Source: Paenibacillus sp. DCT19
GTDB lineage: Bacteria > Bacillota > Bacilli > Paenibacillales > Paenibacillaceae
Assembly: GCF_003268635.1 (NCBI RefSeq)
Contig: NZ_CP029639.1
Location: forward strand, 5,033,501-5,097,500
Direction: 5' to 3'
DNA: 64,000 nucleotides
This document shows, piece by piece, positions 1 to 64,000 of this stretch (positions within the stretch are counted from its first letter, which is position 1; every line of letters starts with the position of its first letter). The notes below the pieces were generated by a model. The model had not been told where the DNA came from, did not search any database, and saw only the letters and a program-made list of their open reading frames with translations. Both the position numbers and the translations under genes were made by a program.

Positions 1-1873
1 GAAGGAGCGGCTCCGTGAGCTGGAAGAGACTGATCGACGGACGATAGATTCCCTCACTGCGTGTATGAAACAGCGCAAGTGTTGTACCCGGAATCTTCTG
101 ACTCCCTACTGCTTCACGTTCCTCCAACCGTTTCGCGATTTCCTCTGGTTCCTTCAGCACCCCGGATCCATGAAGTACGTTGCACATCGCATACACCGTT
201 TTATAGAAACCGGCACCTTGATTGTCCAGCGGGTAGACCTGAAACTTGCCAATGATTCGGACGATTTCAATCAGAGTGGCTTCCATTCCGTCTGGATCCG
301 AGTAATGACTTGGCGTCTGGGTTTCTGTTTCCCTTGACTTGTTATGCTGTCGTTGTAACGTTGTTGTTCTAATAAAATGACGCAGATGTTCACTCTCTTC
401 TGCTGTAAGCAGTGGACTCACTTTGTAGTACTGATGCTCATCCATCGGCAGATCAACAGTGGATAACACCAGATCGTATTGATCCGTTGGAATCCGGGTA
501 GCTTCATACCAGGAGACGCTGTCTATAATTCGAATCTCGGGAAACTCCTTCGTCAGTCGGCTGGACAGCATGCGTGATGAACCAATTCCGCTTGTACAGA
601 CAATGATCGCCCTGATTTCCCGTTTTAATGTGCGTAATCTCTCGATGGATGCTCCAAAGTGCATGACTAGAAAACCAATTTCCTCATCGGGAACATCTAT
701 ACCTGGCCAAGCCTGGTACACGGATTTTTTGACATCTTCGAACAGTGAATCATAATCCTTGCGAATCTGCTGCAGTAGTGGATTACGGATCATCTGTTGT
801 CCTTCAATACGTTCCATTACAGGTGCCATATGCCCAATCAGACCTTCACGAAGCATACGATCCTCATGAAAGGCATAATGGGTTCTCGCCTGCATCTGAT
901 CAATCAATGAATGTACCCTATCTAGTAGAATTAAGTCGTCTATTGGCAACAGCCTTGAAGAGTGTATCCTCTGCTCTGTCTCAATTAATAATCTGTGAAA
1001 ATAATCCTGCTCATCTTGGGAGAACGTCAGCCCTAGCTGGGTAGATAGTACACCGCACAATCGGGATGCCATATAAGGTGGAACCTTCATCTCATCCTGC
1101 TCCGCAACGTCATCTCTCGCTTTCTCACGTGGAGAAAGACGACCAATGCCAAAGCCTTTACGAATACGTACAACCGCAACGGATAATTGAATCAGCAGCT
1201 TCATATATTGCCGTTCCGGGATGTTCTCCAGCCATTCGATATCTGGTTGCCACAATGCATTTTCGACTGTAAGCACATCACCATGCCCAATCATATTCAG
1301 CAACTTCTGGTTTACGATGGAGCCCCCTTGCTCAGGCTGTCTTCCGAACAGATCGGACTCATCCAGAAATTCCAGAGCAAGCGCAGCTATGGCAGTACGA
1401 TGAATCGTCTCATTTCCGTTAATCTTGACTCCATATCCACGTCTGCGAACCAGCTTTAGTCCAGCCTGACGAATCCGTGACTCCAGATCATCGAGATCAT
1501 TGGTCACCGTTGATACTGTCACTTTCAGATCTGAAGCTAGTGCAAGCAGTTTTACAGGTTCCGACTCATCCAGCAAAATACAAAGCATGAAGAGCTTACG
1601 CTCTTCCGGCGTAAACTCAATAGATTCCTTACCCTCTAATTGCTGGCGCAATACGGCCAGATTACCGGAACCGGCATCAATTCGAATACCGGTTCCTGAT
1701 TTTTTTTCCAGCCTCATACCCAAAGGTTCCAGCCACTGTTCAATCATCTGAAGCTCTCGGTGAACTGTTCGCGTACTGACTTTGACTTCAACGGCGATCT
1801 CACCAGCAGTGACTTCTTGTGGATGCTCCAGCAGAAACTCCACGATTTCACGTTGTCTTTTGGTAATACTCAT
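1..1873 (-). CDS. mtlR: Mannitol operon transcriptional activator MtlR (3' end beyond window)
   Basis: PRD-containing regulator of mannitol uptake, controlled by PTS phosphorylation. The frame runs from ATG at 1873 to the left edge without a stop (about 624 codons seen). The N-terminus is a DeoR/BglG-like helix-turn-helix (start MSITKRQREIVEFLLEHPQ); two PRD domains follow in the middle; an EIIB-like domain carries a cysteine in IIVCTSGIGSS; a partial EIIA-like domain at the edge has a histidine in LALFHTRSEGIYRP. This HTH-PRD-PRD-EIIB-EIIA order is that of MtlR in Bacillus and Geobacillus. It lies 40 bp downstream of mtlA on the same strand, so it is probably cotranscribed. mtlF and mtlD are expected just outside the left edge but cannot be seen. 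LicR/ManR-type relatives share the layout; the mtlA neighbour decides the name. Confidence 0.85.
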   Translation of the reverse strand, partial: MSITKRQREIVEFLLEHPQEVTAGEIAVEVKVSTRTVHRELQMIEQWLEPLGMRLEKKSGTGIRIDAGSGNLAVLRQQLEGKESIEFTPEERKLFMLCILLDESEPVKLLALASDLKVTVSTVTNDLDDLESRIRQAGLKLVRRRGYGVKINGNETIHRTAIAALALEFLDESDLFGRQPEQGGSIVNQKLLNMIGHGDVLTVENALWQPDIEWLENIPERQYMKLLIQLSVAVVRIRKGFGIGRLSPREKARDDVAEQDEMKVPPYMASRLCGVLSTQLGLTFSQDEQDYFHRLLIETEQRIHSSRLLPIDDLILLDRVHSLIDQMQARTHYAFHEDRMLREGLIGHMAPVMERIEGQQMIRNPLLQQIRKDYDSLFEDVKKSVYQAWPGIDVPDEEIGFLVMHFGASIERLRTLKREIRAIIVCTSGIGSSRMLSSRLTKEFPEIRIIDSVSWYEATRIPTDQYDLVLSTVDLPMDEHQYYKVSPLLTAEESEHLRHFIRTTTLQRQHNKSRETETQTPSHYSDPDGMEATLIEIVRIIGKFQVYPLDNQGAGFYKTVYAMCNVLHGSGVLKEPEEIAKRLEEREAVGSQKIPGTTLALFHTRSEGIYRPSISLFQLTEPLL

Positions 1874-1913
1874 ATCTCTAGCCTCCGGCTCAGAGAAGAC
1901 GAATGCGTCCGAT

Positions 1914-3368
1914 TTATTTCAGTCGTTCAACGAGCGCATCGTATTCCGGGCTTTTTAGGAAGTTGTCAATGGATATATGTTCTGCGTTTGGTGCAACGGA
2001 ACGGGCACGATCGGTTAATGTTTTCTGTGTAATAACCACATCTGCATCCTGCGGGATCTCACTGATTGCGGTATTGGTCACCGCAACGTCAATCCCTTCC
2101 GCCTTCATTTTCTTACGCAGAATGGAAGCGCCCATTGCACTTGATCCCATGCCTGCGTCACAAGAGAAGACGATTTTTCTCACATCTGTCTTCACTGTAG
2201 AAGCAGTACGATCCGCAACTTTGTTTTCTTCACCGCCATTAGCCGTAATTGCAGCATTTGGCGTAGTTCCTTGACTCTTCATATCCTTCATTCGGCTGGA
2301 TGCAGCCTCTAGATCTTCGTCCTTTTGTTTACCGGTTTTCAGCAATACTGCTGCAATCAGGAAGGATACTACCGCCGCTACAAGCACCCCTGCAAGCATT
2401 GGGAGATATCCGCCTTTTGGTGTTAGAAGGAAATAAGCGATAATACTACCTGGTGATGGTGCTGACACCAATCCTGCTCCAGTAAGCATAAATGTTAATG
2501 TACCCGCAACACCGCCGCCAATTGCGGCAAGAATTAGAATCGGTCTCATCAGAATGTAAGGGAAGTAAATTTCATGTATTCCCCCGAAGAAATGAATAAC
2601 AACCGCACCTGGTGCAGAAGATTTAGCCATACCGCGTCCGAAGAAGCAGTAAGCAAGCAGAATACCAAGTCCCGGACCCGGGTTGGATTCAAGCATGTAT
2701 AATACAGATTGCCCTAATTCTCTTGCCTGATCTGTTGCAATCGGTGTGAGAATTCCGTGGTTGATCGCATTGTTCAGGAACAATACTTTACCCGGTTCAA
2801 TGATCAGGTTAACCAGTGGCAACAAGCCCAGATTCATTAACCCCTGTACTCCGGCAGATAATACTTTACTAACAGCTTCTACAGCAGGCCCGATGCCCAC
2901 GAGAGCAGCAATTCCCAAGATTCCACCTATAATACCTGCGGAGAAGTTGTTAACCAGCATTTCAAATCCAGCTTTAATTTTACCTTCGATGGATTTATCA
3001 AACTTCTTGATGATCCATGCTGCCAGCGGTCCGGCAATCATGGCTCCGAGGAACATCGGAATGTCGCTACCCACGATGACCCCGATGGTCATTATGGCAC
3101 CTACGACACCACCCCGCTGTCCATGCACCATTGTACCGCCAGTGTAACCAATTAATAGTGGGAGCAAATAGTTTATCATCGGTCCCACAAGCTGTTCTAT
3201 CGTCGCATTTGGGTACCAGCCTGTTGGAATGAACAGAGCCGTAATTAATCCCCAGGCGATAAAGGCGCCCATATTCGGCATGACCATACCACTCAGGAAT
3301 CGGCCAAAACGCTGTACACCTACCCGTAGCCCACCTTTAGAATTGGACGTTTGGTCCAAATTACTCAT
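1914..3368 (-). CDS. mtlA: PTS mannitol transporter subunit IICB
   Basis: Membrane permease that imports mannitol and phosphorylates it to mannitol-1-phosphate. The 484-residue protein has the mannitol EIIC domain at about residues 15-345 (many hydrophobic segments, and the family motif GGIHEIYFP at 262-270), a charged linker (about 346-395) and an EIIB domain whose phosphorylated cysteine is Cys403 in FSCDAGMGSS. There is no EIIA domain, so a separate MtlF is required; it is not in this window. The start at 3368 is preceded by AAGGAGGAT at good spacing. mtlR follows 40 bp downstream. A cre-like sequence lies about 100 bp upstream. Confidence 0.93.
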   Translation of the reverse strand: MSNLDQTSNSKGGLRVGVQRFGRFLSGMVMPNMGAFIAWGLITALFIPTGWYPNATIEQLVGPMINYLLPLLIGYTGGTMVHGQRGGVVGAIMTIGVIVGSDIPMFLGAMIAGPLAAWIIKKFDKSIEGKIKAGFEMLVNNFSAGIIGGILGIAALVGIGPAVEAVSKVLSAGVQGLMNLGLLPLVNLIIEPGKVLFLNNAINHGILTPIATDQARELGQSVLYMLESNPGPGLGILLAYCFFGRGMAKSSAPGAVVIHFFGGIHEIYFPYILMRPILILAAIGGGVAGTLTFMLTGAGLVSAPSPGSIIAYFLLTPKGGYLPMLAGVLVAAVVSFLIAAVLLKTGKQKDEDLEAASSRMKDMKSQGTTPNAAITANGGEENKVADRTASTVKTDVRKIVFSCDAGMGSSAMGASILRKKMKAEGIDVAVTNTAISEIPQDADVVITQKTLTDRARSVAPNAEHISIDNFLKSPEYDALVERLK

Positions 3369-3467
3369 TGTTATATCCTCCTTGGATCAAGTCATTATGA
3401 AAATGAAAGGGGTATCATTTTGCCCCTGCTGCAATCCTAAGCGAGAATGCTCTCCTGTTCAATAAAA

Positions 3468-3481
3468 TGAAAGCGTACTTT
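3468..3481. promoter_or_regulatory. Candidate cre (CcpA) site upstream of mtlA
   Basis: TGAAAGCGTACTTT matches 11 of 14 positions of the cre consensus TGWAARCGYTWNCW and is nearly palindromic. It lies about 100 bp before the mtlA start. Carbon catabolite repression of mannitol genes by CcpA is established in Bacillus; its use here is inference. Confidence 0.35.
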
Positions 3482-3686
3482 CGTCATGAACAATGATGAC
3501 AACATTAGGTTATGTAATCATAGTTTGTCTATGCATAATGGCTGGATACGTTGATACACAAGGATTTTTTCGCCTATGACTTATGTCACTTCCAGAACCA
3601 ATTTCTGATCCAGAACTGGATTCAATCAGACAATTAACAACCAAAATCAGTGTGAGTTGTCATTCACTACAATCCTCAGAGAGCAC

Positions 3687-3719
3687 AAAAAAAACTGTGC
3701 AAGCATCTCGCTCACACAG
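3687..3719 (-). terminator. Rho-independent terminator after gcvH
   Basis: On the minus strand a 10-bp stem (CTGTGTGAGC with GCTTGCACAG, wobble pairs included) and 5-base loop are followed by eight T residues. It lies 160 bp past the gcvH stop. Confidence 0.65.
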
Positions 3720-3879
3720 GTTAATATGATATAAAGCAACACTCTATATGTTATTAAATGAGTCCATTTATAACCACTAAAGGTTGATTTTTGATCTATA
3801 TCTGGCTGCGTTTGCAGCACCAAATAAGATATTATGAAATCGATTCAAACATATGTTAATAAGTCCATTTCAGAACATA

Positions 3880-4272
3880 TTATTCTTCCGTGTGTTTGCG
3901 ATAAGCATCCGCGTTCATCAGCTTGGATAAGGCTACACTCAAATCGCCATCCACCCGGATCTCAATCATCCATCCTTCTTCATAAGGAGAGCTATTCACA
4001 AGCTCTGGTGAGTCTTGCAACGCATCATTGATCGCAATAATGGAGCCACTCACAGGTGAAAATAAATCCGAAACCGTTTTGACGGATTCAATCGTACCAA
4101 TACTTTCTTCCGCTTGTACACTGGATTCAAGATCAGGCAATTCAACAAACACAATGTCACCCAGCTGGTGCTGTGCGAACTCGGTAATACCAATACGTAC
4201 AGTATCCTCCCCTACGGTCTGCACCCATTCGTGCTCTTCACTGTACAGGAAATCACTTTTCAATTCGCTCAT
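3880..4272 (-). CDS. gcvH: Glycine cleavage system H protein
   Basis: Lipoyl carrier that shuttles the aminomethyl group between the P, T and L proteins of the glycine cleavage system. The 130-residue protein matches the family length and has the lipoylated lysine at Lys65 in IESVKTVSDL, inside the conserved biotinyl/lipoyl fold (GDIVFVELP before it, DLFSPVSG after). The start is preceded by GAGGCGGAT. It is transcribed away from the gcvT-gcvPA-gcvPB operon, about 800 bp from gcvT, and the glycine riboswitch between them faces gcvT, so gcvH is probably not under that switch. Confidence 0.95.
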   Translation of the reverse strand: MSELKSDFLYSEEHEWVQTVGEDTVRIGITEFAQHQLGDIVFVELPDLESSVQAEESIGTIESVKTVSDLFSPVSGSIIAINDALQDSPELVNSSPYEEGWMIEIRVDGDLSVALSKLMNADAYRKHTEE

Positions 4273-4340
4273 CGATATCCGCCTCGCTTTTCATTAATGA
4301 GTGCATGCGTTCTTTGGCCAAATCCCTTTTCCCAGAACAT

Positions 4341-4370
4341 AGCGTATGATATTTTCGAATCAAATGTCAA
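4341..4370 (-). promoter_or_regulatory. Possible gcvH promoter
   Basis: Minus-strand TTGACA (4370-4365), an 18-base spacer and a weak TACGCT -10 lie about 70 bp before gcvH. The perfect -35 is the main support; the -10 matches only three positions. Confidence 0.3.
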
Positions 4371-4543
4371 GATACCTTACAATTTGTTCATATTTTCTGA
4401 TCAAAAGCGAGATCATCTAAATACGAACTTACATATACTAGTTATTATTGGAATAGTAAGCGCACTCTTTTTATTTAAACGAACATTAAATTGCATATAA
4501 GCTTAAATTATTCGTCTTTCTTTGAAATCAGATGACATTGTTC

Positions 4544-4572
4544 TTGACATCAGCAGGCAATTCGCGTATTAA
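4544..4572 (+). promoter_or_regulatory. Sigma-A promoter of the gcv riboswitch operon
   Basis: TTGACA at 4544-4549, a 17-base spacer, then TATTAA at 4567-4572. It sits about 50 bp before the first glycine aptamer, where the leader transcript should begin. Confidence 0.7.
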
Positions 4573-4619
4573 TGAAAGGAGTAAAACTGTTTTCGTTGTG
4601 TGCAATATCGCGGATGAAT

Positions 4620-4845
4620 GTAAAGGGAGAGATTACCCAAGCATCTGGATCTGGATGTTCATGCGGTAACGCCGAAGGAGTAAACCACCCGACAAGCGGG
4701 CGGTGAATCTCTCAGGCAAAAGGACTTTTACGGGACGCAACTCTGGAGAGCATCTACCCGCCCGGTACGGGCGTTAAGATCACCCAAGGGGAAACCTGCT
4801 GCATTGGCGGCGGGGTAACTCTCAGGTACCAAGGACAGAGCCTAA
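4620..4845 (+). ncRNA. Tandem glycine riboswitch (gcvT motif)
   Basis: Two glycine aptamers in series. The first begins near GGGAGAG at 4625, contains the conserved GCCGAAGGAG segment near 4672 and closes with CTCTCAGGCAAAAGGAC around 4710-4728. The second runs from CTCTGGAGAG (about 4741) through CACCCAAGGGG near 4783 to CTCTCAGGTACCAAGGAC at 4819-4836. This is the textbook arrangement before gcvT in Bacillus. Its last bases, AAGGACAGAGCC, also form the 5' arm of the terminator that follows, so glycine binding should block termination and switch the operon on. Confidence 0.93.
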
Positions 4846-4900
4846 GAATACAGCGTGCTTCTGGCATGCCGGTTCTTTGGCCTGTCCTTTTCCTTTTTCC
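4831..4900 (+). terminator. Riboswitch-controlled terminator (expression platform)
   Basis: The arm 4831-4848 (AAGGACAGAGCCTAAGAA) pairs almost completely with 4873-4889 (TTCTTTGGCCTGTCCTT), followed by TTTTCCTTTTT. The 5' arm overlaps the closing stem of the second aptamer, giving mutually exclusive folds. Confidence 0.85.
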
Positions 4901-5083
4901 CAAAAAAGATAAACACAGCAACCAAACCGTGCAGCATAACCGGATCTCAGAAGTACGATTTTACGTACGATTTATATTCATTACTCAAAATACTTATACC
5001 ACTCTAATAACGATCATGCCTATTCAACATTAATCCATATGCAGCACATTCAGCCGCTTGACGGCTAATGAAGAGGTGATTTG

Positions 5084-6220
5084 ATGTCCGATTTACTTAG
5101 AACTCCACTCTTTCCCTTATATCAACAGTACGAAGGCGTACGTTGCATTGACTTTGGTGGCTGGGAGCTTCCGGTACAGTTTAGCGGAATTCAGAAGGAA
5201 CACGAAGCAGTTCGTGAACGTGCAGGGCTGTTTGATGTATCCCATATGGGCGAATTCACCGTACAAGGTGAACAAGCGGAGGCTTTTTTGCAGCACATGA
5301 CCACCAATGACGTAACCGCACTTGTTCCGGGTCAGGCACAATATACGTTGATGTGTTATCCCGATGGCGGTGTGGTCGATGATCTACTGGTGTATAAACT
5401 GGAGGAACAGCACTATATGTTAGTTGTTAATGCCTCCAACATCGATAAGGATTGGGCATGGCTAGTGGAACATCTCGCCCCTGGGGTAACCATGACAAAT
5501 GACTCCAAGCAGACTGCTCTTCTAGCACTGCAAGGTCCATTGTCTGTTGATATTCTCCAAAAAGTTACGGACATTGATGTAGCTACCATTGAGCCGTTTC
5601 GTTTTGTACAGGATACGGAAGTATGCGGTGTAAAATTGCTGTTATCCCGCACTGGATATACCGGCGAAGATGGCTTTGAGCTGTATGTTCGAGCAGATCA
5701 CGCTGCTACGGTGTGGAATGGATTGATGCAGGCAGGGGAAGAACACGGATTGGTTCCGGCTGGACTTGGTGCACGGGACACCCTACGCTTTGAGGCAAAA
5801 TTGCCATTGTACGGGCAGGAACTGTCACCCACGATCTCCCCGCTGGAGGCTGGGGTTGGCATGTTTGTGAAACTGAATTCCGGGCCTTTTATCGGACACG
5901 ACGTTTTATCACAGCAAAAAAATGACGGGCCTGCTCGCAAATTAGTCGGCATCGAAGTGCTGGAGCGCGGGATTCCACGTCCCCATTACCCTCTCTACGC
6001 AGATGGTGTACAGATTGGTGAAGTAACGACAGGCACACAATCACCTACGCTAAAAAGGAATCTTGGGTTAGCCCTCATTGACAGTAAATATGCTGCACTA
6101 GGTACGCCACTGGAGATTGAGATTCGCGGCAAAAAGCTAAAAGCCGAGGTCGTAAAGACCCCTTTTCATAAACGGACACGCACGCCTAAGACACCTACTC
6201 AAGGAGCTGATCAAGCATGA
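5084..6220 (+). CDS. gcvT: Glycine cleavage system T protein (aminomethyltransferase)
   Basis: Tetrahydrofolate-dependent enzyme that releases ammonia from the H-protein-bound aminomethyl group and makes 5,10-methylene-THF. The 378-residue product has the GcvT folate-binding N-domain ([11 protein letters not shown] near residues 49-59; [14 protein letters not shown] near 190) and the C-terminal GcvT_C barrel ([20 protein letters not shown]). I chose ATG 5084 rather than the adjacent TTG 5081 because AGGTG at 5074-5078 gives better spacing to it. The stop overlaps the gcvPA start by four bases (ATGA), showing translational coupling. First gene behind the glycine riboswitch. Confidence 0.95.
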
Positions 6221-7572
6221 CCAAGCACCGTTACATTCCTATGACCGAGCAGGATCAGAGCGCTATGCTGGCAACAGTTGGTGTGAAAACGATCGAAGAC
6301 CTCTTCCGAGATATCCCGCAGGAGATTCGTTATCAGGGTGAGTTACCCGTATCCTCTCGGCTAGATGAATATGCACTTACGCGTCATATGTCCAAACAAG
6401 CTGGTGCCAATGCCAACTTCGAGACACACGCAAGTTTTCTTGGTGCAGGCATCTACGACCATCATATACCTTCTGTCATCAATCATGTGATCTCCCGTTC
6501 GGAATTCTATACTGCATATACACCGTACCAACCTGAAATTAGTCAGGGCGAGCTTCAAGCAATATTTGAGTTTCAATCATACATCTGCGAATTGACAGGC
6601 ATGGCCGTTGCCAATGCAAGTATGTATGACGGTGCGACCGCTTTTGCAGAAGCAGGGAATTTGGCAGCAGCAGCTACTCGCCGTAAACAATTGATCGTAT
6701 CTCGTACCGTTCATCCGGAAGCACGTCAGGTACTGAAAGCCTATGCTCATGGTCTAAGTCTGGATATCGTCGAGATCGGGTATCAAAATGGCGTAACTGA
6801 CTGGGATGCCTTACAAGCCGCCATCTCGGAAGAAACGGCTGCAGTCATGATTCAAAGCCCAAACTTCTTCGGTGCCGTTGAACCTATCCAGCAAGCAGCT
6901 GACCTAGCTCATGCACACAAAAGCCTGCTTGTAGTAAGTGCGAATCCACTTTCACTAGGATTGTTAGAGGCTCCTGGGAAGCTTGGCGCTGACATTGTTG
7001 TCGGTGACGCTCAACCTTTGGGGATCGCCGCATCTCTCGGCGGACCAACATGTGGATATTTTGCTGTATCACAGGCTCATATGCGCCGTATTCCTGGCCG
7101 AATTGTAGGTCAGACGACTGATCGTAACGGCAAACGTGGCTTCGTACTAACACTACAGGCACGCGAACAGCATATCCGCCGGGAAAAGGCGACGTCTAAC
7201 ATTTGTTCCAACCAAGCATTGCTTGCACTGAGCGCATCCGTATACATGTCTACAATGGGAAGACAGGGCATGATCGATGTAGCGGATCTCAATTTGCAGA
7301 AGAGTCATTATGCACTTGAAGTATTCAAAGCTATACCTGGTGTAAAAGCAACCTTCAACGCACCAACATTTAACGAGTTTGTCATTCAGTTGCCTGAAGG
7401 AACAAACGTCGATGCCCTGCAACTAGAGTTGCTGGATAAAGGTTTTATCGGTGGATACGAACTCGGTCGGGATTATCCCGAACTCGCTGGACATATGTTA
7501 CTCGCAGTAACGGAGCGACGCACCAAGGAAGAAATTGACGAATTCGCACGAGCATTGGAGGGATCGTTGTGA
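6217..7572 (+). CDS. gcvPA: Glycine dehydrogenase (decarboxylating) subunit 1
   Basis: N-terminal half-subunit of the two-part P protein, which decarboxylates glycine and loads the aminomethyl group onto GcvH. The 451 residues cover the expected length and conserved blocks: the N-terminal segment [14 protein letters not shown], the region [18 protein letters not shown] and the domain around [10 protein letters not shown]. The PLP lysine is in the partner subunit. The gene overlaps gcvT upstream and gcvPB downstream by four bases each. Since gcvPB is frameshifted as sequenced, this subunit would lack a full partner if the sequence were literally correct. Confidence 0.94.
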
Positions 7573-9133
7573 CTCAAGAAACGAAGACAGCAACAGGACA
7601 AACCGAGTTAGCGCATTCTAGTACATCGCCGCTAAGCACCGACACAGAATCAACGAGTTCAGCATCGACAGCATCTCCTGCTCCTGAGCAAACACTCATA
7701 TTTGAACTGAGCAGCCCTGGACGTGTGGCTTATTCCCTACCGGAATGTGATGTGCCTCGCCAAGATCCCGGAGCTTTGATTCCCCGGGAAATGCTGCGGG
7801 CAGAAGCGGCTGCGTTACCAGAAGTATTCGAAGTGGATGTGATTCGTCACTATACAGCTCTCTCCCGTCGTAACTTCGGTGTAGATAACGGGTTTTACCC
7901 GCTCGGCTCCTGCACGATGAAATACAATCCCAAAATCAATGAAGATGTTGCACGCTACAGTGGATTCGCCAAAATCCACCCATATCAGCATGAGTCTAGC
8001 ATTCAAGGTGCTCTTGAGCTGCTGTACACGCTGCAAAATGACCTTGCTGGTCTGACCGGCATGGATGCCGTGACTCTACAACCAGCTGCCGGCGCACATG
8101 GCGAATGGACGGGGCTCATGATGATTCGAGCCTACCATGAAAGTCGTGGTGAAGTACGTACCAAAGTCATCGTGCCTGATTCATCCCATGGTACAAATCC
8201 AGCTAGTGCAACAGTTGCCGGGTTCGAAACTGTAACCATTCCTTCCCGTGCTGATGGTCTTGTTGACCTGGATGCACTCCGCGGGCAGTGGGTAATGACA
8301 CGGCTGCATTAATGCTTACCAATCCTAATACGCTTGGTCTGTTCGAGAAGGATATCCAGGAGATTGCTTCCATTGTGCATGAGGCAGGCGGATTGTTGTA
8401 TTATGATGGTGCTAATTCCAATGCCATTATGGGCATTACCCGTCCGGGAGACATGGGCTTCGATGTCGTACATCTGAACTTGCACAAAACGATGAGTACC
8501 CCACATGGTGGTGGTGGCCCTGGTGCTGGCCCTGTCGGTGTGAAAAGCCGTCTCGTGCCGTACCTGCCTAAACCGATGGTAATCAAAAACGATCAAGGCC
8601 TTTATGCTCTGGATTATGAAGGCGATCAATCCATTGGACGTGTCAAAGCGTACTATGGCAACTTCGGTATCTTGGTACGTGCTTATGCTTACATGCGCAC
8701 ATATGGTCCTGAGGGACTGCGACGTGTATCCGAATGTGCTGTGCTTAATGCAAATTACATGATGGCACGTCTCGCACCTTATTACGAGATTCCATATCCA
8801 GGTGTATGTAAACATGAATTTGTGATGTCTGGTCGCGGGTTGAAGCAATATGGTGTTCGGACATTGGACGTTGCCAAACGGTTGCTTGATTTTGGCTATC
8901 ATCCACCAACTGTGTATTTCCCACTCAATGTGGAGGAATGCATCATGATTGAGCCTACCGAGACCGAAAGCAAAGAAACGCTTGATGGATTCATTGATAC
9001 GATGATCCGCATTGCGAAGGAAGCAGAAGAAACACCTGAATTAGTTCTTAACGCCCCTTACGGCACACCGGTAACTCGTCTGGACGAAACAACCGCTGCT
9101 CGTAAACCTGTATTGAACTGTGCTTGCAGTTAG
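7569..9133 (+). pseudogene. gcvPB: Glycine dehydrogenase (decarboxylating) subunit 2, frameshifted
   Basis: PLP-bearing half-subunit of the P protein. Two frames together give the whole gene: the first (GTG at 7569 to 8312) ends in [11 protein letters not shown], and the second picks up at once as [21 protein letters not shown] and runs to 9133. The PLP lysine lies in the second part ([14 protein letters not shown]). The total length is 3n+2, so one base is missing; one more G in the GGG at 8283-8285 restores DALRGAVGND and a 521-residue protein. I see no slippery heptamer suggesting programmed frameshifting. The start is GTG in a four-base overlap with gcvPA. About 40 residues at the N-terminus are Ser/Thr-rich and precede the usual beginning ([10 protein letters not shown]). 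Probably a sequencing deletion; a real mutation would inactivate glycine cleavage. Confidence 0.9.
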
Positions 9134-9200
9134 GACGTTCTTGAATCTTACTTGAATTTGTGTGTAATCACACTTGTGGGTATCTTCCCGTGAGCTTTGG

Positions 9201-9310
9201 GTGAGCTTTCTCAGTGAGTTTTCAGTGGCTTCTCAATGGCTTCCCAGTAGCTTCTCGGTAACTTCTCACTGTCTTTTCACTGTCTTTTCAGTGACTTCTC
9301 ACTGCCTTTC
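9201..9310 (+). repeat. Ten degenerate 11-bp tandem units
   Basis: Ten consecutive 11-base units fit without gaps: GTGAGCTTTCT, CAGTGAGTTTT, CAGTGGCTTCT, CAATGGCTTCC, CAGTAGCTTCT, CGGTAACTTCT, CACTGTCTTTT (twice), CAGTGACTTCT, CACTGCCTTTC. The approximate consensus is CAGTGRCTTCT. The period is close to one helical turn and is not a multiple of three. Confidence 0.85.
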
Positions 9311-9478
9311 CGCCATACTGCGTCTGCGTCACGATCTCTTGACGTAGCTGGTAGGTCTGTGGAAAAGTTCCTGGCTTGGAACGAAAATGTGGCACACTCT
9401 GCTGCTTACGGAACGATAATTTGGCAAAACCTACTTCTTTCGGGTTATAGAATGTACCCTGAGTAAATCATTGTTCTC

Positions 9479-9530
9479 ACAAAAGCTCTTGCGAGATCGA
9501 ACATCCGCAAGAGCTTTTGTGTTGCTTTTC
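9479..9530 (+). terminator. Terminator downstream of gcvPB
   Basis: Perfect 15-bp inverted repeat: ACAAAAGCTCTTGCG (9479-9493) pairs with CGCAAGAGCTTTTGT (9506-9520), 12-base loop, then GTTGCTTTTCTTTT. It lies 345 bp past the gcvPB stop, beyond the 11-bp array. Confidence 0.65.
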
Positions 9531-9550
9531 TTTTACGTGCGCCATTGTTG

Positions 9551-9667
9551 GTGCTCAATTGTTCTTCCCCTTCTCACGGTTACTATTGAGCCACTCTATT
9601 GCTTTCCCCTTCTTACGGTTACTATTGGTGCTGCTCAATTGTTTTTCCCTTCTTACGGTTACTATTG
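9551..9667 (+). repeat. Three direct repeats of about 39-40 bp
   Basis: The core ACGGTTACTATTG ends at 9588, 9627 and 9667, giving periods of 39 and 40 bases. Each is preceded by a TTCCCCTTCT-like tract, and copies 1 and 3 also share GCTCAATTGTT. Confidence 0.8.
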
Positions 9668-10078
9668 TTTAGCGCCACATTTCTGTTAAAACATTTCTTG
9701 AACTCAAGTAAACTGTAAAAAACTTTGGCGGAGTCTATAGTGCTGGAGTCTAGATTCGCTTACGAATCACATGGTGGCGTTCGTCGTAGTTGCCGAAACT
9801 TATATCGACTGATGCCTGTGACAGATAGCGCTGACCCAGAAGATGTTCTAAGGAATCCATGACACTTTATTTGGTCTCCAGGCTTACTTTTTCAATTCTT
9901 AGGAACACCAGACACGTTATTCCCCGAAATTCCCGCCATTATAATGAAAAACAGCTTATATTCTCTTATATAGCGTGTCACAGATTCTTTAGATTTCTGC
10001 GGGCGCTTCAAACCCCAGAATAAGGCGTCTCAGATTCTTTAGAGCTGAGAGCCTATTACTCACCTCCTAGTAGTTCAT

Positions 10079-10260
10079 GCTTGGAACCTAGAACTTGGAA
10101 CTTGCACTCAACACTTAGCACTTAGCTTTAACTCTTAACTATTCGCACTTTTGCTCTTAGCACTTGAACTTGCAGTTGGTTCTTGGTTCTTGGTTCTTGG
10201 TTCTCGGTTCTCGGAACTTAGCCTAGCTATCAGCACTTTTAACTCTTAGCACCTACTCCG
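10079..10260 (+). repeat. Heptamer repeat tract
   Basis: The strict core is TGGTTCT four times (10177-10204), then CGGTTCT and CGGAACT (to 10218). On both sides the sequence keeps a loose seven-base texture with words such as ACTTGGA, ACTTGCA, CTTAGCA, CTTAGCT and TTAACTC. Confidence 0.7.
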
Positions 10261-10351
10261 GCTCCTGCACTTGCACTTGGTCTTGCCATTAGCTCTCAAC
10301 ATTTACACTTAATTTTCAGCACCTGTCACTCTAGACCAGTTAGCTTGGCAC

Positions 10352-10380
10352 CTACATCTACATCTACATCTACATCTACA
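10352..10380 (+). repeat. CTACAT hexamer microsatellite
   Basis: Nearly five perfect copies of CTACAT in tandem. Confidence 0.9.
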
Positions 10381-10553
10381 CCGCACTTAGCTCTCTCCCT
10401 TACAAAAGGTAAAGTTTAGCTTATGAAGGACGCATTCCGTATTCATGCACTAAAGAGTCCCACCTCGCAATTTCAAGAATACAGTCCCCTTCAGTTTTCA
10501 GACTGAGGTTTAAATCCAGACTAACCTCCAACGCAACAATTCCCTGCTTAAAT

Positions 10554-10592
10554 CAAAAAAAGCCGGTATCCACTGGTTAAGTAGATACCGGC
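10554..10592 (-). terminator. Terminator of the pts operon
   Basis: Minus-strand stem GCCGGTATC/GATACCGGC (10592-10562) followed by eight T residues, 70 bp past the ptsI stop. Confidence 0.85.
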
Positions 10593-10662
10593 AACATGCT
10601 GCTAGTAGCAGCTTTAATCGGAAAAAGAAGACCTTTAAGCTCCGGAGGAAACCCCGGCAAAA

Positions 10663-12375
10663 TTACGCTTGAATGCTTTGAACCAATTCAACGACTTGTT
10701 CAGCCGTTTGCATATCCAATGCTTTTGCAGCCAATTCCTGCATGTCCGCACGGGACAATTTCGTGATTTGGCTACGTGCTGGCAGAATGGATGTTGCGCT
10801 CATGCTGAACTCATCGAGTCCAAGACCGAGCAGCAATGGAATAGCGGTTTCGTCTCCCGCCATTTCTCCACACATGCCAACCCATTTTCCTTCGCGGTGA
10901 GCTGCATCAATGACCATTTTAACCAAGCGCAAAATCGCAGGGTTGTATGGTTGATACAGGTAAGATACACGTTCGTTCATACGGTCAGCAGCCATCGTGT
11001 ATTGAATCAGATCGTTCGTTCCGATACTGAAGAAATCCACTTCTTTAGCAAACTGATCCGCGAGAACTGCAGTCGAAGGAATTTCGACCATGATTCCGAG
11101 TTGGATGCTGTCTGAAACAGCGATACCTTCAGCAACGAGCTTGTCCTTCTCTTCGAGCAGGACAGCTTTTGCTTCACGGAATTCACCCAGTGTTGCGATC
11201 ATTGGGAACATGACACGCAAGTTACCATGCACGCTTGCACGCAACAATGCACGCAATTGTGTACGGAAGATATCCAGGCGATCCAGACACAGACGAACTG
11301 CGCGGAAGCCGAGGAATGGGTTCATTTCTTTTGGCAGATCCAGGTATGGAAGCTCTTTATCTCCACCGATATCGAGTGTACGAACAACGACAGGTTTGCC
11401 TTCCATTTTTTCCAATACAGCTTTGTAAGCATTATACTGGATGTCCTCAGAAGGAAGTTTGTCTCTGCCCATGTACAAGAACTCAGTACGATAAAGACCT
11501 ACAGCTTCTCCACCGTTCTCTAGAACGCCAGCAACATCATTTGGAGTACCAATGTTTGCTGCGAGTTCCACATGAACGTTATCCACAGTTACGGTTGGCT
11601 CGTCACGCAGTTTTCTCCACTCCGCACGTTGTGCGTCATACTGCTCCTGTTTGGCGCGGTATTCAGCAACAACCTCGTCTGTAGGATTAACCAAGACATG
11701 ACCATCCAGCCCGTCCACAATAATCAGATCGCCTTGTTTCGCTTGAGCCAGAATGTCTTTTGTTCCAACGACAGCTGGGATTTCAAGCGAGCGCGCCATG
11801 ATTGCGGAGTGAGAAGTACGTCCACCAATGTTTGTTGCAAAACCTTTAACGAATTGGCGATTCAGTTGAGCCGTGTCGGAAGGAGTCAGATCCTCCGCAA
11901 GCACGATCACTTCTTCATTGATCTCAGCCGGACTCATGAAGTCGATACCAAGCAAGTGATTTAGCACACGTTTGGTAACGTCGCGCATATCTGCTGCACG
12001 TTCTTGAAGATATGCACTCTTCATGTTCTCGAACATGGAGATAAATTGAGATGCCGTTTCATTCAATGCATATTCTGCATTAATCATGTTATCGGCAATA
12101 CTAGCTTTAACCGGATCTATCAATTCCGGGTCATTCAGAATGAGCAAATGCGAAGCAAAAATCTCAGCTTTTTTCTCGCCAAGCTCTTGTAAAGTACGCT
12201 CTTTGATCGCCTCAAGCTCAGCCTGGGATTTACCCAGAGCTGAGTCGAGTTTCGCGATCTCTGCGTCAACGTCGTTAATTTGGCGTTTTTCTACAGAGTA
12301 ATCAGGATGCTCCAAGATAAACGCCTTGGCGATAGCAATACCCGCCGAAGCCGCGATCCCGGAAACATTAAGCAT
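10663..12375 (-). CDS. ptsI: Phosphoenolpyruvate-protein phosphotransferase (PTS enzyme I)
   Basis: Cytosolic first enzyme of the PTS; takes phosphate from PEP and passes it to HPr. The 570 residues match the family. The HPr-binding N-domain and phosphohistidine domain come first, with the active His189 in [13 protein letters not shown]; the PEP-binding TIM barrel follows, with conserved [23 protein letters not shown] and the active-site cysteine in GMCGEMAGD. The start overlaps the end of ptsH by eight bases, so the two are translationally coupled. A clear terminator follows. Confidence 0.96.
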
Positions 12376-12643
12376 TAATTTCGCCCAGCCCTTCGTTAAC
12401 CATAACGTCAGTCAAAGCTTGAAGCGCTTCTGCTTCGCCTTCACCTTCAACGATGATGCTGATTGTGTCACCTTGCTCCAAACCAAGGGAAAGAACGCCC
12501 AGGATGGATTTCAATGTTACTTTTTTACCGTTAGCTTCTGCAAAGGATTCTGCACCTTTGAATTTGTTTGCTGTATTTACCAAGGCTGTCGCCGGACGTG
12601 CGTGGATACCATCTTCGTCTGTAATTCTGAATGTTTGTTGCAT
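12368..12643 (-). CDS. ptsH: Phosphocarrier protein HPr
   Basis: Small PTS phosphocarrier between enzyme I and the sugar-specific EIIA domains, and with CcpA the corepressor for catabolite control. Residues seen: His14 in GIHARPA, the catalytic site, and Ser46 in [10 protein letters not shown], the HPr kinase site typical of low-GC Gram-positives. I place the start at ATG 12643 ([12 protein letters not shown]), which gives the normal length of 91 residues; an upstream in-frame start would add a non-homologous extension. The weak ribosome site is AAGTGAGATG. It sits between the ptsG remnant and ptsI. Confidence 0.95.
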
Positions 12644-12722
12644 TACAATCATCTCACTTTCGCAATTTGTTTTTTTAGGCATTGCATATATTTACACTTG
12701 CTTGCCATCATCGTAACACTTC

Positions 12723-13556
12723 TTATTTTATCTCAATGATTGGCTGATCGCCAATCTTCAGCACGCCACTCTTCTTGAGAGTGACTGTAGAGCCTATTGG
12801 CAGGTTGGTGAAAATGACTGGTGAGATAATCGATGGAGCGTTCGCTTTCACATACTCCAGATCGACTTCCATAATCGGCTGTCCTGCCGATACCAAGTCT
12901 CCTTCCTGAACAAGCACGTTGAGGCCAAGACCTTTCAGCTTCACCGTGTTAACACCTATATGAACAAGCACTTCCTTACCACCGTTAGACATAATGGCTA
13001 CGGCATGTTTGCTTGGAAATACATTAAACACTTTACCATACACAGGCGATGTTATCGTTCCATCATGTGGCAGAATTGCGAATCCGTCACCTGTCATTTT
13101 CTCGGCAAATACCGGATCAGGTACATTCGTAATATCCAGCAGCTCGCCATTAGCTGGCATGACGATATCTTCTGCAACAATACGTTCACCTTGCTCTCCT
13201 TGCGCCTTCTCTTCATCTGGCGTTGGCTTCACATCAGCAGCCGAATTTGGAACAAGTGTACGTCCTGCGATAATGTCTTGCATTTGAGATTTAATCGTAT
13301 CTGAACGTGTACCGAAGATGGCATGTACATTATTACCCACTTCTAGCACGCCAAATGCACCCAATTGCTTCAAACGATCTTTATTTACATTCGATTTCTC
13401 ATTCACTTCAATCCGCAAGCGAGTAATACATGCATCCAGATGTTTGATGTTTTGTTGTCCACCAAATGCAGCAAGAATATTATGCGGTAGGTCGTCTATC
13501 AAACCCGCACCTCCGCCCGCTGTAGTTTCCATGGTTACTTCTTCACATCCTGGCAT
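12723..13556 (-). CDS. ptsG: PTS glucose EIIBA portion of a truncated ptsG
   Basis: C-terminal two domains of the glucose permease. Residues about 20-95 are EIIB (phosphocysteine in LDACITRLRIEV; KQLGAFGVLEVG); about 125-277 are EIIA of the Crr type (GDGFAILP, active histidine in EVLVHIGVNTV). A full PtsG (EIICBA) is about 670-700 residues, so the membrane EIIC domain is absent from this frame. Upstream DNA still encodes scraps of EIIC (separate entry) but out of frame. ATG 13556 falls inside the EIIC-EIIB linker (FNLKMPGCEE) and has no ribosome site, so it may not be a real start. If expressed, the soluble EIIBA could still phosphorylate another EIIC. Confidence 0.85.
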   Translation of the reverse strand: MPGCEEVTMETTAGGGAGLIDDLPHNILAAFGGQQNIKHLDACITRLRIEVNEKSNVNKDRLKQLGAFGVLEVGNNVHAIFGTRSDTIKSQMQDIIAGRTLVPNSAADVKPTPDEEKAQGEQGERIVAEDIVMPANGELLDITNVPDPVFAEKMTGDGFAILPHDGTITSPVYGKVFNVFPSKHAVAIMSNGGKEVLVHIGVNTVKLKGLGLNVLVQEGDLVSAGQPIMEVDLEYVKANAPSIISPVIFTNLPIGSTVTLKKSGVLKIGDQPIIEIK

Positions 13557-13712
13557 CTTGAGATTGAATTGCGAATGATCACCCGGAGGCCAAACAAGAA
13601 CGAGAATTCTAGTGGTTCTGTGAATCCTGTCAGAATGAGGTCAGCGTTGCCGAACTCCATATGCCTGCTACGTACTTTTTGTACTCCAGTATTGGTGCGA
13701 GCAAGGGGACAC
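13557..13712 (-). pseudogene. ptsG: Degenerate remnant of the ptsG EIIC domain
   Basis: Minus-strand translation gives, in shifting frames, KKYVAGIWSSATLTSF, then LTGFTEPLEFSFLF, then GLRVIIR and FNLKMPGCEE. These are C-terminal EIIC pieces in the right order. One base is missing between the first two (near 13632) and one in the AA run near 13569. Between SFLF and GLRVI about 70 residues normally present are absent, and everything upstream of KKYV (some 300 residues, with start codon and ribosome site) is gone, the remnant beginning directly after the leader terminator. Real deletion or assembly collapse cannot be told apart here. Confidence 0.75.
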
Positions 13713-13808
13713 AAAAAAAGCATGAATTAATAAAGGAATCGAACTAACCTTTTCGGGTATAGCATACCCGGGTTAAGGTAAGAACAATCACACTTTAATA
13801 ACTCATGC
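13713..13808 (-). promoter_or_regulatory. GlcT-type antiterminator/terminator leader of ptsG
   Basis: On the minus strand the arm at 13808-13793 pairs over 16 bases, with two imperfect positions, with 13735-13720, followed by seven T residues: a terminator. Its large loop carries a second hairpin, CCCGGGTATGCTATACCCG, flanked by AACC and AAAAGG, in the position of the ribonucleic antiterminator (RAT) bound by GlcT in Bacillus. glcT is directly upstream. The leader is intact although the gene it controls has lost its start. Confidence 0.6.
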
Positions 13809-13864
13809 CTGATCGAGTCAGTAACACGTCGCTTATGTTATTCAATTGCTTGATTACGGAAATT

Positions 13865-13893
13865 ATTGTAGCATCACTTTAATTGCAGTGCAA
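13865..13893 (-). promoter_or_regulatory. Promoter of ptsG-ptsH-ptsI
   Basis: Minus-strand TTGCAC (13893-13888), 17-base spacer, then TACAAT (13870-13865) with an extended -10 TGC before it. It lies between glcT and the leader terminator. Confidence 0.6.
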
Positions 13894-13940
13894 GCCTTTA
13901 CAGGTAAATTCCCAAAAACTATTCCACATGTGGGAATATA

Positions 13941-14795
13941 TCACTTCTTCTCTTCTTCTTTCCTCTGATACAACCGCTGAAGATGAATGGTAAGATAACC
14001 CACTTCTGCTGGATACACAGGCAGATTCAGCCTTTTCTCCATCACTTTCGTCAGCTTCCATGCAAGCGAGTACATTTCAGGGTATTCCAACTTCAAAAGA
14101 GAATCCAATTTATGAAGCTCTTCGACTTTGTCTCCACGACGAATACGCTCTAGAGCAAACCGCAGATGCGTTAATAAACGGGAATAATCCAGCGATTCCG
14201 TTTCAAACGAGTAGTCCAATTGCTTCGAGACAAGGCTCACGAGATCCGTAATTAATTGAGAATGCTCTCGCACTTGGGATATGTTCTGGTTCGTCATAGC
14301 GCTATAGATATGAAGGGCAATAAACCCGATCTCATCCATCCCCAAATCAACGCCCAGCTTCTCTTTGATCAGACGAACTGCGTATTCACCCATACGATAT
14401 TCTTCCGGATAGATCTCGCGTGTTTCATACAAAAATGGATTTTGAATGACGATTCCCTGTTCCTTACGCTTCAAAGCAAAAGAAATATGATCAGTTAATG
14501 CAATATGGATATGCTCATTTAATGGAACATCCGTACGTTCAGCAATATACGTAATGACTTCGTTAATAATCTCGATCAACGCTTCATCCACTTGTGGAAG
14601 AAGCTGCTTGTACTGCTCTTGCTCCTGCTGATTCTTCAAAATGAACATTTTCTCCACAGCCATGAGTGGGATGTTGTCACTTGTTTTGCGGTTAAAGCCG
14701 ATGCCTTTACCAATGACGACGACTTCCCCATGTTCAGGATGCTGTGCAATGATTACATTATTGTTTAGCGCTTTATCTACATGCAGGCTGCTCAT
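13941..14795 (-). CDS. glcT: Transcription antiterminator GlcT (BglG family)
   Basis: RNA-binding antiterminator that, in the presence of glucose, prevents termination in the ptsG leader. The N-terminal RNA-binding domain (about residues 1-60, ALNNNVIIAQHPEHGEVVVIGKGIGF) is followed by two PRD domains, with conserved histidines in NEHIHIALTDHI, IALHIYSA, LLTHLRFALER and YLTIHLQRLY. ATG 14795 is preceded by AGAGGTG at proper spacing; the GTG nine bases upstream overlaps that ribosome site. The order glcT-ptsG-ptsH-ptsI is that of Bacillus subtilis, which supports GlcT over LicT or SacT. Confidence 0.9.
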   Translation of the reverse strand: MSSLHVDKALNNNVIIAQHPEHGEVVVIGKGIGFNRKTSDNIPLMAVEKMFILKNQQEQEQYKQLLPQVDEALIEIINEVITYIAERTDVPLNEHIHIALTDHISFALKRKEQGIVIQNPFLYETREIYPEEYRMGEYAVRLIKEKLGVDLGMDEIGFIALHIYSAMTNQNISQVREHSQLITDLVSLVSKQLDYSFETESLDYSRLLTHLRFALERIRRGDKVEELHKLDSLLKLEYPEMYSLAWKLTKVMEKRLNLPVYPAEVGYLTIHLQRLYQRKEEEKK

Positions 14796-14856
14796 TGTTT
14801 GCACCTCTTTTTTTCACACCATCTTGGGCATAATGAAGTCACACCCTGTTACAAAC

Positions 14857-14894
14857 GAAAAGACATCCGGAGCGGGCAAACCGCGCCGGACATC
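14857..14894 (-). terminator. Terminator after floT
   Basis: Minus-strand stem GATGTCCGGCGCGG with CCCGCTCCGGATGTC, loop TTTG, then TTTT. It lies between floT and glcT. Confidence 0.7.
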
Positions 14895-14962
14895 TTGCTT
14901 AAAAAGTAACAAAAATTCGCCTCAAGGTCAATAGAGCTCACCTCTGAAAATACCTGTGATAC

Positions 14963-16510
14963 TTACTCATCAGTTCTCGTTTTTTCCACAATTTTATCAA
15001 CGATGGACGGGGGCGTTGCAGAATCGCTCTGTTGCACAGCAACTGGTGCAGCTGTTTTGGTTTTGGTAAGGCCTTTAATCAACTGCTCTACATCGATTCC
15101 GGACACACTTTTCAACATCTCTGGAGCTGTTGCCATCAGTTCTGTTACATAGTTACTAACACGTGTTGCTCCTTCGCCTTTACCCGTATCTACCACCGTC
15201 AATTTATCAATGGACGAGATTGGCTCTGCAATTTTACCAGCCAGTTCAGGCAGCATTTTGACAATGATATCGAGCACGGCTGCTTCGCCAAACTTTTGGA
15301 AAGCCTCGGCCAGCTTCTCTTTTGCTTCCGCTTCGGCAAGACCACGCAGACGAATAACTTCAGCATCTGCTGTGCCTTTAGCACGCTCTGCATCTGCCAC
15401 AGCCTGACCTTCGAGACGTTTCTGTTCTGCAGTTGCCTTCGCTTGTGTCTCAATCGAGTATTGCACGGCATCCGCTTCACGCATTCTTTTCGCTTTGTCT
15501 GCTTCCGCCGCCTGCTCTACCGCGTAACGATCTGCTTCTGCTTTTTTCTTCACTTCAGCATCATATTGCTTCTCACGAACGGTAATCTCTTTTTCCTGCA
15601 AGTCAATCTCGCGTTCTTTACGAACCAATTCAACCTTCATCTGCTCTTCTACTACCGTTTGTCTAGCACGCGCTTCATGGATATGATATGCCTGATCGGC
15701 TTCCGCTTTGGCTGTATCCTGATCCCGCTTAAATGCCGCAACTTTCAGTTCCTTTTCCTTCGCAGCTTCAGCGATATTGGTATCACGTAGCAATTCTGCC
15801 TTTTGCCCTTGTTCCTCCGCATTTGCCTTCTGTATACGAGCATCCCGCATTGCTTCGGCTTCTGCGATCTCAGCATCACGCTTAACGGCAGCAATTCTTG
15901 GTTTACCGAGTGCATCCAAATAACCTTGTTTATCTCGGACATCTTTGATCGTAAATGAAACAATCTGTAGACCCATTTTCTTCAAATCTCTTGCGGCTAC
16001 ACCTTGAACCTCTTGTGCAAACCGATCACGGTTCCGATATACTTCTTCTACAGTCATTGTACCGAGGATAGCCCGCAAATGCCCCTCTAATACTTCCTGT
16101 GCTTCGCCTCTAAGCGATTCTACCGGTTTACCGATAAATTGTTCGGCTGCGGTAGCAACGTCCTCTACAGCGCCTCCAACCTTGATGATCGCGACACCGT
16201 CTGCAATAACCGGTACACCCTGCTCGGTGTAAACCTCAGGTGTTGAAACATCCAGCTTGTGGGATAACAGTGAGATAAACTCAGATTGCTGGAACACAGG
16301 CAGAATGAATGCACCGCCACCACGAACGATTTTAATTTTTCGACCTGACTCATCCTCAGAAATATTCTTATTTCCCAGGAATGAACCCGTAACGATCATC
16401 GCTTCGTCTGGTCCAACCGTCTTGTATCTTGCCCAGAACGCCAAACCTAGAATCAAAATTACACCAACTACGACAACCGGAATCAACAATACATCCCAAT
16501 TCAAATCCAT
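14963..16510 (-). CDS. floT: Flotillin-like membrane scaffold protein
   Basis: Flotillin (YuaG/FloT) organises functional membrane microdomains. The 515 residues have an N-terminal membrane segment (about 7-27), a SPFH/Band 7 domain (about 30-210, with GGGAFILPVFQQSEFI), then a very long Ala/Glu/Lys-rich coiled coil (about 210-420) with repeated EAEA/AEAD patterns and a C-terminal flotillin region. No proline-rich stomatin tail is present. It lies 55 bp downstream of the NfeD-like gene on the same strand, the yuaF-yuaG arrangement of Bacillus. Confidence 0.93.
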   Translation of the reverse strand: MDLNWDVLLIPVVVVGVILILGLAFWARYKTVGPDEAMIVTGSFLGNKNISEDESGRKIKIVRGGGAFILPVFQQSEFISLLSHKLDVSTPEVYTEQGVPVIADGVAIIKVGGAVEDVATAAEQFIGKPVESLRGEAQEVLEGHLRAILGTMTVEEVYRNRDRFAQEVQGVAARDLKKMGLQIVSFTIKDVRDKQGYLDALGKPRIAAVKRDAEIAEAEAMRDARIQKANAEEQGQKAELLRDTNIAEAAKEKELKVAAFKRDQDTAKAEADQAYHIHEARARQTVVEEQMKVELVRKEREIDLQEKEITVREKQYDAEVKKKAEADRYAVEQAAEADKAKRMREADAVQYSIETQAKATAEQKRLEGQAVADAERAKGTADAEVIRLRGLAEAEAKEKLAEAFQKFGEAAVLDIIVKMLPELAGKIAEPISSIDKLTVVDTGKGEGATRVSNYVTELMATAPEMLKSVSGIDVEQLIKGLTKTKTAAPVAVQQSDSATPPSIVDKIVEKTRTDE

Positions 16511-16565
16511 TCCACATCTCTCCCTTTAATCATTGATGAATGATTCATCTTACTTCTGTTCTTAC

Positions 16566-17102
16566 TTACACATCATTAAGTACGTCATCTTCCCATTCGG
16601 ACACTCGCAACACACCATCTACTACATCCACAATAACAACACGCGCTCCCGCCGCAATGGGGCGATGTTCAAAACTGGATGCCGTTTGAATTGTACTGCC
16701 AGAGGCGAAACGGATCATCACTTCACCAAAACCCTTTTCCGGCACCGGAATCGTAATCTCTCCAATTTTGCCCGATAGGTCCTTCATCGAAAATCCAATG
16801 GAGACATCGCTATTACGCATCGGTTTGATATATGCGAAAAATACCAGCATAGCTGCAGCAATACCTATTAGCAGGGATAATATTAGACCCGTCATCGCAC
16901 TTACCGAGCTATAACGTGTCAGCATAATGCCTGCCCCACCAAAAGCTGTAATGGATCCAGCCAACACAACGGGTTTGAAAAAATCAATACCAGGTAACTC
17001 AAAGGCTCCATCCAGCAAACCGTCAATTAAGTCACCTAGCACAAGACTCACAACTGCAAATATGGCTCCACCGATAAGACAGCCCCAATAGATTGACTCC
17101 AT
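16566..17102 (-). CDS. NfeD-like membrane protein (YuaF family), partner of flotillin
   Basis: The 178-residue protein has about four N-terminal hydrophobic segments (start MESIYWGCLIGGAIFAVVSL; ITAFGGAGIMLTRYSS; LILSLLIGIAAAMLVFFAYI) and a C-terminal OB-fold domain (about 105-178) of NfeD type, containing GKIGEITIPVPEKGFGEVMI and ending EWEDDVLNDV. YuaF in Bacillus has this layout and is cotranscribed with flotillin. The start follows AAGGAGGAACGGGGA. A sigma-W-like promoter is directly upstream. Its biochemical role is not established. Confidence 0.85.
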   Translation of the reverse strand: MESIYWGCLIGGAIFAVVSLVLGDLIDGLLDGAFELPGIDFFKPVVLAGSITAFGGAGIMLTRYSSVSAMTGLILSLLIGIAAAMLVFFAYIKPMRNSDVSIGFSMKDLSGKIGEITIPVPEKGFGEVMIRFASGSTIQTASSFEHRPIAAGARVVIVDVVDGVLRVSEWEDDVLNDV

Positions 17103-17166
17103 TCCCCGTTCCTCCTTTCCTCTGCCGCAATCTCAATTCTAACTGGGCATTCCACATGTAAATAAA

Positions 17167-17192
17167 TACGTACCAATCGGCAAAATGTTTCA
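17167..17192 (-). promoter_or_regulatory. Sigma-W (ECF)-type promoter of the NfeD-flotillin operon
   Basis: Minus-strand TGAAAC (17192-17187), exactly 16 bases, then CGTA (17170-17167), 65 bp before the NfeD-like gene. This matches the Bacillus sigma-W consensus TGAAAC-N16-CGTA, and yuaF-yuaG is a known sigma-W operon in B. subtilis. It suggests induction by envelope stress. Confidence 0.75.
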
Positions 17193-17312
17193 AAATCTTT
17201 CCTCAAATGTATTCAGAAGCCGATAATGGGTATTATCATCATGCTCTCCACACCATACTTCACAATGCTCAGTCAAGCTTCAGCGTCCCATCACACTCAT
17301 GTAAAAACATAA

Positions 17313-17349
17313 TAAAAACCGCAGGTTTCCACGAAGGAGACCTGCGGTT
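17313..17349 (-). terminator. Terminator after the alcohol dehydrogenase gene
   Basis: Stem AACCGCAGGTTTCC (17317-17330) with GGAGACCTGCGGTT (17336-17349), five-base loop, T-rich 3' side on the minus strand. Confidence 0.75.
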
Positions 17350-17390
17350 AATTGTAGTTCATTATGCATGTATTCCCTGTTCAATTACAA

Positions 17391-18554
17391 TTACAGAGAA
17401 GCTTTGTAGATAGATACAACATCTTCACGTTGCAGCTTTTTGAAGTTACCAAATGGTCCAAACAACATCGCTTTATCAGCCATTACATCGATCTGACTGT
17501 CATCGATATCGTAGTCTGCCAAACGGTTAGGCGCTCCAATGGATGTCCAGAATTGGCTGAGCGCATCAATACCTTCTTCAGCTACTTGTCTATCCGATTT
17601 GCCCTCAGGGTTCACGTCGAACACGTTAATAGCCAGACGCTTGAAGCGATCCACGTCCACATCTAGATTATGCTTCATCCAGTGCGGGAACAGGATTGCG
17701 AGTCCGCCGCCATGTGGGATATCATACACAGCGGATACCGCGTGCTCAATGTTATGTGTTGCCCAGTCACCTGCAAGACCCATGTTAAGAACGCCGTTCA
17801 AAGCCATCGTTCCGCAGTACAGGATCGTTTCACGCAGCTCGTAATTCTCCAGATCGTCAACAAGGCGAGGTGCTGCATCCATTACCGTACGAAGAATGGT
17901 CTCACAGAATCCGAGTTGCACCGGTGTATTGGCATCCAGATGGAAATAGTGCTCCAGCACGTGTGACATCATATCAACCATACCATAGACCGTTTGATCA
18001 CGAGGAACCGTGTATGTATTGACTGGATCAAGGATGGAGAACGCTGGGAATGAATAAGCACTGCCCCAACCTAATTTTTCCTGTGTATCTTGATTCGTAA
18101 TAACGGAACCGGAGTTCATCTCGGAACCTGTAGCTGCCATTGTCAGCACTGTACCGAGCGGGAGAGCATCTTGTGCTACAGCTTTGCGCTGTGCAAAGTC
18201 CCACATATCGCCGTCATACTTCGCACCAACAGCAATCGCTTTGGCACAGTCGAGCACACTACCACCACCGACAGCCAGTATGAGGTCAATGTTATTCGTT
18301 TTGCAGAGGTCTACCCCTTTGTGAACTGTCGAAAGACGTGGGTTAGGCTCTACGCCTGCCAGTTCAGTTACTTCCGCGCCAATTTCGCCCAGCAAGCCGA
18401 TGACTTGATCATACAAGCCACTACGTTTGATGCTACCGCCACCATATACAAGCAAAACCCGTTTGCCGTATTTCGGAACTTCCGTCTTCAATGCTTCTAG
18501 TTGTCCTTTACCGAAAATCAAGCGGGTTGGATTATAAAATTGAAAAGATCTCAT
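17391..18554 (-). CDS. Iron-containing alcohol dehydrogenase (YugJ/BdhA-like)
   Basis: Group III (Fe-ADH) oxidoreductase that probably reduces aldehydes or butanal to alcohols with NAD(P)H. The 387 residues match the family; the nucleotide-binding region has [16 protein letters not shown] (about 96-111) and metal ligands are expected in [12 protein letters not shown] and [18 protein letters not shown]. It closely resembles Bacillus YugJ/YugK and clostridial butanol dehydrogenases; substrate cannot be read from sequence. The start follows GGAGGCGAT. It has its own promoter and terminator, so it is a single-gene unit. Confidence 0.88.
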
Positions 18555-18600
18555 GATCTATATCGCCTCCATTGGAGATTTATATTTGTAACGCAACTCC

Positions 18601-18629
18601 ATTATAGTACCCCATATCTAGAAAAACAA
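18601..18629 (-). promoter_or_regulatory. Sigma-A promoter of the alcohol dehydrogenase gene
   Basis: Minus-strand TTGTTT (18629-18624), 17-base spacer, perfect TATAAT (18606-18601). Confidence 0.65.
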
Positions 18630-18646
18630 ATCTATAGATGCTAACT

Positions 18647-19233
18647 TTATAACAATCCGTTAATCTGCAAATGTGCGCGGAACATTTCACTGGAGGACGG
18701 CAAATCCTCCGATTGTGCCCAAGTTTCAGAATCCCACAACCCTGCCTGTTTAAACGCACGAGGACAATGGATAAAGCATTCTTCCACATCCACAATCACA
18801 GCCGCACCAATTGTCTTACCGTTCCAATTCATACTTCCGATAAATTCGGCATCCTTCGTAATAGAGGCTGTCCCGTTAATACGCAGCACTTCATTCATAC
18901 CTGGAATCAGGAAAAGCATACCTACCCTGGGTTAGATAATATGTTCATTAATGAGTCAATACGGCGATTGCCCGGACGTTCAGGATAAACCAAACGAAAT
19001 TGGTCTAATACTTTCACAAATCCTGCTTCATCGCCCCGAGGAGAAACATCGCTCTTCCCGTCTTGATCGGACGTGGATAAGAAAAACAAGGGTGACATGG
19101 ATACAAAATTCTGAACATGTGAATCTACATAGGAGATTGCCTTATTCCGTACATGTTCATGCGGTTCTCCTACCATGCTCTGCAATTCATTCGCGTCAGT
19201 AATCAATGGAATATTCAATGCCTGCTTTTCCAA
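18647..19233 (-). pseudogene. Pyridoxamine 5'-phosphate oxidase-family protein, frameshifted
   Basis: FMN-binding split-barrel protein of the PPOX family. Two adjacent frames form one protein: the first (19233-18922) ends RRIDSLMNILSNP and the second continues as VGMLFLIPGMNEVLRINGTA to 18647. Length is 3n+2; one extra base near 18927 restores LSNPRVGMLFLIPG and about 195 residues. Family signs are SPLFFLSTSDQDGKSDVSPRGDEAGFV and CFIHCPRAFKQAGLW. The physiological substrate is unknown. The single-base loss at a homopolymer resembles the others in this window and is probably a sequence error. Confidence 0.8.
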
Positions 19234-19328
19234 TTATTCGTCCCCGTTTCTTCATAATCATTGTGCTTCTACACACTTCTTCTCATTATACATGGGTGAG
19301 AATCCCATTCCAAACGATCAGCAAAACA

Positions 19329-19365
19329 CCAAAAGCACTCGCTCCTGATTGAGCGGGTGCTTTGG
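19329..19365 (-). terminator. Terminator of the gal operon
   Basis: CCAAAAGCACTCGCTC (19329-19344) pairs with GAGCGGGTGCTTTGG (19351-19365); minus-strand 3' side reads GTGCTTTTGGTGTTTTG. It lies 44 bp past galT. Confidence 0.65.
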
Positions 19366-19408
19366 ATTTCATAGATATTCTTTTGTGAAGAAGATTGGAA
19401 TGTCTATG

Positions 19409-21007
19409 TTATTCGGTATAGCCCATGCTAGTTACAAAACGACGGAACGCCTGACGGCCGGCTTCATCATGTTTGTACACACCTGCATGTTCCAGAATTT
19501 CAGCAAATTTCAAACCAACTTGTTGCTGCACAAGCGCAACCGCTTCTTCTTTGGTTAAGTTAGCGCCATGGTTCTGCTTCAATTCTTCGGTCCAGCGCAG
19601 ATGCTTGTTCAGATCATGATCCGCAGCCTGTGCCGCCTCAGCAAGCTCGTTGTCTCCTGCCAAAATATTAGCAATACCATCCAGCTCTTCTTTCAGACGC
19701 CCTGGCAGAATCGCAAGACCCATAACTTCAATGAGTCCGATATTCTCCTTCTTCAGGTGGTGCATCTCACGATGCGGGTGGAAAATACCTTCAGGATGCA
19801 CATCATTCGTCCGGTTATTACGTAGAACGAGATCCATCTCATAACCACCGTCTGCACTACGGCGAACGATTGGGGTTACCGTGTTATGCGGTACCTGTTC
19901 CCCTTCCACATCGCTGAACGCTTCGATATCCACTGTGGAATCACTGTAGACCTTCCACGCTTCATATACAGCGTTACCTGCTTCAAGCAGCTCTGCTGGG
20001 TCGTGGGAAGCCAGTCGCATAACAGACATCGGCCATTTCACGAGGCTTAGCGTAAGTCCAGGTGCATCCGCGTGACGGAATACTGCCTCTGGCTGTGCAT
20101 TTTGGATCGCAAATGTATGACGTCCACCTTGGAAATGGTCATGCGTCAGAATTGAGCCACCTACGATCGGCAGATCGGCGTTAGAGCCGATAAAGTAATG
20201 TGGGTACTCTCCAACAAAAGCAAGCAGTCTGCGCAGCGTATCTTTAGTCAGTTTCATTGGTACATGATCATGATGGAAAATAATGCAGTGCTCGTTGTAG
20301 TACACATATGGCGAGTATTGGAACAACCAAGGCTCACCGTTCAGCTCCAACGGGATTACACGCAGGTTTTGACGAGCGGGGTGATTCACCCGACCCGCAT
20401 ACCCTACATTTTCACGACACAACTGACATTTCGGATAGACCGGTGGTGGCAGTAATTTTGCCATAGCGATCTCTTTCGGACTTTTCTCCGGTTTCGATAG
20501 ATTAATGGTAATCTCCATATCGCCGTAAGCCGTGTCCTGTGTCCAGTATACGTTCTTCGCGATCCGGTCCATCCGGATATAGTTAGAGTGAATCGATAGC
20601 TCATAAAACTGCTTGGTTGCCGCCTCGATGCCTTCGGTCTGCTCCGTATGACGGAAAGCACGAACGACTTCGGATGGACGAGCCATAAGATGACCCATAA
20701 TTTTGGCATCCAGCAAATCACGGTACGTATCTGTATTTTCAGGTATAAGACCAATTGTGAATCCATAATCAATCAATGTATCCAGCATGGCCTGTGGACC
20801 ATCGGGTACAGAATTGTCTAATGTTCCAGCATAAGGTTCTGAGAATCCGAACTGTTCCAGCAAGAGATTACGGCTATAATCCCAGTCTGCTTCTTCAATC
20901 AGCTTATTGTGCAGAGCAAATGCAACCAGACGTTCAATGGCATGCAGTGCTTCCTGCTGCTCGGGTGTCCGCTCTGTGGCACCTGCTGCATTATGAGTCT
21001 GTGACAT
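19409..21007 (-). CDS. galT: UDP-glucose-hexose-1-phosphate uridylyltransferase
   Basis: Leloir enzyme converting galactose-1-phosphate and UDP-glucose to glucose-1-phosphate and UDP-galactose. The 532 residues fit the long Firmicutes-type GalT (about 500 residues) rather than the 350-residue enterobacterial form. Recognisable blocks are NEHCIIFHHDHVPMKL, GGSILTHDHFQGG with the active-site histidine region, and HREMHHLKKENIGLIEVMG. ATG 21007 follows AGGAGGCGAATACCC. It is the last gene of galK-galE-galT. Because of the galE frameshift, the literal galE frame runs into this gene. Confidence 0.93.
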   Translation of the reverse strand: MSQTHNAAGATERTPEQQEALHAIERLVAFALHNKLIEEADWDYSRNLLLEQFGFSEPYAGTLDNSVPDGPQAMLDTLIDYGFTIGLIPENTDTYRDLLDAKIMGHLMARPSEVVRAFRHTEQTEGIEAATKQFYELSIHSNYIRMDRIAKNVYWTQDTAYGDMEITINLSKPEKSPKEIAMAKLLPPPVYPKCQLCRENVGYAGRVNHPARQNLRVIPLELNGEPWLFQYSPYVYYNEHCIIFHHDHVPMKLTKDTLRRLLAFVGEYPHYFIGSNADLPIVGGSILTHDHFQGGRHTFAIQNAQPEAVFRHADAPGLTLSLVKWPMSVMRLASHDPAELLEAGNAVYEAWKVYSDSTVDIEAFSDVEGEQVPHNTVTPIVRRSADGGYEMDLVLRNNRTNDVHPEGIFHPHREMHHLKKENIGLIEVMGLAILPGRLKEELDGIANILAGDNELAEAAQAADHDLNKHLRWTEELKQNHGANLTKEEAVALVQQQVGLKFAEILEHAGVYKHDEAGRQAFRRFVTSMGYTE

Positions 21008-21022
21008 ATGGGTATTCGCCTC

Positions 21023-22011
21023 CTAGTTTTTCCCGTAGCCATTAGGGTGAGACTGGTGCCAGCCCAAGCGCTCTGAATGACATCTTCCAGGTTGGTACGT
21101 GTTGGGTTCCAGCCCAGCACGGTTCTTGCTTTAGCAGACGAAGCAACCAGAACTGCTGGGTCACCTGCACGACGTGGCTCTTGGACAACCGGAATATCCA
21201 ATCCAGTCACTTTCTTAGCTGTTTCGATGACTTGTTTAACTGAGAATCCTGTACCGTTACCAAGGTTAAACACGTTGCTGTTCTCGCCTTTACGAAGGTA
21301 ATCTACAGCCCGCAAATGCGCATCTGCCAGATCACTTACGTGAATGTAGTCACGGATACATGTTCCATCCTCAGTGTCATAATCGTCACCAAACACAGCG
21401 ATATGTGAACGTTGTTTCAGTGCTGTTTGCAACACGAGTGGAATCAAGTGACTTTCAGGTTGGTGATCTTCACCGATCTTGCCGCTGTCATGAGCGCCGG
21501 CTGCATTGAAGTAACGCAGGGATACATACTTGATATCCTGTACTTTATCGAACCAAGACATCATGCGCTCCATCATGAGCTTTGTTTCACCGTATACGTT
21601 GGTTGGTTCTGTACGGTCGCTCTCTTCGATTGGCACCTTCTCAGGCTCACCGTAGGTTGCTGCTGTAGAGGAGAATACAATTTTACGCACATTCGCTTCG
21701 TTCATAGCTTCCAGCAAGCACAATGTACCGAAGACATTGTTGTCATAGTATTTAACCGGAGCTGTCATGCTCTCGCCTACCAAAGAGTTCGCTGCAAAGT
21801 GAATAACTGCGTCAATCGAGTTCTCTGCGAACAGCTTCTTCAGAATTGCTTTGTCACGAAGATCCCCTTCATACAATTTACCGCCGAGCAATGCTTCGCG
21901 ATGCCCTGTTTGCAAGTTATCCAGAACAACAACCTCTTCACCACGTTCCAACAAAGCCGCTACCGTATGCGAACCAATATATCCTGCTCCACCTGTCACC
22001 AAAATTGCCAT
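21023..22011 (-). CDS. galE: UDP-glucose 4-epimerase, frameshifted near the C-terminus
   Basis: Interconverts UDP-galactose and UDP-glucose. The Rossmann NAD motif GGAGYIGSH is at residues 7-15; the catalytic Ser and Tyr are in FSSTAATYG and YGETKLMMER. The protein reads normally to EDVIQSAWA, then a missing base (near 21061, GGGCCTGG reduced to GGGCTGG) throws it into a foreign frame that runs about 50 codons into galT, to 20899. Restoring the base gives AWAWHQSHPNGYGKN and TAG at 21023-21025, a normal 329-residue GalE ending just before the galT ribosome site. The start lies one base after the galK stop. Confidence 0.9.
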
Positions 22012-22012
22012 T

Positions 22013-23194
22013 TTACTTCGCCTCCTTCAATTCTTTAACACCGTCGCCTACTCCGCACACATAAAACTCACCTTGGAGACTCGTACGTGCTTCATACGCT
22101 GCCCCAACTTCACTAACAAAGCGTTCTACATCATCTTCATGCACCAGAGATACGGTGCAACCACCAAATCCTGCACCCGTCATCCTAGCACCAAGTGTAC
22201 CTGGAATCCGCTGAGCTTCTTCCACCATAACATCCAGTTCCTCGCAGCTTACTTCGTATAAAGAACGAAGCGATTCATGTGAAGCATTCATCAGCTTGCC
22301 GAAGGTAACGAGGTCATTCTCGCGCAATGCTTCTACCGATGCCAGTACACGTGCATTCTCTTCGACGACGTGCTGTGCACGCTGTCTCACTTTCTCATCT
22401 GTAATCTGATCTTGAAGTGTTACGAACTGCTCTGGCGTCAATTGCGCCAGGTAATTCAGTGCAGGCAGCTGTTCCTTCAAAATGGCAAGTGCCTGCTCGC
22501 ATTGAGAACGGCGTTCATTATAAGCCGAATCTACCAACCCACGACGTTTGTTCGTGTTACCAATAATCAGTTTATAGGAACCTGTCCGGAAAGGCACTTT
22601 CTCGTATTCAAGGGTATCACACATCAGCAGAATCGCATGATCCTCTGCACCGTTGGCGACAGCGAACTGATCCATAATTCCGCAGTTGACGCCAACAAAC
22701 TCATTCTCCGCCTTCTGCGACAGCAGTGCTAGCTGCACGGTATCAATATCGGACACGCCCTCTAATGATTGGATCGCGTATCCGGTAAGAACTTCCAAGG
22801 AGGCAGACGATGAGAGTCCTGCGCCGTTCGGAATTTCACCGTGGTATAGGAAGTCATACCCTTTCGTTACCTTCACACCTTTACCTGCAAGCTCAACCAT
22901 GACACCAACAGGATAATCCGTCCATTCACCCGTTTTCTCTTCACCAACAGAAGAAGTTGTCAACGTCCCTTCGTAGGACATGTTCGTGGAAGCCAGTTGC
23001 AGCTTGTTGTCCTCTCGCTCCCGAATAACCAAAGTTGTACCAAATTCAAGTGCTGCCGGAAGGACGTATCCACCGTTGTAATCAATATGCTCACCGATCA
23101 GATTCACACGACCAGGCGCATGAAATACACGGATGTCCGCTCCACTTTCTCCGTACTTATCAATAAACTTTTGTTTCAATTCATTTATGCTCAC
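22013..23194 (-). CDS. galK: Galactokinase
   Basis: Phosphorylates galactose to galactose-1-phosphate, the entry step of the Leloir pathway. GHMP-kinase signatures are all present in 393 residues: PGRVNLIGEHIDYNGG near the N-terminus, GAGLSSSASLEVL for ATP binding (about 125-137) and GARMTGAGFGGCTVSLV near the C-terminus. The start is GTG at 23194 after AGGTG. It is the first gene of the gal operon and is divergent from an AraC regulator. Confidence 0.95.
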   Translation of the reverse strand: MSINELKQKFIDKYGESGADIRVFHAPGRVNLIGEHIDYNGGYVLPAALEFGTTLVIREREDNKLQLASTNMSYEGTLTTSSVGEEKTGEWTDYPVGVMVELAGKGVKVTKGYDFLYHGEIPNGAGLSSSASLEVLTGYAIQSLEGVSDIDTVQLALLSQKAENEFVGVNCGIMDQFAVANGAEDHAILLMCDTLEYEKVPFRTGSYKLIIGNTNKRRGLVDSAYNERRSQCEQALAILKEQLPALNYLAQLTPEQFVTLQDQITDEKVRQRAQHVVEENARVLASVEALRENDLVTFGKLMNASHESLRSLYEVSCEELDVMVEEAQRIPGTLGARMTGAGFGGCTVSLVHEDDVERFVSEVGAAYEARTSLQGEFYVCGVGDGVKELKEAK

Positions 23195-23237
23195 TGCTGC
23201 TGCACCTCATCTCAATGTTGTGTGTTTTCTTAATGTA

Positions 23238-23259
23238 ATTATATAAGAAAGCGATACCT
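23238..23259 (-). promoter_or_regulatory. Candidate gal promoter -10 with overlapping cre-like site
   Basis: A perfect minus-strand TATAAT (23243-23238) lies about 44 bp before galK, although no good -35 is spaced correctly. Just upstream, AGAAAGCGATACCT (23246-23259) matches 12 of 14 cre positions. Together they suggest CcpA control and activator dependence. Confidence 0.4.
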
Positions 23260-23287
23260 CTTGAAATGCAACCATGTGTGTTTCATA

Positions 23288-23316
23288 TGGATAAATGTGA
23301 CCTTAACACGTATAAT
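23288..23316 (+). promoter_or_regulatory. Possible promoter of the AraC-family gene
   Basis: TGGATA (23288-23293), 17-base spacer, perfect TATAAT (23311-23316), about 50 bp before the start codon. Confidence 0.5.
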
Positions 23317-23364
23317 GGAGCAAATAACACATTCTCAATGTAGATAGAAAGAAGGCTTGTACTC

Positions 23365-24306
23365 ATGACTGAGTCCCGATCAGAGCAAACCCCAAACCTG
23401 CCAAACCCGAAGCTACAAGAGACGTCGGGCAAAAGTGGTGCGCTTAGTTATTCGGTAGCCTCCAATCCCGTATATTATGAAAGAGGCGCACTGCATGTCC
23501 TGTTTGCAGGAGCAAGTCAGACGTTACCTGGACACGCGCTTGGACCGAAATTGTATGATTATTACCTACTACATTATGTAGAGAAGGGCGCCGGAACATT
23601 CCGTACAGAACTGCATTCATACGAGTTAACAGCTGGAGACTGCTTCCTCATTCACCCTGGACAATTGGTGAGCTACCAATCCAATGCACGTAATCCTTGG
23701 CAATATCGCTGGATCGCCTATACGGGAACTCAAGCGAGCCAACATACAGACGCTGCTGGGTTCCGACCAGAGAAATCCGTATTTCATGCCGGGACGGCAT
23801 GCGGCATTGCGGACTGGCTATCTGTCATGCAGGAGGCTTTTGCCCAGCGCAAGGAAAGCTCTCATTTTACCTCTCTAGGCACACTGTATATGATTCTCGC
23901 CGAAGCGCAAAATCACCTTGCTGAAGATCAAACTTTAATTCCAGGTGAATCTTCCATACGCAGAACGGTCAAACAGATGATCCAATACATGTCGACGCAG
24001 TATGCCTATCCTGTGTCTATTGAACAGATGTCAGCCAGCCTTGGTTACAATCGCGCCTATCTATCACGTATATTCAAACAAGAAACCGGCCTTACTCCAG
24101 TCACGTATCTGCTCAAGCTGCGCATTGATAAATCGCGACAGTTGCTACGTGAACGACCAGACCTATCCATTGAACAAATCTCTGACTCTGTAGGGATCGC
24201 GGATGCGCTCTACTTCTCCAAACAGTTCAAACGATTTCACGGTGAGGCTCCTAGTCTATATAGAGAGAACATGCTTTCCAGAAGTAACTCAGCCAAGAAA
24301 ACATAA
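23365..24306 (+). CDS. AraC-family transcriptional regulator, probably of the gal operon
   Basis: The 313-residue protein has an N-terminal cupin-like sugar-sensing domain (about 60-165, LLHYVEKGAGTFRTELHSYELTAGDCFLIHPG) and a C-terminal double helix-turn-helix (about 205-305) with the AraC signature SIEQMSASLGYNRAYLSRIF and IEQISDSVGIADALYFSKQF. Its divergent position, 170 bp from galK, suggests that it controls galactose genes. This type is common next to sugar operons in Paenibacillus. The effector is unknown. The ribosome site AGAAGG is somewhat far (11 bases) from ATG. Confidence 0.85.
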   Translation: MTESRSEQTPNLPNPKLQETSGKSGALSYSVASNPVYYERGALHVLFAGASQTLPGHALGPKLYDYYLLHYVEKGAGTFRTELHSYELTAGDCFLIHPGQLVSYQSNARNPWQYRWIAYTGTQASQHTDAAGFRPEKSVFHAGTACGIADWLSVMQEAFAQRKESSHFTSLGTLYMILAEAQNHLAEDQTLIPGESSIRRTVKQMIQYMSTQYAYPVSIEQMSASLGYNRAYLSRIFKQETGLTPVTYLLKLRIDKSRQLLRERPDLSIEQISDSVGIADALYFSKQFKRFHGEAPSLYRENMLSRSNSAKKT

Positions 24307-24423
24307 GAAAAATGCTTACCGTCGTACTTTTACAGAAGACAGACCACGTTTAGTTATGATTTTTCTTGCGATAATTGAATTGAATTGTTCAACTCTGTTG
24401 AAAACTTATAAATTCGATTATCT

Positions 24424-24468
24424 AAAAAAAAGTGCATCTACGCCGATATGGCTAAGATGCACCTTTTT
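24424..24468. terminator. Bidirectional terminator between araC-type and aldo/keto reductase genes
   Basis: GTGCATCT (24432-24439) pairs with AGATGCAC (24455-24462); seven or more A residues precede and CTTTTT follows, so it serves both converging genes. Confidence 0.75.
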
Positions 24469-24513
24469 CACTGCATTTATTTAAAGCATAACTTCGGTCT
24501 TCAGCTCCCTATA

Positions 24514-24552
24514 AGTTCGTGTTCAAAATGGACTTTTAAACACCCTCTATAA
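24514..24552 (+). repeat. Core-less copy of a MITE-like element
   Basis: This 39-bp sequence joins the two ends of the element seen in full at 50477-50696: a left end like AGTNCGTGTTCAAAA runs straight into a right end like GGACTTTTNNAACANCCTCT. The whole interior is missing. Confidence 0.5.
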
Positions 24553-24573
24553 GGAATGCCTGGAACAGAGAAA

Positions 24574-25584
24574 TTATTGCTTGTCAGCATGCTCAGGACG
24601 AAGGATGGATTCAATGCGCTCCAATTCTTCGGTAGAGAAATCCAGTTGGCTTAGCGCTGCTACATTCTCCTCAATCTGAGCAGGACGGCTTGCACCGATC
24701 AATGCAGATGTCACTTTGCCACTCCGTAGTACCCAAGCAAGTGCGAACTGAGCCAGACTCTGGCCACGCGCAGCCGCAATCTGATTGAGCGCGCGGACTT
24801 TCCGCAGCGTCTCTGGTGAGATGTTATTTTCATTGAGAAATACAGACGGCCCTTTTGCACGAGAATCCTCAGGAATTCCATTCAGGTACTTGTTCGTGAG
24901 CAACCCTTGAGCAAGTGGACAAAAAGCAATACTACCCGCACCATATTCCTCCAAGACATCCTGTAACCCGTCTTCAATCCAGCGATCCAACATCGAATAT
25001 TTGGGTTGATGAATCAAAAGCGGTGTTCCAAGGCCTTTCAGAATTTCTGCTGCTTGCTTGGTCTGTTCTGCAGGATAGTTTGAGATACCCACATAGAGGG
25101 CTTTACCTGAACGCACGATATGGTCTAGAGCCATCATCGTTTCTTCCAGTGGTGTTTCCGGATCATAGCGATGGGAATAAAAGATATCGACATAATCGAG
25201 TCCCATCCGTTTCAGACTCTGATTCAGACTAGATACGAGATTTTTGCGGGAGCCCCACTCGCCATAAGGCCCAGGCCACATATAATACCCAGCCTTGGTG
25301 GAGATGATAAGCTCGTCTCGATAGGGCTTCAGATCCTGTGCCAGCACCTGTCCAAACAATTGCTCTGCTGAACCTGCCGGAGGTCCGTAATTGTTGGCAA
25401 GGTCAAAGTGTGTAATACCTAGATCAAACGAACGCGTAATCATGTTACGTCCATTCTCTGCATTATTAATACCACCGAAATTATGCCAAAGTCCAAGTGA
25501 AATAGCCGGCAGTTTCAAGCCGGAACGTCCCACTCGATTATATTTCATTACCTCGTAGCGTGTATCGCTGGCCACGTAGACCAT
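24574..25584 (-). CDS. Aldo/keto reductase (YghZ-like)
   Basis: NADPH-dependent aldo/keto reductase, closest in motif pattern to L-glyceraldehyde-3-phosphate reductases (YghZ/Gpr). Seen: the N-terminal VGRSGLKLPAISLGLWHNFG, catalytic Asp/Tyr in FDLANNYGPPAGSAE, lysine in ISTKAGYYMWPGPYGEWGS, and the C-terminal LIGASRPAQIEEN for NADP binding. I start at ATG 25584 (MVYVASDTRYEVM, 336 residues), which has AGAAGGGA at good spacing; an ATG 39 bases upstream lacks a site. Physiological substrate unknown. Confidence 0.87.
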   Translation of the reverse strand: MVYVASDTRYEVMKYNRVGRSGLKLPAISLGLWHNFGGINNAENGRNMITRSFDLGITHFDLANNYGPPAGSAEQLFGQVLAQDLKPYRDELIISTKAGYYMWPGPYGEWGSRKNLVSSLNQSLKRMGLDYVDIFYSHRYDPETPLEETMMALDHIVRSGKALYVGISNYPAEQTKQAAEILKGLGTPLLIHQPKYSMLDRWIEDGLQDVLEEYGAGSIAFCPLAQGLLTNKYLNGIPEDSRAKGPSVFLNENNISPETLRKVRALNQIAAARGQSLAQFALAWVLRSGKVTSALIGASRPAQIEENVAALSQLDFSTEELERIESILRPEHADKQ

Positions 25585-25663
25585 ATTGAATCCCTTCTTT
25601 CCCCAGATTCCGCTTCTATTCATCCGGCACCATACCGGAGCGTGCGGTTATTTGATTTGCTTT

Positions 25664-26404
25664 CTAACCTAGAAGCTGATCCACAGTATTCATTACCTCA
25701 CCGATGGGCTCTGTAATCAGTAAATCAGCCTGACGATCATACGCGGTAGGTGTAGCGTTAAGCAGCACGGTATGCTTGCCTTGAAAGTACGTAATAAGCT
25801 GAGCTGCAGGCTGTACGGTAAGCGACGTCCCACCCACCAATAATAAGTCCGCTGTAGAGATCGCATCCACTGAGAGATACAACGTATTCTGATCCAACTC
25901 CTCTTCGTACAGCACCACATCCGGCTTGACTACCCCTCCGCAGGAGGTACAGCGGGGAACGATATCTTGAGAACGAATGATATCATCCAGCGAGTAGAAA
26001 CGTTTACAATCCATACACGCATTACGATGAACAGAACCATGCAATTCAAGCACATTCTTGCTACCAGCCTTCTGATGTAAACCGTCGATATTTTGCGTGA
26101 TAACCGCTTGTAGACGCCCTTCACTCTCCAAGCGTGCAAGCAATCGATGGCAGCCATTTGGCTCGGCATCTGGATGGAGCATCTTCCCCCGATAAAAATC
26201 ATAGAAGATGTCCGCGTGCTGATCAAAAAAATGACGACTCAGCAGTTCCTCCGGTGGATAAGGGGAATGCTGCTCCGTTTGATACAGGCCTGCGGCAGAA
26301 CGAAAGTCGGGAATTCCGCTTTCTGTTGAAGTCCCTGCCCCGCCGAAAAAAACAATTTTTGTACTCTCCTGAATCCAGGAGGTCAATTGTTCTGTTGCGT
26401 TCAT
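25664..26404 (-). CDS. cobB: NAD-dependent protein deacylase (sirtuin)
   Basis: Sir2 family enzyme removing acyl groups from lysines while cleaving NAD. In 246 residues: GGAGTSTESGIPDFRS for NAD binding (about 20-35), TQNIDGLHQKAGS, the catalytic His in LELHGSVHRNACMDC, a Cys4 zinc site (CMDC and CTSC) and GTSLTVQPAAQL. It sits in a minus-strand run with a reductase and a HAD phosphatase; spacing of 37 bp to the HAD gene suggests cotranscription. Confidence 0.92.
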   Translation of the reverse strand: MNATEQLTSWIQESTKIVFFGGAGTSTESGIPDFRSAAGLYQTEQHSPYPPEELLSRHFFDQHADIFYDFYRGKMLHPDAEPNGCHRLLARLESEGRLQAVITQNIDGLHQKAGSKNVLELHGSVHRNACMDCKRFYSLDDIIRSQDIVPRCTSCGGVVKPDVVLYEEELDQNTLYLSVDAISTADLLLVGGTSLTVQPAAQLITYFQGKHTVLLNATPTAYDRQADLLITEPIGEVMNTVDQLLG

Positions 26405-26441
26405 CCTCTCTCCCCCTCTACTGAAATGAACCGCCGAACCT

Positions 26442-27221
26442 TCAATTTTCGTTAGGAAACAAGCTTAGCTCCTCATAAGCTCGGATAATGACATCGGCAT
26501 CATGTAAATGGTCAGTAGCTTGATTTTGTGGGCAGAATCCAATAACGCAAGATATCCCTGCATTACGTCCCATTTGCATATCCCCGTTACTGTCACCAAT
26601 CACAATCGCTCGATCAGGACGAATATGTAATTCCTTACAAGCCAGCATAACCGATTCTTGATCTGGCTTGCCTAATGTAACCCGATCAGAGCCAACGATA
26701 GATGTAAAAAAGGATCGAATCCCCATCCAATCCAGATGTGTTTCTGCTGCTGCGGTGCTGTCAGAGGTTACTACCGCCATCGGAATGGATGAATCTCTGC
26801 ATTGCTGCAAAAATGGCAGGAGACCGGCCATAGGCTCTGCAAGCTTATTTTGACGCACCTCTCGCATAGCTACACTTGAGAACTTGCGAATCATCGTGAT
26901 TGATTCGTTCCATGGGATGCCAGCAGCATACAACTGTCCAGCCAATAATCCATTGCTTTCATCTACTGTAGCAATCGCGAATGGCCCCTGAGGATCGTAT
27001 CCGATGATCTTGCCTGCACCGTCATGCTTCGTGCCTAACACGTCACCACGATCAACCGTAAACGTGACCCCCCGTACGGTAAGTGCTTCTTCCAATTGAC
27101 GTAACATGGTCTCTGCCCAAGGCCCCCATAATTGCAGAAACTCCAGCAAAGTTCCATCTTTGTCAAAGAGAATGCCCTCGCAGGGGTACGCTAAATTTTG
27201 TACATGAAGCTTGAAGGTCAT
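26442..27221 (-). CDS. HAD-family hydrolase (phosphoglycolate phosphatase-like)
   Basis: Haloacid dehalogenase superfamily phosphatase of 259 residues. HAD motif I is FDKDGTLLEF (nucleophile and acid Asp), motif II is VVTSDS, motif III lies near GKPDQESV and motif IV is VIGDSNGDMQMGRNAG. A cap region lies between motifs I and II. ATG 27221 (MTFKLHVQNLAYP) is preceded by AGGGAGGAT; an upstream in-frame start is not. Substrate cannot be told; phosphoglycolate or a sugar phosphate is plausible. Confidence 0.82.
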   Translation of the reverse strand: MTFKLHVQNLAYPCEGILFDKDGTLLEFLQLWGPWAETMLRQLEEALTVRGVTFTVDRGDVLGTKHDGAGKIIGYDPQGPFAIATVDESNGLLAGQLYAAGIPWNESITMIRKFSSVAMREVRQNKLAEPMAGLLPFLQQCRDSSIPMAVVTSDSTAAAETHLDWMGIRSFFTSIVGSDRVTLGKPDQESVMLACKELHIRPDRAIVIGDSNGDMQMGRNAGISCVIGFCPQNQATDHLHDADVIIRAYEELSLFPNEN

Positions 27222-27250
27222 ATGGTATCCTCCCTGTAGCAACAGGCTAT

Positions 27251-28027
27251 CTATTGAATGCCCTGCAGCCAATCCAAAACAGTTTTTACCGTCTGTGTTA
27301 ACTGCTCTTCTTCGCTGATTCTAGGTTCTCCATCACCGCTCTGGTGACCATAATCACCGAATTGGGAGTGATTTCCTCCTTCGATGGTATAATACACGGT
27401 ATCCTCAGGCAAGTAAGCCCGCCCACTTTGATATTTCGCCGAATTCACAACCTCATCATTCGTTCCCAGAATAGACAGTGCTGGAATATCCAATGATTTT
27501 ACGCTACCTTTTTCATCTGGATAAGATGCCAAGAAAAATATACCTTTGAGTGCATCAGGATGAGCAGCTGCATAACGCGCAGCCATTGATCCACCTAGAG
27601 AGTGTCCACCCATGACAAATGTTTCGTCAGGATATGCATTCCGAATCTCATCAGCTAGATCTTGCTTGAGTACCGCCAGATTGACAGGCATTTTGGCGAT
27701 AATCGTATGATGGCCTGCTTCCGCTAATTGATGGGCGAACGGTGCATAACTTTCCGGCTTAACCAATCCACCCGGATAGAAAATAACGCTCACACCTTCA
27801 GGCTTATCAGGAGCAAAATCAATCCAATTCTCTTGCTCACTCACCGTGACCTGATCCGCAGTTTCCATAGCGTTTTGAGCCACTTCTTGTGGTCCGTAAG
27901 GGGTTAACAATTTATAACCAACATATCCTAAACCAATGACAATGAGCGCCAGAAGAACGAGCAGGAATTTCCATATGCCCCTTTTCTTGCGCCCTGTGTT
28001 GTACCGATTCCTATTTCTCAACTTCAT
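27251..28027 (-). CDS. Membrane-anchored alpha/beta hydrolase
   Basis: The 258-residue protein starts with a basic stretch (RNRNRYNTGRKKRG), one membrane segment (about 20-42), then an extracytoplasmic alpha/beta hydrolase domain. The nucleophile elbow is GGHSLGGSMAA, an acid lies in LGTNDEVV, and the histidine is likely in GGNHSQFGDYG. These match the Abhydrolase_5-type family of small Bacillales hydrolases. Substrate is unknown. It lies 30 bp before the HAD gene, on the same strand. Confidence 0.8.
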   Translation of the reverse strand: MKLRNRNRYNTGRKKRGIWKFLLVLLALIVIGLGYVGYKLLTPYGPQEVAQNAMETADQVTVSEQENWIDFAPDKPEGVSVIFYPGGLVKPESYAPFAHQLAEAGHHTIIAKMPVNLAVLKQDLADEIRNAYPDETFVMGGHSLGGSMAARYAAAHPDALKGIFFLASYPDEKGSVKSLDIPALSILGTNDEVVNSAKYQSGRAYLPEDTVYYTIEGGNHSQFGDYGHQSGDGEPRISEEEQLTQTVKTVLDWLQGIQ

Positions 28028-28065
28028 TCACCTTTCTTCGCTTCCGCAGGTGCCGCGGCTCGCAA

Positions 28066-28098
28066 GAATGAGAGCCACAGACGTCCCGGCTCTCATTC
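28066..28098. other. Hairpin between kdgA and the alpha/beta hydrolase gene
   Basis: GAATGAGAGCC (28066-28076) and GGCTCTCATTC (28088-28098) form a perfect 11-bp inverted repeat with an 11-base loop. Neither side has a T tract, so a simple intrinsic terminator is doubtful; attenuation or mRNA end protection after kdgA is possible. Confidence 0.4.
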
Positions 28099-28112
28099 CC
28101 CGCATATTCATC

Positions 28113-28777
28113 CTATTCGGCTTTGGCCTTACGATAAGCGTCCATATATTGTTCCGCTTTGCGACGGACATGACTCAAGTCCCCGTTTTTACTGCTTCGG
28201 TCGTCAAGTCGGAACCAATTCCTACCGCTACCGCACCACCCTTGATCCAATCACCCAAGTTAGACAAAGAAACCCCACCTGTTGGCATAAAGTTCGCCTG
28301 CGGCATTGGGCCTTTCATTGTTTTGATAATTGAAGGATCATACAGATTACCTGGGAATAATTTCACAATATCAACGCCAAGTTCCAAAGCACGCTGAACA
28401 TCTGCAATCGTCATCACACCTGGCAAAATAGGGATACGATACAAGTTGCAGATCTGAACGGTATCTGGATTCAGAGATGGCCCAACGACGAATTCAGCAC
28501 CTGACATAATAGCTGCACGCGCTGTTTGGGGTTCTAGAACGGTGCCCGCACCAATAATGGCAAACTTCTCAGGATCCTGTGTATTCCAATGATAGACACG
28601 ACTTAATTTCTCAATCGCTTTGAGGGCACTGGGAACTGTCATGGTGATCTCAATGACTTTGATCCCACCAGCAATGGCTTGTTCCGCCATCGCGATAACT
28701 TGATCGGCAGAATCCGCACGCAGGACGGCAACGACGCCGTTGTCCGTTATTTTTTGCAGTAGCTGAAGCTTCTTCAT
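28113..28777 (-). CDS. kdgA: KDPG aldolase, frameshifted near the C-terminus
   Basis: 2-dehydro-3-deoxyphosphogluconate aldolase, which splits KDPG into pyruvate and glyceraldehyde-3-phosphate. Class I signs: GVVAVLRADSADQ, catalytic Glu in GIKVIEITMT, IGAGTVLEPQTA, Schiff-base Lys in DIVKLFPGN and MPTGGVSLSN. The literal frame stops at 28175 after TEAVKTGT. Adding one A to the A5 run at 28186-28190 gives EAVKNGDLSHVRRKAEQYM and a TAG at 28113, a normal 221-residue protein. Start is ATG 28777 after AAGGGAGAG. It is the second gene of kdgK-kdgA. Confidence 0.88.
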
Positions 28778-28861
28778 TTCATTCTCTCCCTTGTCAATGT
28801 GATCGTCATTGCAATCCTTACATTTAGAACGAAGATGAGACATTCATGATATCAGCAGCGA

Positions 28862-29827
28862 CTAGCGCTCAACATGAGCTACGTTGTTCAGCTTAGCCTC
28901 TACCTGCTCCCACGTCGGGAGTGCTTCCCAGTCCCCCACAGCCTGTATCACCATAGAACCTGTCAGGTTTCCTAGTCGAGTAGCCTCTTGAGGGGAATAA
29001 CCTTTGATGATGCCTGACAGGAATCCTGCACAGAAACCATCACCCGCTCCGACCGTATCCAGCACATGATCCGCTTTGAAGTACGGAACTTCCGTTAGGG
29101 TACCATTCACTAATACATAGGTCAAATCAGGACCGCCTTTTACAATGCAGACCGCATCCAGAGCAGATAAGCGATCAAGCACCTTTTGATCATCTTCTTC
29201 GTTGTATAACAGCTTCATCTCATCCAGACCAGGCAAGAAATAGTCTGCCTGTTCAGCCAGCCGAAGGATGACAGGACGCGCTTCTTCGATCGACCAGAGC
29301 TTCAAGCGCAGATTCGGGTCAAAACTTACCTTCACACCAGCCTGTTTGGCGATATGTATAGCAGCTTCAACGGTAGCAAGACCTTCTGGACTGATCGCTG
29401 CTGTAATGCCAGTAACATGCAATATTTTTGCACCTGCAATATAGTCCTGATCCAGATCCTGTGGTGTCATCGCGCTAGCAGCAGATAACTTCCTATAATA
29501 ATGAACCGATGCTTTCCCGGAAGCGTTCTCACGAATCATTAGACCCGTAGGTTCCGTATCACTCAGACTTACTCTAGATACATCTACACCTTCACCCCGA
29601 ATCGCCTTCAGGATCATGCTACCCAATGCATCTTTACCAAGACGTCCAAACCAGCCGCTTGAATGGCCAAGACGTGCGACACCAATCGCCAGATTGCTCT
29701 CTGCGCCACCAAATGATTTATCTAATGAAGCTGCGTATTCCAATCCACGAGTATCCTTGGCTGTCAGAAGCCCCATACTCTCACCAAACGTGATAATATC
29801 AGGGCTTTGGCTCGTTTTCGTTGACAT
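28862..29827 (-). CDS. kdgK: 2-dehydro-3-deoxygluconate kinase (PfkB family)
   Basis: Phosphorylates KDG, from pectin and uronate breakdown, to KDPG, which the downstream kdgA product splits. PfkB signatures: the N-terminal GGAESNLAIGVARLG (about 39-53) and the C-terminal DTVGAGDGFCAGFLSG with the catalytic Asp. 321 residues, as usual. The start follows AAGGAGGGATG. The operon is led by a good promoter with an embedded cre-like site. No transport or uronate isomerase genes are nearby, so KDG must come from enzymes encoded elsewhere. Confidence 0.9.
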   Translation of the reverse strand: MSTKTSQSPDIITFGESMGLLTAKDTRGLEYAASLDKSFGGAESNLAIGVARLGHSSGWFGRLGKDALGSMILKAIRGEGVDVSRVSLSDTEPTGLMIRENASGKASVHYYRKLSAASAMTPQDLDQDYIAGAKILHVTGITAAISPEGLATVEAAIHIAKQAGVKVSFDPNLRLKLWSIEEARPVILRLAEQADYFLPGLDEMKLLYNEEDDQKVLDRLSALDAVCIVKGGPDLTYVLVNGTLTEVPYFKADHVLDTVGAGDGFCAGFLSGIIKGYSPQEATRLGNLTGSMVIQAVGDWEALPTWEQVEAKLNNVAHVER

Positions 29828-29871
29828 ATTTCATCCCTCCTTATATTTACAGTTTCTCATCTTCTTGTACC

Positions 29872-29900
29872 ATTGTCATCCCGTATGCAAGCGTTGTCAA
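29872..29900 (-). promoter_or_regulatory. kdgK-kdgA promoter with embedded cre site
   Basis: Minus-strand TTGACA (29900-29895), 17-base spacer, GACAAT (29877-29872). The cre-like TGACAACGCTTGCA (29899-29886) matches 13 of 14 consensus positions and overlaps the -35 and spacer, so CcpA binding would block polymerase. Confidence 0.65.
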
Positions 29901-30046
29901 TCCCAAAGCGTTCATTTTGTTGTCACAGCTTGGTGAAAGGATAACGCTTTCTATTGTGAAAAATATCACAATAGATGAACCACTTTCATATTACCCTTAT
30001 TGCAGAAGCACTTTTCGCATACAAAGGGGTAACAGGAGGCTACATC

Positions 30047-31087
30047 ATGAACATTCGGACAACACGTATCGATGATCCAGATTCGTTTTTTTACAATTTA
30101 AGATTCATGCTCATCGTCTGTGTTCTTGTAGGTAACGCACTCGAACCAATTATTGCACGTTTTGCTGGAGCAGAGACATTGTTCCTGTGGATATATACGT
30201 TTCATATGCCATTATTCGTCTGGGTAACTGGGTATTTTGCTAGACACTCTCTTCAAGGAGAATCGGGTAAACGTGTGCTTCAGCACATCGCTATCCAATA
30301 TGTACTATTTCAATCCTTGTACGCATTGATGGATTTCACCGTGTTCCACACACCACATATGCGCTTATCTTTTTTTGCACCTTACTTGTTATTATGGTTC
30401 CTAGCCAGTCATTTCTGCTGGAGGCTCTTGCTTCGTGTCACATTATCTTGGAAACCGATCTATCGGTTGATTGGCTCCATTATTCTTGGAATCATCGCTG
30501 GATATTTACCTGTAGACGGTTTCTGGCTCAGCTTCTGTCGCACATTTGTATTCCTTCCGTTCTTTATCATCGGTTATGACTACGGAACAGCCATTCGCTC
30601 CCATATAAAATCAAACTGGAGTCGTTATGTAGCTGCACTATTCTCCGTGGGTGTACTCATTTTGATTGGTATAGGGGGAATTCCGCTCTCACCTGGCTGG
30701 CTGCTGGGAAGTATGACTTATGCTGAACTAGGTCATTCCGAATGGTATGCAGGCATCTACCGTCTGGGCGTGTACGGTGTACAGTTTGGGTCAGCTGCAT
30801 TATTTCTAGCTTGGGTTCCTACACTCACTTCCAGAATAACAGAAATGGGACGCCGCACCCTGTATGTGTTCCTCTTGCACGGATTTCTCGTTCGTTTCGT
30901 GATCTGGTCTGGCGTATATAATTATATGGAAAGTAGTTTATATATTCCGGTCATCATTGTGATCGCAGTCCTGTTCGCTGTTATGCTTGCACATCCGGCG
31001 GTTCGCCACACATTCAGACCGCTTATTGAACCCAATCTTTCGCGTTTCACCTTCCATCGTCAGGAGGTTTCCAAACGCTCTGCATGA
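30047..31087 (+). CDS. Membrane acyltransferase 3-family protein
   Basis: The 346-residue protein is almost wholly membrane-embedded, with about ten hydrophobic segments, and fits the acyltransferase 3 family that transfers acetyl groups to extracytoplasmic sugars. The N-terminal region has FYNLRFMLIVCVLVGNALEP and FHMPLFVWVTGYFAR, the family's first-helix and loop pattern; a late YVFLLHGFLVRF is also typical. ATG 30047 (MNIRTTRIDD) follows CAGGAGG; an upstream in-frame start lacks a site. Acceptor unknown. Confidence 0.75.
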   Translation: MNIRTTRIDDPDSFFYNLRFMLIVCVLVGNALEPIIARFAGAETLFLWIYTFHMPLFVWVTGYFARHSLQGESGKRVLQHIAIQYVLFQSLYALMDFTVFHTPHMRLSFFAPYLLLWFLASHFCWRLLLRVTLSWKPIYRLIGSIILGIIAGYLPVDGFWLSFCRTFVFLPFFIIGYDYGTAIRSHIKSNWSRYVAALFSVGVLILIGIGGIPLSPGWLLGSMTYAELGHSEWYAGIYRLGVYGVQFGSAALFLAWVPTLTSRITEMGRRTLYVFLLHGFLVRFVIWSGVYNYMESSLYIPVIIVIAVLFAVMLAHPAVRHTFRPLIEPNLSRFTFHRQEVSKRSA

Positions 31088-31187
31088 TTATAATGTGTCC
31101 GAATCATTTTGTTTCAGCCTGCAAAGACCGTGGTAAATAGGCATACGCGCTACAAAAAACAACTTATCAACTAAGGAGTGATTTGTA

Positions 31188-31439
31188 ATGGCACGTCCAC
31201 AAATGTCTGAACACAAAATGACTCGCGAGGAAGCAGGGCGATTGGGGGGCAAAGCCACCTCAAAAAAATATGATCGTAGCTTCTACCAAACCATTGGTAA
31301 AAAAGGCGGTGAAGCGACCTCCGATGCCCATGATACAGACTTTTATAAAGAGATTGGACGCAAGGGCGGAATCGCCACTTCCGAGACGCATGATAAGGAA
31401 TTCTATCGAGAAATTGGACGCAAAGGTGGAAGCAACTAA
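31188..31439 (+). CDS. KGG-repeat general stress protein (GsiB-like)
   Basis: Small hydrophilic protein of 83 residues made of four related blocks of about 20 residues, each with a GRKGG/GKKGG or GRLGG motif followed by xATS and then D.xFY. This is the stress-induced KGG repeat family (GsiB, Em-like hydrophilins) linked to desiccation and general stress tolerance. It contains no cysteine or tryptophan. It follows AAGGAGTGA and stands alone between the acyltransferase and ilvD. Probably disordered and protective; a direct function is not known. Confidence 0.88.
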   Translation: MARPQMSEHKMTREEAGRLGGKATSKKYDRSFYQTIGKKGGEATSDAHDTDFYKEIGRKGGIATSETHDKEFYREIGRKGGSN

Positions 31440-31493
31440 TTGATCTTGGACATGTTGATCCGAAATATATAGGAATAGCTGTGTTTCTAACTT

Positions 31494-31535
31494 AGAAGTC
31501 GAACTCCATGGATTTGGAAGACGGCTTCTTTCTAT
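31494..31535 (+). terminator. Probable terminator after the KGG-repeat gene
   Basis: AGAAGTCG (31494-31501) pairs with CGGCTTCT (31522-31529, one wobble), followed by TTCTATT. The loop is long (20 bases). Confidence 0.45.
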
Positions 31536-31638
31536 TGATTGTAGAAATATGACGACGATTGTGATAGACTCTATAAAAAAACCGGGTTGTTCACGGGTTT
31601 AAAGCAGCAAAGAATTTCACAAACTACGGGAAGCTCGA

Positions 31639-31665
31639 ACCGGCAATTGTCGGTCTATTTTTTTA
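31639..31665 (+). terminator. Leader hairpin with T-tract before ilvD (possible attenuator)
   Basis: ACCGGC AATT GTCGGT forms a six-pair stem with tetraloop, followed by CTATTTTTTT. It lies about 90 bp before ilvD, within its own leader. An upstream CCGGGTT at 31582-31588 could pair with AACCGG of the 5' arm as a competing fold. No T-box motif was found. Confidence 0.5.
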
Positions 31666-31756
31666 GAGTACGGATGAAATTTAACGACAGAGCCACTGCC
31701 ATTTTATTTCCATTCATGTTGCTCGAATACATTATATAATTTGGGGGAAATACACC

Positions 31757-33442
31757 ATGTCAGCCAATAAGATGCGTTCCGATATGATCAAAAAAGGTTT
31801 TGACCGTGCACCGCACCGCAGTTTGTTGCGTGCCGCAGGCGTAAAAGAAGAAGATTTTGGCAAGCCGTTTATTGCCGTATGTAACTCTTACATTGATATC
31901 GTTCCTGGCCATGTGCATCTGCAGGAGTTTGGTAAAATTGTAAAAGATGCAATCCGTGAAGCTGGCGGCGTTCCATTCGAGTTCAACACTATCGGTGTTG
32001 ACGATGGGATTGCAATGGGACACATTGGTATGCGTTACTCCCTTCCAAGCCGTGATATCATTGCCGATTCCGTTGAGACGGTAGTATCCGCTCACTGGTT
32101 CGACGGTATGGTATGTATCCCGAACTGTGACAAAATCACACCAGGTATGATGATGGGTGCACTTCGTTGTAATATCCCTACCGTGTTTGTAAGTGGTGGA
32201 CCGATGAAAGCGGGTCGTGATAGCAACGGTAAAGCTCTCTCCCTGACTTCCGTATTTGAAGGTGTGGGTGCTTACCAAGCAGGTAAAATTGATGACAAGA
32301 GCTTGCTTGAGCTTGAACAGTTCGGCTGTCCAACTTGTGGCTCATGCTCCGGTATGTTCACAGCTAACTCCATGAACTGTCTGGCGGAAGCAATGGGACT
32401 GGCTATGCCAGGTAACGGAACTATTCTGGCTGTTGCTCCTGAGCGTCGTGAGTTTGTTAAACAATCTGCTAAACAATTGATGGAACTCATCAAGCTCGAC
32501 CTGAAACCACGCGATATCGTTACAGTTGAAGCAATTGATAACGCGTTCGCTCTGGATATGGCTATGGGTGGTTCTACTAATACTGTACTGCATACGTTGG
32601 CACTGGCTCATGAAGCAGGCATCGATTACCCAATCGAGCGCATCAATGAAGTAGCTAACCGCGTACCACATCTGGCTAAGCTTGCTCCAGCTTCTGATCT
32701 GCACATCGAAGATGTTCACAATGCAGGCGGCGTAAGTGCAGTTCTGAACGAATTGCTGAAGAAACCAGGCGCGATCCACGCAGATTGTATTACTGTAACA
32801 GGTAAAACGATCCGTGAGAACGTTGAAGGTCAAGAAATTCAAGATACCAACTGTATCCACACAATAGATAATCCGCACTCTGAAAAAGGTGGACTGGCTG
32901 TATTGTTCGGTAACCTTGCACCTCAAGGAGCTATTATCAAAGTTGGCGCAGTAGATGCTTCGGTTGGCGGATATCACAAAGGTCCAGCAATCTGCTTCGA
33001 CTCTCAAGATGAAGCTCTGGCAGGCATTGCGAATGGCAAAGTTAAAGAAGGACATGTTGTAGTTATCCGTTATGAAGGACCAAAAGGCGGACCAGGTATG
33101 CCTGAGATGCTTGCTCCAACTTCCCAGATCGTTGGTATGGGTCTCGGTGCTAAAGTCGGTCTGATCACTGATGGACGCTTCTCTGGCGCATCCCGCGGAA
33201 TCAGTATCGGACATATCTCCCCAGAAGCGGCTGAAGGCGGTCCAATCGCCTTTGTTGAAGAAGGAGATATCATTGAGCTTGACCTGAACAACCGGATCAT
33301 CGAGTTGCACATCAGTGACGAGGAGTTCGAACGTCGTCGTGCAGGTTGGAAAGGCTTTGAGCCAAAAGTGAAAACCGGATTACTGGCTCGTTACTCCAAA
33401 CTCGTAACGAACGCAAGTAACGGTGGCGTGTTGAAAATCTAA
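31757..33442 (+). CDS. ilvD: Dihydroxy-acid dehydratase
   Basis: Fe-S enzyme that dehydrates dihydroxy acids to 2-oxo acids in valine, isoleucine and leucine synthesis. The 561 residues are full length. Cluster ligands are seen in CIPNCDK and [18 protein letters not shown], and the C-terminal block [14 protein letters not shown] is typical. It is not followed by ilvB or ilvC here, so the gene is outside the main ilv-leu operon. Regulation probably uses the leader hairpin upstream and CodY, but no convincing CodY box was found. Confidence 0.97.
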
Positions 33443-33480
33443 TTTAAATGGTTCCATAACATTTATTAGAAACCATAACA

Positions 33481-33524
33481 AAAGGGAGGTTGCTTACCAA
33501 TACGGTAAGTAACCTCCCTTTTTC
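33481..33524. terminator. Bidirectional terminator between ilvD and the deacetylase gene
   Basis: GGGAGGTTGCTTACC (33484-33498) pairs with GGTAAGTAACCTCCC (33504-33518), then TTTTTCTTTT; the minus strand reads CCCTTTTG at the other side. It serves two convergent genes. Confidence 0.85.
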
Positions 33525-33590
33525 TTTTACACATTAGAAGTATAGAACAAAGTAAATATGACACTTGTATCTGTAGTTATACATGCGGCC

Positions 33591-35021
33591 TTACCGCATT
33601 GGTGGAACGTTTTTCAATTCAGCTCCTGACAACAACTCTTGTTGAGGCTCCTTCAAAGTAGCGTGAACCTGCTCAACCGTCGCTGTAGCGACGCTTCTCG
33701 TTCCATAGTGCTGCAATAGATGTCCCATCGGCATGGAAATCACTTTGGGTACGAGCTGTTCGGAACGCTGTTTCAGACGTTTAGTTCCTGCAGGATGAAT
33801 CACACTGAGCAGTAATTTCAAATAGATCTTAGAAGCAGCGCTAAACGGCCCAGGGGGCAAATCCCGAACAGTAAAGCCAAACTTCTCCGGTCCACGATTA
33901 ATCATGCTCACGCCATACAATGCTTTAGCTGAGCTAAGCTTCGGATCGGAAGCGATCTGTCGAGCCAAATCAGGCAACTGCTGCTCTATTGCACGAATCA
34001 TGCGAATGGCTAAGTGCATACTGGAACGGGAGGTCATGCCAAGTTCGAATAATTTTTTATTATCAAAATGAAGTTCAATAACCTGATCCCCGTTCTGCAT
34101 CACATGTCCATCGTTCATTTCAACCATGGCACCGTGGTACACACGTGCGCGGTAATGTAACATCGGGTCTTCCGGCGAAGCTGTCCTCAGATGATACATC
34201 CAGTGAAATATGTTCTCCCAGAGTAGCCATAACGCGACAATGCCTCTCTTCCAGAAGGATAACTGAACTTGAGAATGACTGCTCTTTTGAGATTCACTCA
34301 TTGATACACCTCCTTGCAACATCAAGGTATCCACACGCACACTGTGCAGCCCCCGCCTATTGGCCTCTTGGAGCACAGTCTCCAAAGCCTCAAGCATATG
34401 TTCTGGCGCTTGTGCGTCAGCTCCCAGCGTTGTACCACGGTCATGCAATAGCATAACCTCGCCACCTCTTAGTTCCTTCAGCATTCGTTTAGTAAGTTTC
34501 TGCACCCCTACATGGCTTTTCCAATCTTCAAACATGGATGACCACAATATGATCTTCCGATCTTTTTTGCTGAAAAAATCAAACAGATTCATAATGCCCC
34601 ATGGCGGTCGGTAATAACAGGTTTTTACCCCGGTCACTTCATGAATAATCTGCCCTGTCTGCTGAATCTGCTTACGCACAGTTTGAGGTCTCATTAACCA
34701 GTTCGTCTTATGAATATAATTATGAATTCCGATTAGATGCCCTTCCTCATGCATTCGCTGAATTAAATCCCGATGATGGTCTGCATGCTCCCCAACAACG
34801 AAGAATGTCGCTTTGGCATTGTATTGCTTGAGCAGCTGCAGCAGCCTTGGTGTATACACCGGATCCGGCCCGTCGTCGAATGTTAGAGCGAAATCGGTCT
34901 CGCTTTTTCCTCGCCTGAATACCCGCAAACCAAAAAGTCTACTAATCAAACTTGGAATAAAGGCGTAAAACGATGAAATATACAATGCCCATAAAAATAG
35001 GCTGTAAAGTAAACTCGTCAT
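33591..35021 (-). CDS. Polysaccharide deacetylase with C-terminal YkoP-like domain
   Basis: The 476-residue protein has an N-terminal membrane segment (about 3-28), a NodB-type deacetylase domain (about 40-240) and a further 230-residue domain. Deacetylase metal and catalytic residues are present: TFDDGPDP (Asp-Asp), HNYIH (two His), RPPWG and LLHDRG. It probably removes acetyl groups from peptidoglycan or another wall polymer. The C-terminal part, with LRTASPEDPMLHYRARVYHG and GTKRLKQRS, resembles Bacillus YkoP, of unknown function; I cannot verify that by search. Convergent with ilvD and divergent from an AI-2E permease gene. Confidence 0.8.
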   Translation of the reverse strand: MTSLLYSLFLWALYISSFYAFIPSLISRLFGLRVFRRGKSETDFALTFDDGPDPVYTPRLLQLLKQYNAKATFFVVGEHADHHRDLIQRMHEEGHLIGIHNYIHKTNWLMRPQTVRKQIQQTGQIIHEVTGVKTCYYRPPWGIMNLFDFFSKKDRKIILWSSMFEDWKSHVGVQKLTKRMLKELRGGEVMLLHDRGTTLGADAQAPEHMLEALETVLQEANRRGLHSVRVDTLMLQGGVSMSESQKSSHSQVQLSFWKRGIVALWLLWENIFHWMYHLRTASPEDPMLHYRARVYHGAMVEMNDGHVMQNGDQVIELHFDNKKLFELGMTSRSSMHLAIRMIRAIEQQLPDLARQIASDPKLSSAKALYGVSMINRGPEKFGFTVRDLPPGPFSAASKIYLKLLLSVIHPAGTKRLKQRSEQLVPKVISMPMGHLLQHYGTRSVATATVEQVHATLKEPQQELLSGAELKNVPPMR

Positions 35022-35211
35022 GCTTCAATTCCCCGTCTCTCTCGCTGAATTATGGCCACCACGTTGTGTGCTATGGAAAAGAAACCACCTATCATTTTAT
35101 CACAATTCAGACTTATCTTGAATCCTATTTTCCCAAAAAGAGCATGATCGTGTACAATGAATGCATTCCTATTTTTACCTTTCACCTTATACATACGAAG
35201 GAGTAGAGCCT

Positions 35212-36429
35212 ATGTTACCGTTATACAAAAAATATGGACGCACCGTTTTCGACATTGCGTTACTCGTGTTGACCGTTTATTTTATCATGTACGGTTTCAG
35301 CCGTTTGTATCAAATTGCTGCCCCCGTTTTTCTTTCCTTTATTGTGTATTGGATGATTGAACCACTGGCTCGTTTTCTACATCGAAGAGGATTACCGAAG
35401 ACACTCGGGGCTGCTGTTTCGGTTTTGTTATTTCTCGGGGTCATTGTGGCTGTATTTTTTGGATTGGGGCTAATCATTATCTCCCAGATTTCCAACCTGC
35501 AAGACAATTTTCCGTACTATATTGAAATGGTTCAACAGCAATTTACGAACCTTGTTCATTTCGCACAGGATAAATCCGATGCATTGCCTGTAACCGTCAT
35601 GGACAAAGTAAACGAGTATTTTGCTACGCTGACTGGATTTATCTCGACATGGGTAACGAGTGGTGCTCAGTATCTGATCGGATTCCTAAGCTCCTTTTCT
35701 TCGTTTATAACGAACTTCGGGATTGCCATTATTCTGGCCTTTTTCCTGAGTATTGAGATTGAATCTTGGCGTAAATTTGCCCGTGCCAAAACACCAAAAA
35801 CACTAAAGCTGGCGATTGAATTCATGCGCAATCATGTGTTCAAAACCATTCGTTCCTATTTAAAGGCGCAGATGATCATGATGTTAATCACCTTTGTATT
35901 GATCTATGCTGGTCTATTGATCTTAGGAACAAGCAACGCCTTTACGATTGCTGCAATCTGTGCAGTCTTTGACCTAGTTCCACTGCTCGGTGTGCCGGTT
36001 GTATTCATTCCTTGGATCGTCTATCTGTTTATTGTCGGCAACAGTACATTAGCCATCGGTCTTGTTGTCCTACTCGCAGTTACGATGCTGACACGCCAGT
36101 TGCTGGAGCCCAAAATATCAGGTAATTCCATCGGGGTCTCTTCCGCTTACTTGATGCTATCATTTATGCTTATCTCGCTCTCGATCTTCGGACTTGCAGG
36201 CGTGGTACTGTCTCCAGTGTTGTTAATCTTGCTGAAAGAACTGCTGCAACAAGGATATCTACAACAATGGATTCACTTGCCAAAAGATGAATTTGACTCC
36301 TCTCCACTCGTCATGGATACACCAGCTGCTGGAGCAGCAAGTCAATCTACAGGAGACGTTGAACGTCATAGCAACGCTTCTGCACAGGCGTCTCAACCTG
36401 CTGACGATGGCGATACCTCCGCCAAGTAA
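35212..36429 (+). CDS. AI-2E family transporter
   Basis: Polytopic membrane protein of the PF01594-type family, named for the AI-2 exporter TqsA but with varied roles, including Na+/H+ exchange. The 405 residues have about eight hydrophobic segments, with the family's central amphipathic region and C-terminal AICAVFDLVPLLGVPVVFIPW and LEPKISGNSIGVSSAYLML. ATG 35212 follows GAAGGAGTAGAG; an in-frame start 51 bases upstream lacks a site. The hydrophilic C-terminal tail is Ala/Ser-rich and its last 37 bases overlap the convergent penicillin-binding protein gene. Confidence 0.82.
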   Translation: MLPLYKKYGRTVFDIALLVLTVYFIMYGFSRLYQIAAPVFLSFIVYWMIEPLARFLHRRGLPKTLGAAVSVLLFLGVIVAVFFGLGLIIISQISNLQDNFPYYIEMVQQQFTNLVHFAQDKSDALPVTVMDKVNEYFATLTGFISTWVTSGAQYLIGFLSSFSSFITNFGIAIILAFFLSIEIESWRKFARAKTPKTLKLAIEFMRNHVFKTIRSYLKAQMIMMLITFVLIYAGLLILGTSNAFTIAAICAVFDLVPLLGVPVVFIPWIVYLFIVGNSTLAIGLVVLLAVTMLTRQLLEPKISGNSIGVSSAYLMLSFMLISLSIFGLAGVVLSPVLLILLKELLQQGYLQQWIHLPKDEFDSSPLVMDTPAAGAASQSTGDVERHSNASAQASQPADDGDTSAK

Positions 36430-38213
36430 TCCATAATGTTGCGAAACAATGCGGTGGCTTGGTGAGAGCTTCCCGGTGCGACATGCTGAACCAGCACAGC
36501 GACTGCATATTGTGGATTTTCGACTGGTCCGTAACCGATAAACCATTGATGGTTCAGCTTATGACCTCGCAGCTCAACTTGAGCCGTTCCAGACTTCCCT
36601 GCAACATGCCACTTGGCTTGCTGCAGGGTTTTTCCCGTTCCATTTGTCACGACTCCTCTCATCCACTTCAATAACTGATGTGCGGTGGCTGGTGAGATCT
36701 GACCTGTATGAGATGGCGAATCATGTAAAGGCATTTCCAGCATCGTATCACCATCCGCATAGCGTATACGTTGGACTAACCTTGGTGCACTCACCTTACC
36801 TTCGTGCAAGAGCGTAACGATTAGATTGGCTGCTTGAAGAGGTGTGACCAAGGTGTCTCGCTGCCCAATCGAAGTCTGCACTTTAGCCCCTTCATCTTGC
36901 GAGGAAACTGCTGTAGTGCGAACCCGCCCTGCATCTTCATGATCAAAGTGTCGCAGAATTGGCATTCCTCCAACATGCTTGCCCTCCCAACCAATCGTAC
37001 GCGCAAGCCCTAATGCATCAGCAGTACGTTCCAACTGTTCCATGCTTAATCGGCGAGCCGTCTCGGCGAAGACGATGTTACAGGATTGAGCAAAACCTTC
37101 TTCTAGGTGTAATGTTCCATGTCCATGCTCTTTCCAGCAAGACAGTCCGTATTTCCCCCATTCCCCGTTACAATGAAAGGTTTCCCGTGAAGACACGACA
37201 TGGGTTTCAAGTGCCGCAGCGGCTGTAACGATTTTGAAAATAGACCCAGGAACGGCTCCTTGAATCGCGCGATTGGCCCACAATGATTGTGTCGGTTCCA
37301 CATGTAGCGGCGTATACATGGGCATAGAAATCATCGCTCGCACATCGGCTGTAGCGGCATCCAGTACAACGACAGCTCCTTCCTGGATACCCGACCGCTT
37401 CGCAATGGCCTCCAAGTCCTGTTGGATATCTGCATCAACCGTCGTCTCTACTCGTAATGGGTAATGGCTATTAGTTGGAGCGATAACACGTGGCTGCATC
37501 TCGGGAATGACCTCACCAGCGCCTGTAACCATGCGTGTTAGCAATGTGGGTCCAATTCCCATCATCAAGGGCTCTAGCGTCCTTTCTAGCCCTGCTGCTC
37601 CCGACTTCATGGCAAATGGTTGCTTCACTTCATTGATATGTGCTGTTGGTGATATTAAACGATCAGGCTGCTCAGCTAAATACCCAAGCCACTGCATCCC
37701 CGTATATCTCTGATTATATCGGCTCATCATCGGATAAACATATGCCCCCACATCCTGCAATTGACGAATCTGGGTTACTTGCGAATCACTTAATACAACA
37801 GGCTGCTGATTGCCTGCCGTCCATAACCGAGGTGTGTGGTCTTGTTCCCATTCTTGTTGTAACTTCATGACATCCGTATGTAAAATAGCAGCTAGCTGGT
37901 TCAACTGTGATTCTGCATGTCGAGTGGTTCCTGAACTGGTGGCATGTTGATGTGGAAAAAGAACAAGCACCCATTGCAATGTTCCCGTTAGTGGCTTCCC
38001 TTTATAATCTGTAAATTGCCCCCGACCCGAATCAAGCATCACACCCCGTTCTCGTTGTAATACAGACATCTCCCGCAGAGAACGAGTGGTGCCCGGAACC
38101 ACCTGGTTCACTTGGATAATCTGAATCCAAGCTAGACGGAGCAGAAGAACAGCAAGTACACCTGTCAAAAGCATACAAGCTACAAAAATTCTGCGTTTCA
38201 AGTGTACATTCAT
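36393..38213 (-). CDS. Penicillin-binding protein (class B-type transpeptidase)
   Basis: Membrane-anchored D,D-transpeptidase that cross-links peptidoglycan. In 606 residues: one membrane helix (about 9-31), a non-catalytic region with a dimer-domain-like RERGVMLDSGRGQFTDY, then the transpeptidase domain with Ser324-x-x-Lys (SIFK), SxN in QSCNIVF and the KTG box as KSGTAQVE. It resembles the FtsI/PbpA/SpoVD class, but lacks PASTA repeats. Start ATG 38213 (MNVHLKRR) follows AAAGGGTG. Its 3' end overlaps the convergent AI-2E permease gene by 37 bp. Which septal, elongation or spore role it has cannot be told. Confidence 0.88.
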   Translation of the reverse strand: MNVHLKRRIFVACMLLTGVLAVLLLRLAWIQIIQVNQVVPGTTRSLREMSVLQRERGVMLDSGRGQFTDYKGKPLTGTLQWVLVLFPHQHATSSGTTRHAESQLNQLAAILHTDVMKLQQEWEQDHTPRLWTAGNQQPVVLSDSQVTQIRQLQDVGAYVYPMMSRYNQRYTGMQWLGYLAEQPDRLISPTAHINEVKQPFAMKSGAAGLERTLEPLMMGIGPTLLTRMVTGAGEVIPEMQPRVIAPTNSHYPLRVETTVDADIQQDLEAIAKRSGIQEGAVVVLDAATADVRAMISMPMYTPLHVEPTQSLWANRAIQGAVPGSIFKIVTAAAALETHVVSSRETFHCNGEWGKYGLSCWKEHGHGTLHLEEGFAQSCNIVFAETARRLSMEQLERTADALGLARTIGWEGKHVGGMPILRHFDHEDAGRVRTTAVSSQDEGAKVQTSIGQRDTLVTPLQAANLIVTLLHEGKVSAPRLVQRIRYADGDTMLEMPLHDSPSHTGQISPATAHQLLKWMRGVVTNGTGKTLQQAKWHVAGKSGTAQVELRGHKLNHQWFIGYGPVENPQYAVAVLVQHVAPGSSHQATALFRNIMDYLAEVSPSSAG

Positions 38214-38278
38214 CGTGTTCACCCTTTTACGTTTTGGCATAGTATGCGCAAAGGATATGCATTTATCCAATAAATAAC

Positions 38279-38307
38279 AAAAAGCCTGTTCCATCATCGG
38301 AACAGGC
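38279..38307 (-). terminator. Terminator after the chemoreceptor gene
   Basis: Minus-strand stem GCCTGTTCC/GGAACAGGC (38307-38284) followed by TTTTT. Confidence 0.8.
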
Positions 38308-38386
38308 CTTCTCATTAATAATACAATTATTCTATTACAGATGGTGTATTGCCACTTTCCACATGCTACATCTGATATAGATAAGA

Positions 38387-40648
38387 TTACACGGTGAATC
38401 GTGACAAGGTGTCTTTCAATTCGTTGGATACGTTCTGCAGCTTATCAGACAGGTTAACCAACTGATTACTAATATTTTGCTGTTCACTACTGAGCGAAGC
38501 AACCTCTTGTGACGTAGCTGATGACTCTTCAGCTACAGCGCTAACGTTACTCATCGCTTCCGATAGCGTAACCTGTGATTTGTTCAAATCTCCAATCGAG
38601 TTTGTTGCCATATCCAGTCGTTCTACAAATGCACCCATTTGTTGCTGAACTGAAGCAAAGATGACGTTGGTATCCTTCACGGAATCCATTTGTTCTTTGA
38701 AGAGTGGATACGCGTCCGATAGGGCTTCAACGGTTTCGTTCATCTCGGTCATGATGTTGTCTGTAATTTCACCAACCATGTCAATCGACTTTCTGGATTG
38801 TTCAGCCAATTGCCGAACCTCATTAGCAACAACCATAAATCCACGACCCGCTGTACCCGCCCGTGCCGCTTCAATCGTAGCATTGAGGGACAATATGTTC
38901 GTTTGCTTCGTAATATTTTGCATCACATCAAGCACCTTCAGAACAGAGGACGTGCTCTCTTTAAGGGAATCCACTTTGTTCACCAGTGCACCGATCATTT
39001 CTTCGGTCTTCTGGGTTTTGGTCATCAATTGGTTCAAATGCTGAATACCCGTTTCACTGGACTTCTCAACATGACGTGCGGATTGTCCCATTTCCTCATT
39101 GGCAGCGACTACACTTTCCATCTGACGAGAGATGTTATCCGTGAGATCATTACCACGCTCAGCCTCGTTTGCAAGACTGCTCGCACCTCCTGCAATCTCT
39201 TCTGTAGCCACAGCGATCTCAGAAGCGGAAACAGCTGTTTTCTTAGAAGCATTGCTGAGCTCTGACGCTGTATCCAGCACTTCTTGGGCAGAACGATTCG
39301 TTTGCTCAACCAGCTTGGTGATCTGCTCCATCATCTCATTAAATGCAGCCGACAATTGACCAATCTCATCCTTAGACGTATATGGTGTACGAACTTTAAG
39401 ATCACCTTTGGCTCCTTGTTGCATCAGATCTTTCAATTTACCCAATGGACGAGCAAACATACGAACCATCCAAATACCGATCAAGACAGCAATTGCGGCA
39501 TCAAGTAGTGCCATCCACAATGTGAGCGTAAGAATACCTTTGGCATCCTTAACCAATACGGACGTTGGCAACAACCCGATTAACTTCCAATTGGATGCTT
39601 CCATCGTGCTATACACAGCTAACATCTCCGTGTTCTTATCATCCACTGTGTATTCTGTATTAAGGCTTCCTGTCTTCTCAGTAAGGTCTTTGAAAAATGT
39701 AAGTTCGGTATCTTTTCCTGTACGATCTGGAATGGTTGAAGCGACCACTTTATTGTCTGGTGCAATCAACTGCAGCACTGAGCCCGGTCCCAGATCAAGT
39801 GATTTCAACTGTTCTTCCAGCACTTCTAATTTCAGTTCAATAATTAATACATACGATTGATTAGAACCTTGTAAGTTCTTCATTGAGCGAGCAATGCGGA
39901 AAGTTGGCATTGATCCATCTTCTTCATTCTGCGTTGGCAACCAGCGATATCCACCAGCTTGGGTAAGCTCAGCATACCAAGGCTCAGTACGAATGCTTCC
40001 CATGGAGGAACTACTATTGCCTGTACCCATCGTTGATTTCGTTTCATCCGTAGGAACCAAATAAATCGCTTCCATGGATTTGTTTGTAAATGCGATGTTG
40101 GACAACTGCTTGTTGATGGAACTAGAATTCACAAACAAGTCATACGCGGACAAATTTTTGTCAGACATTTTCTGCAGTAACGATTGCATCTCTGGATCGA
40201 AGAAAATCTGTGTGGAGGTATCCACAAAACGTTCTAAAATAATATCCAGCTTTTGCTTCGTTTGTTCAATCGTCTCTTGATTAGATAGAGAGGCATTTTG
40301 TTCAATCGTGTTTTTGGCTTTATTATAAGATAATAGCCCCAAGCTAACGACAAAAATCATAATTGCGGCAAAAAAGATAAAGAACAATTTGACGCCAACC
40401 GACTTAATTGGATTCGCTTTCTTAATTTGAGATAACGTTGAACCCCCTAGGTTCTTCCACTTCACGTTTTTCAAATCTGGCTTGCTCCATTTTACTTTAA
40501 AGGGTTTTTTATTTGATGCCCCATCAGCTTTGCTATGTACAGCTTTTCCCTTTTTCGTAATCTTTTCCTTCAATACGTTTAACACTTTATTTTCCTTCAC
40601 CGGCTTTTCCTTCTTTTCCCCATTTTCTCTCTGCTTCTTTTGAACCAT
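38387..40648 (-). CDS. Methyl-accepting chemotaxis protein
   Basis: Chemoreceptor that senses an external ligand and controls CheA. Order of parts: an unusual basic, Lys-rich cytosolic N-terminus of about 85 residues, membrane helix 1 (about 88-110), an extracellular Cache-like sensor (about 111-365), helix 2 (about 368-392), a HAMP domain ([10 protein letters not shown] onward) and a long coiled-coil signalling domain with the hairpin tip [15 protein letters not shown] and [15 protein letters not shown]. The start is probably ATG 40648, six bases inside the longest frame, as AGGTG is better spaced to it. The ligand is unknown. Confidence 0.9.
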
Positions 40649-40783
40649 TTCCATTCACCTGCCAGTTCCTACTTGTTGGATTTTTCTTACTTTCCCCTAT
40701 AAACATGTATTATTCGACAGGTTTCCTATTTCCCCTTTACTAAACCAAAAATTTTTTACAACTTTTTTCCTAATTTTCTATAC

Positions 40784-40817
40784 AAAAAAGACCCCCATCA
40801 ACCGATATACGGAGGTC
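40784..40817 (-). terminator. Terminator after trhP2
   Basis: Minus-strand GACCTCC pairs with GGGGGTC (one wobble) and is followed by TTTTTT. It closes the alaS-to-trhP2 gene run. Confidence 0.6.
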
Positions 40818-40887
40818 ATTTTTAGTAATTGATAACATAATATTGTTATTTCATAATACTATTTTGTTATATTATAGGTCTGCAAGA

Positions 40888-42216
40888 CTATTTCTTTTTT
40901 CTCATCATATCGAAATAAGAAATAGGTTGATTTACTTTCATTTTCACACGTTGCAGTGGATGTCTTGCAGCATCTAGGACATTGCCTTCCTCATCCTGCA
41001 ATTCTCCGACAACTTGTTTGAAGAATGTGCCACCTGGGCCGAAAAATTCGATCTGATCGCCCGGCTTGAAGTGATTGCGCTGTTGAATTGTCGCCATGCC
41101 AGTCGCAGCATCATAATCCATAACGAGTCCTGCGAAGTCGTAAGGAACTGCTTTTTCTTCTGGCTCATAGATATGATCCTCATGATCTGGTGTGTCATAG
41201 AAGAAACCTGTGTTTAGTGGACGGTTTGCAGCTTTATTCATCTCTTCAACCCATTCCGGTTTCAACACATAATTTTCTGGATCAGCCATATAAGCATCAA
41301 TCGCTTGACGATATACGTTAACCACAGTAGCTACATAGTGAATCGATTTCATACGACCTTCGATTTTGAAGCTATCCACACCGACGTCGATCAATTCAGG
41401 GAGATGTCCGATCATGCATAGATCTTTGGAACCCATGGAGAAGGCATTATCCTGTTTTTCGAACAGTGGAATCTGATTCTCGCCCAGGTTAAATGGAGCA
41501 GGAGCTTGCATCTGCATCTCTTCTTCGCTGACCCATACACCTTCTTCTCGTGCGTCCTCAAATAGATCATATTTCCAGCGGCAGGATTGGCAACAGCCCC
41601 CGCGATTGGAGTCCCGGTCCGTAAAGTGATTGGATAATACGCAACGCCCAGAGTACGAAGAACACATTGCACCATGGATGAAAGCTTCGATCTCGATATC
41701 AACATGAGCCTTGATCTCTTCGATCTCCTCAAAGCTTGTCTCACGGCCTAGAACGACACGTGGCAGCCCTTCATCCTTCCAGAACTTCACGGCTTGCCAG
41801 TTAAGCGTTGATTGTTGGGTACTCAAGTGAACCTCAAGTCCAGGAACCGCACGCAGCGCCACATCAATAATAGCTGGATCTGCAACGATTACCGCTGAAA
41901 TGCCGGCATTATACAAATTCTGAAGATACGCTTCAATCCCCTCGACATCTTCATTGTGTGCATAGATGTTCGTTGCCACAAACACTTTCGCGCCGTATTT
42001 CTTGGCAAACTCCACACCTTCGCGCATTTCCTCAAAGCTAAAATTGTCAGCATTCGAACGCAAGCCGTAGGCCTGTCCACCAATATACACGGCATCTGCG
42101 CCGTAATGGATTGCAAACTTCAGTTTTTCCAGATTCCCAGCCGGAGCAAGTAGCTCCGGTTTATCCAGACGGTTACGTTTGCCGGAGAACTTCCGCTGTA
42201 CCGCCACTGTTTCCAT
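40888..42216 (-). CDS. trhP2: tRNA hydroxylation protein P2 (peptidase U32 family, YrrO)
   Basis: U32-family protein that with TrhP1 makes 5-hydroxyuridine at position 34 of tRNA, using prephenate, in Bacillus and relatives; it was long annotated as a collagenase-like protease. In 442 residues: KPELLAPAGNLEKLKFAIHYGADAVYIGG, and the four-cysteine cluster region MCSSYSGRCVLSNH and GGCCQSCRWKYDLFE. The C-terminal U32 barrel domain (DQIEFFGPGG) is present. ATG 42216 is chosen because the GTG three codons earlier overlaps the ribosome site GAGGTG. It lies 17 bp after trhP1. Confidence 0.9.
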   Translation of the reverse strand: METVAVQRKFSGKRNRLDKPELLAPAGNLEKLKFAIHYGADAVYIGGQAYGLRSNADNFSFEEMREGVEFAKKYGAKVFVATNIYAHNEDVEGIEAYLQNLYNAGISAVIVADPAIIDVALRAVPGLEVHLSTQQSTLNWQAVKFWKDEGLPRVVLGRETSFEEIEEIKAHVDIEIEAFIHGAMCSSYSGRCVLSNHFTDRDSNRGGCCQSCRWKYDLFEDAREEGVWVSEEEMQMQAPAPFNLGENQIPLFEKQDNAFSMGSKDLCMIGHLPELIDVGVDSFKIEGRMKSIHYVATVVNVYRQAIDAYMADPENYVLKPEWVEEMNKAANRPLNTGFFYDTPDHEDHIYEPEEKAVPYDFAGLVMDYDAATGMATIQQRNHFKPGDQIEFFGPGGTFFKQVVGELQDEEGNVLDAARHPLQRVKMKVNQPISYFDMMRKKK

Positions 42217-42233
42217 TTTCTTCACCTCTTCTA

Positions 42234-43163
42234 TTAATACACTTGTTCTTTGTAGAAAAATCCAAATGACAATTCCCGTTCAGGATCTTGCAATTCACGA
42301 ACTTCATCTAACCACTCTTCGGAGAAGGCATATGCATCAGCATCTGAGATATAATGATCAATTGCTTTTCGGTAGGCTTTAACTACAGCTACATTGTAGG
42401 CTAGCGGCTTCAAAATGCCTTCAATCTTCAAGCTGTGCACGCCTGCCTCCATTAACAGATGTAGATCCTCCAAAATGCAAATATCCTCTGAACTCATAAT
42501 ATGTGTTCCGTTCACATCTTCATAGATGGGGAATTTCTCATCCCGTCGCTCAGCTTCAATCAAGAACAAACCACGCTCTTTGCCGAGATTCCCCTCCACA
42601 AGACGACCCTGATGTGACATATAACTCTGTACAAGGCTACGCTTGGAATGATAAATATTAGTCATCCCGTGTACCTGTACCTGAGCCTCTACTTTCAGAA
42701 AAGGAACCATCTCCGTCAGTTCGTCCATGTTCAGCTCGCGAGCCAACACGACACGACTGGCGCCTTTTGTCCCCCAGTAGTTGGCAGTGGCATAGTTGGT
42801 TGAAGTCATCTCTGCATTCCAATGCAGCTGAATGTGCGAAGCATATTCTCGAATAGCTCCAAGCACCGACGGATCATTGAACTCCACCCCGTGTACGCCG
42901 ATTTTGCCCAGTGCTTGAACATACTCAGGTAATTCCTTCAGTAGATCGTTGGACATCAAGTTCGTCATAGATACATAGACACGTGCCTGATGTTTCGTCG
43001 CAAGTTCTACGACCTCTGCTGTCTCTTCTATAGTGAAGCTACCAGGAAGTCGCATACCGAATCGGTCATCCCCGATTAACAGGGCATCCGCACCTGCCTG
43101 TAACAGCACCTCTGCTTCATTTACATTCGCTGCTGTAACCAGCAGTTCATGTTTCTTACTCAT
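42234..43163 (-). CDS. trhP1: tRNA hydroxylation protein P1 (peptidase U32 family, YrrN)
   Basis: Partner of TrhP2 in tRNA wobble-uridine hydroxylation. The protein has 309 residues, as in Bacillus. It begins MSKKHELLVTAANVNEAEVLL, has the U32 core (GADALLIGDDRFGMRLPG) and CILEDLHLLMEAGVHSLKIEG. It lacks the C-terminal barrel and Cys-rich cluster of TrhP2, as expected. Start ATG 43163 is spaced six bases from GGAGGGG; the ATG six bases upstream is too close. Unlike B. subtilis, no yrrM methyltransferase separates it from mltG. Confidence 0.9.
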   Translation of the reverse strand: MSKKHELLVTAANVNEAEVLLQAGADALLIGDDRFGMRLPGSFTIEETAEVVELATKHQARVYVSMTNLMSNDLLKELPEYVQALGKIGVHGVEFNDPSVLGAIREYASHIQLHWNAEMTSTNYATANYWGTKGASRVVLARELNMDELTEMVPFLKVEAQVQVHGMTNIYHSKRSLVQSYMSHQGRLVEGNLGKERGLFLIEAERRDEKFPIYEDVNGTHIMSSEDICILEDLHLLMEAGVHSLKIEGILKPLAYNVAVVKAYRKAIDHYISDADAYAFSEEWLDEVRELQDPERELSFGFFYKEQVY

Positions 43164-43178
43164 ATACATCCCCTCCGC

Positions 43179-44219
43179 TTATTGCGCAGCCTTGCTCTTG
43201 GCTATATTTTGCTGATGTTCCTTATACGTTTTGGCAAACAAATGCCCAGACGAACCGTCCTTTTTGGTTACATAAAACAGGTATTCTGAAGCTTCTGGTT
43301 GAAGAGCCGCCTGAATGGACGGAAGACTTGGACTTGCAATCGGACCTGGTGGTAAACCTTTGTTCAGATACGTATTGTAGGGACTCTCTACTTTTAGATC
43401 CTTGAAGAGCAATCTAGCCTTCGGCTTGTCCAATAAATATTGCACCGTAGCATCAATCTCCAGCTTCATATCCTGATGAATCCGATTATAGATCACGCCC
43501 GCAACTAGAGGACGTTCTGCATCAACTACAACTTCTCTCTCCACCAACGACGCGATGGTCAGCAACTCATGCAACGACAAGTTTTTCTCTTGCAGTTCTT
43601 TCTCCAGATCCGGAATCGAATTCACTCTAGTTTGGAACTCCTCCAGCATGCGCTGCATGACATCATGAGTGGAACTGTCCTTTTTGAGTTCATAGGTTTC
43701 AGGGAACAGATATCCTTCCAGTACGTACCGCAACTCTTCATCCACTGGAACATCTTTAATAATATCTACATCAAAGGCAGAAGGGTCATTGGCGAGCTTG
43801 ATAAATTCTTCGCGATCCACAATGCCTTCTTCCGATAATTTATCCGCCATTTGCAGCACAGTATAACCTTCCGGAATCGTAAACTTCACCATTTCCTCGG
43901 GTACAACCTCACCATTATTCAGCTTGTTCACGATCTCCTCATATGACACACCAGGATTCATTGAATAGGTACCTGCCATAAAATTCGATCCTTGCTTCTT
44001 CCATTTCAAATAACCTTTAAAAGCTAAACCACTTCGAATAAGACCTTCTTGCTGTAGTTGTTCTGCAATTTTTGATGTTCCTGTTCCGCTTTTGATCTCA
44101 AAAACGATCGGCTCTGTTGAAGCTTCGAGTGGACGCATCATGTTCCAGGCATATGCACCAGCCCCACCAGCAGCTACAACAATGACAAGCAGAAGAATTA
44201 ACCAACCTTTCCCTTTCAA
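43179..44219 (-). CDS. mltG: Endolytic murein transglycosylase MltG
   Basis: Membrane-bound lytic transglycosylase that cuts nascent glycan strands and sets their length. One N-terminal membrane helix (WLILLLVIVVAAGGAGAYAW), then a LysM-like subdomain and the YceG catalytic domain with the likely catalytic Glu in IASLVEREVVVDAERP and conserved DATVQYLL and YNTYLNKGLPPGPIASP. The most upstream frame begins TTG 44243, but AAAGGAG lies inside it, so TTG 44219 ten bases after that site is the likely start. Confidence 0.9.
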   Translation of the reverse strand: MKGKGWLILLLVIVVAAGGAGAYAWNMMRPLEASTEPIVFEIKSGTGTSKIAEQLQQEGLIRSGLAFKGYLKWKKQGSNFMAGTYSMNPGVSYEEIVNKLNNGEVVPEEMVKFTIPEGYTVLQMADKLSEEGIVDREEFIKLANDPSAFDVDIIKDVPVDEELRYVLEGYLFPETYELKKDSSTHDVMQRMLEEFQTRVNSIPDLEKELQEKNLSLHELLTIASLVEREVVVDAERPLVAGVIYNRIHQDMKLEIDATVQYLLDKPKARLLFKDLKVESPYNTYLNKGLPPGPIASPSLPSIQAALQPEASEYLFYVTKKDGSSGHLFAKTYKEHQQNIAKSKAAQ

Positions 44220-44245
44220 AAAAGAAACAACTCCTTTACACAACC

Positions 44246-44268
44246 AAAAAGAGCGGACTTCTCCGCCC
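44246..44268 (-). terminator. Hairpin terminator between DUF1292 gene and mltG
   Basis: Minus-strand seven-pair stem GGGCGGA GAAG TCCGCTC followed by TTTTT. It may reduce read-through into mltG. Confidence 0.55.
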
Positions 44269-44294
44269 TTCCGGTTTCTTCAATTTGAAGCTGA

Positions 44295-44609
44295 TTAATC
44301 TTCATCAATGGGAAGTGTACATTCATCGTATAATTCCGAGATGTTCTCCCACTCTTCATCATCGTCAATCGTTACTAACTCCGGCATGATCTGGTCTTCA
44401 CTACCTGGCAATACTCTCAGAAGTTCAACTTCGTCATAAGGACGCAATGAGCTTCGAAGTACGGCGTATTGCTGACCATGCACCTCGAATTCAGCCAGCA
44501 AGTCGTAGGGATGTGATTTCCCGTTCTCTTCCTCGAGCTCAACATGAGCACCAAAAGCCAAACGCAGTGAATCTGTCCATTTTAGGTCTTTGCGGCTGTA
44601 TTCAGTCAT
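44295..44609 (-). CDS. DUF1292 family protein, second copy
   Basis: Acidic 104-residue protein of the DUF1292 (YrzB-like) family, here diverged from its neighbour but sharing the layout: an early strand (HPYDLLAEFEVHGQQYAVLRS), a middle DEVELLRVLPG and an acidic end (TIDDDEEWENISELYDE). The start codon directly follows the stop of the upstream DUF1292 gene, so the pair is translationally coupled. Function is unknown. Confidence 0.75.
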   Translation of the reverse strand: MTEYSRKDLKWTDSLRLAFGAHVELEEENGKSHPYDLLAEFEVHGQQYAVLRSSLRPYDEVELLRVLPGSEDQIMPELVTIDDDEEWENISELYDECTLPIDED

Positions 44610-44909
44610 TTAGTTCGCTTCCTCTTCATCTTCTGCTAAGAATGTATTAAACGTCTCCTCAACGATATCCCATTCGGCATCATCTTGGATGACGAAAAGT
44701 TTAATGTCGTCGCCCTCTTCTTCGTAACGGAATGCATATACATCCGTCTCTCCATCCTCAGGCTCAACCGGAGCAACCATCATGTACTTGGCCTCCGAAC
44801 CATCTACTTCAAACTTCATGATGACTTCGAATTCTTCTTCATTGCCCTCGTCATCCGCAATGTAAATAATCTCCGATTCTTCTTCCATACCCAGTTGATC
44901 TTCAGCCAT
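44610..44909 (-). CDS. yrzB: DUF1292 family protein (YrzB)
   Basis: Very acidic 99-residue protein; the first copy and the closer to Bacillus YrzB by position (between ruvX and mltG). Core: NEEEFEVIMKFEVDGSEAKYMMVAP, then VYAFRYEEEGDDIKLFVI and EWDIVEETFNTFL. Function is not known. Twelve bases separate it from ruvX. Confidence 0.85.
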   Translation of the reverse strand: MAEDQLGMEEESEIIYIADDEGNEEEFEVIMKFEVDGSEAKYMMVAPVEPEDGETDVYAFRYEEEGDDIKLFVIQDDAEWDIVEETFNTFLAEDEEEAN

Positions 44910-44921
44910 TGTTGATCCCCC

Positions 44922-45341
44922 TCACCTTTTACTGTTGGCATCTAAATAGTTTTGCAAAATCAAGCTTGCGGCCATTTTGTCCACAACCTGCTTGCGTTTT
45001 TTCCGACTGACATCCGCTTCAATCAGCGTTCTTTCCGCTGCCATGGTTGTCAGCCGTTCATCCCAAAGGTGAACAGGTAAATTCAGTTCGCCCCGCAGGC
45101 GTTCGGCAAAATCAATACAGATTTCACCCCGCGGACCTACGGTGCCGTTCATGTTTTTGGGGAGCCCTACAACGATCTCGCTAATCTCGTGCTCGCGCAC
45201 AAGCTCGGCAATTCGACCGAACTCACCTTCATCCCGGCGGCGTTCAAGCACTTCCAATCCCTGGGCAGTCCAACCGAAGGCGTCACTGACAGCAACTCCG
45301 ATTCTTCGGTCCCCATAATCCAAACCTAATATTTTCATCAT
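44922..45341 (-). CDS. ruvX: Holliday junction resolvase-like protein (RuvX/YqgF, YrrK)
   Basis: RNase H-fold protein of 139 residues, thought to act in rRNA maturation or as a Holliday junction resolvase. Motifs: LGLDYGDRRIGVAVSD with the first acidic residue, IVVGLPKNMNGTVGPRG, and LWDERLTTMAAERTL. Two adjacent ATG codons are possible starts after GGGAGAG. Position between ireB and yrzB agrees with other Bacillales. Confidence 0.9.
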   Translation of the reverse strand: MMKILGLDYGDRRIGVAVSDAFGWTAQGLEVLERRRDEGEFGRIAELVREHEISEIVVGLPKNMNGTVGPRGEICIDFAERLRGELNLPVHLWDERLTTMAAERTLIEADVSRKKRKQVVDKMAASLILQNYLDANSKR

Positions 45342-45465
45342 GCTCTCCCATCCTCAAGCCTGCTTAGGAGGACTACTCATCCTCTCTCTCAAGCTTCAGG
45401 CTGACTACTGTCGGTTCATTTCCCGCTGCCCTGCATGGGCTGCATCACAGCGGAAGCGGTGTACA

Positions 45466-45726
45466 TTACCGGTGATTGGCCAGATAAGAACGTACAAGCT
45501 CTTCAATGAGCTCGTCGCGCTCTTTTTTCCGAACCAGGCTGCGTGCATTGTTGTGACGAGGGATGTATGCGGGGTCGCCAGAGATCAGATACCCTACAAT
45601 CTGGTTGATTGGATTATACTCCTTATCGACCAATGCATCATATACCGTGAGAAGAATCTCTTGGGAGGATGCCTCCTGCTCGTCACCTTTCACATTAAAT
45701 TTAACCGTCTTATCCATGGAGTCCAT
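45466..45726 (-). CDS. ireB: IreB family regulatory phosphoprotein (YrzL)
   Basis: Small protein (86 residues) of the DUF965 family; in Enterococcus IreB is a substrate of the PASTA kinase IreK and tunes cephalosporin resistance. Sequence signs: [17 protein letters not shown] with conserved N-terminal threonine, [20 protein letters not shown], and [16 protein letters not shown] 45726 follows CGAGGTG. Conserved next to ruvX and alaS in Bacillales. Confidence 0.9.
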
Positions 45727-45957
45727 TGATGACACCTCGCTCCTGCATGAACATGGGGACCATGTCCTGCCGAATTGATTTCTGCTTATATAATAACATA
45801 TTCTGACTGTCACGAGTAAACAAAGGAGAAGCGAATTGTGTTTTTTGCTTGACTGTTACGATTTACAGCATGTTGTTCCTGTCATTTCGTAGCTGAAAGC
45901 AGAAATTATATTCGCTTCATCCTCTGTAAATGTTTGATTCAACGCATATCGATTGAA

Positions 45958-48588
45958 TTAAACCGCCTGCTCGCTTACAAGTGATACAGCCAATTTCAGT
46001 GCTTCATCCAGCTTGGATGCGTCCTTACCACCAGCTTGTGCCATGTCTGGACGTCCACCGCCACCGCCACCGCACACAGCTGCAACTTCCTTAACAATTT
46101 TACCTGCATGAAGACCTTGCTTCACTTGCTCTGCAGGTACAGCGACAACAAAGTTTACTTTACCATCTGCGGGAGCACCTAGTACGAGGACTGCATTAGG
46201 CAGTTTCGCTTTCAGTTCATCCGCTACGGTCCGCAGTGCATCCATGTTCGGAGCATCTACACGAGCTGCTAATACTTGTGTGTTACCAGCTTGTACGACT
46301 TGGTCAGTGAGTTGACCTGCTTCCATAGCACTGAGCTTGCTTTGAAGAGATTCTGCTTCTCTTGCTGCTTCTTTCAATTGTTGATTCAAGCCTTCAATCC
46401 GTTTAGGTACATCAGCAACATTTGCTTTGAGCAAAGTAGCCGATTGTTTCAACAGTTCTAGCTGACTCTCAACATAGAGATATGCACCACGACCCGTAAC
46501 AGCTTCGATACGGCGCACACCGGAACCAATTCCGCTTTCGCTTACTAATTTGAAAATTCCAATCTCCGATGTATTATTTACGTGGCAACCGCCGCAAAGT
46601 TCCAAACTGTAGTCTCCTACTTGAACTACACGCACGATATCTCCGTATTTTTCACCAAATAGCGCCATTGCGCCCATTTCCTTGGCTTCATCGATCGCCT
46701 TCAATTCAATGTTCACGTTCAAGCGATTCCAGATCTGTTCGTTAACCTGACGCTCGATCTCCGTCAATTCTTCCGGTGTAATGCTGCCGAAGTGAGAGAA
46801 GTCGAAACGCAGACGTTGTGGTTCAACCAATGATCCTGCTTGATTAACGTGAGTTCCCAGTACATCCTTGAGTGCTTTGTGCAACAGGTGGGTTGCGGTA
46901 TGGTTTTTGATAATATCTCCACGTTTGGACGCATCCACTTCTGCTTTAACGACATCACCCACACGCAGCTCACCAGCTTCTACCACGACCATATGCACAT
47001 GTTGTCCCATTGGAGCTTTGAACAAGCCTTGAACTTTAGCAGTCATATTAGCTCCGCGCAACAAACCTTGGTCACTAACTTGTCCACCACTTTCCGCGTA
47101 GAACGGTGTTTGGTCAAGGATGACCTGGCAAGACTGCCCTTCACCGACAGCATCCACAAGCGCTTCGTCAGCAACAATAGCTACCACTTTTGCTTCCTTC
47201 AACAGGTCAGTATAACCAACAAACTCGCTTTTAACCTCCAGATCAGCAAGAGGGCCACCTTGAGCCTTCATACTTTCGTTCTCCTGACGACCTGCACGTC
47301 CAAGATCACGTTGACGTTGCATCGAAGCATCGAATCCTTCACGATCTACCGTGAGACCATTCTCAGCTGCATAGTCTTCTGTAAGGTCAAACGGGAATCC
47401 GTAAGTGTCATACAGTTTGAAAGCTTCTGGGCCACTAATAACAGTGCGTCCTTCCGCTTTAGCTGCTGCACTAATATCAGCCAGAATCGCCAAACCATCG
47501 CTAAGTGTTTCGTGGAAACGCTCTTCTTCCGTTTTGATGACTTTAGCAATGAACTCTTGCTTCTCCACCACTTCTGGATAGTACACGCCCATAACCTCAC
47601 CGACCGTTGTTGTCAGTTCATATAGGAACGGACGGTCTAGTCCAAGCACTTTACCGTAACGCACTGCACGGCGGAGCAAACGACGGATAACATATCCGCG
47701 GCCATCATTACCTGGCAAAATGCCATCACCTACAGCAAAAGAAACCGTACGGATGTGATCCGCAATAACTTTTAGTGCAACGTCAATTTCGACGCTATCA
47801 TTATATTTAACACCAGCAAGTGCCGCTGTTCTTTGAATCATCGGTTGGAACAGATCCGTATCGAAGTTGGAATCCACATTTTGAAGAATGGAAGCAAACC
47901 GCTCGAGGCCTGCACCTGTATCAATGTTTTTGTTCGGAAGCGGGGTATAGCTGCCATCTTTATTGTGATTGAATTGGGAGAATACCAAGTTCCATACTTC
48001 GAGATAACGTTCATTCTCTCCACCTGGGTACATCTCTGGATCATTCATGTCGTTGCCATAAGCTTCGCCGCGATCGTAGAAAATCTCCGTACATGGTCCA
48101 CAAGGGCCTTCACCAATGTCCCAGAAGTTCTCGTCCAGCTTAATAATCCGCTCTGCAGGCAGACCAATCTTTTCATTCCACAGTTTGAACGCTTCTTCGT
48201 CTTCTGGATATACCGTTACGGACAGACGCTCTGGGTCGAAACCAATCCACTCTTTGCTTGTCAGGAACTCCCATGCCCACTCGATCGTCTCTTCCTTGAA
48301 GTAATCTCCAATGGAGAAGTTACCTAACATTTCGAAAAATGTGTGGTGACGGCGCGTTTTGCCGACATTTTCGATATCATTCGTACGAATACATTTTTGC
48401 GAGTTCGCAAGACGTGGATTCTCCGGCTTCTCACGACCGTCAAAATACGGTTTGAGCGGCGCCATACCTGCATTAATCCACAACAAGGATGGATCATTGT
48501 GAGGTACAAGGGATGCACTTGGTTCAATTTTATGACCTTTACTTGCAAAAAACTCTAACCATTTAGACCGGATTTCACTAGCTTTCAT
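45958..48588 (-). CDS. alaS: Alanine-tRNA ligase
   Basis: Class II synthetase that charges tRNA-Ala. The 876 residues are full length: catalytic domain at the N-terminus ([28 protein letters not shown]), the editing domain with [11 protein letters not shown] and the zinc-site [13 protein letters not shown], and the C-Ala domain ending in the Gly-rich [19 protein letters not shown] 48588 follows TTGGAGGAAGACC. A T-box leader and a perfect sigma-A promoter lie upstream. ireB follows after 230 bp. Confidence 0.98.
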
Positions 48589-48672
48589 GTTGGTCTTCCT
48601 CCAATTTAATTATAATGTCCGGTGCTGTAACTCCCCGGTTTGTTAATCATGATCATGCGATAAAAACAACAC

Positions 48673-48948
48673 AAAAAACGCCCCTGATTATATCAGGGAC
48701 GATGTTATCGCGGTACCACCCTGGTTATTGCCATTTATCCAGGATAAATAGACAATCGCCTCGTTGATGCGAATAACGGTCGCTTCCGGCAGGGTTGTCC
48801 TGCACTCCGAAATTAGCTTTCTGCCGCTTCGACTTTCTAGACTCTTCCAGCCATCAGGCAGATTCAACTCTGCTCCGAAGAAGTCTATTCTCTGAGAAAG
48901 GAAACCCGGCATACTTGATTTCATCATCGTTTTCATAGTCTAAACATA
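48673..48948 (-). ncRNA. T-box leader of alaS
   Basis: tRNA-sensing leader on the minus strand. The T-box sequence CAGGGTGGTACCGCG lies at 48723-48709, followed by the terminator stem CGTCCCTGAT/ATCAGGGGCG and TTTTTT (48700-48674). Stem I should occupy the first 100-150 bases after the promoter. I did not assign the specifier codon; it should read an alanine GCN. Uncharged tRNA-Ala would favour the antiterminator and alaS expression. Confidence 0.9.
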
Positions 48949-48955
48949 CACCTTC

Positions 48956-48984
48956 ATTATATCGGTATGCCTTTCAGGTGTCAA
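48956..48984 (-). promoter_or_regulatory. Consensus sigma-A promoter of alaS
   Basis: Minus-strand TTGACA (48984-48979), exactly 17 bases, TATAAT (48961-48956): a perfect consensus promoter, about ten bases before the T-box leader begins. Confidence 0.9.
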
Positions 48985-49013
48985 CGCACGCCACTTCCGC
49001 TTCCAGACTGGCT

Positions 49014-50081
49014 TTATTCAATCCTCCGCTTGATATAGTATGCGAAGAAATGCTGCATAATCACTTTCAGGACGGCAAAGACAGGTACAGCGAGAATAAG
49101 TCCAACAATGCCAGCCAGCTCTCCCCCAACGAGAAGGGCAAAGATAATCGACAGCGGATGCAGGTGCAATGTTCGCCCGACCACTTGTGGAGATATGACG
49201 TTACTTTCTAATACCTGACATAACGTATTAACGATGACCACGAACAGCACCATTTTGAGAGATACGGTGGACGCCATTACGACTGCAGGCGCCGCCCCCA
49301 GGAATGGCCCTAGATAGGGAACGATGTTAAACACAGCAACAATGCTTGCCAGCAATAAGGCATATGGCATATCGACAATGACATAACCAATATAGGCGAA
49401 GATTCCTACGATCACACACACGATAAACTGCCCACGAATGTAATTGCCTAGTGCTGCATCAATCTCTTTCATGACTGAAACAATGGCCTTGCGACGTGAG
49501 CGGGGTAAGTAGGCAACAACGGTACGCTCAAACACTTCAAAGTCCTTAAGCATATAGAAAATAAGAAAAGGCACGATAAATACATTGAACAATACATTAA
49601 TGGTTGCTCCGATATTATCCATCAGCACCGTAATCCCTTGCGTCAGCCGATCTTCCATCTGAAAAAACCAGCTATTCATGCCTGTGCGCACACTTGGCGG
49701 CATTAACTTGTTATCCATGCTATTCATCAAACTTTGGGCTCGCATCGAAAGCTCGGGCATATGTTCATTCAACTCTTCCAGTTGTTCAATCAATACAGGG
49801 ATTACATTCATCAAGATTACACCGATGCAAGTCAGGAAAAAGGCATAGATCAGCAGTACAGCAATTGTCCGCGGCACTTTACGCCCACCTAGCATACTTA
49901 CGATTGGATTCAGAACATAAGATATGATCAGAGCTACAATAAAAGGCGCCAGAACTGTTTTCAGAAATCCATATATATGAAGTAACAACGGCCTTAACAG
50001 CCAGATAAAATATAAAATAATCAAGCCCAGCAACAGCCAGATGGCGTAACGGAACAGCTTGTGTTTGGTTAATTGCTCCAC
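49014..50081 (-). CDS. AI-2E family transporter (YrrI-like)
   Basis: Second AI-2E family permease in the window (355 residues, about eight hydrophobic segments). Family signs: ALIISYVLNPIVSML in the N-terminal part, VAVFNIVPYLGPFLGAAPAVV and LESNVISPQVVGRTLHLHPLSIIFALLVGG. Directly upstream of alaS as yrrI is in B. subtilis. It does not share the C-terminal tail of the copy at 35.2 kb. Substrate unknown. Confidence 0.85.
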   Translation of the reverse strand: MEQLTKHKLFRYAIWLLLGLIILYFIWLLRPLLLHIYGFLKTVLAPFIVALIISYVLNPIVSMLGGRKVPRTIAVLLIYAFFLTCIGVILMNVIPVLIEQLEELNEHMPELSMRAQSLMNSMDNKLMPPSVRTGMNSWFFQMEDRLTQGITVLMDNIGATINVLFNVFIVPFLIFYMLKDFEVFERTVVAYLPRSRRKAIVSVMKEIDAALGNYIRGQFIVCVIVGIFAYIGYVIVDMPYALLLASIVAVFNIVPYLGPFLGAAPAVVMASTVSLKMVLFVVIVNTLCQVLESNVISPQVVGRTLHLHPLSIIFALLVGGELAGIVGLILAVPVFAVLKVIMQHFFAYYIKRRIE

Positions 50082-50150
50082 TTGTATCTCTCCCTTTTGG
50101 ACTGGCTCTGAAAGTCAGTATATGTAGGAAAGAGAATATTTATTAATAGG

Positions 50151-50229
50151 ACGTGTCTCAAAACTCGCTGAAGTGCATCTTTTACCGCATTTTCGCCCCT
50201 GCTGCATACTTCGAATTTTTCAGACACGT
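50151..50229. repeat. Small inverted-repeat element
   Basis: A 79-bp element bounded by an imperfect terminal inverted repeat of about 17 bp (ACGTGTCTCAAAACTCG at the left; CGAATTTTTCAGACACGT at the right). A second, inner pairing joins AAGTGCATC and TGCATACTT-type words. It carries no gene. Confidence 0.6.
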
Positions 50230-50232
50230 ACT

Positions 50233-50280
50233 AGAGGTTGTTCAAAAAAAGCCCGAAACCGTATTTATTGAACACGCACT
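50233..50280 (-). repeat. Shortened copy of the MITE-like element, inverted
   Basis: Begins AGAGGTTGTTCAAAAA, the complement of the right end of the 50477-50696 element, and ends TTGAACACGCACT, the complement of its left end. Only about 48 bp long, so the interior is deleted. Confidence 0.55.
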
Positions 50281-50292
50281 ATATCTAAACGC

Positions 50293-50326
50293 AAAAAAAC
50301 GCCTCCTTCTCACTGAGAAGGAGGCG
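50293..50326 (-). terminator. Strong terminator downstream of the zinc-ribbon gene
   Basis: Minus-strand 12-bp perfect stem CGCCTCCTTCTC/GAGAAGGAGGCG with a 3-base loop, followed by seven T residues. It is 370 bp from the nearest upstream stop, past the MITE-like element. The remaining stretch 50327-50476 shows nothing recognisable. Confidence 0.8.
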
Positions 50327-50476
50327 CATGTTGTAATCCGGTCGAGCATATATTATGCCATACTCTATGAATTACTATGTAACCACACATCTATATGCCC
50401 TGTCCTGCATATCGCAACAGCATTTAACGACAGAAACTGTCATCAAACCGCATATAGAGGAAGTTCATTGACTTTA

Positions 50477-50696
50477 AGTACGTGTTCAAAAAGGTCGGTT
50501 TTCAGTACCAAGAAGATGGGATGAAGCTAGAAATGGAGTAGCGGAGCGTAGGCAAAACTACGTGAGCAACTACATTGTTTCCTACGGAAACAAGCTTCGT
50601 AAGCCTCCACTTATTTCGGCTGAATCCCATGTTCGACGTTGAGATGCCACTCGCGCATCTTTCGTAATCAAAAGCGGACTTTTTGAACAACCTCTT
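50477..50696. repeat. Full-length MITE-like element (about 220 bp)
   Basis: Ends are inverted repeats: GTTCAAAAAGGTCGG at the left and GCGGACTTTTTGAAC at the right. It contains inner hairpins such as TTGTTTCC TAC GGAAACAA. Shorter copies with the same ends occur at 50233-50280 and 24514-24552. The right end abuts the stop codon of the zinc-ribbon gene. A 62-codon open frame inside is not considered real. Confidence 0.65.
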
Positions 50697-50905
50697 TAAG
50701 AAGATGCGTGCAGGTGAGGGAAGTCTTGTGGCAACTCTTCACCGAAGAACAAGTCATCGAGTGAGCTAAGTGTGCCGTCTTCTTCTACCTGGTACACAGA
50801 CATCTTCTCTCCGTTCACCGTTAATTCGATAAAGCAACCCCAGCAATAAAACTGGTGGGAACCAATTTTCCCGATATCTTTGGAACTACAGTTTGGACAT
50901 TTCAT
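50696..50905 (-). CDS. Small zinc-ribbon protein
   Basis: A 69-residue protein with a likely four-cysteine zinc ribbon: CPNC at residues 3-6 and CWGC about 15 residues later, followed by an acidic tail (EEDGTLSSLDDLFFGEELPQDF). Function not recognised. ATG 50905 is spaced seven bases from AGGTG; an ATG six bases earlier is too close. It lies ten bases downstream of the PRC-barrel gene and is probably cotranscribed. A repeat element starts right at its stop codon. Confidence 0.75.
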   Translation of the reverse strand: MKCPNCSSKDIGKIGSHQFYCWGCFIELTVNGEKMSVYQVEEDGTLSSLDDLFFGEELPQDFPHLHASS

Positions 50906-50915
50906 ATTCATTCAC

Positions 50916-51437
50916 CTATCCATTAACAGAATGAATGGCATTTTCCAAGCGCTGCTCACTCAGTGGAGGTACCATAACGGCATTTTCCCCGATAGACATA
51001 TCGCTTGTACATGGCAGCCATTTACGGCCCTCAATCAAATCGGACACGAACCCGTCCGTAATTTCAATCCCTATTATTGTATTTCCCAACTCTTGGTCAA
51101 AATAAACATCAGAGATTCGTCCTAACAACAATCCCTCTTCAGTAAGTACAGATCTCTCCTTCAATTTAGACTGACCGAGAAGGTACGTATGTTTTATGTC
51201 GTCGGCTCCCGTCTTGCGGACAGCCTGTTGATTACGGATCATGACGGCATCTTCGCCGTAGGCAACGATATCTTGCCACTGCACGATTTTGACATGACTG
51301 GTAAACAGGCCTTTGTTCTCAAGTTCAATGCCTTCAATTTTCCAATCGTCACTCACAATGAAATCCTGGATTTTGCCGACCTGTTTGCCATCCTCAACAT
51401 CAAAAACAGCTAGACCGATCATTTCCTGAAGCTTCAT
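50916..51437 (-). CDS. PRC-barrel domain protein (YrrD-like)
   Basis: The 173-residue protein contains two PRC-barrel modules (about 5-75, MIGLAVFDVEDGKQVGKIQDFIV; about 90-160, LTEEGLLLGRISDVYFD), a fold found in ribosome maturation and photosynthetic proteins. Gene position matches Bacillus yrrD, between alaS and the cysteine desulfurase region. Its function is not known. Confidence 0.82.
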   Translation of the reverse strand: MKLQEMIGLAVFDVEDGKQVGKIQDFIVSDDWKIEGIELENKGLFTSHVKIVQWQDIVAYGEDAVMIRNQQAVRKTGADDIKHTYLLGQSKLKERSVLTEEGLLLGRISDVYFDQELGNTIIGIEITDGFVSDLIEGRKWLPCTSDMSIGENAVMVPPLSEQRLENAIHSVNG

Positions 51438-51601
51438 CGTAGGGTCCCCCTCATCTTCTTATCATTAAATAGGCGCGGTGTTATCCTTGTTAGGTATGCC
51501 CAAAGCTTATGAATTGCAATCAGATACCCACATCCAAACCGCTCTATCCAACCGATGAAATGGAACTTCTTCCCTCCTTATGTCCCAGTGTAAAGATCCC
51601 C

Positions 51602-52753
51602 TTAGGGTCTATTACGCAGTCGCCCAAGAATGGTTCCAATTTTTTCGGCGGTTATCCTGATTTCTTCCGTAGTATTACCCAATCCCCAACTAAAACGAAT
51701 CGCTGAGTGCAAAAATGCCTCTGGAAGCTTCATCGCTTTGAGTACATGGGACAATTCAAGAGAACCCGATGTACATGCCGAGCCGCTGGCAACAGCGATC
51801 CCCTCCATATCGAGGTTCATTAACATCGTCTCTGTGGACACTTCCGGGAAGCTGATATTTATAATGTTGGGAAGCGTAAATTCGGGGTGGCCGTTCACAT
51901 GAAAATGCTCTGTTCCCACGTGCTGCTCCAACTGTTGAAGCAATAATGCTCTAAGCTGCAGATCATGCTCGTAACGCATTTGTTGTTCTGCCGAAACAAG
52001 TCGTAATGCTTCAGCGAATCCGGCAATGCCCGCCATGTTCTCTGTTCCTGCACGTCTCTGCCGCTCCTGCAACCCTCCGTGTGCTCTTGCTTCCAGCACG
52101 ATTCCACGCCGCACATAGAGTGCACCGACACCTTGTGGTCCATTGATTTTGTGAGCAGAGAAGCTAATCAGATCCACAGGCAAATCATGGCATGAGATCT
52201 GTTGTGTACCCAGTGCTTGAACCGCATCGGTATGGAACCAGATATCATGTTGTCTTGCAAGCTCACCAATCTCACGTATCGGCTGAATTGTTCCTACTTC
52301 ATTGTTGGCAAACATAATCGTAATCAGAATTGTGTCTGGACGAATCGCATCACGTAATTCATCCACGTTAATTCTTCCATACTGATCAACAGGCAGATAA
52401 GTTACTTCGTATCCTTGACGCTCCAATTCCTGACATGTATGCAATACAGCATGGTGTTCAATAGCCGTTGTAATGACATGACGTCCACGATCTTTTCTTG
52501 CTGATACGGCACCAAAAACAGCTAGATTATCACTTTCCGTTCCACCTCCGGTGAACACCAGCTCATCTGGCAAACAGCCCAAAGCCTTCGCTACAGCATC
52601 TCTCGCGCCGCTGACAACGCGTTTGGCATCACGTCCAAATGCATGAATGCTGGATGCATTACCATATTGCCCTGTCATAACTTTCATCATCGCTTCTGCG
52701 ACCTGTGGATGCATTGGTGTGGATGCAGCATGATCCAGGTAGATTCTTTGCAT
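51602..52753 (-). CDS. Cysteine desulfurase (YrvO/IscS type)
   Basis: PLP enzyme that takes sulfur from cysteine; beside mnmA its usual role in Bacillales is sulfur supply for tRNA 2-thiouridine. In 383 residues: DHAASTPMHPQV at the start, TGGGTESDN, ATAIEHHAVL, the PLP Lys in SFSAHKINGPQGVG and the persulfide Cys in GSACTSGSLELSHVL. It follows the cymR gene by 143 bp and points the same way; mnmA, normally downstream, here lies on the other side of cymR and on the other strand. Confidence 0.9.
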   Translation of the reverse strand: MQRIYLDHAASTPMHPQVAEAMMKVMTGQYGNASSIHAFGRDAKRVVSGARDAVAKALGCLPDELVFTGGGTESDNLAVFGAVSARKDRGRHVITTAIEHHAVLHTCQELERQGYEVTYLPVDQYGRINVDELRDAIRPDTILITIMFANNEVGTIQPIREIGELARQHDIWFHTDAVQALGTQQISCHDLPVDLISFSAHKINGPQGVGALYVRRGIVLEARAHGGLQERQRRAGTENMAGIAGFAEALRLVSAEQQMRYEHDLQLRALLLQQLEQHVGTEHFHVNGHPEFTLPNIINISFPEVSTETMLMNLDMEGIAVASGSACTSGSLELSHVLKAMKLPEAFLHSAIRFSWGLGNTTEEIRITAEKIGTILGRLRNRP

Positions 52754-52842
52754 TTCACTTCACTCCGTTTATCGTTAAATTACGAATTCGCAATTAAATT
52801 ACATGTATACACATACGACTTAAATAGCTCGTTGCATGGCTA

Positions 52843-52866
52843 AAGCCCCATAATGGGGGCTTTATT
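52843..52866. terminator. Hairpin between cymR and the cysteine desulfurase gene
   Basis: AAAGCCCC ATAAT GGGGGCTTT, a seven-to-eight pair stem with modest T-rich flanks on both strands. It may act as a partial terminator. Confidence 0.45.
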
Positions 52867-52896
52867 ATGTGTGATCTCTGATGCTCGTCATCTTAT

Positions 52897-53316
52897 TTAG
52901 ATATAGAACATGTAGCTATCTTTTTTCTCCTGATCCTCGAACGAAATGAGATCCTTCAATGTTGTAGAGTCCAGCACCTCTGCAATGCTATCACGAATAC
53001 GCAGCCACAGATCTCGCTTAGCTGGGTCATCCTCTTCGGTGAAGTCCACCGGGGAGATTGGTCCTTCTAGAACGCGGATCACGTCACCTGCGGTTACTGT
53101 TGCAGGATCGCCTGCGAGAATGTAGCCACCGTAGGCACCGCGAATACTTTTAACCAGTCCTGCATTACGCAGCGGAGCGATCAATTGCTCCAGATAATGC
53201 TCGGAGAGCTGGTTGCGCTCGGCAATGCTTTTAAGTGATGTAGGGCCTTCGCCTGTTCTGGCAGCCAGCTCCATCATGATTGTGAGACCGTAACGGCCTT
53301 TTGTTGATATCTTCAA
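52897..53316 (-). CDS. cymR: Rrf2-family regulator of cysteine metabolism CymR
   Basis: Master repressor of cysteine and sulfur genes in Bacillus, acting in complex with CysK. The 139 residues run KISTKGRYGLTIMMELA, LSEHYLEQLIAPLRNAGLVKS, IRGAYGGYIL (winged helix) and end in YMFYI like B. subtilis CymR. It lacks the cysteine triad of IscR-type Fe-S sensors. TTG 53316 is chosen as start because GAGGTGA is spaced six bases from it; the frame opens 18 bases earlier but covers the ribosome site. Confidence 0.9.
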   Translation of the reverse strand: MKISTKGRYGLTIMMELAARTGEGPTSLKSIAERNQLSEHYLEQLIAPLRNAGLVKSIRGAYGGYILAGDPATVTAGDVIRVLEGPISPVDFTEEDDPAKRDLWLRIRDSIAEVLDSTTLKDLISFEDQEKKDSYMFYI

Positions 53317-54880
<1,564 letters not shown>

Positions 54881-54960
54881 AAACGCTCTTTATGATGTAC
54901 TGTAGGGCTGTTTGCACAGTCCTTCCTTCCTCATAAAGAAAGCCTTGTATCTCGATAAGA

Positions 54961-55002
54961 AAAGCCATCTTTCATGTATACCATGAAGGATGGCTTTTTT
55001 CC
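54961..55002. terminator. Terminator between mnmA and crcB
   Basis: AAAAGCCATCTTTCAT (54961-54976) pairs with ATGAAGGATGGCTTTT (54984-54999), then TT; it can serve both converging genes. Confidence 0.8.
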
Positions 55003-55065
55003 TGCTTTTTATTGCAAAAAAAATAAATTTTTCTATCTTGGCAACCCGACTGATTTTCCCGCTCG

Positions 55066-55422
55066 TCACCCGACCCAGGTTCCTACATAAGCGGCGGTTA
55101 CACCTAGCACAACTGAACTAGCTACATACACAGCAGCTCGGGCATACCTTGCTTGATTCAACAAGCCAAGTGTTTCATATCCGAAGGTGGAGAAGGTAGT
55201 ATATGCTCCGCAGAACCCTGTACCTCCTACCACCCATAACCAATCCGGTATTATCGCCGACTGATGCCAGCTATACAGCAAACCCAATAATAGAGAACCA
55301 CTGATATTAATCATCCAGGTTCCCCACGGAAATCCTGTACTGATGGAGCCCGTAATCCATTTTCCGAGACTATAACGAAGCACTGCACCCACCATACCGG
55401 CACACCCAATCCACAGGATCAT
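55066..55422 (-). CDS. crcB: Fluoride efflux transporter CrcB, second copy
   Basis: Fluc-type fluoride channel subunit, 118 residues with four hydrophobic segments. Motifs: GAVLRYSLGKWI near the N-terminus, GTWMINISGSLLLGLL, and GTGFCGAYTTFSTFGYETL in the third helix. Starts inside the end of the other crcB (four-base overlap). Two adjacent, different crcB genes suggest a heterodimeric exporter as in many Firmicutes. Confidence 0.92.
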   Translation of the reverse strand: MILWIGCAGMVGAVLRYSLGKWITGSISTGFPWGTWMINISGSLLLGLLYSWHQSAIIPDWLWVVGGTGFCGAYTTFSTFGYETLGLLNQARYARAAVYVASSVVLGVTAAYVGTWVG

Positions 55423-55817
55423 GAAGCACCTCCTGCCGACGATTTGCTGAGCATACGATGTCCAATTTTCATGCCAAGCCCACAGAGAAGCAGTCCTGCA
55501 ACCAAACTAACTAACAGGTATATGAGAGCTCTCTCCCATAGTCCTCCCTCGATCAACCGCACGATATCTAGACTGAACGTGGAAAATGTAGTGAACGCCC
55601 CTGTAAATCCAGTGCCGATTGCTAGGCGGAGTTGAGGTGTTATTTTACCCGGGACAGCAACGGTGAAGAACCATCCCAGGAACAAGCTGCCAAGCGCATT
55701 AATCAACAGCACCGCCCAAGGAAAACCTTCATTCGCTGCAGGCATCCAGACCTGTACTCCATACCGGGTAAGTGTTCCTACCAATCCACCACACGCCACA
55801 TATATGAATTCTTTCAT
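55419..55817 (-). CDS. crcB: Fluoride efflux transporter CrcB, first copy
   Basis: Fluc family protein of 132 residues with four hydrophobic segments; motifs GTLTRYGVQVWM, LLINALGSLFLGWFF and GTGFTGAFTTFSTFSLDIV. It starts three bases after the rarA stop, so it is read as part of a rarA-crcB-crcB unit. No fluoride riboswitch was found in front of the pair, where one would be expected if it had its own control. Confidence 0.92.
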   Translation of the reverse strand: MKEFIYVACGGLVGTLTRYGVQVWMPAANEGFPWAVLLINALGSLFLGWFFTVAVPGKITPQLRLAIGTGFTGAFTTFSTFSLDIVRLIEGGLWERALIYLLVSLVAGLLLCGLGMKIGHRMLSKSSAGGAS

Positions 55818-55819
55818 AA

Positions 55820-57127
55820 TTACAGATCTCTGCGTCGCTGTTGATTCAGCCGAATTTTCGATTCATTCCCCTGCTCTGTCGCTTCGTAAAATACACGGCG
55901 TGATAGTTGCTTAGGTAGGTATTCCTGCTTCACATAATGTCCTGGATAGTTATGCGGGTATTGATAACCTTCATGTCCAAGTTTGACTGCACCAGAGTAA
56001 TGCGTATCCCTCAAATGAAGAGGAACCTCTGCCGATTTCACTTCATCAATGGCATTCATCGCTTTGGATATGGCCGTATAAACCGCATTCGATTTAGGGC
56101 TCTCTACCGCGAATAGAATCGCTTGAGCAATGTTCAGCTTGGCTTCAGGCCATCCGTTGTTCCGGTATGCATCCAATGCGCCAATGGCTTGTGTCATCGC
56201 TTGTGGATTAGCAAGTCCAATGTCCTCACTGCTCGCTGCAATCAGGCGACGAATAAACGTCATCGGGTCCATGCCGAGCTTCTCCACTGCATATAAAAAC
56301 CAGAATAACGCCGCATCACTAGAACCACGAATACTCTTGTGGAAGGCAGATAACACATCATATTGCGTTGATTCATCCGCTTTTACGATGGGACGCCGAA
56401 TCGACTCCTCCGCTACACCAAGCGTAATATGAATCGTACCATCCTTCTCCGGTGGTGTCGTCAGGGCAGCCAGTTCAAGTGCATTTAACGCTCGGCGAAT
56501 ATCCCCATTAGCCATCGTAGCAATATGCTCCAACGCTTCCTCGTCTACCTGCAGCTCCATAAAGCCTAGCCCTTTGTCCGCATCCGCAAGCGCACGACGC
56601 ATCGCAATTAGAGAATGCTCCTTGTTCAAGGACTCTAACTGGAACAGGGTGGAACGACTCATTAAGGCTCCATTAACATAGTGAAAGGGATTCTCCGTCG
56701 TAGCTCCGATAAAAATAATGGTGCCTTTCTCAACTGCCGGAAGAAGAGCATCCTGTCTAGAGCTATTGAAGCGATGAACTTCGTCCAGAAACAGAATCGT
56801 TTTGGAACCATACAGCTGTTTGTTCGTCTGCGCCTGTTCGATCACTTCACGCACATCTTTGACAGAGGCATCCACTGCGTTAAGACGCACAAACTGCCCT
56901 TGTGTATGCTTGGAGATGATGTTGGCAAGAGTTGTTTTGCCACAGCCTGGAGGGCCGTATAATAAGATGGAGGAAATCTGATCCGCTTCGATTGCACGTC
57001 GCAGCAATTTCCCCTGTCCGATAATGTGTTCTTGTCCAATATATTCATCAAGCTGCTCTGGCCGCATCCGGTCAGCGAGCAGTCTTGCCTGTGGCTGTGA
57101 ATCTTGTTGAAATGAAAATAAATCCAT
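55820..57127 (-). CDS. rarA: Replication-associated recombination protein A (AAA+ ATPase)
   Basis: RarA/MgsA acts at stalled replication forks. The 435 residues are typical: [18 protein letters not shown] near the start, Walker [13 protein letters not shown] (about 58-69), Walker [13 protein letters not shown], sensor GATTENPF, and C-terminal MgsA domain with [14 protein letters not shown]. Position beside cymR agrees with Bacillus. The upstream LysR gene ends 18 bp before it on the same strand. Confidence 0.94.
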
Positions 57128-57145
57128 AACCTATCACTTCCTTAA

Positions 57146-58027
57146 CTAATGACCTCTACTCTCTATCATATCATACTCTTTCGGTAACAAATCCATAAAT
57201 GCACGTAGAGCACTACTCACAAAGGCATCTTTGCGAGTGATAAAATACGTCATCATATGACTCATACCCAAAGGAAGTGAATGTTTACGCAATAATCCTT
57301 GTTGCAAATGATGTCGAATTACAATTTCAGGTAACAATGAAATCCCCATACCTGAAGTCACCCCACTAATGATGGCTTCAAGCGTACCAAACTCCATAAT
57401 TACGGGACGATTAACACCATTGCTTCGTAGCCAGTCTTCTAAAATTTGACGGTAGGAGCACCCCATACTGTACACTAAAACAGGCTTCTCAACGAGTTCT
57501 TGATTCTCTGGACGAATGCCAGAGGATACAATAAATAATTCCTCTTCGTAGACGGGTACCCCGGAAAGATCAGGATGATCACATAAGCAGCTTATAAAAG
57601 CTCCTTCCAGTTCATATCCCAGCACCTGATCTATTAGATATTGTGAGTTGCCTGTGCTTAATGACAGGGAAACCGATGGATACAGCGTATAATAACTCGC
57701 AAACAGTTCTGGCAATCGTACAGCCGCAGCCGTCTGTGTAGAGCCTATTCGTAGCGGGCCTGTTGGCTCATTGGTGGCCCATAGTGCTTTCTCTGCCTCA
57801 TTCAGTAATCCGATAATCTTATCGGCATAGGTAAGCAACAACTCCCCCGCAGGAGATAATGTCATCCCCCGATTATGACGAATGAATAATAACGTACCGA
57901 CCTCGGCCTCCAGGTATTTGATTCTTGCTGTGACATTGGACTGCACATATCCCAGGCGCTCCGCTGCCTTGGTTAGATTGCCTTCCTGGGCTACAACTTG
58001 AAATATTCGTAGATCTCCGCTCTCCAT
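57146..58027 (-). CDS. LysR-family transcriptional regulator
   Basis: The 293 residues hold a winged helix at the N-terminus (LRIFQVVAQEGNLTKAAERLGYVQSNVTARIKYLEAE, about 6-40) and a LysR substrate-binding domain (about 90-290). It is divergent from an EamA-type exporter gene, the usual arrangement when the regulator controls the exporter. A 15-bp palindrome in the intergenic region is a good binding-site candidate. Effector unknown. Confidence 0.88.
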   Translation of the reverse strand: MESGDLRIFQVVAQEGNLTKAAERLGYVQSNVTARIKYLEAEVGTLLFIRHNRGMTLSPAGELLLTYADKIIGLLNEAEKALWATNEPTGPLRIGSTQTAAAVRLPELFASYYTLYPSVSLSLSTGNSQYLIDQVLGYELEGAFISCLCDHPDLSGVPVYEEELFIVSSGIRPENQELVEKPVLVYSMGCSYRQILEDWLRSNGVNRPVIMEFGTLEAIISGVTSGMGISLLPEIVIRHHLQQGLLRKHSLPLGMSHMMTYFITRKDAFVSSALRAFMDLLPKEYDMIESRGH

Positions 58028-58054
58028 ATGATCATCATATCCTCCTCACTTGAC

Positions 58055-58069
58055 ATCATTATTAATGAT
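58055..58069. promoter_or_regulatory. Palindrome, candidate LysR binding site
   Basis: ATCATTATTAATGAT is a perfect palindrome about a central T and contains the LysR T-N11-A motif. It lies 27 bp before the lysR gene and 128 bp before the EamA gene. Confidence 0.6.
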
Positions 58070-58197
58070 ACCAAGATCACTAACAATCATTATACAGCAT
58101 GACAGATCAGCCCTACAATTGAGGATATCAGGATACAGCACATAACCGTTGCTGGTCAGATTTTGTAACGTAATTCATTTAAAGGAGTACTTTTGGT

Positions 58198-59073
58198 ATG
58201 AAAACCGGACGATACACACTACTGATTATCATCACTACGTTCATTATGGGAACTTCATTTCCTGTTGGTAAAATAGGCATGCACTACGCTCCGCCCTTCT
58301 TGCTTATGGGACTGCGTTATATCCTAGCCAGCATCATAATGGTCTATATTGTGCGTAAACGCCCGCTGCCCGTAGGATGTCGACAATGGTTCCAGGTAGC
58401 CTTGATCGGACTATTCCAGTCCGCCGGTGTCATGGGCTGCGCGTACTACAGTATGAATTGGATCACTTCGGGAGAGTCAGCCATTCTGACCTTCACTAAT
58501 CCCCTACTGGTCATTCTATTCAGTGCAGTTTTATATGGGGTGAGCTACCGCTTGAGCCAGTGGGCTGGTGTGCTGCTAGGTTTTATAGGAGTTGTGTTAA
58601 CGTTTGGTCTGCAGCTGAGCGTAAGTCCTGGAACATGGATTGGTCTTGCCGGCTCCTTTTGTTTTGCCGTGTCCACATTACTGATTAAACGCTGGGGAGC
58701 TGCGCAGGATACATTTGTACTTACCGCATACCAAATGCTCGCTGGTGGCATAGCTCTCCTGATCTTAAGTGCTTGGACGGAAGAACCCCATTTTGTTCTA
58801 AATGTGACCTCTGTCTTTGTCCTGCTGTGGCTGGCACTCATCTGTTCGATCATTCAATTCTCACTCTGGTTCTATCTGCTACAACACAGTGATCCCGCCA
58901 AAACAAGTTCTTTCCTCTTCTTGGCTCCGTTCTTTGGTGTACTTTCAAGCTGGATTTTGCTATCCGAACGCATGGCGTGGATGATGGGTGTAGGTGGATC
59001 GTTCATCTGTATCGGTATTTATCTGGTCAATCGACGTCAACGTATGATACAGCTGAGTACAACGAATTCGTAA
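58198..59073 (+). CDS. EamA family (DMT superfamily) transporter
   Basis: Ten-helix drug/metabolite transporter of 291 residues made of two five-helix EamA repeats; seen in TSFPVGKIGMHYAPPFLLMGLRYIL (first repeat) and AKTSSFLFLAPFFGVLSSWILLSERMAW (second). Members export amino acids or metabolites. Start after AAAGGAGT. Divergent from the LysR regulator. Substrate cannot be read from the sequence. Confidence 0.88.
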   Translation: MKTGRYTLLIIITTFIMGTSFPVGKIGMHYAPPFLLMGLRYILASIIMVYIVRKRPLPVGCRQWFQVALIGLFQSAGVMGCAYYSMNWITSGESAILTFTNPLLVILFSAVLYGVSYRLSQWAGVLLGFIGVVLTFGLQLSVSPGTWIGLAGSFCFAVSTLLIKRWGAAQDTFVLTAYQMLAGGIALLILSAWTEEPHFVLNVTSVFVLLWLALICSIIQFSLWFYLLQHSDPAKTSSFLFLAPFFGVLSSWILLSERMAWMMGVGGSFICIGIYLVNRRQRMIQLSTTNS

Positions 59074-59192
59074 TAGCTGACATAAGTAGCTAGTACGAGT
59101 GGTCATACATGGGCTCTAAACGAACGGTCAGCACAAGTAGACAGTACGAATAAGTAATATGAGTAGGTAATACCAGTAACTTATACAAGTAC

Positions 59193-59227
59193 AAAAAAAG
59201 TCATGGGGCTCTCTAAGCACCATGACT
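59193..59227 (-). terminator. Terminator after helD
   Basis: Minus-strand AGTCATGG/CCATGACT stem (13-base loop) followed by seven T residues. Confidence 0.75.
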
Positions 59228-59266
59228 TGTCGCATTTATTTATCGATGAATCAATTTCATCTCGCT

Positions 59267-61444
59267 CTAAACTTCAGGCCACTGCTGAATCGATACCAGG
59301 TCACCGTCCGAATTATGCGTTGCAGAAGCATAAGCTGGTAGATCACCTTCATGAAACAGCCATAGCTCATGCAAGGCACGTGTACACCCTACATATAGCA
59401 ACTTCGCATCCCCTGCATTAGGCAGATAATGCGTCTGATCCACATCCGCCACAATGGCTGCATCAAACTCCAGCCCTTTGGACAAATACACAGGCAGGAC
59501 GGAGTGACCACCAGTATACTCTTTTTTGCCGCCATCAATCAGATTAAGCTCCCACCCCGCCTGCACTAAATCACGATGTAACTCCTTCGCTTCATGCAAG
59601 GTACGCGTTAGAATAGAAACTGTCCGATAATCCTTGACTGTGAGCAGCTTCAAAGCACGCTCTAGACTCGCAGTCCGCCCCTCACTACCATAAGGCAGTG
59701 TCCGGACAGGATCACCACTCCGAAACACAGGGATCGCTGTAATCCCACTCTTAACGCCCTGTTCCAGAATGGTATTCGCATAATCAATGATCTCCATTGT
59801 CGAACGATAACTACGTGTTAGTGCAAAATAAGCATTCTGCTCTGCTGGAAACAAAGAACTCATCTCTTCCCATGTGTGTACACCACGGTACTCATGAATG
59901 CCTTGCGAGAGATCGCCAAGAATCGTGAAGGAATGCCCTTTTACAAACAGATCCAGCAATGCCACGTGAAACGGGGAAAAATCCTGCGCTTCATCAATAA
60001 CGACGTGATCGAACCGATCATTGCCTTCGATATCATTAACCAACGTATGAATATAAACGAGCGCAGGCAAATCCTCTTCCCGCACACGATTTTCCTTCAG
60101 GTCTGCTGCCGTCTGCTTCATAACCATCTTCGGAATCGCTTGCTGTGCAGATGCTGGTACTGAACCACCTTTAATCACTTTGAACAATTGCTTATACAGC
60201 GTTAGCGGCTCATATTGCGGCCACTTTTTGGCATAAGCCTTTTCCCGGGTAGCTGCTTTCTTTTTGCGTTCCTTGCGTACAGCCTCCGGTGCAGGTTTTT
60301 TGAGTTCCATCTCAATCCAGCGATGAATACGTGCCATGACGCGTTCTTTTCGTTTGGCGAGTGGGTAGTGCTTGTATTCGTCTCCAAACCAACCCTCGAT
60401 CTCGGCTTTACTGAGCACTGCCCCATCCCATGGGCTGAAGTCCATATCTGGCACGGAATCCTCTTCCATCCCGGACAGCCATTCCTTAATCAGCTCCATG
60501 AAGCGGATCGATCCTTTGTAGCGCCCAGGAACATCATCATTCAGCTCAGGACGAGCGGCTGGTGTTTCGAACCATGTGTTTAATGTCTCCGCCGTATCTG
60601 CCAAAGGCATCTCTAGACCGAGCAGATTCATCGCCCAATCCGGGAAAGTTTGCTGCTGGATATCACCTACACCCAGTTCGGGCAGTACATCGGAGATGTA
60701 GTCAAGGAACATATGGTTCGGTGCAAAAATAACCATTTTCTCCGCAGATACCTGCTCCTTATATTGATACAGCAAGAAGGCAAGGCGGTGCAGGGCAACT
60801 GTTGTTTTTCCAGATCCAGCCACACCCTGGATAATCAAAGCGGTGTTTCTTGCCGCCCGAATGATCTGATCCTGCTCTGCCTGAATAGTAGAGACAATAT
60901 CACGAAGCTTGTTATCCTTGTTCTCACCCAACCGATACACGAGGAATTCATCCGATACGGCTGGCTGGTCGCTGTCGCGATTATACGTATCTGCCACACG
61001 CTCCAATATCCGCTGCCGAATGACAACGTTTCGTTTCAAGTACACTAGACCTTCAATAAGCCCTTCCGGGGCTTCATACGTAGCGGAGGCTTCACCTCCT
61101 GTAAAAGAGTAAAACAGACTCGCGACAGGAGCACGCCAATCGATGACGAGCGGATGCTCGCCCACCTCTTCGCGGTCTACGCCGATCTTGCCAATATACA
61201 GCGGTTTCCGTGCACCGCTGCCCTGCTCTTCGAAATCCAAGCGTCCGAAATAGGGTTGCTGCGCGCTCTTGGACAAGGCGGTGCGGCGCTCTTCGCGTCC
61301 CGCTTCCAACACTTGCTCTGTGAAGTCGTGGCCGGTATAGACCGGAACATTCCGCAGTCGTTCCAACTGACGATCCACTTCCTCCATCGTTCGCTCTAAC
61401 CTGTACTCTTCTTCTTGATAGGCACTTTGAAAGCTGTCTGACAT
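59267..61444 (-). CDS. helD: RNA polymerase recycling motor HelD (UvrD-like ATPase)
   Basis: HelD removes stalled RNA polymerase from DNA in Gram-positives. The 725 residues hold a coiled-coil N-terminal arm (about 1-60, that would enter the secondary channel), ATPase lobe 1 with Walker A VAGSGKTT (207-214), a middle insertion rich in Lys/Arg (about 395-420), Walker B HVVIDEAQDFS, and lobe 2 with TRSYRSTMEIIDYA and KGLEFDAAIVADVD. It is similar in length and layout to B. subtilis HelD. Start follows AGGAGGTAACTG. Confidence 0.9.
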   Translation of the reverse strand: MSDSFQSAYQEEEYRLERTMEEVDRQLERLRNVPVYTGHDFTEQVLEAGREERRTALSKSAQQPYFGRLDFEEQGSGARKPLYIGKIGVDREEVGEHPLVIDWRAPVASLFYSFTGGEASATYEAPEGLIEGLVYLKRNVVIRQRILERVADTYNRDSDQPAVSDEFLVYRLGENKDNKLRDIVSTIQAEQDQIIRAARNTALIIQGVAGSGKTTVALHRLAFLLYQYKEQVSAEKMVIFAPNHMFLDYISDVLPELGVGDIQQQTFPDWAMNLLGLEMPLADTAETLNTWFETPAARPELNDDVPGRYKGSIRFMELIKEWLSGMEEDSVPDMDFSPWDGAVLSKAEIEGWFGDEYKHYPLAKRKERVMARIHRWIEMELKKPAPEAVRKERKKKAATREKAYAKKWPQYEPLTLYKQLFKVIKGGSVPASAQQAIPKMVMKQTAADLKENRVREEDLPALVYIHTLVNDIEGNDRFDHVVIDEAQDFSPFHVALLDLFVKGHSFTILGDLSQGIHEYRGVHTWEEMSSLFPAEQNAYFALTRSYRSTMEIIDYANTILEQGVKSGITAIPVFRSGDPVRTLPYGSEGRTASLERALKLLTVKDYRTVSILTRTLHEAKELHRDLVQAGWELNLIDGGKKEYTGGHSVLPVYLSKGLEFDAAIVADVDQTHYLPNAGDAKLLYVGCTRALHELWLFHEGDLPAYASATHNSDGDLVSIQQWPEV

Positions 61445-61566
61445 GTTTCAGTTACCTCCTAAGAATATGTTTGCTCTGCATAGCCAATCACTGACCACGC
61501 AAAAGGATACCCAATATATCACATTGATCTGCAAAAAGCTACAGGCACACCCCATACCAGCAAACT

Positions 61567-61609
61567 AAAAACCGCTGTTCTCGTTTGTAAGAAACGAAAG
61601 AACAACGGT
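61567..61609 (-). terminator. Terminator after the ABC exporter gene
   Basis: Imperfect long stem (CACCGTTGTTCT with AGAACAGCGGT, inner CGTTT/AAACG) followed on the minus strand by TTTTTAG. Confidence 0.6.
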
Positions 61610-61672
61610 GTATAGCTTCAGCTTGTTGAATATCTGTGGTGAAATACGCACAACTGTACCTGTAATTAGAAA

Positions 61673-63453
61673 TTAATTATTCTGACCTTCCTGAGCCACA
61701 AACTGTTTCTGAGCCAGCTCACGGTACACCGGATGATTGCTGATCAATTCCGCATGTGTTCCTGTTCCAGTCACATGTCCATGCTCCAACACAACAATCT
61801 GATCCGAATCGACGACCGTAGACAACCGGTGTGCAATCACAATCGTAGTTCTTCCCTCCATAAGATTGGACAAGGCCTGTTGAACTTCATGTTCTGAGGT
61901 ACTATCCAAGCTGGATGTCGCTTCATCCAACATGAGAATATCCGGGCTGCGGAGCAGTGCACGAGCAATAGCGATCCGTTGACGCTGGCCCCCAGATAAC
62001 TTGATACCCCTTTCGCCCACTTCTGTCTCATAACCCTGAGGTAGCTTGTCGATGAAGTCAGCCGAATACGCCATCTCCGCAGCCCGCCTGATCTCATCCA
62101 TCGTAACCTCACGAGTCAAGCCGTATGTAATGTTGTCCTTGACCGTACCAGCCATGAGCGGACTTTCCTGTGATACATACCCGATCTTGCCCCGCCAAGA
62201 GGATAAAGAATACTCCGAAATCTGTTGTCCACCATACGAAATGTGACCTGAATCCGGCATATAGAACTGCTCCAATAAGGAGAACAACGTCGATTTACCA
62301 CTCCCACTTGGTCCAACAATAGCCGTTACCTTCCGTGTAGGAACCGTTAGATCAATTCCATGTAGCACTTCTTCCCCTGTGACATAGGAAAAATGCACAT
62401 TGTGAAATTCAATGGTTTCATTCCCCTTAGGCGCTACCTTTGTGCTGTGGTTCTGTTCTTCTTCATCGGCAAGAATAGCCTGAATGCGTTCCGTTGCTCC
62501 GACTACCTTTTGCAAACGAGAATATAATGTCGTGAACTGTCCCATAGGCATGATGACTTGGAACAAGAGCAGTATGAAAGCTACCAGCTCTCCTGGCGAC
62601 AGAATACCAGACGCTACGCGCATTCCCCCAACACCTAGAATAACGACCAACACAGCCGTCATGACAAATGAAAACAACGGACCGATCAGAGCCAGAATGC
62701 GTGCTTCCTGCAAACCAAAAGCAAACATTTTGCGAATCCGGGAATCTCCTGCTTCTGCCTCCTGTTTCTCCGTACCATAGGCTTTAACCAATCGAATCTC
62801 GCCAATCACTTGGCTAAGTACCGACGTCAGACCCGCCATCTCATCCTGCTGTTTCTTGGAGATCTTGTACATCTTCTTCCCAACCGGTAACAAAATTAAT
62901 AACGTAAGTGGCACAAGACTTAGGATAATGAGCGACATCACCCAATCCAGATAAAATAACAACGCCACCCCACCAATAACGGCAATGATATTAGATACAA
63001 ACGATACAAGATAATCCGCAATTAAAGTCATGATCTGACTTGTATCATTGGTGATCCGACTCATCGTATCCCCGGTGCGATTGCGGTCAAAATACGGCAT
63101 TCGTAGAGATAACACCTTGTTCCATAGCTTGGTTCGCAATGTTGCGACCACTCGTTGCCCTGCATAATTCAACATATAAATACTGATGCCCGAAGCAATG
63201 GCCTGAATGACAAATGCCCCAACCAATAACATAATAATGGACTTATCCAGTGCGGAAGTCGTCAGTCCATCGATCAGACCCTTGGTCATCAGAGGCACAA
63301 TCAGTCCGGCTGTAGTCTGAATCAAAGTCAAAATGAGAGCCAGAACCAGAATTAATTTGGGTGGATTCGTGGAAGCGATGAGCTTAACGAAATCCTTAAA
63401 TCCTTTTTTCCAACCTTAGGCTCATTCAATTCTTGTTGTTGCTGCTCTTCCAT
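61673..63453 (-). CDS. ABC transporter, permease and ATP-binding protein, frameshifted near the N-terminus
   Basis: Half-type ABC exporter (multidrug/lipid class, BmrA-like): six-helix membrane domain (about residues 20-330), then the ATPase with Walker A GPSGSGKST, signature LSGGQRQRIAIARAL, Walker B ILMLDEATSS and a switch His in VIAHRLST. The literal frame opens only at 63331. Upstream sequence encodes MEEQQQQELNEPKVGK and, after one added base in the T6 run at 63404-63409, GFKDFVKLIASTNPPK, which joins the main frame. The restored gene starts at ATG 63453 behind GGGAGG, giving 593 residues. Substrate unknown. Confidence 0.88.
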
Positions 63454-63519
63454 TCCCGTTCCTCCCGTTCTCATCTACCTAGGATCATACGTATGAACTT
63501 ACATTAGGTTCCTGCCCTT

Positions 63520-64000
63520 TTACAACACCCCATGCAGCACGAAATTAGCCAAAAATAAAATGGAGATACCATACATCACTACCGGCACCTGTTTCCCTTG
63601 ACCTGCGGCCAGCTTCGCTAGTGGATAAGCGATGAATCCAAACGCCATACCATCCACGATACTATACGTAAAGGGAATCATGACCATGATTAAAAAGGCC
63701 GGGAATGCCTCTGTGAAGTCGCCAAAATCCATGTCCTTCACACCTTGTACCATCAAACCACCTATAATAATTAAGATCGGTGCAATCGCACTATCTGGAA
63801 TATAACCAAGCAATGGGATGAAGAAAAAGGTTGCTCCGAACAGCAATGCTGTCACGAGCGGTGTCAAACCCGTGCGGCCCCCTGCAGCAATACCAGCAGT
63901 CGTCTCCGCTGCCGCAACCGGCGGGCTGCTTCCGAATATACCTGCCAGCACCGTGCTAATGGAGAGTGCCCGTAGACTGCCTTTGAATCGTTCCGGGCGG
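63520..64000 (-). CDS. NCS2 family (purine) permease, C-terminal part
   Basis: Nucleobase permease of the AzgA-like NCS2 branch; only the last 160 residues are in the window, the gene entering from the right edge. Seen: GIFGSSPPVAAAETTAGIAAGGRTGLT, the conserved substrate-site segment of this family, and at least four hydrophobic segments. Hypoxanthine, guanine or adenine is the likely cargo. A purine riboswitch may lie outside the window. Confidence 0.85.
   Translation of the reverse strand, partial: RPERFKGSLRALSISTVLAGIFGSSPPVAAAETTAGIAAGGRTGLTPLVTALLFGATFFFIPLLGYIPDSAIAPILIIIGGLMVQGVKDMDFGDFTEAFPAFLIMVMIPFTYSIVDGMAFGFIAYPLAKLAAGQGKQVPVVMYGISILFLANFVLHGVL

Follow-up and report, generated by a model that had tools for sequence, protein, structure and literature searches.

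Five genes in the 64,000-nucleotide stretch of the Paenibacillus sp. DCT19 genome analysed here (the window) look broken by the dropping of single letters, which is most likely an artefact rather than biology. From comparison with related genomes, it is very probable that the one-base losses in these genes are uncorrected consensus errors of the assembly, and that the cell most likely has intact copies; ptsG, in the same window, is a separate case. The same fault occurs in every region that we sampled, even in essential genes, and it is therefore read as an artefact and not as biology. Bases would have been under-called, mainly in runs of G or C, and then left uncorrected in the consensus. We infer that base calling or consensus building is the likely cause, in which case the cell's own DNA would have the extra bases. 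This is an ordinary data-quality artefact in which nothing novel was seen, and the five genes are not to be called pseudogenes.

Genomes, regions and scans

The window covers bases 5,033,501–5,097,500 of a single-contig genome of 6,667,063 bases. It was compared with 28 other genomes, among which the top match was Paenibacillus tundrae (G013; 91% over gcvPB), collinear with the window at an identity of about 91–97% by block. Paenibacillus sp. Root52 (G029) was the second close relative, and two genomes of the same genus, G016 and G002 (about 71–89% identity by block in the window), were the outgroups. The sample consisted of one region of 137.5 kb, which takes in the window and its flanks, plus ten other regions of 20 to 40 kb, each set against its P. 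tundrae counterpart. These 11 regions make up 497.5 kb, or 7.5% of the genome, and 436.8 kb of them could be aligned.

The main scan, with P. tundrae as the reference, covered 313 conserved genes (345,228 bp) in the 11 regions. Its filter kept genes of at least 100 aa that were at least 80% aligned and had at least 5 substitutions, at least 60% of them at third codon positions, and it dropped indels within 30 bp of another indel or within 18 bp of the end of the open reading frame (ORF). The pair of losses in ptsG is excluded by this filter. Alongside it stand a looser scan of eight regions and, also over eight regions, a run test that followed homopolymer runs of P. tundrae with conserved flanks. 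Counts of indels in the relative's ORFs whose length is not a multiple of three were set aside, as doubtful ORFs and indel clusters were mixed into them.

Five split genes in the window

The five genes and their lesions are as follows.

7569–9133 (1565 b), plus strand: gcvPB, glycine dehydrogenase subunit 2; one-base loss at 8282–8285
18647–19233 (587 b), minus strand: PPOX-type flavoprotein gene; one-base loss at 18925
21023–22011 (989 b), minus strand: galE; one-base loss at 21062, near the 3' end
28113–28777 (665 b), minus strand: kdgA/eda, KDPG aldolase; one-base loss at 28180, near the 3' end
61673–63453 (1781 b), minus strand: MsbA-like ABC exporter gene; one-base loss at about 63401, near the 5' end

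All five lengths, from start to stop, are of the form 3n+2, just as the initial annotation of this DNA had stated. It had also reported seven one-base losses in all, two of them in a ptsG remnant, and had named comparison with Paenibacillus relatives as a check beforehand. That comparison bears the claim out: at each of the seven sites every aligned relative has one base more, within 14 bases of the place originally named. In order along the window the longer relatives number 14 of 14, 4 of 4, 4 of 4, 4 of 4, 30 of 30, 30 of 30 and 3 of 3, some genomes having been entered under two ids so that these rows are not all independent. The gaps themselves align at 8282, 13568, about 13632, 18925, 21062, 28180 and 63401, at most 8 bases from the positions first given.

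The further claim that the losses sit at homopolymers holds for three of the genes and less well for the other two. The G run in gcvPB (14/14 aligned relatives longer) and the C runs in galE and kdgA (30/30 each) are plain runs, shorter by one than in the two nearest relatives. The PPOX site (4/4) is less clean, the relatives having a different base beside the C's, and at the ABC exporter site (3/3) both a C run and a T run differ.

Apart from its single isolated lesion in the filtered scan, each of the five genes is full length. In the relative, the corresponding proteins match these families: gcvPB, a full-length GcvPB, the NCBIfam profile NF003346, the PPOX gene TIGR04025, galE TIGR01179 (GalE), and kdgA NF005119/TIGR01182; the relative's exporter scores best with MsbA-related ABC models, below their cut-offs. 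Substitutions in gcvPB fall 13, 14 and 116 on codon positions 1, 2 and 3, which places 116 of 143 at the third position, and the corresponding third-position counts are 52/63 in the PPOX gene, 36/44 in galE, 9/11 in kdgA and 109/124 in the exporter gene. With substitution dominated by third positions and one lesion each, no relaxed constraint and no further lesions were found in the five genes.

The filtered scan of the window found no isolated one-base loss beyond these genes and no gain. Within the window the looser scan adds differences that fall in ORFs either short or doubtful, including a one-base gain at 53667. Two other one-base differences lie around gene starts: the one at 38247 is apparently upstream of the gene's likely start, as judged by eye, and the one at 14808 is just 5' of a start codon.

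Losses and gains across the sampled regions

The bias toward loss extends far beyond the window. Of the 313 conserved genes, 46 carry isolated one-base losses in the filtered scan, 49 losses in all, against 5 gains relative to P. tundrae (p = 4e-10), so that the one-sidedness noted in the initial annotation is well above chance. The five gains that passed the filter do count against a purely one-sided loss. Outside the window's own region there are 35 losses and 4 gains (p = 3e-7), and losses were found in all 11 regions, with 1 to 14 in each. Scored by the position of the gap, 37 of these losses lie in or next to a G or C run of at least three bases. On average there is about one loss in every 7 kb of the coding sequence that passed the filter.

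Under the same filter in the window region, 89 genes of this genome could be set against Root52 and show 15 losses and 1 gain. Root52 against P. tundrae gives neither a loss nor a gain in 96 genes, and the reverse comparison 2 and 0 in 94; between the outgroups there are 0 losses and 2 gains in 46 genes for G016 against G002, and 2 and 1 in 48 for the reverse. When this genome is made the reference, again with the same filter, P. tundrae has 1 loss and 25 gains. Some results of the looser scan count against the explanation: in its eight regions, ORFs of this genome are broken not just by 36 one-base losses but also by 7 gains, and those of P. tundrae by 7 losses and 6 gains.

Outside ORFs of 100 aa the looser scan found no overall bias in the eight regions (68 losses and 76 gains). 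Ordinary indel divergence dominates outside genes, and the fault is visible there only in G/C runs. Transporters matching PF00528 were considered as a gauge for the whole genome and dropped as uninformative, since they covered at most 150 matches per genome and, of these, just the best rows; among the matches listed for this genome, almost all lie in long open frames, a point against the explanation by error, and one frame is clearly shortened (224 aa, against 285 in the relative).

Two observations come from beyond the right end of the window. A single gene of 432 aa carries three one-base losses, at 5,097,626, 5,097,861 and 5,098,270. Near a gene end at about 5,124,193, this genome has 44 bp inserted that P. 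tundrae lacks, and within them is a 33-bp stretch that can form a hairpin; it is not a repeat family, being present in a single copy in this genome and having no copy in P. tundrae or G016 with up to 2 mismatches allowed.

Run length and coding status

The run test shows how the losses depend on run length. G/C runs are one base shorter in this genome in 6 of 2110 cases at length 3, 16 of 91 at length 5 and 3 of 7 at length 6; at length 4 the figure is just 5 of 410, which counts against the explanation by under-called runs, and overall the rate of shortening rises with run length. Runs one base longer number 0, 1, 0 and 0 at lengths 3 to 6. Between Root52 and P. tundrae, in the window region, no G/C run of these lengths is shortened (0/977, 0/177, 0/38 and 0/2). 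A/T runs of 2 to 6 bases have 17 losses and 21 gains. Among A/T runs of 7–8 bases, 7 of 49 are shorter and 0 longer, with a background between the relatives that rests on too few runs for an excess to be called.

Taking all 11 regions together, 23 of 109 G/C runs of at least five bases are one shorter and 0 are longer, compared with 0 of 40 between relatives. In coding sequence 14 of 73 such runs are shortened, and in non-coding sequence the figure is 9 of 36 (Fisher p = 0.62). The two are alike, and thus no filtering by selection is visible.

Essential genes, repair genes and the alternative explanations

Losses also occur in pheT (phenylalanyl-tRNA synthetase beta; genome positions 1,975,405–1,977,851) and rplB (ribosomal protein L2; 5,764,335–5,765,152), both indispensable in bacteria. 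Each is single-copy in this genome, each is split into two frames by one-base losses, and both are intact in all three relatives P. tundrae, G016 and G002. Since no living cell could carry both lesions, at least these two have to be errors, and in kind they do not differ from the other losses. With these two genes split, gene decay and a mutator strain are both poor fits.

The mutator reading deserves some attention nonetheless, as mutL (near 2,891,260 of the genome) and mutS2 (near 1,982,670) each have their frame broken by a one-base loss, and the length-dependent shortening of G/C runs resembles slippage. The losses would then be real mutations in a strain deficient in mismatch repair, a possibility that we consider very slight. 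The repair genes alone do not decide against it, because mutL and mutS2 are themselves among the split genes; in mutS a long frame is open (940 aa, against 958 in the relative). The evidence against it comes from elsewhere: the essential single-copy pheT and rplB were not spared, G/C runs shorten alike inside and outside genes as if unfiltered by selection, A/T runs of 7–8 bases do not clearly exceed what is seen between relatives, and among G/C runs of 3 to 6 bases a single gain was counted. The splits in mutL and mutS2 are probably the same artefact. It is most doubtful that the strain is a true mutL-defective mutator in which G/C runs have contracted genome-wide and part of the frameshifts are real in the cell.

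Ordinary decay, which would make the five genes pseudogenes in the strain, can point to ptsG in the same window with its two large deletions. The five genes, however, are otherwise full length with third-position-dominated substitution, and decay would not be one-sided, tied to G/C runs and present in rplB and pheT; we find this account barely credible. A chance close to nil is left to programmed frameshifting or transcript slippage, by which the frame would be restored and the losses, though real, would be harmless. The sequence comparisons gave nothing in its favour. Losses hit as many as 46 different genes within the sampled 7.5% of the genome and lie for the most part at short C/G runs, and at the window's sites the loss is shared by no aligned relative. 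Uncorrected consensus error is thus the reading that we prefer for the five genes.

The separate case of ptsG

The glucose PTS permease gene, ptsG, is present in the window as two remnants.

12723–13587, minus strand: 3' part of ptsG, presumably the IIB/IIA side; one-base loss at 13568
13588–13695, minus strand: remnant of the ptsG membrane domain, between two large deletions; one-base loss near 13632

At both 13569 and 13632 all 4 of the 4 aligned relatives have the additional base. Compared with the full-length copies of P. tundrae and Root52, the BLAST pieces show the gene, as deposited, to be without about 200 bp and about 920 bp of its membrane domain, with a piece of about 105 bp left between both deletions. 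The EIIC match of the relative's ptsG (311.7 bits) has no counterpart here, where the best EIIC match in the genome reaches 181.4 bits.

In the 3' part, substitutions relative to the relative fall 10, 16 and 36 on the three codon positions, so that 26 of 62 are at positions 1 and 2. This mix is uninformative on constraint, because two relatives with full-length ptsG show a similar one in the same part (5, 4 and 13, or 9 of 22 at positions 1 and 2). Given the large deletions, the pair of small losses is not clean evidence for error; either decay or error may explain it. Two claims of the initial annotation are narrowed by this gene. That the lesions reflect sequencing error and not gene decay is supported for the five full-length genes, but not cleanly for the ptsG pair. 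Likewise, that none of the changes is an expansion is true of the five genes, whereas in the ptsG remnant it depends on the alignment: near 13657–13662 BLAST places a gain and a loss where MAFFT places substitutions.

Consequences and comparison with known systems

Surveys that infer gene loss from this sequence would be inflated by many false pseudogenes. If the sampled rate of 49 losses per 436.8 kb held throughout, extrapolation would give some 700 to 800 losses in the 6.67-Mb genome. Split single-copy essential genes, combined with G/C runs that shorten equally within genes and between them, would also point to a faulty consensus without the reads.

It is worth placing these losses beside two familiar situations. 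Mutators deficient in mismatch repair undergo single-base changes that depend on run length, and this genome resembles them in that dependence and in the split mutL of its deposited sequence. It differs from them in that pheT and rplB are hit, no filter by selection is visible, and gains in G/C runs are nearly absent. In uncorrected long-read assemblies, one-sided single-base losses at homopolymers truncate conserved genes genome-wide. The DCT19 sequence shares with such assemblies the one-sided single-base losses and the truncation of conserved genes across the genome, and differs from them in that its losses fall mostly in G/C runs, with about one to every 7 kb of coding sequence after filtering.
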